DNA of 48,422 nucleotides from Spirochaetota bacterium (GCA_009786125.1 WQTU01000133.1:1-48422), one strand, 5' to 3'; counted from the stretch's first letter, positions 1 through 48,422 are shown. Translations and numbers: made by a program. Notes: generated by a model from the sequence alone, not told the origin.

Positions 1-741
1 GGGATATGTTGTTGGCATAACTGGTGTTGGTACAGGGGGCTGGTTCTGCACAAAAGTGGTTCCAGGCGCTGCTGGTTGGGCAGGCGTTGCGGGTTGACCA
101 TGTGCCGGAGCCTGGTTCTGCTGCGCTGCAGCGGTTCTCGGCTCTGCTGGTGCTGATATTCTGCTTGTCCCCCTTGAGGTTGTAGATTCACGCTGACCAT
201 CGCCAGGCACTAGTACAATTCTTACTTTCCAATTAGCTCTTTCAAGTTCTTCAACTTCTCTTTCAAAAAGGTTTACTCCTGTTCTGGGGCAAATAACTGA
301 CTCGTATGGGCTTTCATAAGATGGATTATGTACACCATCAGTTAAAATTATAATTTTCTTCGCTGAATTTCTTGAAATACCTGAAACATATTCTCTAAGA
401 AATTTTACAGCAGCAATAATGTCTGTAAAATTTCCAAACGGGTGTAGTAACGAAAGATGATTTATAACAAACTCAAAATCATTTCTATTATTAATTTGCC
501 TGGAAAAAACAAGATACGGCTTCTCATCGAAAGTTATAAAATGTAAAGTATCGCCAAATCTCAGATATTCGGAAATAATATCCATTTCTATAAAATTTAA
601 CATACCCTTAAAAGAAGGTAGTACACTCCATGATGTATCTAGAAGTATAACCATATCAACAGGAGTTGCTTCAACTTGTGAAGGAAAAACAAATAAGAAT
701 CCTGCCATTAATAAGACTAAAAGTAGAAAGCTTTTTTTCAT
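1..741 (-). CDS. von Willebrand factor A (vWA) domain protein with signal peptide, truncated by window edge
   Basis: Manual reverse translation from ATG at 741: MKKSFLLLVLLMAGFLFVFPSQVEATPVDMVILLDTSWSVLPSF...; MIDAS-like DTSWS, then a Pro/Ala/Gln-rich tail. Open to the window edge, hence absent from the ORF track. Confidence 0.8.
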   Translation of the reverse strand, partial: MKKSFLLLVLLMAGFLFVFPSQVEATPVDMVILLDTSWSVLPSFKGMLNFIEMDIISEYLRFGDTLHFITFDEKPYLVFSRQINNRNDFEFVINHLSLLHPFGNFTDIIAAVKFLREYVSGISRNSAKKIIILTDGVHNPSYESPYESVICPRTGVNLFEREVEELERANWKVRIVLVPGDGQRESTTSRGTSRISAPAEPRTAAAQQNQAPAHGQPATPAQPAAPGTTFVQNQPPVPTPVMPTTYP

Positions 742-742
742 T

Positions 743-3430
743 CTATATATGTCCTGATTTTGTTATCTTTTTTACAGTATAGTTATAATCTCGGTCATTT
801 ATTGTAAAGTTTAAATCTTCATTTACTTTTGCATTTAATAATGCGCTTCCAAAAGGAGCCATGTAGGAGATAATATTTTCCTCAGGTGAAGATTCCCATG
901 GTCCAAGTATAGTATATACTTCTTTTGAGTTTGTTTCATTATTAAACAATGTAATTTTTGTGCCAAAAGAGACTTTGTTGGTATTGACTGCTGCAGGGTC
1001 AAATACATAACATTTTTCTATTTCTTCTTTTAGTTTCCCTATTGTTACGTTAAGTAATTCCTGTTTTTCCTTTCCAGCTTTATATTCGGCATTTTCTTTT
1101 AAGTCTCCAAGAGCTATTGCCTCGCCAATTTCTTTTGAGTTATTTGGAATTTCAACTTCAAGAATATGTTTAAGCTCTTTTTTCTTGTTTTCAAGGCTTG
1201 CTGCAGTAACAATAAGACCGCGGGATACAACATCAATCTCTTCTTCAATTCCAATAAATTTAATATCAGGATGGATATTTTTAATTTTTTTCTTGATTTC
1301 GATCTTTAATGCGGGGTCTACGCCTTTTATGCCATCTATAAGAGAAATCATTCTTATAATTACGTTTTTATCAGCATCCAGGATAAAGTTTTCAAGCTTT
1401 TTATCCTTAAACAGATAATTATTGAGTTGCTTATTAATCTTTTTATTATTATTTACATTTCTTTTGTTAACAATTTCCCTGTATGTAATATCAAGAAGAT
1501 GGGTTGCACTAACAAGAACTTTTTCTTCTCCTTGCGATGCTTTTTCAAAAATAGGATATTCTTCTGCATTTTTTAAAATCCAGATAAAACTTTCCCGGTA
1601 TTCTTTAAAGTTTTCATATATTGTTTTTACAAGTTTTGTTACTTTATCCTTATACCCTTCTGTAATTAACGCATCAATAACGCTTTTGTTAAGATATTGC
1701 GGAAATATTTCAAGATAAATTGCAGACCAGTTTTTATCATGCGTTCTTACTTTATCAAGAAAAAGCTTTTTAAGATCAGAATCTGTAATTTTTGCAAAGA
1801 GGGCAGGGATATCATTTATGTTATTAATAAGATCATTGAATTTTACATTGGTTCCCGGATTAATATGCGGAAATTTTGAAACAATCTGGTCAGCAAGAAG
1901 ATAGCTGCAAACAACCTGTTCATTCGGTGAATTATAAGACTTCAGATAATTTGTAAAATATTGAAACATTTCAGGAAAATAATCTGATTCAATCGAAACC
2001 TCATCAACAAAATCAAGAAGTGTTTTTAATTTATCAAAAAAATCTGTTTCTGCTTTAAAATTGTTATATGCTTTTTCTTCAAAAGTAATAGGTTTGTCTC
2101 TTACAACAAAAAAATCTGCCTTATCCGGAAGATTCCCGAAATCTGCATTTGTTTTTAGAATTTTTCTTGCTTCATTGCTCCATGATGTCCATTCGTTTGG
2201 CGTAAGAATACCTGGAACAAGTTCGCTTTTGATTCTCTTTATATCTGCAGAATTACCAAAGCTTTTTATAATTGTTTTAAGAGTCCAGGGAATATCAGTT
2301 TTTACCATATTCCTTAGCTCATCTTTCTTCTTGGTGCTTTTGTAAACCCAGAAATGCTCTTTTCCAAGCATTGTAAGGGCATTTATAGCCATTTTTAGAG
2401 ACATAGTATGTCTCTTTTGCTTTAAAAAGTTAATTACAACATTATCGCCTTTAATATCTGTAATTTTGCCCATTCCCCAGGATTTGTGAAACACAAAATT
2501 ATTTGTTTCAAAAGAAATATGTTTTTCAAAATCTGCAATAGCTTCGTGAATATTTCTCCATTTTTGGGAAAGGTTTGAAATTTTTATATATTCCGCAACC
2601 TGGCTGTGATAGCTGTATTTTTGCGTAAAGCAGTATATTATCTCGCTTCTCATCTCGCTGTTTGCAGGCTCAAAGGTAAGTATATGCTTTAAAATATCTA
2701 TAGCATAATTCCAGTTTTCTCTCTTTTTATAGTGTTCATAAAACTCTTCAAGAAGCTGACATGCTCTCTCTTCGCCTATGTTTTTTGTTACTTTTTTGGT
2801 TAAATGATAAAAGAAGTCGATCTCATCAGGACAATATTCAATAAGTTTTGTCCACAATTCCTTAACAGCAGGAAATTGTTTTTTATTTGCATATCTGTGA
2901 ATTGCTTTTTTATAATAATCTATGGCTTTTGCAGTATTGCCCTCAGCTTCGTTTTTTTCCGCAAGCTGCTTTAGAATTTCGGTCTCATCATAATCAACTT
3001 TTATAAGCCTTTCCCATGCAGCAATTTTTTTGTCATTTTCGCCTTCATTTGCATAACATTCTGCAAGCATTCTGAGAGCAGTCTTATTTTCTCCATAGTC
3101 GAGAATCCTTTCGCAAAGATATTCAACAATATTCCATTTGTGATTATCAGAAAAAATATTGATCAAAACTAAAAGGTTTGAATCATCAATAACATGTTTG
3201 GCAAGTAAAAGAACTCCGGAAATATAAAGCGCAATAATGCTGTTTTTTGAATGAACCAAATGCTCTTCGCACAACTTAAGCACTTCCTGCAAGGATTCAT
3301 CATTATCAGAATCCTTTATTAAGTGGTTAAGGTCTTTAAAATTATTTATAGAATAACTTTTTATAGTTGCACGCGTCCATTTTTCCTCATTAAGCATCTG
3401 ACCTATTTTTTCAACCAAATTTGAACTCAT
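743..3430 (-). CDS. greA: GreA/GreB-family transcription elongation factor with very large TPR-like N-terminal extension
   Basis: C-terminal GreA-like coiled coil (EIPNNSKEIGEAIALGDLKENAEYKAGKEKQ) and GreA C-domain; about 700 aa of helical repeats before it, as in spirochaete GreA homologues. Confidence 0.85.
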   Translation of the reverse strand: MSSNLVEKIGQMLNEEKWTRATIKSYSINNFKDLNHLIKDSDNDESLQEVLKLCEEHLVHSKNSIIALYISGVLLLAKHVIDDSNLLVLINIFSDNHKWNIVEYLCERILDYGENKTALRMLAECYANEGENDKKIAAWERLIKVDYDETEILKQLAEKNEAEGNTAKAIDYYKKAIHRYANKKQFPAVKELWTKLIEYCPDEIDFFYHLTKKVTKNIGEERACQLLEEFYEHYKKRENWNYAIDILKHILTFEPANSEMRSEIIYCFTQKYSYHSQVAEYIKISNLSQKWRNIHEAIADFEKHISFETNNFVFHKSWGMGKITDIKGDNVVINFLKQKRHTMSLKMAINALTMLGKEHFWVYKSTKKKDELRNMVKTDIPWTLKTIIKSFGNSADIKRIKSELVPGILTPNEWTSWSNEARKILKTNADFGNLPDKADFFVVRDKPITFEEKAYNNFKAETDFFDKLKTLLDFVDEVSIESDYFPEMFQYFTNYLKSYNSPNEQVVCSYLLADQIVSKFPHINPGTNVKFNDLINNINDIPALFAKITDSDLKKLFLDKVRTHDKNWSAIYLEIFPQYLNKSVIDALITEGYKDKVTKLVKTIYENFKEYRESFIWILKNAEEYPIFEKASQGEEKVLVSATHLLDITYREIVNKRNVNNNKKINKQLNNYLFKDKKLENFILDADKNVIIRMISLIDGIKGVDPALKIEIKKKIKNIHPDIKFIGIEEEIDVVSRGLIVTAASLENKKKELKHILEVEIPNNSKEIGEAIALGDLKENAEYKAGKEKQELLNVTIGKLKEEIEKCYVFDPAAVNTNKVSFGTKITLFNNETNSKEVYTILGPWESSPEENIISYMAPFGSALLNAKVNEDLNFTINDRDYNYTVKKITKSGHI

Positions 3431-3477
3431 TTTTTTCTCCAGAAATTTATATTACGATAATATCCATAACAAACCTT

Positions 3478-4428
3478 TCAGTTTGAATAAAGCTCATAAA
3501 CAGAAGGATTAATTTTATTTATTTTCCTTAAAACATCTTCAATCCTGTCTTTGCTGTCATTCGTGCTTATATAATAATCAATAAGCCAAAAGTATCTGTT
3601 TAAAAGCCTGGGAATTGTAGTTTCCCTGTTTTGCAAATCTTCATCAAACTGATGCTCAAGAGCGCTTATTGATTGCTTGAGCTTTCCAAGCTCAAGCACT
3701 TTTAGCTCTCTTTTTACATTAAAAACACCATATAGCACTCCATAAACAGGAATCCATTCTTTTAGAAGCTTATCATTAAATCCAAGCGACTTTACTCTTC
3801 CAATAAGTTTTTTTATAAGAAGAGACTCAAGAGAGTAAATATCTATGCTTTGCGGATCAATAAAAAACGCCTCCCTGAAGAATATTTTTGATGCTTTTAC
3901 TTCATCAATAAATGCATAGCAATCTGCAACTTCTGCTATAAGCTCTGCATCTTCTGTTTTTGATTGCATTACTGTTTCAAGAAATTCAAGAGCGCGGCAG
4001 TAGTCGCCTAAATTCTTGTAACACAACCCAATCTTCGTTAATATTTCAAGATCATCAGCTCCATTTTCATATAGCTGATTATAGTGATGAAGAGCCTGAT
4101 TAAAGACCCAGTATTTTATTGCATAAATTGTTAGCTCATCATCTGCTTTGTCAAATTTTTCCAAAAATGCTATAAAAGCTTTCCATTGCCGAAAAAGATA
4201 ACTGCCTCGTTCATAATGGCCTTCTACAGTCTGGAAACGCATCTTTCTTTCGATCCAGAAATTGGCAAATTTAAGCCCATTTATGACAAATTGTTCATTG
4301 TAATCAATAGAAAATGCCTTTTCTATCTCAACTTTAGCTTTTTCAAAATCACCAGTCTTTAAATTATCTCTGGCAATTTGCAATAATGATGCAATACTCT
4401 CTTTTACATCAGTTATACTTTTATCCAT
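3478..4428 (-). CDS. TPR-repeat protein
   Basis: 316-aa ORF with TPR-like helices (FEKAKVEIEKAFSIDYNEQ; GDYCRALEFLETVMQ). Confidence 0.7.
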   Translation of the reverse strand: MDKSITDVKESIASLLQIARDNLKTGDFEKAKVEIEKAFSIDYNEQFVINGLKFANFWIERKMRFQTVEGHYERGSYLFRQWKAFIAFLEKFDKADDELTIYAIKYWVFNQALHHYNQLYENGADDLEILTKIGLCYKNLGDYCRALEFLETVMQSKTEDAELIAEVADCYAFIDEVKASKIFFREAFFIDPQSIDIYSLESLLIKKLIGRVKSLGFNDKLLKEWIPVYGVLYGVFNVKRELKVLELGKLKQSISALEHQFDEDLQNRETTIPRLLNRYFWLIDYYISTNDSKDRIEDVLRKINKINPSVYELYSN

Positions 4429-4469
4429 AGTTTACTATTATATTATACTTGTCATAACGAAATAGTCAA

Positions 4470-5195
4470 TTGAGCTTATTTTTTAATTGCTTTAATAAAA
4501 ATAATTTGATAGTTTTAAGTATGTTAACAAGCAGAAAAGTGCAAATTTCAGCCTCGGTTTTGCGGGCAGATTTAACAAAAGTTGACAAAGCAGTCAGAAT
4601 ATGCGAAGATTCCGGGGTAGATTATATTCATATTGATGTGATGGATGGTCATTTTGTTCCCCAGCTTACATTTGGGAATAAATTTGCGGCGGATCTTAGA
4701 AAAATCACAAAATTACCTATAGATGTACACCTTATGGTCAATAATCCTGCTATTTTTATTGATGATTATCTTAAAGCAGGCGCAGACGCAATTTCGTTTC
4801 ATCTGGAAGCAGATATTCATGTAAACAGGACGCTGAATGTTATAAAAGCAGGCGGGGCGCGGGCTGGCATATCTATTGTTCCTTCGACGCCTGTGGCAGC
4901 TCTTTCAGAAATAATAGATATTGTTGACTTTGTCCAGATTATGACTGTAAATCCGGGGTTTTCAGGTCAGAAAATCATTCACTCGTCTATAAGAAAAATC
5001 AAGGAATTGGATGTTATACGAAAATCTCAAAATCTTTCATTTGAAATATTTGTAGACGGCGGTGTTAGCAGCAAAACATCTGGAGAGCTTATAAACTTTG
5101 GGGCAGATGTTCTTGTAACTGCTTCTGCTTTTTTTGATGCTGATGACCCTAAAAAAGAAGCTATGTTAATCAGAGCCGGGGGCTCCGGTTTATAG
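4470..5195 (+). CDS. rpe: ribulose-phosphate 3-epimerase (true start probably internal, MLTSRKVQISASVLRADL)
   Basis: SASVLRADL, IHIDVMDGHFVPQLTFG, VHLMVNNP, MTVNPGFSGQKI, FVDGGVS motifs. Confidence 0.92.
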   Translation: MSLFFNCFNKNNLIVLSMLTSRKVQISASVLRADLTKVDKAVRICEDSGVDYIHIDVMDGHFVPQLTFGNKFAADLRKITKLPIDVHLMVNNPAIFIDDYLKAGADAISFHLEADIHVNRTLNVIKAGGARAGISIVPSTPVAALSEIIDIVDFVQIMTVNPGFSGQKIIHSSIRKIKELDVIRKSQNLSFEIFVDGGVSSKTSGELINFGADVLVTASAFFDADDPKKEAMLIRAGGSGL

Positions 5196-5232
5196 CAATT
5201 TTGGATATATTGATTGAGGCATTTCTTGCAAA

Positions 5233-6306
5233 ATGAATAAAAATTTTAAAAAAGCTGAAACGCATTTTAAACATGGAAAATATTCTGATGTAATCAGATT
5301 GCTCGAACCAGAAGTCTACAGATACAGGGAAAATGAAAAATTTTACTACTATCTGGGTATGTCGTGTCTTTTTCTTGGTGATTTTAGCGGAGCTAATTCC
5401 TACTTGCGAAGAGCGCTTCAGATACACCCTAATTCTGATCAAATGCTTGGGCTTGCGGTTGTTCATCTAAAACATCGGCAGCCAACCGAAGCTATAAGAA
5501 TATGGCTTGATATTCTCGACAAAGATCCGGAAAATAAATGCGCAAAAAAATCCCTCGATATTTTAAGAAAATCAGAAACGTTTGAAAAATTCCCCGAAGA
5601 TTTCCTTGAAAAAAATCTTCATAATTTTTTGCCGCATTTAAACAGAGTAAAACTAAACAGTTTTTTTCGTTATGCAAAAGTTGCTTTTATTACTCTCGCA
5701 GTTTTAACATCGCTTTTTTTTGCATCTAGCCATGTATTGGAAAATATGAACAGATCAAGAACTCATTTTCCGGAGCTTGCAATAAGCAGAAATATGAGCG
5801 ATCTTGTGGCTCCAGGAGAATTCAGAATTGAGCTCCAGCCAAGGGAAATTGTTTCGATATTTGAGGCTGCAAAAAATCATTTTTTTAACAGCCGCTATAA
5901 CGAAGCAAGAATAAATATAAATAAACTTTTAAATTCCAATGCCTCAGAAGCTGTAAAAGAAAGAGCGCGGCTTCTTGACAGCTATCTTAGAGAGCCGGAC
6001 TTCAGGCATTTCAGAAATACAATAACTTACAGAATGGTAGCAGAAAGACCATATTTATATAATAACTGTTATGTAAAATGGTCAGGCAGAATAGCTAATA
6101 TACGAATATTCGAAGATAGCGTATCTTGCGATTTTCTTGTTGGATTTGAGACAGGAAGAATAATCGAAGGAATAATAAATGTTACAATAGACTTCCCTGT
6201 TGTTCTGGATGAACAGTTTACCTACGATATTTTAGGGCAGCTTATAATCGAAGACGGTGAACCTTTTAGGCTAAGAGCTATATCGCTAAGGAATCATATT
6301 CGATGA
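5233..6306 (+). CDS. TPR-repeat membrane protein
   Basis: N-terminal TPRs ([27 protein letters not shown]), one TM segment ([17 protein letters not shown]), extracytoplasmic C-terminus. Confidence 0.7.
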
Positions 6307-6770
6307 GGGCTGTTATCCAAAGAGTTAGTAACGCATCTGTAAGAGTTAACGATGGCGCTTCTTCCCCGGGCAAAATTGCTGGCAAAATAGGGAATGGGGT
6401 TGTTGTTTTTCTTGGCGTGCATATTAATGATACTGAGCAGGATTGCAGTTATATTGCAGACAAAATATTGAATCTTAGAATATTTGACGATTCAGAAGGC
6501 AGGATGAATCTCTCGGTTTTGGATATAAAAGGCGAAGTGCTTGTTGTCTCCCAGTTTACGCTTTACGGAGATACTCGCAAAGGCAGAAGACCTTCGTATA
6601 ACGATGCAGCTGCGCCGGAAAAAGGGTGTCTCTATTACAAAAAAGTTGTGGAAATAATTCGAAGCAGTTCTCTTAAAACAGAAACAGGCGAGTTCGGCGC
6701 GTTAATGGAAGTAGAGTATGTAAACGACGGACCTGTTACAATTCTTGTGGATTCGTTCAAAGAGTTTTAG
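6303..6770 (+). CDS. dtd: D-aminoacyl-tRNA deacylase
   Basis: [15 protein letters not shown]...[18 protein letters not shown]...[15 protein letters not shown] family signature; 4-bp overlap with upstream gene. Confidence 0.93.
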
Positions 6771-8247
6771 AATTCATATCTTGTGAGTCCAAAGCAAACA
6801 TCCACGCGTAATAAACTTCCGGGAAATGGGCGGCTATTATGGCGTTAATGTGACCTGTATCAATATATACAGATAACGATGCTCTTATAAAATTCATTGC
6901 TGTTGTTACTCTTCTGATAAATCTGAACATTTCCAGGATATTCATGTTATTCATTCTGGCAATTGATAAAAAAACATTTATATGCGCCAAAATATTGTTG
7001 TCAAAATTGTTTTCTTGCATGATTAAAGGTATTAGTTCATGGAAGCTGGAAAGATTCTCTGCGCCAAAGACATGAATAAATCGATCAGTAATATTACCAG
7101 CCTCCCAACTAATATAAGTATCGTCTGTTTGAACTTCAATTCTGTTAAAACGAAGCTTGGCATATGCTTTTAGAATATTTTGCCATCTGTTTACCCATAT
7201 TTCAGTTGAGGGCGCTAATTCGTTGAGCAGCCACTCAACAATTTCAAGAGTATCGGGAAACATAATGAATGGATAATCTTCGCCAACTAATTCACGGTAT
7301 ATTTGGTTAACTCTTTCAGTTAGTTCGGGCGGTATATTGTTTCCAGCGGGAAAAAACAGATTAACACCGTATCTTGAAAAATTCCATTGCCGCAAGGGAA
7401 AAATATGAATTATGTCTGATGGGTGAATAATATTAAATATGTTATTATGCAAACTTCTGTCAGCATCATCGTTAAAAATAATATTATTTGGTGCAGCAAA
7501 AACATAAGCAAAAATATTATGAGGATCGAACTTAGTATTTAATGCAGCAGCAGTTAAATTGGCAACAGCTCCGCCTCTGCTGAATCCGGTTATCCATATT
7601 TTTACAGGCTTTTTTATTGCGTTATTCGCTATAAAACTATTTATCCCTGACAATACATCCAGCGAAGCTCTGTAAAAGCCTTCGTGGTATTTCCCGTTGT
7701 TACCTACATAAAAATTATTTGCCCATTGCGCTCCGTATTTTCTGCCGCGAATTACTACAGCAAGCAGTGTATGGACTTTGCCGCCGATAAACAGTTTTCT
7801 TTCTGCTATAGAAAAAGCAACTTTGCTTTCGCTGTTATTCAAGGAAATATTGTAATTATTAGGGGTGTAATTTGTAAAACCCAGGTTTTGAAGAGCATTT
7901 CTTAAATTCGCATCTCTTCCAAAAGTATCTTCGGGGTTTAGACCATTGGCACCCCAATATGCATCGCTTTCAACTGCAGAAGCTGATGCCAGCGCCAGCA
8001 GCAAAGATAATCTTGCAAGATCATGGTTATAGATGTAACTAGAGGTGTAAAAAAAACAGTCACTATAATAAATCTGACGGGTAAATTCATATTCACTGTT
8101 AATGAACCCTCGAAAAGTTATTTTTGTTGGCTGAAAGTAAGTGCCGGTAATTGAAGCAATATCTTCATTAAGTTTATTTTCTGTATTAATACACGAGATG
8201 AATATTAAAAAGGCTAAAGCTTTTAAAAAATATGGCAACTGTTTCAT
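6757..8247 (-). CDS. lipase (class 3)-like alpha/beta hydrolase, predicted lipoprotein
   Basis: GFSRGG nucleophile elbow ([20 protein letters not shown]), N-terminal signal with Cys ([12 protein letters not shown]). Confidence 0.75.
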
Positions 8248-8386
8248 TATATCCTTGGAGTTTAATAATTATTTGCTATATGTACAAGAACAATTTTTGT
8301 CTTATTTTGTTACTTAAAAATTCAAAATTTTACTAAAGTTAAACCCATATAAAATTTATCTTGGCATACTTTGCCGCAAGGGTTAC

Positions 8387-8700
8387 TCAGTTTGTGTGTT
8401 TTTTACCCATATTGCGAACTATTGAATCAAGCTGCCTGATATCTATTGGCTTGCCTGTAAAGCCTGAAAACTCATTGGCGTAAAAAATACTTTCTATTCC
8501 GTAGACTGTGCTGGCTGTAAGAGTATGATTGGAATATTCTGCGCATACTCAAAGACAAAGAGCGCGAATTGTGTTTGTCGTTTCGATTCCGTTTATCCCT
8601 TGCATCATGTGATCCGTAAAAACGGCATTGTAAGCCGGTTCTCCTCCGGTACTGCCGATTCGCGTTAATTCAATGGCTTTCTGTCAGCTTAATACGCAGT
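8387..8700 (-). pseudogene. remnant of a response-regulator receiver domain (C-terminal part of a hybrid kinase/regulator)
   Basis: Reverse strand reads KAIELTRIG..YNAVFTDHMMQGINGIETTNTIRAL / EYAQNIPII / LTASTVYGIESIFYANEFSGFTGKPIDIRQLDSIVRNMGKKHTN* across at least two frameshifts. Confidence 0.75.
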
Positions 8701-8769
8701 CACCCTGCATCTTGTACTTGTTGATCTTAATGAATGGATATGGCATTATGATAATGAGAGAACCCATAT

Positions 8770-9285
8770 ATGAATAAGAACGTTATATTTTTTTATTTTT
8801 CTTTGCTTTTAGCAATTATTAGCATAATTGTACATGGCAGCACATATTTTTTAAACGAGTATTATGGTGCATATTCTTTGGTTTTTATAATTCATATTTT
8901 AATTTTTATCCCTTTTGCAATAATGGTATTACAAAGGAAAAATAATTTCACGAATATATCAATAAAATCAAAAAATCCATATTTATCAATTTTAAGAATA
9001 TTGATACCGAATGGAAATAATTTTATTTATGCTATTATAGGCATAGTATTTCTGTACGCTTTTATTAACTTTTTTGCAACGCTCTTTCTGCATGTCATCA
9101 ATGGCGTACCGGAAATAATTGACGGAAAATATGTATTAAATCGCAAAGGGGAAATAACGGAAATAACCCAAGCCGAATACTTCATGCAAAAATTCCATGT
9201 TTTAAGATTATATTCCGGACATTGGATACTGTTTTCAATAATTCCAATGATATATTTTTACTTTAATAAAAAGAGGAATTTTTAA
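8770..9285 (+). CDS. small integral membrane protein, unknown function
   Basis: 171-aa ORF with about four hydrophobic segments. Confidence 0.5.
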   Translation: MNKNVIFFYFSLLLAIISIIVHGSTYFLNEYYGAYSLVFIIHILIFIPFAIMVLQRKNNFTNISIKSKNPYLSILRILIPNGNNFIYAIIGIVFLYAFINFFATLFLHVINGVPEIIDGKYVLNRKGEITEITQAEYFMQKFHVLRLYSGHWILFSIIPMIYFYFNKKRNF

Positions 9286-9286
9286 T

Positions 9287-9530
9287 AGCACAGGAAAAAC
9301 TCAAGTTTGAACAATTTCTGGAAACTGCAGATGCAAAATATCAAGTTTTTATTCAGGATTTGCATGCTAATTTGGCGGATAACGGGTAAGGTAACAATCG
9401 AAGAAAAGCGGCTTTTTTGCCTCTTATAAACATGGCAAGTCAAAAAAGTCAATCGTGAATTTGCTGTTCAGAAAAAAAGAGTGTGCTTGTCCGTATTTAT
9501 GGAGAGAATGCAAAACATCAAATCATTTAT
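9287..9530 (+). pseudogene. decayed hypothetical-protein gene, frameshifted and then interrupted by a repeat element
   Basis: Fragments in shifting frames: KLKFEQFLETADAKYQVFIQDLHANLADNG / KVTIEEK / FASYKHGKSKKSIVNLLFRKK / VLVRIYGENAKHQ. Confidence 0.65.
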
Positions 9531-9600
9531 TTACCGACGAAGCGAGAACCGCAGACAAGCTGCCTGGCGGTCGCTTTGCGCGTGCTTTGCACGTAATACC
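9527..9600 (+). repeat. REP-like dispersed repeat, copy 1
   Basis: TTATTTACCGACGAAGCGAGAACCGCAGACAAGCTGCCTGGCGGTCGCTTTGCGCGTGCTTTGCACGTAATACC; matches the reverse complement of 40044-40118 except for one substitution and two small indels. Confidence 0.92.
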
Positions 9601-9637
9601 TTTTATTGAAAATGAAACAAAAGCAAGAGCAGTTTTT

Positions 9638-9702
9638 TAAACATACCAAATGGTCGGGGTTTTGCCAAAACATAGTGCTTTTCCCGATCTTTGGTATGTT
9701 TA
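9638..9702. repeat. inverted repeat / hairpin
   Basis: taaacataccaaa (9638-9650) and tttggtatgttta (9690-9702), extended inward by imperfect tggtcgggg / ttcccgatc. Confidence 0.7.
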
Positions 9703-9728
9703 GGGCAAGGGCGTATGGTTTAGAGCTG

Positions 9729-10352
9729 TTAATTCCGAAAGCTGTCCGGTATGTTGGAAACAGTAACGTAGATTTCCTGCCTGTAGTCATTAAGCACCGG
9801 CGAATTAACTTTGGCTGAATAGATAAAGAAAATTCTGCTCTCCTCGAGCATTGCGGGGCTGAATCTTCCTCGGTTTCTTTGTCCTTCTTCCAGCAGAAAA
9901 AGAGCATGCCTTAGCAGAACTGTTTCTGCATTTCTGTTATCAAGCAACGCTGTTTTTTCCATTATTATTTTTCGTAAAGTCGAGCTTTGGTAATTGGAAA
10001 TATTCTTTAAAATAGCAAGAAAAGATTCTCTGGATGCATTAACAGATTCTTCATCATTAAAAAAATGGTCGAGCATAAGAAAAAGAATAAACTCGTTTTC
10101 ATGAACATTATTGCCTCGCTGATAATATATATTATCCAGTAAAAGCGAAAAATTTCTGTCGTCGCGCTTTGCAATATAGGGTATGGCTCTTATTCTTTCC
10201 CCGAAGTCTATGGTGTTAAGATAATCGACTACTATTGAATCGTTTCTGCTGATGGTGTTTGTAAGCCATTCAAATGGGCTTGCAATATCCTGCGCATATA
10301 TGTTCTGTATTAATGTGATAAAAACAAGCGCTGCAATAATTTTTTTAAACAT
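9729..10352 (-). CDS. secreted protein of unknown function (signal peptide, helical-repeat-like)
   Basis: MFKKIIAALVFITLIQNIYAQDIASP signal peptide; 207 aa. Confidence 0.65.
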   Translation of the reverse strand: MFKKIIAALVFITLIQNIYAQDIASPFEWLTNTISRNDSIVVDYLNTIDFGERIRAIPYIAKRDDRNFSLLLDNIYYQRGNNVHENEFILFLMLDHFFNDEESVNASRESFLAILKNISNYQSSTLRKIIMEKTALLDNRNAETVLLRHALFLLEEGQRNRGRFSPAMLEESRIFFIYSAKVNSPVLNDYRQEIYVTVSNIPDSFRN

Positions 10353-10788
10353 TGCTCTATTATATAAATGCTTATTGTTCTCGTAAAGTAAAAATGTACA
10401 GAAAAAAGCAAGTTATGATTTTAAGGTTGGGAAATTGGAAGTACCTTTAATTTGGCAGCAGTACAGCGCTTGTATCGAGATTGATGGCTTGCGTTTTCCT
10501 GCGAGGATTACCGGAAAACACTTTTTTAGGAAGTAGTCATAAGAGCTCTGTTGTTTACCTCCTCGCCAAAGAAAAAAAATGAAAAAAATTAATAATTTTT
10601 CAAAAAAATTGAATCAAAATACAGAATTTGCCTGTTTCTGTTAAATAATAAGCATTGAAATTGTTTAATTTTTTTAAAATAAATATTTGATTGATAAACA
10701 TACCTTTTCGTATGGTAATAATAATATTTTTAATTCTTTATTTTGCATTTTTTGCTATAGTTTTTTTGTTTGTATATCAGTTATAAAA

Positions 10789-11259
10789 ATGGTGAGGCAG
10801 ATGGAGTTTGTTGATAAAATTGCAGGCGTGCAAAGTGCGGCTATAATAATTATTTCTGTTGTTATTAGTATCATAGATATAAAAACTTATCGTATTCCGG
10901 ATCTATTAGTAGCAGTCTTATTTTTCTTTTTAGTGGTTTTTGATTTTCTTAATGGGTATAGTTTTGTATTACATGGTTTGTTGTCGGGCGCAGTAGTTTT
11001 TGCAATGTTCTTTGCTGTTTTTTATTTTGTTGGCAGTATGGGTTTTGGGGATGTGAAATTTGCAGCAGTACTTTCTTATGGATTGGGGTTTATGGGCATA
11101 TATATTGCAATGCTTTTTGCTACTGTAAGCGGTTTGCTTTTATTTCTTGCTGGAAAATATTTGTGGGGATGGAACAGGGGGACAAAGCTTCCATTTGCGC
11201 CTTTTTTATCCGGCGGTGCAATTTTCTCAATAGTGATAAGGCGGTTGTGTAGTTTATGA
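10789..11259 (+). CDS. type IV prepilin peptidase, A24 family (minimal, catalytic domain only; ORF opens at 10687)
   Basis: GSMGFGDVKFAAVL (GxGD aspartyl protease motif), first Asp in SIIDIKTYRIPD; polytopic; first gene of the T2SS operon. Confidence 0.82.
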   Translation: MVRQMEFVDKIAGVQSAAIIIISVVISIIDIKTYRIPDLLVAVLFFFLVVFDFLNGYSFVLHGLLSGAVVFAMFFAVFYFVGSMGFGDVKFAAVLSYGLGFMGIYIAMLFATVSGLLLFLAGKYLWGWNRGTKLPFAPFLSGGAIFSIVIRRLCSL

Positions 11260-13433
11260 AAAAGTATTTGTTTAAAATCGCTGTCTTTGTATTTATTATA
11301 GTTGCGGCATCGCCGTTGCACGCACAGAGAATTAGCGCGATTGATTTTCGTAATCAGAGGATAACTGATATTTTGATGGCTCTTGCGGAAATGGGCGGCC
11401 GCTCGGTAATTGTGGATGATACTGTAACAGGAACAGCCACTTTTTATTTTAGCGACATGGAATTTGAAGAGGCGTTATCTCAATTTCTTGAAGCTTGTTA
11501 TCTGTTTTACAGGAAAATAGATAATAATTATTATGTCTCAAGGATTTTTGTAGATTATAGTATTGATACAGAGATCTTAAATGTATTTGCCGAAGATGCA
11601 AATATTGAGGCAATAGTAAGAGAGCTTTCAAGGATTACCAACACTACTATTATATACGATGCTTTGCCAAGAGATACTATTTCAATCCGTTCTTTGGATA
11701 CTTCTATTCCTGATATTCTCGATATTCTCATAAGAAGGTATCCTGATTTTTCTATTGAATATATAAACAACAGTTATTATATGAGAAGAGCTGCCGGCGT
11801 TGGCGCTGCTTCAAGCAGCAGACTTGCAGGCAATGCTATTACCCGCAGAGGTGATTTGTACTCCATGAATATCCCGCGCGGCGCTTTTTCTGCGATTCTT
11901 GCATTGTTGTTTAGAACAGCAGGCAAGGAATATTCAATGCTGCAGCGGGTCGATAGCAATATTGAGAATCTCTATTTTACAGATAAAACATTTGAGGAGC
12001 TGCTTCGTCTGGTTCTGGAGCAGGGGAATTGTGATTATGCAAAAATCGGTTCAATCTATTATATATTTGAGATTCAGCGCAGAGATGTTCTTAAAAAGCT
12101 CAAAGATACTATTGTTGTGCAGATGCAGAATATTTCGGTTATGGATGTAGGAGCTTTGCTTCCAAATGAATTGGGCGCTTCTTCTTTTATAAAATATAAT
12201 GCAAATACCAACAGCATATATCTTACAGGAAGCCAAGAGGAGATAAATCCTATTTTGGATTTTCTGGCTCTTATAGATGTAGCAGTAGAGGGCAGGTATT
12301 ATAACAGATTTGAAATTAAACATCTTAATGTAAAGGATTTTATAGCTCTTCTTCCAAGAGAACTTGCATCGAGTTCGCCTGTGATTATTCCTAACTCAAA
12401 TGCATTTATAGCTTTGATTAGTGATGAGCTGAAACTTCGGATGAAAGATTATATCAGGCTGGTAGATAAGCGGCCGCACGGCTTTCCTGTGTATTTACGT
12501 TATATTAAAAGCGAGGAGCTGCTTAGATTTTTGCCTCCATCTGTTTCCAGAGAGGAAGTAGTTGTAAGTGCAGATCCTACGCTTATCTTTTTTACAGGCG
12601 CGAAAGAGAAAAAGCAATACTTTCTTGATGATTTAAAACTAATTGACAAACCAAAGCCGCAGATACGTTACCAGCTTTTGATAATACAGTATCAAAAGAG
12701 CGATAGTCTTACATTGGGAAATAAATCAAGCTTTGGGCAGTCTGATCTTGATCCGCAAAGAACTTTGTCCGGCGCTTTTTCGAATCTGCTAAATATAAAT
12801 TTTGATATTGTCTACAAATTTGGGTATCAGCTTGCGCTCCAGTTAAATATGCAAATAGGAGAGAATAAGGCAAGAGTTCTTGCTGATACAACCCTGAACG
12901 GGATATCGGGTCAGGATATAAGATTTGAAAACAAAAACACTTTTAGATACAGGGATGTTGCTCTTGATCCTGAAACCGGAAGACCGTTATATACTGGAAT
13001 TACGAGGGAGATTACATCTGGTTTGTTTCTTAATATCAATGGCTGGGTGTCTGGAGATGGCATGATTACTATGACTGTGCGGGCAGATATCTCCAAACAG
13101 GCTGATAATGGTCAGGTTACTACTACTGCAATGAATCCTCCGCCTACATCTGAGCGGGTTGTAAATACACAGGTTAGAACAAAATCAGGAACGCCTATAA
13201 TTATTGGGGGGCTTTTGCAGGTGGAAAAAACAGAAGCCCATTACAATTTTCCTGTATTGGGCTCTGTTCCTCTTCTTGGCAGGCTATTTCGCAATACAAC
13301 TATTTCTGAAGAAACTACAGAAATGGTTATATATATTGTTCCTTTTATTCAGCGCAGTACGGATAGTTTTTTTGACTTTGAAAAAAGGAACGAGGAATAT
13401 TTTAACCGGTATATATTGCGAAGGACTTCGTAA
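11256..13433 (+). CDS. gspD: type II secretion system secretin
   Basis: Signal peptide; repeated N-domains; C-terminal secretin core (VNTQVRTKSGTPIIIGGLLQVEKTE...FPVLGSVPLLGRLFRNTT). Confidence 0.92.
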   Translation: MKKYLFKIAVFVFIIVAASPLHAQRISAIDFRNQRITDILMALAEMGGRSVIVDDTVTGTATFYFSDMEFEEALSQFLEACYLFYRKIDNNYYVSRIFVDYSIDTEILNVFAEDANIEAIVRELSRITNTTIIYDALPRDTISIRSLDTSIPDILDILIRRYPDFSIEYINNSYYMRRAAGVGAASSSRLAGNAITRRGDLYSMNIPRGAFSAILALLFRTAGKEYSMLQRVDSNIENLYFTDKTFEELLRLVLEQGNCDYAKIGSIYYIFEIQRRDVLKKLKDTIVVQMQNISVMDVGALLPNELGASSFIKYNANTNSIYLTGSQEEINPILDFLALIDVAVEGRYYNRFEIKHLNVKDFIALLPRELASSSPVIIPNSNAFIALISDELKLRMKDYIRLVDKRPHGFPVYLRYIKSEELLRFLPPSVSREEVVVSADPTLIFFTGAKEKKQYFLDDLKLIDKPKPQIRYQLLIIQYQKSDSLTLGNKSSFGQSDLDPQRTLSGAFSNLLNINFDIVYKFGYQLALQLNMQIGENKARVLADTTLNGISGQDIRFENKNTFRYRDVALDPETGRPLYTGITREITSGLFLNINGWVSGDGMITMTVRADISKQADNGQVTTTAMNPPPTSERVVNTQVRTKSGTPIIIGGLLQVEKTEAHYNFPVLGSVPLLGRLFRNTTISEETTEMVIYIVPFIQRSTDSFFDFEKRNEEYFNRYILRRTS

Positions 13434-13445
13434 AAAGGTTTTATA

Positions 13446-15002
13446 GTGGCAAAGCCGTTTGTATCTTTGAAGGAAAATATTTTTAGTCTTGATGAAACTA
13501 CTCAGCCTGCGCTTCTTCGCGACCCGCATTCGCGTGTCGCTGCGCCGAGCGCAACATCCATACCCACAGGTGGCACTTTGTTGCAGTACCCCAGAGAGTT
13601 TATGAGTTACATGGGGGTAGTAAAAATATCTGAAGATGAAAATCAGGTCTCTGTTGCCATTGTGGAAGGAAGCAGCCAGAGTGTTTATGACTATATGGAG
13701 GGATTTCATCTTCCGAAAAAAACTAAATTTTACAATGTAAGCAAGTCTGAGTTCGCAGCATTTATCGGTAACACAACGAATGTTGTAGCAAAAGAAACAA
13801 ATAAAACAAAAAATGCAGACCAGTTTGTTCTTGATGATATAACGCACGATGCGCCGATTGTGAATATTATTAATTCTATTTGCATTGAAGCAATTCGTTT
13901 GAATGCATCTGACATTCATATTGAGTGTCAAAGCAACTATATGAGAATCAGATACAGAATAGACGGCATACTTAAAACAGTAAAGAAAATGGATATAGAT
14001 CTTTTTTATTCAATATCAAACAGAATAAAAATAATGGCGAATATGAATACAATGGAGCAGCGGCTGCCGCAGGATGGGCGGCTTACTGTGTCTGTCGAAG
14101 AAATTACTGTTGACCTGCGCGTTTCTACGGTTCCCACAACAAGAGGGGAGTCGATAGTGCTAAGGCTTTTTAATAAATCTACAGAGATATTGTCTTTGGC
14201 TGAGATTGGATTTTGCAAAAGCGATCTTGAAAAAATAAAAGAATATGCAAAATACCCGCATGGTCTTATCTTGCTTACAGGTCCTACTGGCAGCGGGAAA
14301 TCAACAACTCTTCATGCTCTTATAGGAACTATGCGCTCCGATGAATTAAAAATAATTACTATTGAAGATCCTGTTGAGCAAATAATACCTGGCGTGAATC
14401 AGGTGCAGATAAACGAGGAGATTAATCTCACTTTTGACGGAATGCTGCGAAGAGTTTTAAGGCAGGACCCTAATGTAATAATGGTTGGAGAAATAAGGGA
14501 TACTGTTACTGCAGAGCTTGCGCTGCGATCATCATTAACCGGGCATTTAATACTTTCCACACTTCATACGAACGACAGCATCTCTGTCATAGGCAGGCTG
14601 TGCGATATGGGTTTGGAGCCGTATCTTATAGCAGCGGTGTTGCGCTGTTCTGTTGCCCAGCGGCTTGTTAGAAAGCTCTGCAAGGAATGTATAAAATCTT
14701 ATAAGGCTGATAAAAAAATTAAGCAATTGTATCTGAAATATAATATTAAAAGCGATGTTGTGTTTACAGCAAAAGGCTGTGCAATGTGTAATTACACGGG
14801 GTATAAAGGAAGAACTATAGTTGCTGAAATATTTACGAATGATGCAGAAGTGGAAAAAATGATCGCTTTGCAAAAACCCGCATCGGAAATTAAAAGCTAT
14901 GCAATTAAAAGTGGTATGCAGCCTATTGCCCGCGATGCTCTGCAAAAAATTGCAGAAGGCATTACCTCTTTCGAGGAAGTTGAGCGGGAGGTGTTATTCT
15001 AA
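13446..15002 (+). CDS. gspE: type II secretion ATPase
   Basis: Walker A GPTGSGKST, Walker B/Asp box RQDPNVIMVGEIRD, CxxC pairs (CKEC, CAMC). Confidence 0.95.
   Translation: MAKPFVSLKENIFSLDETTQPALLRDPHSRVAAPSATSIPTGGTLLQYPREFMSYMGVVKISEDENQVSVAIVEGSSQSVYDYMEGFHLPKKTKFYNVSKSEFAAFIGNTTNVVAKETNKTKNADQFVLDDITHDAPIVNIINSICIEAIRLNASDIHIECQSNYMRIRYRIDGILKTVKKMDIDLFYSISNRIKIMANMNTMEQRLPQDGRLTVSVEEITVDLRVSTVPTTRGESIVLRLFNKSTEILSLAEIGFCKSDLEKIKEYAKYPHGLILLTGPTGSGKSTTLHALIGTMRSDELKIITIEDPVEQIIPGVNQVQINEEINLTFDGMLRRVLRQDPNVIMVGEIRDTVTAELALRSSLTGHLILSTLHTNDSISVIGRLCDMGLEPYLIAAVLRCSVAQRLVRKLCKECIKSYKADKKIKQLYLKYNIKSDVVFTAKGCAMCNYTGYKGRTIVAEIFTNDAEVEKMIALQKPASEIKSYAIKSGMQPIARDALQKIAEGITSFEEVEREVLF
13518..13567 (-). 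repeat. double-hairpin element copy inside gspE 5' region
   Basis: cgcgacccgcattcgcgtgtcgctgcgccgagcgcaacatccat; reverse-complement match to 36728-36770 (gtcgctRcRccgagcgcRRcatccat core). Confidence 0.65.
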
Positions 15003-16204
15003 TGCCTTTATATAAATGTATTGTTACAAATGGCGCAGGGAGAAAGAGCGAAATTATAAAAGAAGTTTCAGGTGAGAATGAACTTATCTCTTCTTTTGGC
15101 AAACTTGACGGTTTTTTGCTCTCTTTTAATGAAATCAACAAAAAAGAAGTTTATAAAGCCAAAAAACATTTTAACCATGATACTATCAGCGCTTTTACAG
15201 ATATAATGGCATCTCTGCTTAATGCAGGCTTGAATTTACAAAATTCTTTAGAGTTATGCGCAGTAATAACAGATAATGCCAAGGTAAAAAAGCTGTGTGC
15301 AAGTCTCGCGGAAGGAATGAAGCGCGGCGATTCTTTTAATTCTCTTTTAAAAATATATTCATCTTCTTTTTCGCCGCTTTACCAGGCTCTTGTAAGGCTG
15401 GGAGAACAAACAGGTTCTGTCGGAAAAGTTTTTGAGCGTATGAGCAGTTATCTGCAATCTAGCAAGGCGATCAGGGATAAAATTATAAATGCGCTTATGT
15501 ATCCGGCGATTGTATTGTTTGTGGCAATTATAGGCTGCTTTGCAATTGTTCTGTATATACTTCCGAAAATGACAGATATTTTTTTAGTATTTAATTCAGG
15601 CGCGAATAATAATATTGGTATTGAGATAGAGAGAATATATAACTCTTTATGGATATTTTTTGGCCTTTTTATAATGTTTTTGTCAGGCATAGCTGCAGCA
15701 ATTATTTTATACAAAGCCAGCGAGAGATTTGCTTCGTTATTCGATAATTTTATTTTAAAAATTCCGCTTATAGGAACTTTTATCTCTTACATTCAGACAC
15801 TTAACTTTGCTTTTGCAATGGAAATGCTTACAGCAGCCGGAATCAATGTAAGTAAAGCCCTATCTGAGTCTGTAATAGTTGTGAGCAACAGATCATTTAA
15901 AAAATCAATAATTGCTATAAATGAAGATTTAAAACGTGGCGAGGCGATGTCCGATGCTTTTCTTAAGTGCAAAGAGTTTCCGAGTTATGTAGGCACCTGG
16001 ATAGCAGTAGGGGAGCGCACAGGAAAAGTTTCGCATATCTTTGAGCAAATAAGAAAATATTTTCAAAATACAATAAATAACTCTACGCAAAAAATGATGA
16101 ACATGATTGAACCGATATTGATTTTGCTGATAGGAGTTGTTGTATTTATTCTGGTTATACAGTTTGTTTTACCTGTATTCGCATTATATGGGAAGGTGTT
16201 ATGA
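15002..16204 (+). CDS. gspF: type II secretion inner-membrane platform protein
   Basis: Two GspF domains (ALVRLGEQTGSVGKVFERMSSYL; WIAVGERTGKVSHIFEQIRKYF) and TM segments. Confidence 0.93.
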   Translation: MPLYKCIVTNGAGRKSEIIKEVSGENELISSFGKLDGFLLSFNEINKKEVYKAKKHFNHDTISAFTDIMASLLNAGLNLQNSLELCAVITDNAKVKKLCASLAEGMKRGDSFNSLLKIYSSSFSPLYQALVRLGEQTGSVGKVFERMSSYLQSSKAIRDKIINALMYPAIVLFVAIIGCFAIVLYILPKMTDIFLVFNSGANNNIGIEIERIYNSLWIFFGLFIMFLSGIAAAIILYKASERFASLFDNFILKIPLIGTFISYIQTLNFAFAMEMLTAAGINVSKALSESVIVVSNRSFKKSIIAINEDLKRGEAMSDAFLKCKEFPSYVGTWIAVGERTGKVSHIFEQIRKYFQNTINNSTQKMMNMIEPILILLIGVVVFILVIQFVLPVFALYGKVL

Positions 16205-16641
16205 AAAAGATTAATTTACGTTCAGATGATGGCTGGACATTTATGGAAACATTGATTGTCATAGCTATTATTCTTGTTTTGACCTCTTCTGTTGGTTTTG
16301 TTGCAATACAAAATCTTGACAGGGCAAAGGTCGCAACAGCAAGAAGCCAGATAAGCGCATTTTCTGTGGCTCTTGAGTCATATTATATTGACAATGGCCG
16401 TTATCCGACTATGGAGCAGGGGCTTTCGGCTTTGTGGCAAAAGCCTACAGTAGAGCCTGTGAGTCCTTTGTGGAATGGACCTTATCTGCTGAGACCTGTT
16501 CCAAAAGATCCTTGGGGAAATGATTATGAGTATAGGGTACCCGGGCAGCATGGGCTTCCTTATTCCATACGTTCGTTTGGCCGTGATGGCAGAGAAGGCG
16601 GGGAGGGGAAAGATGCGGATATTACATCGTGGGAAAACTGA
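16201..16641 (+). CDS. gspG: major pseudopilin
   Basis: Prepilin N-terminus (WTFMETLIVIAIILVLTSSVG), YYIDNGRYPTMEQGLSAL, PVPKDPWGNDYEY signature. Confidence 0.95.
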   Translation: MKKINLRSDDGWTFMETLIVIAIILVLTSSVGFVAIQNLDRAKVATARSQISAFSVALESYYIDNGRYPTMEQGLSALWQKPTVEPVSPLWNGPYLLRPVPKDPWGNDYEYRVPGQHGLPYSIRSFGRDGREGGEGKDADITSWEN

Positions 16642-16867
16642 TAATGCGGCGCAGCGGCGTGAGTGTTGTCATACTTCGCCATCTAGCAGCGAAGAGGGAT
16701 TTGTGCTGCTTCGCGGGTTGATTACCATGTTTATTATAATGTTTTGCTTAGCCGGAATACTCTTTTCATTATCAACTGTTTCCCGCAGAAGTTCTGTTTT
16801 TAAGGAAGAAGTTCACAGAGAAATTATTCAAAGAAATGAAGATACGAGGAACTTTTTAAACAAATAA
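16612..16867 (+). CDS. pseudopilin-like minor component (GspH/GspI position)
   Basis: Short ORF from an internal ATG (MRILHRGK...) with EEGFVLLRGLITMFIIMFCLAGILFSLS prepilin-like segment; overlaps gspG. Confidence 0.6.
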
Positions 16868-16869
16868 AT

Positions 16870-17340
16870 ATGAAAAAAGCTTTTATAAATCTGCATCTAA
16901 AAAAGCATCTGCGAACAAAAGCTTCTCGCTGGAATAATAGCAGTGCTGGATTTACAATGATGGAATCCATGGTTGCTATTGCAATTACTGCAATTATGGC
17001 AGGAGTCATTTTTACGATAATTTCCACCTCTTTCAAAGGGGCGAATAATACGATGAGCTCAATAGAGAGCGCTTATGAATTGCTATTTGTTGACAGGCTG
17101 ATCAGGGAAAAGGCAGAAACCCTCTATGTCCCCTATTGGGCATCAATGGAAATAGCGGCTGACAATTTCTCTGATCAGCTTTGGACTTCCAGTATTGCAA
17201 AATATATAGAATCAGTAAAGCTAATTTACAACTCTGAAAGAATAATCAGAGGCATCGAAGTAAAATATTTAATAAACAATAATAGTTATACAACTCTGGC
17301 TCTTTTTTCTAATAGACCATTACTTGGGGATAGATGGTGA
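16870..17340 (+). CDS. minor pseudopilin (GspJ/GspI-like)
   Basis: AGFTMMESMVAIAITAIMAGVIFTII prepilin N-terminus; operon position. Confidence 0.7.
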   Translation: MKKAFINLHLKKHLRTKASRWNNSSAGFTMMESMVAIAITAIMAGVIFTIISTSFKGANNTMSSIESAYELLFVDRLIREKAETLYVPYWASMEIAADNFSDQLWTSSIAKYIESVKLIYNSERIIRGIEVKYLINNNSYTTLALFSNRPLLGDRW

Positions 17341-18260
17341 ACAAAAAAGATTCTGGCTGGATTAGTGTAGCTTCTATATTATTTCTCTTTTTTATAACAG
17401 CCATGGTGTCCGGGCTTGCATTGATATTTACTACAAGCAACATCTATTTTAGAAAAAATCAAAATGATTACAAAATAAAAAAAGAAGCAGATATTTTGCT
17501 CAATAGAATTTTGTATGATATCCAATACTTAAAAGAAGAAAGCTTTGACAGCCCGGAAAACAGTTATATCATTAGTTTTATAAATAAATATCGCAAGTGG
17601 AATTTAACTTTGGAAGATGTTTCCAGCGGACTTCATCTTGATTTTTTGCCGGACAGCGATTTGAGAGATCCGCTTTTTAGTCAATATGTGTTTATAAATA
17701 ATCAGTCAACTGCTTTTATTAATTACAGGAATCAGCATGGGCTTTCAAGCAGTGTTAATGATTGGAGACCCTATGTAACAGAGGCTGCAATTTCTTCGTG
17801 CGTTACTTTTGGTTGGCTGCACCGCAGCCATGATTCTTCTTTTGCGTTTAAAGAGATAAGCAGGAATTTTAGCACAGCAGATCAGGATAAACTTTTTCCG
17901 ATTGTTAACAGTTTTCCTTTAATCAATATAAATTATGTTAAGCCCGAGATAATAGAACTTTTTATTCTGCGCCCTTCGTTTGAAATTAAAGATGCAAGAG
18001 AAAAGTATAAAAGGCTAAAAACAAGACTTGAACAGCGCCCGCTTGATGATCTTGACATTATGGAGATACTGGGAGTTCCTTTGGCAAATAGAATTTTTAA
18101 TTATATAGGAGGCAAAACTGCTTTCTGGAAAATAACTTTTGATGCCGAAGAAAAATATATTGTTCAGGCAATAGTTGCAGCAGTACCTAATGAAAAACAT
18201 AATCCAAGAACTGTTGAAAAATATGTGCTGCTTGACAGGAGATTTTTGAATGTCAGATGA
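17334..18260 (+). CDS. gspK: GspK-like minor pseudopilin
   Basis: DSGWISVASILFLFFITAMVSGLALI N-terminal TM; helix-hairpin-like repeats; position between GspJ-like and GspL-like genes. Confidence 0.65.
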   Translation: MVNKKDSGWISVASILFLFFITAMVSGLALIFTTSNIYFRKNQNDYKIKKEADILLNRILYDIQYLKEESFDSPENSYIISFINKYRKWNLTLEDVSSGLHLDFLPDSDLRDPLFSQYVFINNQSTAFINYRNQHGLSSSVNDWRPYVTEAAISSCVTFGWLHRSHDSSFAFKEISRNFSTADQDKLFPIVNSFPLININYVKPEIIELFILRPSFEIKDAREKYKRLKTRLEQRPLDDLDIMEILGVPLANRIFNYIGGKTAFWKITFDAEEKYIVQAIVAAVPNEKHNPRTVEKYVLLDRRFLNVR

Positions 18261-20094
18261 GCCTCTAAATTGTAACCCCGCGCTCAATAGCGACATCGTG
18301 TCGCATCCATGCTGCAGATTTTTTCCAAGAATTAATTATTCAGTTTTTATTCTCCATGTGCCAGAGCTCAAAGGAAAAGAACTTTATCAGGCTGTCTATT
18401 ACAAACTCAAAATGCTCTATCCCGGAAACCTTGATGATACAGATATTATTATAAAAAAGAACGGAAAGCAAAAACATTCACATCTTGTTTTTTTGTTACC
18501 CAAAGATTTGCCTAAGAGCCCTGTGCCGCTCCCCACACTGCTGCTGCAACAAAAGCTTAAAGGAAAAACCGCAACAGCTTTGTTTATCAGCTCTGCCTGG
18601 ATCGAAATAGTAAAAATCGAACAAGGAGCAATAAGCGAATCAATTGTCAAAAGAATAGATAGTGTTTCAGATATCCGCAGCTATATAGAAACTTTTTGCA
18701 ATGAAGAAACTTCTGTGGAAATATTTTATGAAAAAAATAACTCACATGATTTAGAAGCTATTTTCAAAGTCCTGCCCAATCATGAAAATGTTGTTTTCAG
18801 AAATATCGAAGATTTTGTAAAAAGAATATCTTTTGACTCTATCTGCATCTACAGCCAATATAGCCCAAAAAAGAAATATATTAAAATTGGTTCTTTTGCT
18901 TTTGCACTTGTCGTTATTTTTTTTACTTTATTTGGGGTATATCAGTATAAAACAATTTTAGAAGAAAAAAACAAACAGCTTCGGGCAGAGCAATTAAGAA
19001 TAGAAAAAACTTTAGAGTCCGAAAGAATTAAAAAACAAAGGTTGGCAACCCTTGAGATTGAATATATGAATTTAATTGAGGGAAAGCGATTAAACCCATT
19101 TGAAGTTGTAAGTATAATTTCGTCATGCCTTGATCGAAATGTTTTAGTTACATCACTGACTATTATGGGAAATAGTTTCCAGATGGAAGCAGTAGCCCAG
19201 GATTCACTTAAAATACTAAGGAACTTTGAAAAAAACAGGCAGATCAATAATTTAAGAATGAATCAGATTCACCCTTATCAAAACAGGGAGAGGTTTAGTT
19301 TAAATGGCGCTGTTCTTCCTGTAAAACGTTATGTGCCTGAAGATAACTCAATAGAAGAAAGAATAAAAATACTCGAAGCTCTTATTCGCGAAGAAAAACA
19401 ACAAGAATATGGCGAGGAATTTACGGCCGCTCTTTTTGGAATGACCATACGAGATGTTTTAAGAAGCTCCAGGTGCGCGATTAAGAGCTATCAGTATCTT
19501 GGTTATGGTAACGAAAGGGAAATTGAATTTTCGCTTCAGGCTAATAGCAGAAACTTCTTCAATTTTCTCAAAATATCATCAATGCCTTTATATAACTGGG
19601 ATTTTTCTCTTGTACAAATAAGAAATCTCGCGCCAAGAGATGCTCTTGATGTTGTAATACGTATAAAAGCTAATTTTGATATTGATGGCTCCAATAACTT
19701 AAAATCAATTCCGGTATTTCCCGCCGAGCGAGTTGCTGCGAGCGAAGGTTCCCCTCCGGAAAAGTATATTGAAAGAATAGAAAAAGAAATTGCAGAAATC
19801 GCTAGAAATTATTTTGCTGCGCCCCCAAGAATTGCGGCACTCTCTGAAACAAGACCAAGACAAGTACAGGAACCGGAAAGGATGAGGCGAGAAGTAATTT
19901 CGTGGCTTGCTTATGCAGGGGTTATAAGAGAATCAAGCGGGGCGCATTATATATTTATGAGAAATACAAGAGATGGTCGTATGCTTAGATTTGAACTAAA
20001 TGGGAGCGGCAATATGAGCTGCAAGATTCTTGATTCAGGAAATATAGAAGTAGTTATGGATAATAGAGTTTATGAAGTTCGAAGAGAAAGGTAA
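18250..20094 (+). CDS. GspL/PilN-like assembly platform protein
   Basis: 614 aa: cytoplasmic N-part, single TM (IKIGSFAFALVVIFFTLFGVY) followed by coiled coil (EEKNKQLRAEQLRIEKTLESERIKKQR) and periplasmic domains; last gene of operon. Confidence 0.6.
   Translation: MSDEPLNCNPALNSDIVSHPCCRFFPRINYSVFILHVPELKGKELYQAVYYKLKMLYPGNLDDTDIIIKKNGKQKHSHLVFLLPKDLPKSPVPLPTLLLQQKLKGKTATALFISSAWIEIVKIEQGAISESIVKRIDSVSDIRSYIETFCNEETSVEIFYEKNNSHDLEAIFKVLPNHENVVFRNIEDFVKRISFDSICIYSQYSPKKKYIKIGSFAFALVVIFFTLFGVYQYKTILEEKNKQLRAEQLRIEKTLESERIKKQRLATLEIEYMNLIEGKRLNPFEVVSIISSCLDRNVLVTSLTIMGNSFQMEAVAQDSLKILRNFEKNRQINNLRMNQIHPYQNRERFSLNGAVLPVKRYVPEDNSIEERIKILEALIREEKQQEYGEEFTAALFGMTIRDVLRSSRCAIKSYQYLGYGNEREIEFSLQANSRNFFNFLKISSMPLYNWDFSLVQIRNLAPRDALDVVIRIKANFDIDGSNNLKSIPVFPAERVAASEGSPPEKYIERIEKEIAEIARNYFAAPPRIAALSETRPRQVQEPERMRREVISWLAYAGVIRESSGAHYIFMRNTRDGRMLRFELNGSGNMSCKILDSGNIEVVMDNRVYEVRRER
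18279..18315 (+). repeat. double-hairpin element copy inside gspL-like CDS
   Basis: ccgcgctcaatagcgacatcgtgtcgcatccatgctgc; resembles 36728-36770. Confidence 0.55.
19713..19759 (+). repeat. 47-bp in-frame palindromic-type element, copy P1 (in gspL-like CDS)
   Basis: GGTATTTCCCGCCGAGCGAGTTGCTGCGAGCGAAGGTTCCCCTCCGG; 41/47 identical to P2 by hand alignment. Confidence 0.85.
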
Positions 20095-20140
20095 TTGGCA
20101 GCATAAAAATGATAAGCTAGATAAGGTTGAATCGTTTGAT

Positions 20141-21373
20141 CTAATTAGTAGTTTGCATTAACATCATTTCATCGAGTATCCGTAATGTTCTTTTTACAGT
20201 TGCAAGGTTTGCTATTGCGGGGCTAAATCCCGGATCAAGCTCAATAGCTCTTTCCCAATAATCCGCAGCTGCCCTTAGGTCGCCATTAGCATAAGCAAGG
20301 AGCCCCAGGATATAAAATTCATCAACTCTTGTAGCAACTTGCCCTCTGCCTCTATCGCCAAGATTAAGAGATGCTACAACACTAAATCTGTCAAGCCCGG
20401 CTTGGGTTGTAAGGTCGAGTGTATAGTTGAAGTTAAAACTTATATTGTTAAAATCAATCCTGCTTCCTACAGAAAATCTTGGGTTATTACCCCTGTATCT
20501 AAAGCCGCATTGAACAGAGAAAAAATCTGTAACTCTAAGATCCGCGCCTACAGCAAAACCCCATTTTTCTGCAGGAATTTCCGGGTCAAGGGAAATCGGC
20601 TGTGTAAAATCAAAGGCAAGTATTAATGGTCTTATAGGCGAATATGCAATTCCTGCTGTTACTTCAAGCGGCAGAGGGTCGTCCAGTTGTGCAATCCCTA
20701 AATTCTTTAAAGTAATGCCGAAAGATGCATTTTTCTCCCTTGCATGATAAAATTTAAGAAAATTAAATCTTGTAAGAAGTCCAAAATCCATCATTGTTGC
20801 AAAAGCTGACTGATTTGCATAAATAGCCTCAGGGATGTGGCGGTAAGCAATTTTAAAATTTGTGCCAAGTGCGATTCCCCAAAAATCATGACTAGCAAAA
20901 AATCTGTATGAGGCGTTAATTATTCCAACAGTTTCAGAATAGAACCCCCTGGATGTTCGTTCGCCCCAAAACCCATATCCTGTAAATGGAACATAGAGAA
21001 ATTTTGCTCCCAGCGCAAAGCCAAAATTATTATGTCTTGCTGTAAAAACAAGACTTTCTATATTTGTATCTGCTATCCAATTATTATGGAAAAAAACGAG
21101 TTCTGTATATCTAAGGCTGGAGCTTCCCGCAGGATTAGCCTCTAAAAAGCTTGCATCATCTGCAACTGCTGTAAAAGCTGTGCCCATTGCCTCCATTCTC
21201 CCGCCCATTGGTATAAGAAGGGTTGGAAATGCTGTAAGACCTGTATTTGGGTCAGAAAAAGAGCCAAAAAGCCTGTCTTTTCTATAATAGAAATCAGATA
21301 AATCAAAGGCTGATGCGGAAAATGAGACTAAAATTATGAATAAAATTGCAAAACAAAGTAGTTTTTTTGCCAT
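20141..21373 (-). CDS. UPF0164 / PorV-like (FadL-like beta-barrel) outer-membrane protein with C-terminal TPR
   Basis: Signal peptide; PMGGRMEAMGTAFTAVADDASFLEANPAGSSSL; amphipathic strands; C-terminal LLAYANGDLRAAADYWERAIELDPGFSPAI TPR. Confidence 0.8.
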   Translation of the reverse strand: MAKKLLCFAILFIILVSFSASAFDLSDFYYRKDRLFGSFSDPNTGLTAFPTLLIPMGGRMEAMGTAFTAVADDASFLEANPAGSSSLRYTELVFFHNNWIADTNIESLVFTARHNNFGFALGAKFLYVPFTGYGFWGERTSRGFYSETVGIINASYRFFASHDFWGIALGTNFKIAYRHIPEAIYANQSAFATMMDFGLLTRFNFLKFYHAREKNASFGITLKNLGIAQLDDPLPLEVTAGIAYSPIRPLILAFDFTQPISLDPEIPAEKWGFAVGADLRVTDFFSVQCGFRYRGNNPRFSVGSRIDFNNISFNFNYTLDLTTQAGLDRFSVVASLNLGDRGRGQVATRVDEFYILGLLAYANGDLRAAADYWERAIELDPGFSPAIANLATVKRTLRILDEMMLMQTTN

Positions 21374-21550
21374 TTTTCCTTATACTATATAATAACAGAT
21401 AGTTTTAAAAAAAACGAGTAACTATTTTAAATAATCGGAATTTTTTATAGTAAGTTTACTATATTAGCGCTACTTATCTATAATATGTTACTTTATTGCC
21501 GATAATATAGTAATATATTCATGTAAAATTAAAGAAGGGGTAGGCAAAGT

Positions 21551-24500
21551 ATCAGAACGCCTTTTAGCTTAAAACATTTATTATTTTACTCACTCTTTAT
21601 TTTATGCCTAGTTGCTCAAGCTTATGGCGGCGGGAAGAGGGAAGATCCAATGTCTACTGCGAGACAGCTTATTAGTGAAAGAAAATTCAACGAAGCTGTA
21701 AAAATTCTGGCAGAAATTGTAAAAAATGAGCCCAATAGACTTGATGAAGTTGAATCTCAAATGGCTATTGTCAGAAGTGTCCGCAATCAATACAACCTTT
21801 ATTATGAACAATTAATAGCCATTCTTAGAAAAGAAGATTTTACAGAGCAGGATATAATAGCCGCATATGGGCTTATTGATGATATAATGGCACTGGATCC
21901 TTATCCGGATCAGACAGTTATTACTTTTTTGGAAGTGGCAAGACGAACGGTAGCATTTAGATACCACGACATTCGGTTCAGGGGAATAATGGATAGGGCT
22001 TTGGCTCTCATACTGCAGGCAAGGTATTGGGAAGCAATTGCATTATATACCGAAGCAATAGGGTTTTACAGGGGAATTTTTATAGAAAATCGCCCCGAAC
22101 ATATAATAAGGGAAGCAGATAATACAGTTCAGGAAGCAAGAGAAACAATAAACAGATTTCTGGCATTTCAAACCCCGTATTTACAAGCCGCAGAGAGAGC
22201 CAGAAGAGAATCTGCAAGAGACGCTCAGTTTATGTTAAATAGCGCGGAATATAATGATCTTGTTAATGTTATAAGAAGAATGGCTGCGGCGCGGGAAGAA
22301 GCATCTGCTATGCTAACCAGAATTGAGCAAAGAGTAAACCAATTACTGCTGCCCATTGAATTTGACATTCCTTATCTATCTTCGATTAGTACTGTTATGA
22401 GGGGCAGGCGTGCAGGCGCCGAGGAAGGGGTTTTTGCTGCTATTGGGTTTTTATGGGATAGTATAATTGACGAAAATACAGCTCTTCTTACAGGGCATTC
22501 AGATACGCATTTTAGCAGAGGAAGAATGCAATTTAACAACGGGCAGTACCGCGATGCTGAAATTAGTTTTGGCTTTGCAAAAAACCGTAACGATATAATA
22601 TACAATCTTGTTTCTTTAAGAGGGTATAATATAAGCGCTGCCGGAGGGTTTGATCACTATGAATGGCTAAGCATATTGCCTGATCATTTACCTCAGTATT
22701 ATGAAGCGGAAAAGAAAGCCAGAGCAGCCAATGATTACATATTGTTATCTCAGATTATGCAGAGGATAACTGCAATAGAAAACAATTTACTCCGGGAAAC
22801 AGTTTTTAATAATATTATAACCGCCAGGAATCAGGTAGTCTCGGACAATAGAATGATTTCTGTAAACCATGCAGCATGGCAGGAAAGCGAAGAATCTATG
22901 CTAAGACTAATACAAGCGGATTTTTCTGTAGACAATGCGTTGGCTGTTTCTACAGAGATGAAAAATCTTTTTGGAGTGCATGAAGCAAGGCTTAATTCTC
23001 TTTCAGCGTCGCTTATAAGGATAGGAGTAGATCTTGTTTATTTACCGGTATCGAGGGATCTTCAGGCTCAATTGGCACATGTGAGACCAGGGTTCGAAAT
23101 GGTTGACGGGATTCAAACTGTAATAGGAGAAGGTGATGCTGCTTTCACTATTACTGCACGGTATAATCAAAGAGCAATGGAGCTTTTTACTGGAAGTTTG
23201 GCAGGGTTTGCAATCACAGAAAATAATCTCAGGAATATTTTAACAATAATTTATGAAAGCAGCGAAGATGCTTTGTCGGCCGATGCCTTGAGAGAACCTG
23301 AAGAAAGTATTAATAATGATTTGGCTGTGATTGCATCTATACGCGGTGATATAGAAAGGTATATGCAGATTTCCAGGGACTTTCTTATTCGCGCCGAAGT
23401 TCATAGAACTCAGGCTGACAGATTTATTGCAGATGCAAGAGCTAATCTTGACCGAGATAATTTTGATGTAGCCCGCGAGAGTTTGCGGCTAGCAGGAGAA
23501 AGTTATGCTAGTTCGCTTAGTTTAAACGAAGACCCTGTGCTTAGAGCAAACAGCGACAGGGAGATATTTGCGTTATCGGATGAAATATTAAGAAGACAGA
23601 GCGCTTTTGTAGTTGAAGCAGTAAGAAGAAATATTAACGAAGCAAGAGATCTTTATACAAGAGAAAGATTTGGAGATGCAGAAAATATTCTTCAAAATTC
23701 ACAAACTTTGTGGCGCACTGTAAATGATGAAGATGTTAATCCGGAGCTGGAATTTTGGCTGAGTCTTGTGCGTACAGCGTTATCGGTTAGAACAGGCAGG
23801 GTTATTGCAGAAGCAGATCCGCTTTTTAGAGAAATGACTCAGGTACTTAATCTTGCCAGAAATGACTATCTGAATGCTATTGCAGCAAATCAAAGAGGCA
23901 ACAGAGCGGAAATGCTGCGGCATCTTAATCAGGCAGAAGAAAAACTTCTGCTTGTAACCATACCTTTTCCCATCAATCAGGAAGCAAGCGTTCTTTCTTT
24001 GAGAATTATGCAGCTTAGGGATCAGCAAGCTTTTAATGTAATGTTTAGAGAGCGCTATGATATGGCAGTAGGAATGATTGATGTAAACCCCGGCGAAGCG
24101 CATTTGATACTTAATGATCTTAGAGCTATAAATCCTAATTTTCCAGGAATAGATCAGGCAATTATTAGAACAGAAATCAGGCTTGGCATGAGAACTCCTC
24201 CGCCTGATCCTGCAAGAATAAGAGAAGCAGAAACTTTACTTCAAAGAGCAAATGCGATCTTTTTAACTAATGTAAGAAGTAACTTCCCTATAGCGATTGC
24301 GTATCTTAACAGGGCATTTGAGTTGAACCCGAATGATGGCAGAATAACTGCTCTTAGAGACAGGGTGCAGACAGAAATAGGAGGAACTGCAACAATTGTA
24401 CTTTCAAGCGAAGCGCAGCAGCAGTACAGGCTTGCGGAACAGGAATTTATAAACGGAAATTTTTTTACCTCTCTTGCAATTGTTGAAAGACTGCTTCAAG

Positions 24501-24565
24501 ACCCAAGGAACAGAAATTATACTCCCCTTCTTGAACTTAGAAGGAGGATTGAAGCAAGAATATGA
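21551..24565 (+). CDS. large periplasmic TPR-like repeat protein, putative signal peptide/lipoprotein; probable ATC start
   Basis: ORF track starts at ATG 21650, but in-frame upstream codons give (ATC)RTPFSLKHLLFYSLFILCLVAQAYGGGKREDP, a signal peptide, preceded by AAAGAAGGGG. No ATG/GTG/TTG between the stop at 21530 and 21650. Confidence 0.7.
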   Translation: MRTPFSLKHLLFYSLFILCLVAQAYGGGKREDPMSTARQLISERKFNEAVKILAEIVKNEPNRLDEVESQMAIVRSVRNQYNLYYEQLIAILRKEDFTEQDIIAAYGLIDDIMALDPYPDQTVITFLEVARRTVAFRYHDIRFRGIMDRALALILQARYWEAIALYTEAIGFYRGIFIENRPEHIIREADNTVQEARETINRFLAFQTPYLQAAERARRESARDAQFMLNSAEYNDLVNVIRRMAAAREEASAMLTRIEQRVNQLLLPIEFDIPYLSSISTVMRGRRAGAEEGVFAAIGFLWDSIIDENTALLTGHSDTHFSRGRMQFNNGQYRDAEISFGFAKNRNDIIYNLVSLRGYNISAAGGFDHYEWLSILPDHLPQYYEAEKKARAANDYILLSQIMQRITAIENNLLRETVFNNIITARNQVVSDNRMISVNHAAWQESEESMLRLIQADFSVDNALAVSTEMKNLFGVHEARLNSLSASLIRIGVDLVYLPVSRDLQAQLAHVRPGFEMVDGIQTVIGEGDAAFTITARYNQRAMELFTGSLAGFAITENNLRNILTIIYESSEDALSADALREPEESINNDLAVIASIRGDIERYMQISRDFLIRAEVHRTQADRFIADARANLDRDNFDVARESLRLAGESYASSLSLNEDPVLRANSDREIFALSDEILRRQSAFVVEAVRRNINEARDLYTRERFGDAENILQNSQTLWRTVNDEDVNPELEFWLSLVRTALSVRTGRVIAEADPLFREMTQVLNLARNDYLNAIAANQRGNRAEMLRHLNQAEEKLLLVTIPFPINQEASVLSLRIMQLRDQQAFNVMFRERYDMAVGMIDVNPGEAHLILNDLRAINPNFPGIDQAIIRTEIRLGMRTPPPDPARIREAETLLQRANAIFLTNVRSNFPIAIAYLNRAFELNPNDGRITALRDRVQTEIGGTATIVLSSEAQQQYRLAEQEFINGNFFTSLAIVERLLQDPRNRNYTPLLELRRRIEARI

Positions 24566-27500
24566 TTTTGTTCAGAACGGGTCATTGCTTTTTTATTGCC
24601 TTGTTTTTGCTGCTCATGCCTGCATCATTATTTTCTGTTGATATTTTCTGGGATAGTCAGAGAGTTATTGTTCCTTCAAATGCAAGATTTCATTCTGCAG
24701 CATCCGGCGGCGGGAATACGGCTGTTGTATGGCATGAATTTGTAAGGCAGGATGCAGACAGGGGAATTATATTTTTATCTATTGCTACAAGCAGCGATGG
24801 CATAGAGTGGTTCAGGAATGAAAGGTTTGCGGGTCCTTTTAGTTATGCAGGCGATGAAGTTTCGATCTGCTCGCTTGCTGTTAATAATAACGGCGAAATA
24901 TTCGTAGCTGCTTCGGTAAGCGCCAACAGTGTTAAAATTTTTAAATCATCAGACAATGGGCGAACCTTTACTTATGAAACGCATCAAGCCTCTTTTGCAA
25001 TGGCTATAGGACCAAGGCTTTTTATAAAAGAAGACGGAACATTTATAATGTTTGTAACGCAAGAGGTTGGGAGTAATCTTTCGATATTTTATTCTTTATC
25101 GGATGACGGTATGCAGTGGGGAGAGTTCAGGCAGCTTGTCAGCGGAGCAGGCTTTACGCTTAACTTTCTTCCTCACTTTGTATCAAGAAACAATGTTGAG
25201 TATGTTATTTTTCAGTCTCTTTTACTAAGAGATAGATTGTCGTCGTTTCAATTGTATCTTATGCGAAGTACCGACGGCGGAAGAACATGGCGCAACTTAA
25301 GAAGAATTACAGACTTTAGCGACCCAGGTCCAGGCACAGTAATTGGGGCAGATGAGTTTGATAATCAAAGACCGCACTTTATAATTGTAGATGATACCAT
25401 AAGGCTTGTCTGGGAAAGAAGAAATATAAATGAAACAAATTCTCAAATATATTTTGCCACGCTTGATCTTGCCGGCAATCTTATTGGAACTGCAGAGAGA
25501 ATATCAAGAGGCAATAGAATTTGCCGTTATCCAAGGGTTGCATCATATATGGGCACAAACGTTGTTACCTGGTTTGATAACCGCAGGGGAGATTACAGCA
25601 TAATTTTTGCTAGTTATACTGGTGTAACCTGGAGAGAAAGAGATCTTTCTGCCATGGCAGGAAATTCAACATTTGGGCAGATGGTAGAGGTCGGTGATGC
25701 ATTAAATATTTTTTGGGAAAACAGAATAGGAACTACGTCAAGAGTAGTAATGGTTTCCCCAAAGACAGAGGTTATTACTCCTGTAATTACTCCGTTAAAT
25801 TTTGCAGCTAACAGAAGAGCATCAATTGACAGATTTGAATTCTCGTGGAATCTTCCTCCAGACCCTGTAGGCATTGCCGGCTTTAGTTACTCGGTTGGAA
25901 GAGACCGCAACGGAGAGCCTCCAAGAAGAATAATGAATACTGCCAGGCAGCTAAGGGGAGAGGTAACCGTAAGAGAAGATGGTCCGTGGTATATATACTT
26001 GGCTGCAGTGGATTATGCAGGTAACTGGTCTCCAACTGCTGTAATGCCAATATTCAGAGATACGCAGCCGCCGGACAGGCTTGTTTTGGAAGAATTTGAA
26101 ACTGATGATAACGGATTTTTGTTATCAAACAATGTCAGAATTAACTGGCTGCAGACAGATGACAAGCCGCTTACCGGTTTTATATATAATCTTCAGTTGC
26201 TGGATGAAAACTTTCGCAGTGATGTGGATGACGGCACATTCTTGGAGAGAATAAGAAACCCCGAGATGAGAAATCTTATTAATCCTTCGTTTATTAATCG
26301 GCACAATATGGATAACGGAATATGGGGATTTTCTGTTGCAGCAGTTGACGAAGCAGGAAATATAGGCGAGCCGGTGCAAACTGTTTTTAGGCTCAATAAA
26401 TATGTGCCTGTAACATTTATTACATCTATAAGTGCTGTTAGAGATCAGCTAGACCGAATAACAATTAGTATAAGCGGAAGAGGTTTCTCTGTGGGCGGAA
26501 ATATACATACCATAATTCTTGACAGAGATGGGCAAGAACCGTGGGATTATACTTTTTACCTTCGCGAAGGCGCATATAATGTTCAAACGGACAGGCTTAT
26601 AACTGATTTAACTGTTTTTAATATTCAGGCAGGCGAATACAGGATTGGAGTTATTCACCCGACACGCGGGCTTTATTTTAGCCGCCCTGTCATAAGGCTT
26701 GAGCCTTCGGGTAACGTAAAGTTCGGTTATTTTCTTTCTGAACATGAAACAATCTGGAAACCGGTAAACCGCAGGTTATTTACATTTAATATTGGCGGCG
26801 CAGGTTTTTATCTTATTCTTGCCTTGTCTTTTCTTGTTGTATTTGTTTCTGCTTTTAGAATCAGGGCAACATTCAATGATGGAAAACAGCTTGAAAAAGA
26901 TATTTATGCAATTATGAAAGGTATTCCTATTTCGAACAAGAAAATAAAAGAGGATGTGAAAAAAATGAAAAGAAGAGGAATGGGATTAAGATTAAAATTC
27001 ACTTTGTTTGTAGTATTTATTATTATTGCGGTTGTTTTAATGATAGCGCTTCCGCTTGGAAGATTTATGTTAGATACACAGAAGAATAATCTTGTTACAG
27101 GGCTGCAGCGTCAGGTAGAGGTATTGCTTGACAACATTACGCATAACGCTAGATTGCATTTACCTGGAGCAAATATGATTGAGCTTGGTCTTTTACCATT
27201 GCAGAGGGAAGCTATACCTGATGCAAAATATGTAACAATAACATCAAGAGGCTTAGGAAACGCAGTAGGGCATGATTTTCTTTGGGTAAGTGATGATCCT
27301 GACATATTTTCAAAAATTAATGCCAGAGAAATAGTCCCGGGAAGAGACAGAGTTTCTGATCCAGTTTCAGCAATGATCGAAGAACTTGAAGAGAGGATAA
27401 ATAACGAAGCAGCAGAAAGAGTTTTGTCTTATTCCCATGAAGTTGACAGGCTTGGGCGAGAGGCTATAGCTCTTGTTGGAATAGCGGGGCGCGAAGCAGC

Positions 27501-29127
27501 TCTTCAGGAGCTCCAGAATCAAATAAGGGAATATGATCAGGTAATAACCAGACTGTTAAGAGATATTGGAAGAGTGATATATAGTCATCCGCCCATAGAT
27601 CTTGAAAACTATGATATTGAAGACAGAGTTTACATTTTTTATAAACCTATTATTTTCCGGCAGCCCGGAGAAGATACTTTTTTTAGAGGAGTTGTAAGAC
27701 TTGGAGTATCTACAAGCAGTTTGCTTGCAGAAGTAAGAAATTCAAATATGATTCTTGTGCAGCAAACGCTTGTAATTGCCACAATTGCAGTTGTTTTCGG
27801 AATAATCGCAGCTCTTATTCTTTCAACAGTTATTATTCGCCCTATTCGTATGCTTGTAAAAGGTCTTGAAGTTATCCGCGATACAGAGGATAAAGAAACA
27901 TTAAAAAATCATGTGATAAAAGTTAAATCCAAAGATGAAATATTTCTTCTTGCTGAAACAGTTAACCAGATGACAGAAGGATTGGTAAAAGCTGCGGCTG
28001 CAAGTAAAGAGCTTACAGTTGGTAAAGATGTCCAGAAAATGTTTATCCCTCTTGAAAAAGATGATTTTGGGAATAAATTTACAACTGGAAAACAGTTCAC
28101 AGATAAATTTGAATATTTTGGCTATTACGAAGGTGCAAAAGGTGTATCAGGTGACTATTTTGATTATTTAAAGCTTGATGAAGATAACTTTGTGCTTATT
28201 AAATGCGATGTTGCAGGCAAAGGTGTACCTGCATCGCTAATCATGGTTGAAGTAGCAACAATTTTTCTAAGTTATTTTAAGCGCTGGAAGAGTAATCAAA
28301 AAATAAATCTGCCGGAAGTTATTATAAACATAAATGACATGCTTGAAGAAAGAGGATTTAAAGGAAGATTTGCCACATTGGTTATTGTTCTCGTAAATGT
28401 TGCAACAGGTGAAAGTTATATCTGTAATGCAGGAGACAAAATAGTTCATTTTTACAGCAAGAAAGAGAATATGATGAAACAGGTAACGCTTCCTGATGCG
28501 CCTGCATCCGGAGTATTTCCGTCGATAATGGTTGCAGAACAATTTAAGCAAGTAAAAATGAAAGTAGAAAAAGGAGATGCTTTTATACTCTTTACCGACG
28601 GTATAGAAGAATCCAAAAGAATGTTTCGCGATAGTAATTTTCAACTTATTAAATGTACTGGATCCGTAACGACTAATGATAAAACGGATATCAAGAAACT
28701 AGAGCATGGAAATCACTATGTGGGCTCAGGTGATGAAGAGTTTGGGCTTTCAAGAGTGTATGATGTATTAAATGCAGTATTTAGAAAATCAACTTATAGA
28801 CTTGAAAAATATCATAATCCTATTGAAAATGAACAGCTTACTTTTGACTTTACTTTGTGCGAAGGTACAATGGAAGAAGCAATTATGGCAATGGTTTCGG
28901 TGGAAAGGGTTTTTAGAGTGCTACTTGATCCAGCGGCAACAAAAAATAACAAAATATCTGTAGATATAAAAGTAGATGATTTTCTTAAAAAACACTTTGA
29001 TCAGTACAGGCGTTATTTTGCATACCCTGTTGAAACAACAGACAAACCAAGATATGTTGTATTCTCCAATTTAAAAGAAGACGAACAATATGATGACTTA
29101 ACAATCCTTGCATTCAGGAGAAAGTAA
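24562..29127 (+). CDS. membrane-anchored SpoIIE/PP2C-family phosphatase with extracytoplasmic BNR/sialidase-like propeller and HAMP domain
   Basis: Signal peptide; Asp-box motifs (SSDNGRTF, SDDGMQWG, STDGGRTW); TM segments; HAMP (RPIRMLVKGLEVIRD...SKDEIFLLAETVNQMTEGL); PP2C core (GVSGDYFDY, KCDVAGKGVPASLIMV, FTDGIEES). Confidence 0.85.
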   Translation: MILFRTGHCFFIALFLLLMPASLFSVDIFWDSQRVIVPSNARFHSAASGGGNTAVVWHEFVRQDADRGIIFLSIATSSDGIEWFRNERFAGPFSYAGDEVSICSLAVNNNGEIFVAASVSANSVKIFKSSDNGRTFTYETHQASFAMAIGPRLFIKEDGTFIMFVTQEVGSNLSIFYSLSDDGMQWGEFRQLVSGAGFTLNFLPHFVSRNNVEYVIFQSLLLRDRLSSFQLYLMRSTDGGRTWRNLRRITDFSDPGPGTVIGADEFDNQRPHFIIVDDTIRLVWERRNINETNSQIYFATLDLAGNLIGTAERISRGNRICRYPRVASYMGTNVVTWFDNRRGDYSIIFASYTGVTWRERDLSAMAGNSTFGQMVEVGDALNIFWENRIGTTSRVVMVSPKTEVITPVITPLNFAANRRASIDRFEFSWNLPPDPVGIAGFSYSVGRDRNGEPPRRIMNTARQLRGEVTVREDGPWYIYLAAVDYAGNWSPTAVMPIFRDTQPPDRLVLEEFETDDNGFLLSNNVRINWLQTDDKPLTGFIYNLQLLDENFRSDVDDGTFLERIRNPEMRNLINPSFINRHNMDNGIWGFSVAAVDEAGNIGEPVQTVFRLNKYVPVTFITSISAVRDQLDRITISISGRGFSVGGNIHTIILDRDGQEPWDYTFYLREGAYNVQTDRLITDLTVFNIQAGEYRIGVIHPTRGLYFSRPVIRLEPSGNVKFGYFLSEHETIWKPVNRRLFTFNIGGAGFYLILALSFLVVFVSAFRIRATFNDGKQLEKDIYAIMKGIPISNKKIKEDVKKMKRRGMGLRLKFTLFVVFIIIAVVLMIALPLGRFMLDTQKNNLVTGLQRQVEVLLDNITHNARLHLPGANMIELGLLPLQREAIPDAKYVTITSRGLGNAVGHDFLWVSDDPDIFSKINAREIVPGRDRVSDPVSAMIEELEERINNEAAERVLSYSHEVDRLGREAIALVGIAGREAALQELQNQIREYDQVITRLLRDIGRVIYSHPPIDLENYDIEDRVYIFYKPIIFRQPGEDTFFRGVVRLGVSTSSLLAEVRNSNMILVQQTLVIATIAVVFGIIAALILSTVIIRPIRMLVKGLEVIRDTEDKETLKNHVIKVKSKDEIFLLAETVNQMTEGLVKAAAASKELTVGKDVQKMFIPLEKDDFGNKFTTGKQFTDKFEYFGYYEGAKGVSGDYFDYLKLDEDNFVLIKCDVAGKGVPASLIMVEVATIFLSYFKRWKSNQKINLPEVIININDMLEERGFKGRFATLVIVLVNVATGESYICNAGDKIVHFYSKKENMMKQVTLPDAPASGVFPSIMVAEQFKQVKMKVEKGDAFILFTDGIEESKRMFRDSNFQLIKCTGSVTTNDKTDIKKLEHGNHYVGSGDEEFGLSRVYDVLNAVFRKSTYRLEKYHNPIENEQLTFDFTLCEGTMEEAIMAMVSVERVFRVLLDPAATKNNKISVDIKVDDFLKKHFDQYRRYFAYPVETTDKPRYVVFSNLKEDEQYDDLTILAFRRK

Positions 29128-29442
29128 GTGAATAAGAAAAAAGGGTTTGTATGTCAAAATTGCGAAAAAGCAGTTCCTGCGAATAAGGAAAGATGCCCTC
29201 ATTGCGGAAGATTTTTTAAAGGCGTAAGGTGCCCCAAGTGTTTTTTTGTAGGAGGATCAAATGATTTTTTGAAGGGATGCCCATCTTGCGGTTATCTTGA
29301 AGATGAGGCAGGTAATCCGGATTTTCATAATCATAAAAAAAATAAAACACCCCGCACCATTCCATTATGGTTTCTTCTCTTTTCGGCAGCATTTCTCATA
29401 CTATTAATAATTATACTTATTTATATTTTTTTGAAGATGTGA
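29128..29442 (+). CDS. zinc-ribbon membrane protein (GTG start)
   Basis: CQNCEKAVPANKERCPHCG, CPKC...CPSCG pairs; C-terminal TM. Confidence 0.75.
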   Translation: MNKKKGFVCQNCEKAVPANKERCPHCGRFFKGVRCPKCFFVGGSNDFLKGCPSCGYLEDEAGNPDFHNHKKNKTPRTIPLWFLLFSAAFLILLIIILIYIFLKM

Positions 29443-29454
29443 TACAGTAAAATT

Positions 29455-30147
29455 ATGAAGAAAAATATAGTAATAATTATAATATTTATATTTTTGATAA
29501 TATCATGTAAGCGCGAAAGAGAGGGAGATGAATCTCTGGTGTTGTATCAAGAGCAGAGAGCAGAAAATATTATCGCAGAAGATATTAGAATATCCAATAT
29601 TAGCAATGATAATAATCAGGCTGTAACACTTAACCCAGTGGCGTCTGAAATTCAAAGAAGCAGAGTAGTGCCTGTAAATGTTGGCAATCACAATCTTTTG
29701 CGGGAACAAAACAGAGGTATCGTAACTCCGGAAGATTTTGAAATAGGACCGCTTCTTGTTTCTTCAAACAGAATTGATGAAGAAATTCAAAATAAATTAT
29801 ATAAAGAATTTATAAACAATTTTTTTACCGAGCTTAGGGAACACAACATACCTGCATCTATGATCTTATCAGAAAGTCTTTTTTTTCTTACAAATATTTT
29901 TAACTTTTATATAGAAAGAGAACAGATTCCTGATAATATCAGAATAGGCAGAGTATTCCGTACTCCGGATGGTTTAAAACTAAATTTAAGAATGTTTAAG
30001 GGTAATAATAGAACAGAGGGACAGATTGTACTTGTGGAAACAGATAATGGTCTTAGGGTAAGAAGGTTTCACGGGGATCTCGGAATGCTTGATGTAGAAT
30101 ATACCGGACGTAATGAAAAATTTGAGCCTGAGTTTTTTAGATTTTGA
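29455..30147 (+). CDS. lipoprotein, unknown function
   Basis: MKKNIVIIIIFIFLIISCKRE lipobox. Confidence 0.7.
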   Translation: MKKNIVIIIIFIFLIISCKREREGDESLVLYQEQRAENIIAEDIRISNISNDNNQAVTLNPVASEIQRSRVVPVNVGNHNLLREQNRGIVTPEDFEIGPLLVSSNRIDEEIQNKLYKEFINNFFTELREHNIPASMILSESLFFLTNIFNFYIEREQIPDNIRIGRVFRTPDGLKLNLRMFKGNNRTEGQIVLVETDNGLRVRRFHGDLGMLDVEYTGRNEKFEPEFFRF

Positions 30148-30149
30148 TA

Positions 30150-30196
30150 CCGAAGGAGAACCTTCGCTCGCAGATACTAGCTCTGCGGGAAATACC
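30150..30196 (-). repeat. 47-bp element, copy P2 (intergenic)
   Basis: Reverse complement GGTATTTCCCGCAGAGCTAGTATCTGCGAGCGAAGGTTCTCCTTCGG; near-identical to P1. Confidence 0.88.
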
Positions 30197-30224
30197 AAGA
30201 TAAGTCGAAAAGGCGGGGATTAAA

Positions 30225-31466
30225 TTGGCTGTTGAGACAAATAGAATAGAAACAGAATTTATTATAAAATCACTTTTAGATAACATGATTCCTGTAACTA
30301 TACATAAGAATAAAAATATTACAGGAAAAGTAATAGATTATGAACTCGAAAAAAATGTAGTAATAGAATTGCAGAAAGAGGATGTAAAATTATTTGAGCC
30401 TGAAGAAAAAAATGTTGTATATTTTTCATACTTTGATCATGTAATGAATTTTTCTGTAACGGTAACCAAAACTGCGGAAAAGCAAATAGTATTTTCTTAC
30501 CCTTCAAAAATATATAAAAATTTAAGCAGAAAATATATAAGGGTAGTTCCTCCCAAAGATTCCAAAATTGTTTTTAGCATGAAAGGAGAAAGTTTTCAGC
30601 TTGATTTTCCAAAAACAGAAGAGTATAATGCCGTTGATTACCCTGAATTTGACACAGATGAATTTCCTGTTAACAATATTTCACAGTTATTAAATGAATT
30701 CAGAAAAAAAGTTCTGGAATCTGTAAGTTGTGTTAATATCGTTACATACCGCAAGCAAAAACCTGTATCTATAGAAGAAAGATTGCTTGCGATATCAGGA
30801 AAGGTTTTATATATTCCATCAGTTAATAAAGATTTACCCAGCTTTCCTGAAACGGAAAATGTTCCGATTTTAACAAAGGACACTATTGATACTTATATGC
30901 AGGATGGTGAAAAATTGCTTAAACAAAGCAATTTTAAAAAAAATGCTGACGGAGTTCGCTCAGAAGTATATTGTCCCATTTTGTATCTTGAATATGTAGT
31001 TGGATACATACATCTTCAGAATAAAGGAATAAAACAGGCAAGAATAAAAAATGATATTATTGAATATATTTATCAGTTTTCAAAAGTTCTGGCATTTTCA
31101 CTTAAAGTTAGCGGATATTTTAATCACGGAAAAGTAGAAGTTCAGGAAAGGCACGAAAACACAATAGTAGATATAAGCGCTTCCGGGGTACTGTTTGAAT
31201 CAAAATCGAAGAAACTGGAAAAATCAATTTTTCTCTACTCAGATATAAAAATTGAACTTATTCTTGGCGAAAAAAATATTCCGATAAATGTCAGAGTAAT
31301 GAGGAAATTTAAAAGCGGGGATAGTGTTTTTTACGGTCTAATTTTTCTTGAGTTAGATCCAAATGATTTTGAACATCTTTTTAATTTTATATATCAAAGG
31401 GAAATTACTGAGGATGATATAGAAAAATGGGAAGGCGGTTCAGCTCCGCCACAGATTGATATGTGA
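30225..31466 (+). CDS. PilZ-domain protein (spirochaete DUF1577-like), putative c-di-GMP receptor (TTG start)
   Basis: RKYIR (RxxxR) and C-terminal DISASGVLFES (DxSxxG) PilZ signature. Confidence 0.75.
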   Translation: MAVETNRIETEFIIKSLLDNMIPVTIHKNKNITGKVIDYELEKNVVIELQKEDVKLFEPEEKNVVYFSYFDHVMNFSVTVTKTAEKQIVFSYPSKIYKNLSRKYIRVVPPKDSKIVFSMKGESFQLDFPKTEEYNAVDYPEFDTDEFPVNNISQLLNEFRKKVLESVSCVNIVTYRKQKPVSIEERLLAISGKVLYIPSVNKDLPSFPETENVPILTKDTIDTYMQDGEKLLKQSNFKKNADGVRSEVYCPILYLEYVVGYIHLQNKGIKQARIKNDIIEYIYQFSKVLAFSLKVSGYFNHGKVEVQERHENTIVDISASGVLFESKSKKLEKSIFLYSDIKIELILGEKNIPINVRVMRKFKSGDSVFYGLIFLELDPNDFEHLFNFIYQREITEDDIEKWEGGSAPPQIDM

Positions 31467-32114
31467 GTATCCGAATAGCCCCCAAAATAAAAAAACTATT
31501 GCTGCAAAAAAAAGTATCTGCCTAAAACAAGGTTTTGAATTAATAGAAGGGCTCTTTGTTTTAGCTCCTTCTTTAATAGCAGGAGAATTTTCGATTTCAA
31601 GAAGCTTTGAATCTATTTGCTCTATAATGTTTTTCTTAAATTTTAAATGCAGCTCAGTCAGCTTTTCAAAGTAGAAAAAGATTTCATAAAAAAGCGCTCC
31701 TGCTTTACCCGGCAAAACAAGATCTTTTCTGACCGAGAATCTTGAGATATATACCGAACCTATCAGTAATAAAGATTTTTTTAAACCTAAAAATATTGCA
31801 CCCTGCGTAATATAGAATTGCCCAATTTCATAATATACCTTTCCTGACGGAGGATAGATATGTGCAATTATTATTCCCAAAGAGAGTAATATATTGGGTA
31901 AAACACGAAACTTTCTTCCCGTAATAATATTTAATACAACAGCTATAATAACAAAAAGAAATCTTATAAATAAATCTGTTGTAAAAAGAAACGCAGGAAA
32001 GATTATTATCCCTGTTATTAAATAGAGACGAGGATCAATATTTTTCAGCATATTGACCTTGAATCGATAACTTTGTTTTAAGCCACTGCGATTTTGAAAT
32101 AAATAGTTCTGCAA
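31440..32114 (-). CDS. polytopic membrane protein, CbiQ/EcfT-like
   Basis: Hydrophobic N-terminal two thirds, charged cytoplasmic tail; overlaps the Gx-transporter gene. Confidence 0.45.
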   Translation of the reverse strand: MQNYLFQNRSGLKQSYRFKVNMLKNIDPRLYLITGIIIFPAFLFTTDLFIRFLFVIIAVVLNIITGRKFRVLPNILLSLGIIIAHIYPPSGKVYYEIGQFYITQGAIFLGLKKSLLLIGSVYISRFSVRKDLVLPGKAGALFYEIFFYFEKLTELHLKFKKNIIEQIDSKLLEIENSPAIKEGAKTKSPSINSKPCFRQILFFAAIVFLFWGLFGYSHINLWRS

Positions 32115-32586
32115 AAATACCTGTAAACAGCGAAGTCACTATGCCAATAATTAAAACAGGCGGCGCCATAAGTATTGCGGCTTTTCCAAATATAAGATAT
32201 TTTGCAATAATCAGCTGAACAGTATTACTTGCAAAAGCGCCGGTAATCGAAACCCCAACCATTGAGATTTTATCTTTGCATATTCGATAAATAATTATCA
32301 TTGCAATTCCGCTTGCCAAAGAACCGGATAAAGAAAATAAAAATATATAAGAAAAAAGAGTTCCTGTTATTATACCCTGACCAATGATTTTTAGGAAAAC
32401 AAGCGCCATTGTCATGCGCGGAGAAAATATTTTAAGAGAAACCATAATGGGTATATTGGCAATCCCATACCTTATAAATAAAATTGGTTTGGGTATAATA
32501 TACTCAATCATTGCGAGAAAAATACAACATGCAGCAAGAAGAGCAAGAGTTTCTCTGCTTTTAAAAAGTGAAGGTGTCGATCTCAT
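32035..32586 (-). CDS. Gx transporter family protein (annotated in relatives as heptaprenyl diphosphate synthase component I)
   Basis: Polytopic; FIRYGIANIPIMVSLKIFSPRMTMALVFLKIIGQGIITGTLFSYIFLFSLSG Gx-type signature. Confidence 0.75.
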   Translation of the reverse strand: MRSTPSLFKSRETLALLAACCIFLAMIEYIIPKPILFIRYGIANIPIMVSLKIFSPRMTMALVFLKIIGQGIITGTLFSYIFLFSLSGSLASGIAMIIIYRICKDKISMVGVSITGAFASNTVQLIIAKYLIFGKAAILMAPPVLIIGIVTSLFTGIFAELFISKSQWLKTKLSIQGQYAEKY

Positions 32587-32944
32587 TTTCCGCTCTTACA
32601 GCAGCCGCATCTCCTTTGATTCTTATGAAAATCATATTAGGAAGACAACCTATCCATTCTCGTGATCTTCCGATATGTCCTGATTTTACACATAATTTAT
32701 CCGCGCATGGTGAATATTGAAAAAATGCTTGCCTGTTATCAATAACAATTATGGAACTGCCAAGGGGACCGCTTATGGGGATTTCTTTGTTTTGTCCAAG
32801 GTGAAAAACCCAGGTATCGCCTCTGGAAGTTATTTCAAGAAGTTCCGGAGGCGAGTAATTGCCATATATAAAATATCCTGCAACAAGCGCTGTACTCATA
32901 CAAAGCAGTATTATTATGATATCCGCTACTTTAATTTTTATCAT
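32561..32944 (-). CDS. NusG domain II-containing protein
   Basis: TM anchor plus SPCADKLCVKSGHIGRSREWIGCLPNMIFIRI signature. Confidence 0.82.
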   Translation of the reverse strand: MIKIKVADIIIILLCMSTALVAGYFIYGNYSPPELLEITSRGDTWVFHLGQNKEIPISGPLGSSIIVIDNRQAFFQYSPCADKLCVKSGHIGRSREWIGCLPNMIFIRIKGDAAAVRAENEIDTFTF

Positions 32945-32958
32945 CTTAGTTATGCTTT

Positions 32959-33762
32959 TTATAAATCATTATAACTTTCATAAAACCAGTTGTATAATGC
33001 AATAATTCTGTTATAAACAGATTGTGTTATCCTTCTTGTAATAAAATTATTACCCACTGTTGTCCTGCCAATGCCGCTGCAATAAAGAAATAAACCTTCT
33101 TCCCCCGGTATTATGATGATATGAAACATCAATGATCCTCTTGCTACAGCAGGAACAAATCCCAGAGAAAGTCTTTCTGTATTACTCATTCTCATAACAA
33201 GAAATCCTGATGAAGTGTCATATTCAATTTTGTATCTATTGCTGCCAAAAACAGAATCTCTGATTCTCGCAGTAATAGTATGAGACGTAGGAACTTTGGT
33301 TATGGGATACGATACTCTTCCGGAAAGTATTTCTACTCTATCAAATAATATTCTATCTTCGTTATTAGAGACCGAGAAATATTTAATGCCTTCGAGTTTT
33401 TCAATATTTGTTGTAACTCTAAAAGAATCAAAAAGCGCATTTTTTTTACCATCTTTATTTCTATAAGGAATAAAAAAAAGAGATTCAGTTGCTACATTAA
33501 ATCTTATATTTCTTTTATTTTCCAGAATCTCTCTTTTTGATGATATGTCGGGAATGAGTCTAAAATCATCAGAAGATGCCGGGAACCGTTCAACCATTCC
33601 GAATTCAATAAGAGTATTTATTTCTTCGTTTGACATAGAGCTAAAAAATGATTTTATATCTTTGCGTAATATATTTTCATCTATATTACTATCTGAATAT
33701 ATTTTGTACGGAATAACAGATGATAAAAACACCATTAAGATTGAAAAAAAGATATTTCTCAT
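32959..33762 (-). CDS. secreted protein of unknown function
   Basis: Signal peptide MRNIFFSILMVFLSSVIPYKIYSD; 267 aa. Confidence 0.6.
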   Translation of the reverse strand: MRNIFFSILMVFLSSVIPYKIYSDSNIDENILRKDIKSFFSSMSNEEINTLIEFGMVERFPASSDDFRLIPDISSKREILENKRNIRFNVATESLFFIPYRNKDGKKNALFDSFRVTTNIEKLEGIKYFSVSNNEDRILFDRVEILSGRVSYPITKVPTSHTITARIRDSVFGSNRYKIEYDTSSGFLVMRMSNTERLSLGFVPAVARGSLMFHIIIIPGEEGLFLYCSGIGRTTVGNNFITRRITQSVYNRIIALYNWFYESYNDL

Positions 33763-33814
33763 GTATCCTCATCTAAGATATTAATATAATATCTATTCTC
33801 CTTCAAGAGGTTTT

Positions 33815-34969
33815 ATGAAGATTACTGTATGTTTTACTGGCGGCGGTACGGCAGGTCATGTTTTTCCAGGTTTGGCAGTTATGGATTCTCTTGCAAAATT
33901 TTGCAAAAATGCGAACGCGGGCACTGGTGTAAGCAGTGATTTTTTCTGGATAGGATCATCATCCGGAATGGAAAAAAAACTTCTTAAAGAAAGAGGAATA
34001 AAATTTATTGGTATACCAGCAGGCAAGCTGCGGCGTTATTTTTCATTTAGAAATTTTACAGATATTTTTAAAATAATGGCAGGTATAATCGCTTCACTTT
34101 GTATTTTGCTTAGAAAAAGGCCGGATATAATATTCTCAAAAGGAGGATATGTCTCTGTTCCTTCTGTTTTTGCAGGAAAAATCCTTGGCATACCTGTTAT
34201 AACTCATGAATCAGACTATACTCCGGGGCTTGCCACCCGTATAAATAAAAGATTTTCAAAGCTTATTTTGCTCTCTTTCGAAGAAAGCAAAAAATTCTTT
34301 GAAGAAAAATATCATAATAAGCTCTATTTTACGGGAAACCCTGTAAGAAAAATCTTTTATAGTGCAAATTCCGCTGCCGGAAGAAAAATTGCATCTGTTT
34401 CCGAAGATATTCCTGTAATAATGGTTATTGGCGGCAGTCTTGGCGCCAGAGAGATAAATGGGTTAATAGAGAAACTTTTGCCGGAACTTCTCAAAAACTA
34501 TTATGTAATTCATCAGTCCGGAAACAACAAAATATCGGAAGATATATCTAAACTTCCGGAAGAATTTAAAAAAAGGTATAAAAGATACTCTTTTATAGGA
34601 AATGAGATTGCGGATTTTATTGCTGCTTCTGATATTGTTATTTCGCGTGCAGGAGCAGGGTTGATATGGGAACTGGCAGCAGTTGGAAAAGCTTCGATTT
34701 TAATTCCTCTTCGCGGAAAAGGTACAAGAGGCGACCAGGTAGAAAATGCAGGTTTTTTAAGATCAAAAGAAGCAGCTATAGTGCTTGATGATGAAGAAAT
34801 ATTACCAGATACTTTGTATAATACAATTGTATCCCTTATTTCAAATAAAGAGTTAATAAAAAAAATGGAGAATAAAATAAAAGAATTAAGCAAGCCGGAA
34901 TCCGGCGACTATATTTCTCAAAAAATACTTGAAAGCACAAAAAAACAGCCGGAGATAAAAAATGAGTAA
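33815..34969 (+). CDS. murG: UDP-N-acetylglucosamine--N-acetylmuramyl-(pentapeptide) pyrophosphoryl-undecaprenol N-acetylglucosamine transferase
   Basis: FTGGGTAGHVFPGLAV, THESDYTPGLATR, VIGGSLGAREIN, SRAGAGLIWELAAVGKASILIPL. Confidence 0.92.
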   Translation: MKITVCFTGGGTAGHVFPGLAVMDSLAKFCKNANAGTGVSSDFFWIGSSSGMEKKLLKERGIKFIGIPAGKLRRYFSFRNFTDIFKIMAGIIASLCILLRKRPDIIFSKGGYVSVPSVFAGKILGIPVITHESDYTPGLATRINKRFSKLILLSFEESKKFFEEKYHNKLYFTGNPVRKIFYSANSAAGRKIASVSEDIPVIMVIGGSLGAREINGLIEKLLPELLKNYYVIHQSGNNKISEDISKLPEEFKKRYKRYSFIGNEIADFIAASDIVISRAGAGLIWELAAVGKASILIPLRGKGTRGDQVENAGFLRSKEAAIVLDDEEILPDTLYNTIVSLISNKELIKKMENKIKELSKPESGDYISQKILESTKKQPEIKNE

Positions 34970-35471
34970 TTTTCATATTTCGCCTGTAGATGTAGTTTTT
35001 ATTATTATAATTCTTTTTTTTACTATACGGGCTATATCAAGAGGGTTTGTAACGGAATTTCTCTCTATTGCGTCTGTTCTGGGCGGTATAATTGCAGGAT
35101 TTGTTTTTTCATCAATACTTACTAACTATATTGCTAAATACTTTGAAATAACATGGTGGAACAGGCTTATCTCATTTTTAGTTATTTTTCTTATCACTTA
35201 TGTCTTACTAAAATTGATCGAAAGATTTTTATATACTTTGATAGAAAAAATACAACTTCAGAGGCTGGATCGCTCTTTGGGGCTTTTTTTAGGAGTGCTT
35301 GAAGGCTGTATAATTATACTATTTATTATAATTGTTATTGATGCTCAGCCGTTTTTCAGTTCAGATAAGATTTTCTCCGATAGTATTATCGTTGAATATG
35401 CAAGAAAAATAATTTCTTCCATACCTGAAAATAGTATAATTAATCAGATTGATTTTAGTATGGGGATATAA
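34962..35471 (+). CDS. CvpA family membrane protein
   Basis: Four TM segments with SRGFVTEFLSIASVLGGIIAG and LDRSLGLFLGVLEG motifs. Confidence 0.8.
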   Translation: MSNFHISPVDVVFIIIILFFTIRAISRGFVTEFLSIASVLGGIIAGFVFSSILTNYIAKYFEITWWNRLISFLVIFLITYVLLKLIERFLYTLIEKIQLQRLDRSLGLFLGVLEGCIIILFIIIVIDAQPFFSSDKIFSDSIIVEYARKIISSIPENSIINQIDFSMGI

Positions 35472-36670
35472 TGTTTGAAAATATAATTGGGCATAGCTCT
35501 TTTATTGAGCAGCTTAAAAAAGAGATAAAATCTGACTCTTTTCCTTCTTCTGTTCTTATTTCCGGACCGCTTTACTCCGGCAAGCAGGCTATAGCGCTTG
35601 AAATTGCAAGAGCAGTAACGTGTGAACAGGATGCGGACTGGAACTGTATGTGCCAATCATGCAGGCTGCACAGAGTTCTTGCAAATCCGCAAATAGCGCT
35701 TCTGGGGTGGGATCTGTTTATACCTGAGATTTTTGCAGTAAAAAATGTTCTGGAGAAAAAAAGAGATAACACAAGCTGTTATCTTTTTATAAGAGGAGTA
35801 AGAAAACTGCTGAGAAGGTTTGATTCTGTTTTAGTGGAAGAAAATGATTCTAAATTTAAAAAAATATCATCTCTGCTTGCCAATACAGAAGAACTGCTTG
35901 CAGATTTTGACCCGGAGCATGGCATAGAATCAAAAGTAATTGATATTAAAACTGCGGAAACAATTGTTGAAAATTGCAAAACAATTGTCAACGAATATAA
36001 ATTTACAAATATACCTGTAGATCAAATAAGAAAAGTCAGTTACTGGGTGCGTTTTTCCGGCTATGGAAATAAAAAAATCATTATTATTGAAAATGCCGAA
36101 AACATGAATGACAGTTCAAGGAATGCTCTTTTAAAAATACTCGAAGAACCGCCTAATAATACTTTTTTTATTCTTTTAACTTGCAGACCCGGAGAAATAA
36201 TTCCTACAATAAAATCACGTTTAAGAAAATATGAAATTACAGAAAGGTCTATACAGGAAAACAAAACAGTTATAGAAAGAATATTCAAAGAAGAAACAAG
36301 GATATTTACAGGAATTAAAGAATATCTTGATTCTACAATTCCCGAAACAGCACTCTTAAAAAAAGCTGCCAAACAATTTATAGTCAGCCTCTACGACAGT
36401 AACAATGAGCATATAGGTTTACCTCAGGAAATAAAAACTATTTTAAAATCGCAGTTTTCCGAATATTACCCGGCTTTTCTTTCAGAAATATTAAATCTTT
36501 CAAGAGAGTTGCTGCACAACAGCGATTTTATTAATAACAATCCCGAGAATATTGCCTTTATTAAAAAAATAAATACATTTGTAAATGAAAGTTATAAAGG
36601 CTTTGAAAAGTTAAATATAAACCATGAGCTTTTAACAGAATCAATGTTTTTGGAATTGCGTAACCGATGA
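35471..36670 (+). CDS. holB: DNA polymerase III delta'-like (clamp loader) subunit
   Basis: GHSSFIEQLKKEIKSDSFPSSVLISGPLYSGKQAIALEIARAVTC; KIIIIENAENMNDSSRNALLKILEEPPNNTFFILLT. Confidence 0.85.
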   Translation: MFENIIGHSSFIEQLKKEIKSDSFPSSVLISGPLYSGKQAIALEIARAVTCEQDADWNCMCQSCRLHRVLANPQIALLGWDLFIPEIFAVKNVLEKKRDNTSCYLFIRGVRKLLRRFDSVLVEENDSKFKKISSLLANTEELLADFDPEHGIESKVIDIKTAETIVENCKTIVNEYKFTNIPVDQIRKVSYWVRFSGYGNKKIIIIENAENMNDSSRNALLKILEEPPNNTFFILLTCRPGEIIPTIKSRLRKYEITERSIQENKTVIERIFKEETRIFTGIKEYLDSTIPETALLKKAAKQFIVSLYDSNNEHIGLPQEIKTILKSQFSEYYPAFLSEILNLSRELLHNSDFINNNPENIAFIKKINTFVNESYKGFEKLNINHELLTESMFLELRNR

Positions 36671-36697
36671 TTAAATTTGACTCTAATCATCGGTTAC
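36660..36697 (+). terminator. strong hairpin overlapping the holB stop codon, followed by T-rich tract
   Basis: gtaaccgatgatta (36660-36673) / taatcatcggttac (36684-36697): 14-bp perfect stem, then ataatttttctcgttttctttt. Confidence 0.55.
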
Positions 36698-36700
36698 ATA

Positions 36701-36840
36701 ATTTTTCTCGTTTTCTTTTAGAAAACTGCGGCATGGATGCCGCGCTCGGTGTAGCGACATGGATGTCGCGAAAAAACACCGGCTACGAAAAAATTATAAT
36801 AATGTAATGCTGTTTTATTCTCGATTGAATAAAACAGCGA
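36701..36840 (+). repeat. relative of the 45.3-kb MITE interior, interrupted by a double-hairpin insert
   Basis: Shares atttttctcgtttt..agaaaact..acgaaaaaa and ttattctcgattgaataaa.cagcg with 45428-45539. Confidence 0.7.
36728..36770 (+). repeat. double-hairpin element (intergenic copy)
   Basis: gcggcatggatgccgc + gctcggtgta + gcgacatggatgtcgc: two adjacent near-perfect hairpins. Confidence 0.75.
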
Positions 36841-36857
36841 TATTTTAAAAAGAGATT

Positions 36858-38111
36858 ATGAAAAATTTTATAAAAAAAGCTGTTAAGCGGCTGCCAAAAC
36901 TGGATTCTAATCAAATTGCCGATCTTATTAGCCTTATTGCTGATGAATATGAGTTACTGGAAATAGTTCTTGATTCAATGACAGAGGGGGTAATGGTTGC
37001 AGATAAAAACGATAATCTTATTTTCTTAAACACTCCTGTAAAAAGAATGATGCGCCTTGCAAATTTAAATGAAAATGTTGAACAAAAAATATGGAAAGTA
37101 ATAAAAGATCCTCATGTCAATGATTTTTTACGCAAATACTTTGCCGGAGAAGAAGAGAACAAGACAGCAAGCATAGTTGTAAACTACTCAGATACAGTGT
37201 TTCCCGGCGGATCAAGCTTTGCGAGTGAAGCTTCTTCTCCGGCAATTAAACTTCTCGAAATTACTATTATGCCTCTGGTAAAAAACAATGTAACAATAGG
37301 TAACGTTATAATTGTTAGGGATATTACAGATAAGAAATTTAAAGAATCAAAATTACGCAGAGCAGAAAGTCTTGCTTCCCTGACAACTCTTGCGGCAGGT
37401 GTTGCGCATGAAATTAAAAATCCTTTGGGTTCCATAAGCATATACCTCCAAATGATCGAAAAAACAATAAATAAAAACAGCTCAAATAAAGTTTCAAAAG
37501 AGATAAAAGAAAGTGTTTCCATAATAAAGGAAGAAGTTGAGAGGCTTAATAAAGTTGTTATTGATTTTCTTTTTGCAGTAAAACCTGTAAATATGATTTT
37601 TATTGACGAAGATTTAAATAATTTTATTACAGAAACAGTTGAGCTTCTCTTGCCTGAATTAAAAAATGCAGAAATAAAAGTAGAAACAGATTTTTCGCCA
37701 AAACTTCCCAGAGTTGCTATTGATAAGAGATATATAAAACAGACGCTTATAAATCTTATACAAAATGCAGAATTTGCCATGCGCGCCATTGGCGGAGTAA
37801 TAAAAATAGCTACAGAATATAAAGATAATCAGGCTATTATAAAAGTTACTGATACAGGCACAGGAATTCCGGATCATATTTTACCAAGAATATTCGAACC
37901 ATATTTTACAACAAAAGATTTTGGTTCCGGCATAGGTCTTACAATTAGTTATAAAATTATAAAAGAACATGGCGGCGATATTTCTGTAATAACAAAAGAA
38001 AATAAAGGAACAACATTTATTATTACATTACCAATTCCGGAAAAAGGACAAAAATTGCTTGCATGGCAAAATAAAGGGGATGCGCATGAAATTTTCGATA
38101 TTAATAGCTGA
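36858..38111 (+). CDS. PAS-domain sensor histidine kinase
   Basis: PAS N-terminus; H-box GVAHEIKNPLGSISIYLQM; N/G boxes (NLIQNAEFAM, DTGTGIPDHILPRIFEPYFTTKDFGSGIGL). Confidence 0.92.
   Translation: MKNFIKKAVKRLPKLDSNQIADLISLIADEYELLEIVLDSMTEGVMVADKNDNLIFLNTPVKRMMRLANLNENVEQKIWKVIKDPHVNDFLRKYFAGEEENKTASIVVNYSDTVFPGGSSFASEASSPAIKLLEITIMPLVKNNVTIGNVIIVRDITDKKFKESKLRRAESLASLTTLAAGVAHEIKNPLGSISIYLQMIEKTINKNSSNKVSKEIKESVSIIKEEVERLNKVVIDFLFAVKPVNMIFIDEDLNNFITETVELLLPELKNAEIKVETDFSPKLPRVAIDKRYIKQTLINLIQNAEFAMRAIGGVIKIATEYKDNQAIIKVTDTGTGIPDHILPRIFEPYFTTKDFGSGIGLTISYKIIKEHGGDISVITKENKGTTFIITLPIPEKGQKLLAWQNKGDAHEIFDINS
37196..37242 (+). repeat. 47-bp element, diverged copy P3 inside the PAS histidine kinase
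   Basis: AGTGTTTCCCGGCGGATCAAGCTTTGCGAGTGAAGCTTCTTCTCCGG: ungapped, same length and same frame as P1 (VFPGGSSFASEASSPA vs VFPAERVAASEGSPPE), about 31/47 identical. Confidence 0.6.
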
Positions 38112-39441
38112 TGATGAAAAAAACATAAGAACAGGATTAAAACAGGCACTTGAGGGTGAAGGCTATAATATCTATCTGGCTGCTAACGGAGCAGAGGCAT
38201 TAACCATAGTTAAGAAAGATAAAATTGATATTGTAATAACAGATCTTAAAATGCCGGAAATGTCCGGCGAAGAACTTTTAAAAAAAATAAACAAAGATTA
38301 TAAGGGAATTCCTGTAATTATGTTAACCGGGCATGGCACAGTTGAAAATGCTGTGCAGGCAATGAGAGAAGGGGCTTATGATTTTATTACAAAGCCCCTT
38401 AACCTCGACCATCTTTTTTTAATAGTAAAAAGAGCTCTCTCGAACAGGCAGCTTCAGATGCAGCATAAAGCTTTGCAGGAAGAAGTAGATAAAATTAAAA
38501 ACAGAAATAAATACCTTAACCTTATAGGCAAAAGCAGTGTAATGAAAAAAGTTGTTGAAACAATAGATCAGGTTGCAGCAACAAAAGCTTCGGTATTAAT
38601 AACAGGAGAGAGCGGGGTAGGCAAAGAAGTTGTTTCGGATGTAATACACAATCTTTCGGATCGCAAAGATAAACCATTTATAAAAGTACATTGCGCAGCG
38701 TTATCTGAATCCTTGCTTGAGAGCGAGCTTTTCGGGCATGAAAAAGGCGCATTTACAGGCGCTATTGCGCGAAAAAAAGGAAGATTTGAACTTGCAGATA
38801 AAGGAACAATTTTTCTCGATGAAATAGGAGAAATAAACCAGTCTTTGCAGGTAAAACTGCTTAGAGTTCTTCAGGAAAAAACATTTGAAAGAGTAGGTGG
38901 CGAAGAGGAAATAACTGTTGATGTAAGAATAATATCTGCAACAAATAAAAATCTCGAAAAAGAAGTTGAAAAAGGAAATTTCCGCGAAGACCTCTATTAC
39001 AGGCTTAATGTTGTAAATCTGCATATCCCCCCTTTACGGGAAAGACAAGAGGATATTCCCCTGCTTATAGCATATTTTTTAAAAGAATTTTCCGAAGAAA
39101 ATGGAAAAAATATTGAAAGCATTGATGCAAAAGCTCAGGCTGCGCTTTCCAACTACAAATGGAAAGGAAATATAAGAGAACTACGCAACTGCATTGAAAG
39201 CGCTGTTGTAATGACCAAAAATCGTATTATAAATTATGATGATCTTCCTGTTTCAATAAAAAATGAATCAAATGTAGATAATATCATTATTAAACCAGGA
39301 ACACCGCTGTCCGAAGTAGAACGTATTGTAATAACTAAAACTCTTACTGTTCTCAATGGCAATAAAAGCAAAACTGCAGATGTACTTGGAATAGGAAGAA
39401 AAACCCTTCACAGAAAACTTGATGAATACAATATTGAATAA
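38086..39441 (+). CDS. sigma-54-dependent response regulator (NtrC family)
   Basis: Receiver (LIADDEKNIRTG...IVITDLKMPEMSG), AAA+ with GESGVGKE and ESELFGHEKGAFTGA, C-terminal Fis-type HTH (NKSKTADVLGIGRKTLHRKLDEY). Confidence 0.93.
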   Translation: MKFSILIADDEKNIRTGLKQALEGEGYNIYLAANGAEALTIVKKDKIDIVITDLKMPEMSGEELLKKINKDYKGIPVIMLTGHGTVENAVQAMREGAYDFITKPLNLDHLFLIVKRALSNRQLQMQHKALQEEVDKIKNRNKYLNLIGKSSVMKKVVETIDQVAATKASVLITGESGVGKEVVSDVIHNLSDRKDKPFIKVHCAALSESLLESELFGHEKGAFTGAIARKKGRFELADKGTIFLDEIGEINQSLQVKLLRVLQEKTFERVGGEEEITVDVRIISATNKNLEKEVEKGNFREDLYYRLNVVNLHIPPLRERQEDIPLLIAYFLKEFSEENGKNIESIDAKAQAALSNYKWKGNIRELRNCIESAVVMTKNRIINYDDLPVSIKNESNVDNIIIKPGTPLSEVERIVITKTLTVLNGNKSKTADVLGIGRKTLHRKLDEYNIE

Positions 39442-39505
39442 TTTTTCGTTGTATTATCGTATGACATATATTATAATATAAAAAGAATAATTTGGGGGGT
39501 ACGGT

Positions 39506-39979
39506 ATGTTTCAGAAAGAAGAACTGGTAAAATGGTCGCCGACCTTTGCTTGCGGGATAAAGCTTGTAGATGATCAGCATAAAGAATTATTAAATTTAGT
39601 CAATGATATGTTTAACCATGTTACAGGAGACAAATTTGAGGAGCGAGCCTATTTTGATAAAATAATACAGAAGGCTGTAAAGTATGTGGAAGTTCATTTT
39701 CAGACAGAAGAACAATTGATGCTCCGTACCAAATTTCCAGGCTATGCTGAACATAAAAGAGAACATGCTAAATTTATTCGAGTTGTTGGTGAACAGATTG
39801 AAATCTTTGAAGAAGGCAAGAAAATGAGGCTTATAGATTTTACCAAGTTTCTAAAAGAGTGGATTCTGTCCCATGTTGCTGTTATGGATAAAGTTTATTT
39901 CGATTACTTCAAGAAAATTGCCTCCCGGAAGGCAGATGGAAGGTTGACCATCGACAAGACAGATATCGCGAAGCGGTAA
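39506..39979 (+). CDS. bacteriohemerythrin
   Basis: GIKLVDDQHKELLNLVNDM, HFQTEEQLMLRTKFPGYAEHKREHAKF, HVAVMDKVYFDYF iron-ligand pattern. Confidence 0.93.
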   Translation: MFQKEELVKWSPTFACGIKLVDDQHKELLNLVNDMFNHVTGDKFEERAYFDKIIQKAVKYVEVHFQTEEQLMLRTKFPGYAEHKREHAKFIRVVGEQIEIFEEGKKMRLIDFTKFLKEWILSHVAVMDKVYFDYFKKIASRKADGRLTIDKTDIAKR

Positions 39980-40001
39980 AGCAGAAAAAACAAAAATAGC
40001 C

Positions 40002-40032
40002 TCTGCCGTGCTGCTGACCCCGGCAGTTTTAA
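40002..40032 (+). terminator. possible intrinsic terminator downstream of hemerythrin
   Basis: ctgccg ... cggcag stem followed by ttttaat. Confidence 0.45.
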
Positions 40033-40043
40033 TATTAATAATA

Positions 40044-40118
40044 GGTATTACGTGCAAGCACGCGCAAAGCGCGACCGCCAGGCAGCTTGTCCGCGGTTCT
40101 CGCTTCGTCGGTAAATAA
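40044..40118 (-). repeat. REP-like dispersed repeat, copy 2 (inverted relative to copy 1)
   Basis: Reverse complement TTATTTACCGACGAAGCGAGAACCGCGGACAAGCTGCCTGGCGGTCGCGCTTTGCGCGTGCTTGCACGTAATACC. Confidence 0.92.
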
Positions 40119-40121
40119 CAA

Positions 40122-40850
40122 TTAAGATATTACTTTGGTTTTCTTTGATGTCAGGTACATACCAAGATTCCAAAGCCCCATATAGGCTAAGACGATAAGT
40201 ATACATGGCAATAAATAAAAGAAATCTATTGGTATGATAGAAGCGAATATTGCAAGAAGCGTATTATTGATTATGGCGTTTTCCCGCAATGTAAAAAAAT
40301 AATTTGCATCTTCAATACCAGAGCTAACGAGAAAAACATTAAGGAAATGCATTACTCCTGCCATAAGAATAAGGACAGTTATAACCTGCAATATTTGCCT
40401 TATGGATATTTTGGGCAAAAAGAATTTCCACAAACCCAGCCACAAAGGTACTGCAACAACTAAAAAATGGGTCAAAAAATAAGTAATAGTCTTTACGGAA
40501 ATAGGATTGCCGATATGATTAGCTGCAGGAAAGATCATTGCGAAAAATGCACCAGGTACGCTTATGAAAAATATAAAATTATAAAAGCCAATTCGTTTAA
40601 GTTTTAGCGCCAAAGGTATTAAAAAAACAGAAAGATAACATAAATGCAGGGGAAACAACACTAAAAAGTTTTCTTCATATATAAAAAATCTAACATTCAG
40701 GAAAATCAGCAAAATCACTATATTAAGTAAGCAAAATGAATATAAAACCATCATTTTCGTGCGCGCAGAACTATTTCTGAATAAAAAATGAATGAAAATA
40801 AAAATGCCCAGACACAAAAGATTGTAAAAAACAAATGGATTACTTTCCAA
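40122..40850 (-). CDS. TIGR02206/YwaF-like integral membrane protein
   Basis: Polytopic, FPLHLCYLSVFLIPLAL, HFLVVAVPLWLGLW. Confidence 0.7.
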   Translation of the reverse strand: MESNPFVFYNLLCLGIFIFIHFLFRNSSARTKMMVLYSFCLLNIVILLIFLNVRFFIYEENFLVLFPLHLCYLSVFLIPLALKLKRIGFYNFIFFISVPGAFFAMIFPAANHIGNPISVKTITYFLTHFLVVAVPLWLGLWKFFLPKISIRQILQVITVLILMAGVMHFLNVFLVSSGIEDANYFFTLRENAIINNTLLAIFASIIPIDFFYLLPCILIVLAYMGLWNLGMYLTSKKTKVIS

Positions 40851-41043
40851 TTATCGCCTCATTTAAACTTTTAATTATAACATGTGCTTTTTACAAAAAA
40901 TTGATCTAAATTTTCATATTTTTTATAAATGCTTCTTATAATAATCATCGTATGCAGCATATTTTTTGTCAATAGGCAGGTTTTTTATAAAAAAACAGAA
41001 TTGCAGGACATTGTAATTGCAAAACAATTAATGAGCGTTCTGT

Positions 41044-41943
41044 TCAAATAAACAAATCTATAAACAGCCCCGTAAAAAAAGCAAAAACAACAGCAAAAAT
41101 AATATAGAAGAAAAAATGCTTTATACCCAGAACAATCTTTAATGCTCCAAGATTCGTAATTTTCATGGCAGGTCCTGCAATCATGAATGAAGCAGCAGCC
41201 CCCAAACTCATGCCTCTGTTCATCCATGTCTGAATAAGCGGAATAGTGCCGCCGCCGCAAACATAAAGAGGCACCCCAAGTGTCGCTGCCATCAATATGC
41301 CAAATCCCCTGTTGCTCCCGAACAGCCTTACAAATGCCTCTTGAGGCACATAACGTTGAAACAATGCAGCCAGAATAATGCCGGCAAGTAAAAAAGGTCC
41401 GGTCGCCCTAATGTTTCTCCCCAAATTTTTTATAAATCGCAGCAGTGGATTTGGATCTGTATCCCGGCATGATATTTCACCAAAAGCAGTAAGCGAAAGA
41501 AAAGGTTTATTTCTAAAAAAAAGCCTGATGCAAATTCCGGCAAATACGCCGCACAAAAAGCAGCAGACAATACGAATAATCAAAATCGGCATACCCAAAG
41601 CAGCGCTAAAAAACAGTAATTGCGGGTTAAGCAACATGGAGGCCATCATAAATGCAGCGATCCAGTCTTCCCTCATGCCTTTTTTAGCAAAAGCTGCAAC
41701 TATTGGTATTGTGCCGTACATGCAAAGCGGACTCGCGATTCCCAAAAGCGATGCGGGAACCACACCCAGAACCCCAAGTTTCTTCCCCTGCAAAGCAGTA
41801 AAGGCCCGGTGGATTTTATCTTTCCCAAATACACTAACCATTGAGCCAAAGATCATTCCAAATATCCAGAACCTAATAATCTGCCAAAACAGAACCGAGA
41901 AATAGAACCAGAGAAAGATAAATTCGCGGTTTATTGCATCCAA
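41044..41943 (-). CDS. permease (ArsP/DUF318 family-like)
   Basis: Polytopic; PLCMYGTIPIVAAFAKKGMREDWIAAFMMASMLLNPQL; GVPLYVCGGGTIPLIQTWMNRGMSLGAAASFMIAGPA. Confidence 0.82.
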   Translation of the reverse strand: MDAINREFIFLWFYFSVLFWQIIRFWIFGMIFGSMVSVFGKDKIHRAFTALQGKKLGVLGVVPASLLGIASPLCMYGTIPIVAAFAKKGMREDWIAAFMMASMLLNPQLLFFSAALGMPILIIRIVCCFLCGVFAGICIRLFFRNKPFLSLTAFGEISCRDTDPNPLLRFIKNLGRNIRATGPFLLAGIILAALFQRYVPQEAFVRLFGSNRGFGILMAATLGVPLYVCGGGTIPLIQTWMNRGMSLGAAASFMIAGPAMKITNLGALKIVLGIKHFFFYIIFAVVFAFFTGLFIDLFI

Positions 41944-41948
41944 GTTTT

Positions 41949-42998
41949 CTACTGCAGTTTAACCAGTTGGTATGCTCTGGTTCCTACACCTAGTCTTTCT
42001 GCGTGCTCAAGAGTTAAAAGTCCGTTGCGCGACCGTATGCGTTGTGCAAGGTCTCTGCCGTCTTGCGCTGCGAACACCAAGTCAACGCTGGCTTGGTCAA
42101 GAGCTACAGGATCAAGCGATGCAAGTATGCCAATGGCTGCCATAGTTGGGAGTCCCGCACCGCTATGACAATCGCAGTCTACAGAAAGGTTGCTAAGCAC
42201 ATTGATAAAAAGGATTCTTCCATTAACCTGATTCATAATCCCTTGCGCTCCCTCTGCCATTGATTCCTTAAATGCAACTACAGGCCAATTCCATCTGGTC
42301 ATTGGTACGGTTCTAGTGCTGCCTGAGGAGTGAATCCATGCTTTACCTGCTGCTGATGCATATCCAATAGATAAATTTTTTATCGCACCGCCGAATCCGC
42401 TTATCCCATGACCTGTGAAATTGGAAATCACAATATGAAAATCAAATTCATTGAAGCGGGAACCTACTAAGGTTTCTGTAAGCCGAGTTCCTCCGGTAAT
42501 AGGAAAGCTAAGGTCCGGAGTTCTTGCATCCAGTATTACTACCGGCGCTACATCATTAAAGCCATGATCTCTTGCAACCTGATAATGCCTGGCAGTGCTT
42601 GCCCGCCTGCTGGCATACGCAACATTTGTTTCAACAAATGTGCCGTTTACTTTTTGGACAAGATCTTTCATTAAAGCAGGTCTAATGAAATTGCGATTTC
42701 CCGGTTCGCCGGTGTGTATTTTTACAGCCACTCTGCCGGTTGCCTTGAGTCCCAAAGCCTCATATACAGCTAAAAGTCCTGCTGGGCTTATATCTGTTGT
42801 AAAATAAACAATTGGAGGACCTGAGGCAACCGGCGTATTCGGTGCCGCTGTTTCAGCAGGCTCTGTCTGAGGCATAAGCGCCGACAGAGCAGGTGCAGTG
42901 GTTTGCGCCTCTGCTTTTTGGGCAAAACAGCCTGTTAAAACCAGACTGCTTATCATTAGAATAGATAAAATCAGGAAAATTACTTTTTTACTCTGCAT
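41949..42998 (-). CDS. DUF362-domain lipoprotein
   Basis: Lipobox MQSKKVIFLILSILMISSLVLTGCFAQ; VAVKIHTGEPGN, FTGHGISGFGGAIKNLSIGYAS, ILASLDPVALDQASVDLV. Start moved to the internal ATG. Confidence 0.85.
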   Translation of the reverse strand: MQSKKVIFLILSILMISSLVLTGCFAQKAEAQTTAPALSALMPQTEPAETAAPNTPVASGPPIVYFTTDISPAGLLAVYEALGLKATGRVAVKIHTGEPGNRNFIRPALMKDLVQKVNGTFVETNVAYASRRASTARHYQVARDHGFNDVAPVVILDARTPDLSFPITGGTRLTETLVGSRFNEFDFHIVISNFTGHGISGFGGAIKNLSIGYASAAGKAWIHSSGSTRTVPMTRWNWPVVAFKESMAEGAQGIMNQVNGRILFINVLSNLSVDCDCHSGAGLPTMAAIGILASLDPVALDQASVDLVFAAQDGRDLAQRIRSRNGLLTLEHAERLGVGTRAYQLVKLQ

Positions 42999-43046
42999 AT
43001 TTGCCTCCCCGAAAGAGCATCCTTCCCTGCGGCACAAGCGCCGGGC

Positions 43047-44384
43047 TTACTCAAAAAAAACTTTGTGCAATTTGATTATTGCATCATCAATTTCATCATC
43101 ATTTAAAACCATTGAAAGGTTTACATCAGATGCACCAAGCGAAATCATTTTTACAGATGTAGGATAAATAGTCTCAAATATTTTTGATATTAAGCTCGAA
43201 TCCTTCCAAATGTTTTTGCCAACAAGACAGATAGTGCCGTTATTGCTTTCTATAGTTACTTTGCCGATTTCTTCAAGTTCTTTTTCTATAAGATCAATAT
43301 TGGCAGTATCTTCAATAGTCATAGATACAGATACTTCCGAAGTTGATATAAGATCAACAGGTGTTTTATACTTGTTAAACACTGTAAATATTCTTGAGAG
43401 AAAACCATAGGCATTTAACATTCTGTAAGAAGAGATATTTATCGATGTTAAGTTTTTCTTTCCTGCAATACCTATTATGCCTTTTTCCACAGGCTGCTTG
43501 ATAATAGAGGTTCCGGTACAATCGGGATTTTTTGTGTTTTTTACAATAACAGGAATATGTTTTACAACAGCAGGGTAGATCGTATAAGGGTGCACAACCT
43601 TTGCGCCAAAAAATGCAAGCTCCGCTGCTTCTGAGTAAGAAATGGTTTCGAGCTTTTTTGCCTGAGGCACAACACGCGGGTCAGTAGTTAATATTCCGTC
43701 TACATCTGTCCATATCTGCACTTCTTCTGCATCAAGAGCCGAGCCAATAATTGTTGCAGAAAAATCAGAGCCTCCGCGTCCAAGCGTTGTGGTAACCCCT
43801 TCGGGCGTTGAGGCAATAAAACCCTGAGTTATTATTATTTTGCCTTTTTTTGGCTTGATATATTCCTTTATTTTTGGATTCGTAAGATCATAGTTAGGCG
43901 ATGCTGCCTTGAAGTTATCATCAGTTATAATAAATTTCCTTGCATCAATAAGCTCGGAATCGATCTTTCTTTCGATAGTGCGATGATATATCAAAAGAGT
44001 TGAAAGTCTTTCGCCGAATGAAACAAGCATGTCAAGGCTTTTTGGAGAACACTCCTTTAGCATGAAAAGCCCTTTGGAGAAAGATTCCAGTTCCTGAAAA
44101 AAGCCATTAAGAGCTTCTGTAGCAGTTTCAAGATTTTTGCCTGTGAGAAAATCTTTTGCTACATCAAAGTGCATTTTTTTCAAAGTCTCGATTGTTTCGA
44201 AAATAGCATTTTTATTGTTTTCTTCTGCTGATTTTCCTATGCTGATAAGTTTGTCTGTAACTTTTGATATTGCAGAGGAGACAAGCACAGGCGCCCGCTC
44301 GATCTGGTTATTTGTAATATCAATGGTTCTGTCTATCCAGTAACTGTCTTTTACTGATGTGCCGCCGAATTTTAGTACAATCAT
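43047..44384 (-). CDS. aspartate kinase (monofunctional)
   Basis: MIVLKFGGTSVKD, TLGRGGSDFSATIIGSALDAEEVQIWTDVDGILTTDPRVVPQAKKLETISYSEAAELAFFGAKVVHP; ACT domains. Confidence 0.95.
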   Translation of the reverse strand: MIVLKFGGTSVKDSYWIDRTIDITNNQIERAPVLVSSAISKVTDKLISIGKSAEENNKNAIFETIETLKKMHFDVAKDFLTGKNLETATEALNGFFQELESFSKGLFMLKECSPKSLDMLVSFGERLSTLLIYHRTIERKIDSELIDARKFIITDDNFKAASPNYDLTNPKIKEYIKPKKGKIIITQGFIASTPEGVTTTLGRGGSDFSATIIGSALDAEEVQIWTDVDGILTTDPRVVPQAKKLETISYSEAAELAFFGAKVVHPYTIYPAVVKHIPVIVKNTKNPDCTGTSIIKQPVEKGIIGIAGKKNLTSINISSYRMLNAYGFLSRIFTVFNKYKTPVDLISTSEVSVSMTIEDTANIDLIEKELEEIGKVTIESNNGTICLVGKNIWKDSSLISKIFETIYPTSVKMISLGASDVNLSMVLNDDEIDDAIIKLHKVFFE

Positions 44385-44495
44385 ATTCTTCCTGTTTTTT
44401 CAATTTTTTTGACTATTCTTATTAACATATATGAGATATTATGTCAATAATTAGTTTTTTGGGCGGGCTAGTAATTCGAAGTATCAGGATGAAAT

Positions 44496-45293
44496 ATGTT
44501 AAAAGATTATAAAAAAAGAGTGAAAAAAAGTTTTAAATCGCTAAATCTTAAAGGCAATATTTCTCCAAAAACAGCTATTATTTTGGGTTCCGGATTATCG
44601 GCAGTAAAGGATTCTATTGATGGCACCGAAATTCCTTTCAGCAAAATTAAAGGTTTTCCTGCTCCTACGGTAAAGGGTCATTCAGGAATATTGAAAATAT
44701 CGGACAAAGTTGTTGTTTGCGCAGGCAGAATCCATTATTACGAAGGCCACTCTATTGATGATGTTGTGCTTCCTATTTTTCTTTTAAGCAGGCTTGGGGT
44801 AAAAAATCTGATAATAACAAATGCTGCAGGCGGGATTAACCCAACTTATGCTGCGGGCGAGCTTGTGCTTATTTCCGATCATATAAATCTTACGGGATGC
44901 AATCCCCTTATAGGGATAAATGATGATTCCCTTGGTCCAAGGTTTCCTGATATGAGCGAATGCTACAGTAAAAAACTTATTGAAAAAGCGCTTAGTATTA
45001 AACCAGACTTGAAGCAGGGGGTCTATGCTGGATTAAAGGGGCCATCTTATGAAACCCCGGCAGAAGTAAGAATGCTGCAAACTATTGGCGCAGACCTTGT
45101 TGGAATGTCAACTGTTAATGAGGTTATCGCTGCTTCCTACCTGGGCATGAATGTTATTGGAATATCGTGCGTAACAAATCTTGCTGCAGGAGTAACCGAT
45201 GAGCGGCTTGACCATGCCGAAGTTGTTGAGGCAGGAAAAAAAGCAGGGAAAGAGCTTACTGAGCTTATTCTGAAACTTTTAGCGGAGATATAG
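44496..45293 (+). CDS. purine nucleoside phosphorylase (inosine/guanosine type)
   Basis: ILGSGLSAVKDSI, VKGHSGIL, CAGRIHYYEGHS, NAAGGINPTYAAGELVLISDHINLTG, GPSYETPAEVRMLQTIGADLVGMSTVNEVI. Confidence 0.94.
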   Translation: MLKDYKKRVKKSFKSLNLKGNISPKTAIILGSGLSAVKDSIDGTEIPFSKIKGFPAPTVKGHSGILKISDKVVVCAGRIHYYEGHSIDDVVLPIFLLSRLGVKNLIITNAAGGINPTYAAGELVLISDHINLTGCNPLIGINDDSLGPRFPDMSECYSKKLIEKALSIKPDLKQGVYAGLKGPSYETPAEVRMLQTIGADLVGMSTVNEVIAASYLGMNVIGISCVTNLAAGVTDERLDHAEVVEAGKKAGKELTELILKLLAEI

Positions 45294-45331
45294 CAAGCTT
45301 CGATTTCTTATTATACAAGGATTAAATCCTA

Positions 45332-45548
45332 CTAGGGAAGCACTGATTAAGAACCTATAATTTTTAAAATTTAATAGTAGGTTCTTATTTAACTCTAATT
45401 AATATCCCTTTGGGGCAGTGCTTCCGCATTTTTCTCGTTTTTTTGCAGAAAACTACGAAAAAAGGATAATAGAAAGGTAAAGTAGCCTCGAACAAGTTCG
45501 GGATGCTGCGCAATTTATTCTCGATTGAATAAATCAGCGGTTCCCTAG
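45332..45548. mobile_element. 217-bp MITE-like non-autonomous element with terminal inverted repeats
   Basis: Left CTAGGGAAGCACTGATTA (45332-45349), right end reverse complement CTAGGGAACCGCTGATTT (15/18 identity); noncoding interior rich in hairpins. Confidence 0.75.
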
Positions 45549-45564
45549 AAATCTGAATTTGATC

Positions 45565-48420
45565 TTATCCAAATATCTCCCGCAACTCCGTATTGCTCAA
45601 TTTCCCTATCCAATTTTCACCGGTAGCAACAGTCATATTTGCAAGATGTTTTTTGCGTTGAATCATCTCGTCAATACGCTCTTCAAAAGTACTTTTGCAA
45701 ATCATACGATGCACTATCACATTTCTTTTTTGACCAATACGATAAGCGCGGTCGGTTGCCTGATTTTCTACAGCAGGATTCCACCATAAGTCGTAATGAA
45801 TAACGTGCGAAGCAGCCGTGAGATTTAACCCGGTACCGGCAGCTTTAAGCGAGAGAAGAAAAACCTTGTCTGCACGATTATGTTGAAAACGGTGAACCAT
45901 TTCTTCACGTTGTTTAATATTGCAGCCGCCATGATAAAACATCGGAGACTCGCCAAAACGCTCTGTAATAAAATGCTCCAACATTTTGCCCATTTCAGTA
46001 AATTGAGTAAAAATCAAAACTTTTTCATTGTTTTCCATAATGATGTTTAACAAATCAAAAAGCAATTCTGTTTTACCAGACAACGAAGCATCAAGCTCTC
46101 CGTTTTTTAAAAATTGAGTCGGATGATTACAAATTTGTTTAAGCGCTAATATCATTTGAAGCACTAAACCCTGCCGCTTAAAGAGAGTTTGCGGATCATT
46201 GCCGCTAACCCCTTCAATTTTTTCCATTGCAGCTAACATTGTTTTTTCGTATAATGCAGCCTGTTGTTTGGTTAATAGTGCAAATTGGTTTTGCTCTATT
46301 TTATCGGGCAAATCTGAAATAATTGTTTTATCGGTCTTCATGCGCCGCAGCATAAAAGGCGCAGTAATTTTGCGAAATTTAGCTACAATTTGCTCATCAT
46401 TAAAAACCTGAATCGGATTAGCATAATCCTCCTTAAACGCTTTAACAGTACCCAGATAACCCTTATTAGCATAATCCATAATAGACCAAAATTCTGTCAG
46501 ACGATTTTCAACAGGCGTACCGCTCATTGCAATGCGAATGTCGGCGGGAATACTCTTAACAGCCTTAGACTGCGCAGTATCCTGATTTTTAATATTTTGC
46601 GCCTCATCAATAATCAGCACCTGCCACTTTTGTTTTTTCAGCAATTCAAAATCGCTTCGCAAAACTCCATAGGTTGTAAGCATAATATCAGCATCAAACA
46701 ATTTCATTTCACGCGATTGTCCATGAAAAATATAAGACGACAACGTTGGAGCAAATTTTTCAATTTCAGCTCTCCAGTTAGTCAATAATCCGGTAGGGAC
46801 AACCACTAAAGCTTTAAGTTTTTTGTTAGCAGGATTGCTTTCATTTTCTTCTTTTAACTTCAACAAAGTAGAAATAACTTGTAAAGTTTTACCTAACCCC
46901 ATGTCATCGGCAATAATACTTCCAAAACCAATACGGCTATTGCGATACATCCAGGAAAAACCACGTTGCTGATAGGGCCGCAATTTGGCATTAAGCCCCT
47001 TTGGCAAAGGAATATCTTCAGTAGACGTTAACTCATTAATTAAATCACGCACTTCGTCGGTAAGAATTACAGGCGAACCTTCATATTCTTCAGCTAACGT
47101 TGTTTGAAGTAATTGATAGGGACTGAACGGCTTGTTCGATGTAAATGTTTTATGTAACTTTTCAAGATCAGCCTCACTCACATAAATATAATTCTCTTTG
47201 AATTTAAACAAACGCGAAGCATTTTTTAACAATTTTTCAAATTCTTCCGGCGGGATAATAGTCTCACCCAAAGCCACTTGCCAATCAAACGAAAGCAAAT
47301 CAGAAAGATTGATAAAACTTTTTTCGCCTTTACTCTTTTTAATTTTGACAGATACTTTCGGACGCAATAGTTCCTGAAGCGCTTTTGGTAACAATATTTT
47401 AATATCAAGTAAACGAACCGCAGGCAAAACATCCATCAGAAAAGCAGCAAACTCATTGTTGGAAAAAATAATGGGTGTATCACCGCCAAAATTGATATGC
47501 GTATCCAAATCGCGAATAAAAGGTATAAGCAGCGAAACACCCTGCAAAATTTTAAATCGCTGTTGTTCATATTGCTTTTGTATTAAAATATCTTTAAGCG
47601 GAATGGGCAATGTATTTGGCTGTGTAGTATCTTCAACAGAAATATGTACTTCAAATTCTTCAATTTGTGTTTCTGATACAGTAATTACAGGCTTATACGT
47701 TTCGGCAGTAAGATAATAGCGGTCTAGCCAAACTTTAATACCGCCGCTTAACGCATTTTCGGCAACTGCATTGAAAGCATAGGCTTTATTCTTAAAAAAC
47801 AAATCTTCAAACAAATCATTATTCGATGGTTTGGAAAAGTGTTGCATTAATTTGCCAGTAAAAAGCGATAGAATTTCAATAGCCTGATTTTCAACCGGCA
47901 ATAATTGTTCTTTTTTGCGAGCGATTTTTTTTATCTGTAACAAACCGTTGGGTAAAATTAGCGTCAACTTTTCAATAATTGTTTTTACATTATTATCAAT
48001 TATTGCCGGCAGCCAACGAATAATGAATTGTTTGTTTTCCAGTTGAACAATTTGCGGAACTACCATACCGTTTGCAGATAAATGCAGCGAAGTAAGTAAA
48101 ATTTTATGAAATGCTGCTACCGAAGGTTCAAAATCAAGCAGACGGTCGGGATTAAGAGCAAAAAGAGCAGGTATTAATTGCTCCATACTTTTTATTTTAT
48201 GGTTTTCCCCGCTAATTTCAATTTCATTATTATCGTTTGTCGTTAACATTAACACGGTACGATTTGTTAATAAATAATTGTCGGAAAGCGGAAAAACAGT
48301 ATTAAAATCCAATTTTTTTGCAAGAGTACTGGCTGCATTTTTTGAAATAAAATTAAGCTTCATTGCATATTTTTCACGAAAATTACCCGAAGGGTAAAAG
48401 GGCGGCATATCGGGTAACAA
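45565..48420 (-). CDS. SNF2/SWI2-family DEAD-like helicase, probably 5'-truncated by window edge
   Basis: ADDMGLGKTLQVISTLLKL, IIDEAQNIKN, SGTPVENRLTEFWSIMDYANKGYLG, LSLKAAGTGLNLTAASHVIHYDLWWNPAVENQATDRAYRIGQ. Confidence 0.93.
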   Translation of the reverse strand: MLPDMPPFYPSGNFREKYAMKLNFISKNAASTLAKKLDFNTVFPLSDNYLLTNRTVLMLTTNDNNEIEISGENHKIKSMEQLIPALFALNPDRLLDFEPSVAAFHKILLTSLHLSANGMVVPQIVQLENKQFIIRWLPAIIDNNVKTIIEKLTLILPNGLLQIKKIARKKEQLLPVENQAIEILSLFTGKLMQHFSKPSNNDLFEDLFFKNKAYAFNAVAENALSGGIKVWLDRYYLTAETYKPVITVSETQIEEFEVHISVEDTTQPNTLPIPLKDILIQKQYEQQRFKILQGVSLLIPFIRDLDTHINFGGDTPIIFSNNEFAAFLMDVLPAVRLLDIKILLPKALQELLRPKVSVKIKKSKGEKSFINLSDLLSFDWQVALGETIIPPEEFEKLLKNASRLFKFKENYIYVSEADLEKLHKTFTSNKPFSPYQLLQTTLAEEYEGSPVILTDEVRDLINELTSTEDIPLPKGLNAKLRPYQQRGFSWMYRNSRIGFGSIIADDMGLGKTLQVISTLLKLKEENESNPANKKLKALVVVPTGLLTNWRAEIEKFAPTLSSYIFHGQSREMKLFDADIMLTTYGVLRSDFELLKKQKWQVLIIDEAQNIKNQDTAQSKAVKSIPADIRIAMSGTPVENRLTEFWSIMDYANKGYLGTVKAFKEDYANPIQVFNDEQIVAKFRKITAPFMLRRMKTDKTIISDLPDKIEQNQFALLTKQQAALYEKTMLAAMEKIEGVSGNDPQTLFKRQGLVLQMILALKQICNHPTQFLKNGELDASLSGKTELLFDLLNIIMENNEKVLIFTQFTEMGKMLEHFITERFGESPMFYHGGCNIKQREEMVHRFQHNRADKVFLLSLKAAGTGLNLTAASHVIHYDLWWNPAVENQATDRAYRIGQKRNVIVHRMICKSTFEERIDEMIQRKKHLANMTVATGENWIGKLSNTELREIFG

Positions 48421-48422
48421 CT

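Follow-up and report, generated by a model that had tools for sequence, protein, structure and literature searches.

The window (48,422 nucleotides) corresponds to the entire contig C133 from the genome of a Spirochaetota bacterium. The assembly (2.42 Mb, 139 contigs, 99.2% complete) is probably metagenomic, often has repeats at contig ends, and has a G+C content of 38% in its sampled part. An operon-like gsp run of the window comprises gspD, gspE, gspF, gspG, a gspH-like gene, a pseudopilin gene, a gspK-like gene, and a gspL-like gene (henceforth gspL). Copies of a short palindromic element, henceforth called double hairpin (DH), were located within genes and between them, and copies of a second palindromic family (family B, ~45 nt) within genes. 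The features are as follows:

13446–15002, + strand: gspE, type II secretion ATPase, GTG start (PF00437, E 3.9e-120; alignment with 14 homologues)
13506–13586, + strand: in-frame DH insertion in gspE, 81 nt (27 aa), peptide PALLRDPHSRVAAPSATSIPTGGTLLQ, without counterpart in congener G001 and 13 further homologues
16643–16681, + strand: in-frame insertion of 39 nt in the gspH-like gene, absent from the G001 orthologue and probably derived from one half of a DH by decay (weak resemblance)
18250–20094, + strand: gspL with two in-frame palindromic insertions; orthologues in congeners G001 and G003, no Pfam match
18271–18318, + strand: degenerate in-frame DH copy in gspL, 48 nt, net gain of 16 aa, N-terminal, absent from the congener
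19713–19759, + strand: in-frame copy of family B in gspL, VFPAERVAASEGSPP, without counterpart in G001 and G003
36660–36854, no strand assigned: composite palindromic repeat, ~195 nt, with a DH between two other hairpins (repeat island from self-BLAST)
36723–36781, − strand: intergenic full-length DH copy, 59 model positions (covariance model, 84.5 bits)
37197–37241, + strand: family B copy in frame in a histidine-kinase gene (kinase domains present), VFPGGSSFASEASSP, absent from the G001 orthologue

The insertion in gspE spans residues ~21–47, with a CAG at each side that leaves its exact ends ambiguous. GspE reads ...SLDETTQ[PALLRDPHSRVAAPSATSIPTGGTLLQ]YPREF... in the window and ...NFAESNQYPREF..., with no insert, in the 85%-identical congener G001. 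An indel at the N-terminus of GspE had been anticipated in a preliminary description of this DNA and was confirmed by the alignment, as the insert peptide occurs in none of the 14 Spirochaetia homologues (G001 and 13 others); the conserved core begins directly after the insert, at Q47–Y48. The copy was recovered by the covariance model at 30.5 bits (E 7e-5) in a scan of the window and at 45.9 bits (E 2e-6) genome-wide, and by HMM at E 2.3e-8 in 829 kb. The loop of its hairpin B is lengthened by a stretch similar to the CACCCRCAAGGGGYACTTT module, which also occurs in other mosaics. The CAG flanking the insert on both sides is part of the element end, the orthologues are too diverged for comparison here, and no clear case of a target-site duplication was seen. 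The gene is under purifying selection (dN 0.107, dS 1.193). Residues 4–45 of the predicted GspE model lie below pLDDT 50, consistent with the insert region being a disordered tail, and the model outside these residues matches GspE and PilB ATPases.

The N-terminal segment of GspL reads MSDEPLNCNPALNSDIVSHPCCRFFPRINY in the window and MSDKIINFFPRINY in G001, and the DH copy coincides exactly with the 48 nt that are missing from the congener. Hairpin A is retained and hairpin B truncated; the copy aligns end to end with the DH copies at C126:8143 and C139:61823 minus ~15 nt internally, the gap separating hairpin A from the loop of hairpin B. Alone, it scores weakly with the covariance model (9.0 bits at 18287–18305, E 2.8 over the window). 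Because the copy is degenerate, its membership in the DH family rests on position, length, and end-to-end alignment combined. The insertion in the gspH-like gene matches the outer-stem half of DH copies at 67–81%, and 5 of 1000 shuffles reached its score. Further genomic copies match the family B insertion in gspL at E 7e-7 to 4e-4.

For gspE and gspL, none of 1000 shuffles each reached the DH score, and the peptides are lacking from GspE and GspL of G001 as well as from the 13 other GspE homologues. This supports the preliminary description in its claim that one palindromic element is present, as a peptide insertion, in two genes of a single operon. The three copies named there (gspE, gspL, and intergenic) are all present, albeit with extents that had to be revised: the match at 13518–13567 lies within an insertion proper of 13506–13586, the resemblance at 18279–18315 within one of 18271–18318, and the intergenic copy at 36728–36770 within a full unit of 36723–36781, itself part of the composite at 36660–36854. 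The gspH-like and histidine-kinase genes, the genome-wide spread, and the frequent nesting of DH copies in other palindromes go beyond that description.

The DH unit is ~58 nt long and forms three helices with strong covariation (consensus CGGCGCTTTTTCGCGACATCCGTGTCGCTGCGCCGAGCGCGACGTCCATGTCGCAG). Its layout is CGGCGC-TTTTTC-GCGACA-TCCG-TGTCGC-T-GCGCCG-AGC-GCGACG-TCCA-TGTCGC-AG, i.e., hairpin A is located inside an outer stem and is followed by hairpin B. The element had been described as two side-by-side hairpins joined by gctcggtgta; instead, the joining bases belong to a third stem (CGGYGY...RCRCCG), which encloses one of the hairpins. In the gapless alignment of 14 full-length copies, columns 1–6 pair with the internal columns 30–35. 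In 57 distinct copies drawn from four species, 96.4% of cells are paired, 13 of the 18 base pairs show two-sided changes, and the covariation score is 0.33, compared to 0.17 after shuffling and at most 0.10 with slid partners; these copies were fitted to the model, so that their covariation leans towards it, and the ungapped 14-copy alignment agrees. A control search of the reversed genome with the DH profile gave 0 matches. Minimum free energy z-scores of the in-gene inserts of this genome were unremarkable (−2.5 to 1.3, mononucleotide shuffling). Hence, folding energy of single copies was not used as evidence and covariation was used instead. The consensus contains 0 stop codons in all six frames, a property shared by 8.7% of its shuffles and thus, by itself, only suggestive.

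With a covariance model built from the 14 copies, at least 71 DH matches were identified in this genome and at least 20, 29, and 29 in three congeners, and there were none among the candidates, of which up to 92 were scored per genome, in 56 other Spirochaetia genomes, including seven of the sister genus. Of 60 genomes searched, only those of a single spirochaete genus thus yielded the DH. The 12-mer core GCRRCATCCATG occurs 142 times with up to one mismatch, compared to 4 times for the reversed pattern. The intergenic copy, which is near-identical to those at C126:35556 and C88:11, yielded 44 genome matches as a BLAST query, many of them at contig ends, where repeats that break assemblies would be expected. 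The sequences compared were samples of 829 kb from this genome and 1.04 Mb from G001. The sample of this genome contained 31 DH copies at E 0.01: seven in conserved reading frames, two at the edges of such frames, seven in other long frames, and 15 outside. The nearest named relative of the genome is the metagenome-assembled "Spirochaetaceae bacterium isolate Lab288P1bin105," whose isolate name suggests a termite-gut source. Such metagenome-assembled genomes have been described from higher-termite guts (PMC7024585).

Protein genes were screened for insertions using 524 reciprocal best pairs with G001 (median identity 74%). Between well-aligned flanks, 29 insertions of 8 aa or more were counted, 20 of them in this genome; those of G001 were compared only with the repeats of this genome and hence do not provide a control. 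Half of the 20 (10; a leucine-rich-repeat gain and one weak match were not counted) consist of sequence repeated elsewhere, with 44–72% G+C compared to 38% overall. Element-derived peptides were found, among others, in asparaginase, biotin-protein ligase (three inserts), an FGGY sugar kinase, RibD, an RsmB/F-like methyltransferase, and two proteins that we take to be MiaB-like and HemW-like from their domain content. Conserved genes containing DH copies include those for asparaginase, RibD, biotin ligase, and the HemW-like and MiaB-like proteins. In alignments to solved relatives, both RibD and asparaginase are broken into pieces that surround the inserts. Several genes carry two or three insertions, which is more clustered than random neutral insertion would suggest. 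Placing 498 congener proteins on this genome by per-protein tblastn revealed no frame-breaking element insertion, in a test that misses insertions near gene ends. Two frame-break candidates were rejected: C130:25134 is an intergenic element beside a spurious N-terminal match, and C138:29292, being low in G+C and overlapping no repeat, is no element.

The DH, which is repeated, conserved in structure, restricted to one genus, and inserted in frame relative to orthologues (with gspE among its hosts under purifying selection), very probably represents a non-autonomous palindromic repeat; where it lands in frame, it would be tolerated and translated, and in function it would resemble the Rickettsia palindromic elements (RPEs). 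In this reading, it would have multiplied within one genus of gut spirochaetes, landing in intergenic DNA, in genes, and in the loops of other palindromic repeats. As its consensus is stop-free in six frames, any copy with a length divisible by three would leave the gene open and add a peptide of roughly 15–50 residues, while selection would remove frame-breaking copies. We infer that the DH moves by an active process and that its peptides are translated as nearly neutral passengers, i.e., selfish DNA tolerated as protein loops. The peptides of GspE and GspL are located in N-terminal segments outside the conserved core, so that these secretion proteins probably still work.

RPEs are stem-loops of 105–146 bp found in Rickettsiales both between genes and in frame in many conserved genes, and a guanylate kinase carrying an RPE was translated and active (PMC2229807). 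Like RPEs and the Wolbachia palindromic repeats, the DH is interspersed and palindromic, has many copies, and occupies intergenic sites as well as in-frame sites in conserved genes that are absent from orthologues. Unlike RPEs, it is a ~58-nt double hairpin with another consensus and a spirochaete host; it stands out by its high G+C from an A+T-rich genome and frequently sits inside other palindromes. By length and host, it is no member of the RPE sequence family. In-frame palindromic insertions in housekeeping proteins have so far mainly been seen as a peculiarity of the obligate intracellular Rickettsia and Wolbachia. In the literature searched, which covered few subscription papers, no earlier report of in-frame palindromic elements in spirochaetes was found apart from a mention of CGTC repeats (PMC3733652). 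The gut spirochaete genus exhibits the same phenomenon at a similar scale with an element of another size and fold, and RibD, asparaginase, and biotin ligase carry peptides of 15–50 residues that the congener does not have. This supports the idea that new protein segments can be seeded repeatedly by selfish DNA, and comparison within the genus makes both element movement and protein tolerance testable.

Domain searches for a mobilising enzyme were nearly empty: DDE_3, rve (integrase core), and RVT_1 reverse transcriptase domains were absent from this genome, and DDE_Tnp_1 gave three fragmentary matches only. The mobilising activity may therefore have been lost. One DDE_Tnp_1 fragment lies ~80 nt upstream of a DH copy, a single case from which nothing is drawn. 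Repeat islands within genes are mostly bare units (median 62.5 nt), compared to long mosaics (216.5 nt) between genes (Mann-Whitney p = 2e-4, 14 vs 14 islands, contig-end copies and one doubtful frame left out). The composite at 36660–36854 folds to −74.1 kcal/mol as linked hairpins. A host hairpin was found empty in 11 copies (CGCGGGCAAGC-AGA-GCTTGC) and filled in four (CGCGGRCAAGC-[DH]-AGA-GCTTGC), and some DH hairpin loops themselves contain further modules. On the basis of the empty and filled host forms, the modules in DH loops, and a genome nearly without transposases, one may speculate that the DH inserts preferentially into existing hairpin loops and builds nested palindromes without a classical transposase, in-gene copies being a by-product; we regard this reading, which would amount to a mechanism so far undescribed for bacterial repeats, as rather doubtful.

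The DH could also be kept as a functional RNA or DNA structure, e.g., a terminator, an mRNA stabiliser, or a protein-binding site, with in-gene copies being incidental. The compensatory changes preserving three helices and the roughly half of DH copies that are intergenic agree with such a role; however, copies lie on either strand and run both with and against the genes, and they occur within coding sequence, in tandem (G003:C43), and nested in palindromes, a scan of the window against Rfam gave no match at gathering thresholds, and the replication or transposition mechanism itself may preserve the pairing. A structural role as the reason for their presence is thus considered improbable.

Hairpin "byp" elements of some yeast mitochondria are translational-bypass elements. 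By analogy, the inserts might be removed after transcription or skipped by the ribosome (intron-like or by translational bypass) and add nothing to the protein, as could be suspected for compact hairpins in conserved genes, some of them awkwardly placed within folded domains (RibD, asparaginase). Skipping would free an insert from the reading frame, so that the kept frame counts against it: every element insertion detected in a conserved gene preserves the frame and is free of stops, and no frame-breaking case occurs among the 498 located orthologues. With a consensus open in six frames and no reverse transcriptase found, removal or skipping is very unlikely, and the DH was rejected as a translational bypass element.

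Spread as a REP-type palindrome by a REP-associated Y1 tyrosine transposase (RAYT) would fit short multicopy palindromes that often form paired hairpins and sometimes lie in genes, like the GTAG/CGTC repeats (PMC3733652). Spirochaetes are among the reported hosts of CGTC families, to which RPE-4 and RPE-6 belong (PMC3733652). A RAYT is expected for GTAG but not for CGTC families. The DH resembles these repeats in being short, high-copy, dimeric, and in part intragenic. Unlike them, it has three helices, a stem surrounding one of the hairpins, and in the 14-copy alignment it has neither an unpaired GTAG or CGTC tag at the hairpin foot nor the A/T first pairs that define the super-families, for which reason it was rejected as a tagged REP. 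The Y1 transposase (PF01797), for which 5 of 14 control genomes were positive, is absent from this genome (99.2% complete), and a RAYT-driven origin is hence extremely improbable. Co-selection of the GspE and GspL inserts to alter the contact between these proteins is equally hard to credit, since, even though both are N-terminal in two proteins that bind each other and the GspE model has the GspE–GspL cytoplasmic complex 4pht as its best structural match, comparable inserts are found in numerous unrelated enzymes, the peptides of GspE and GspL share neither frame nor sequence, and the GspE insert is predicted to be disordered.

The preferred reading of a tolerated, RPE-like repeat was also compared with further repeat classes. 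Mitochondrial double-hairpin and repetitive hairpin elements are dispersed, often tandem, and sometimes located in genes (PMC2800124); unlike these, the DH is bacterial, has another sequence, and lies in frame in many housekeeping genes. It is small like the bacterial MITEs (Correia, RUP, and ERIC; small non-autonomous elements with stem-loop transcripts and some in-frame gene fusions) but has no terminal inverted repeats, its first six columns pairing internally, and it was therefore rejected as a MITE. The composite at 36660–36854 that holds the intergenic copy is nearer to a MITE than the DH itself.

Besides the double hairpin (DH), a second palindromic repeat of about 45 nt, family B (CCGGTATTTCCCGCCGAGCGAGTTGCTGCGAGCGAAGGTTCCCCTCCGG), was located as follows:

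window 19713-19759, copy in the gspL-like gene
window 30150-30196, copy
window 37197-37241, copy in the histidine-kinase gene
L142 (a compared stretch) 1380-1647, family B sequence

The in-gene copies share one reading frame, giving the peptides VFPAERVAASEGSPP, VFPGGSSFASEASSP, and PIFPSGQNFASEDSM, and G057, a genome from a different family of Spirochaetia, has family B as a tandem array with a 45-nt unit. In the congener G003 (contig C43), three DH copies lie head-to-tail with a period of exactly 57 nt; this triplet (L220 1387-1558) adjoins a gene.

Insertions were clustered at two to three per gene in asparaginase, biotin ligase, a HemW-like gene, and RibD (listed in the window's genome at C132:5556-6908, C128:17786-18781, C129:19631-21034, and C138:32216-33583), a pattern that is not readily explained by random neutral insertion.

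Longer or further repeats comprised:

window 36660-36854 and 45332-45563, long composite palindromic elements, MITE-like
window 9521-9613 and 40037-40125, two mutually inverted copies of a further module (ACCGACGAAGCGAGAACCGC...)

The composite elements have the ends TAGGGAAGCACTGATTA ... TTCCCTA and at least 12 relatives in the sampled sequence; no autonomous partner was found for them. The copies of the further module are complementary at 98% across 48 nt, and copy 9521-9613 overlaps the 3' end of the minus-strand frame 9527-9907.
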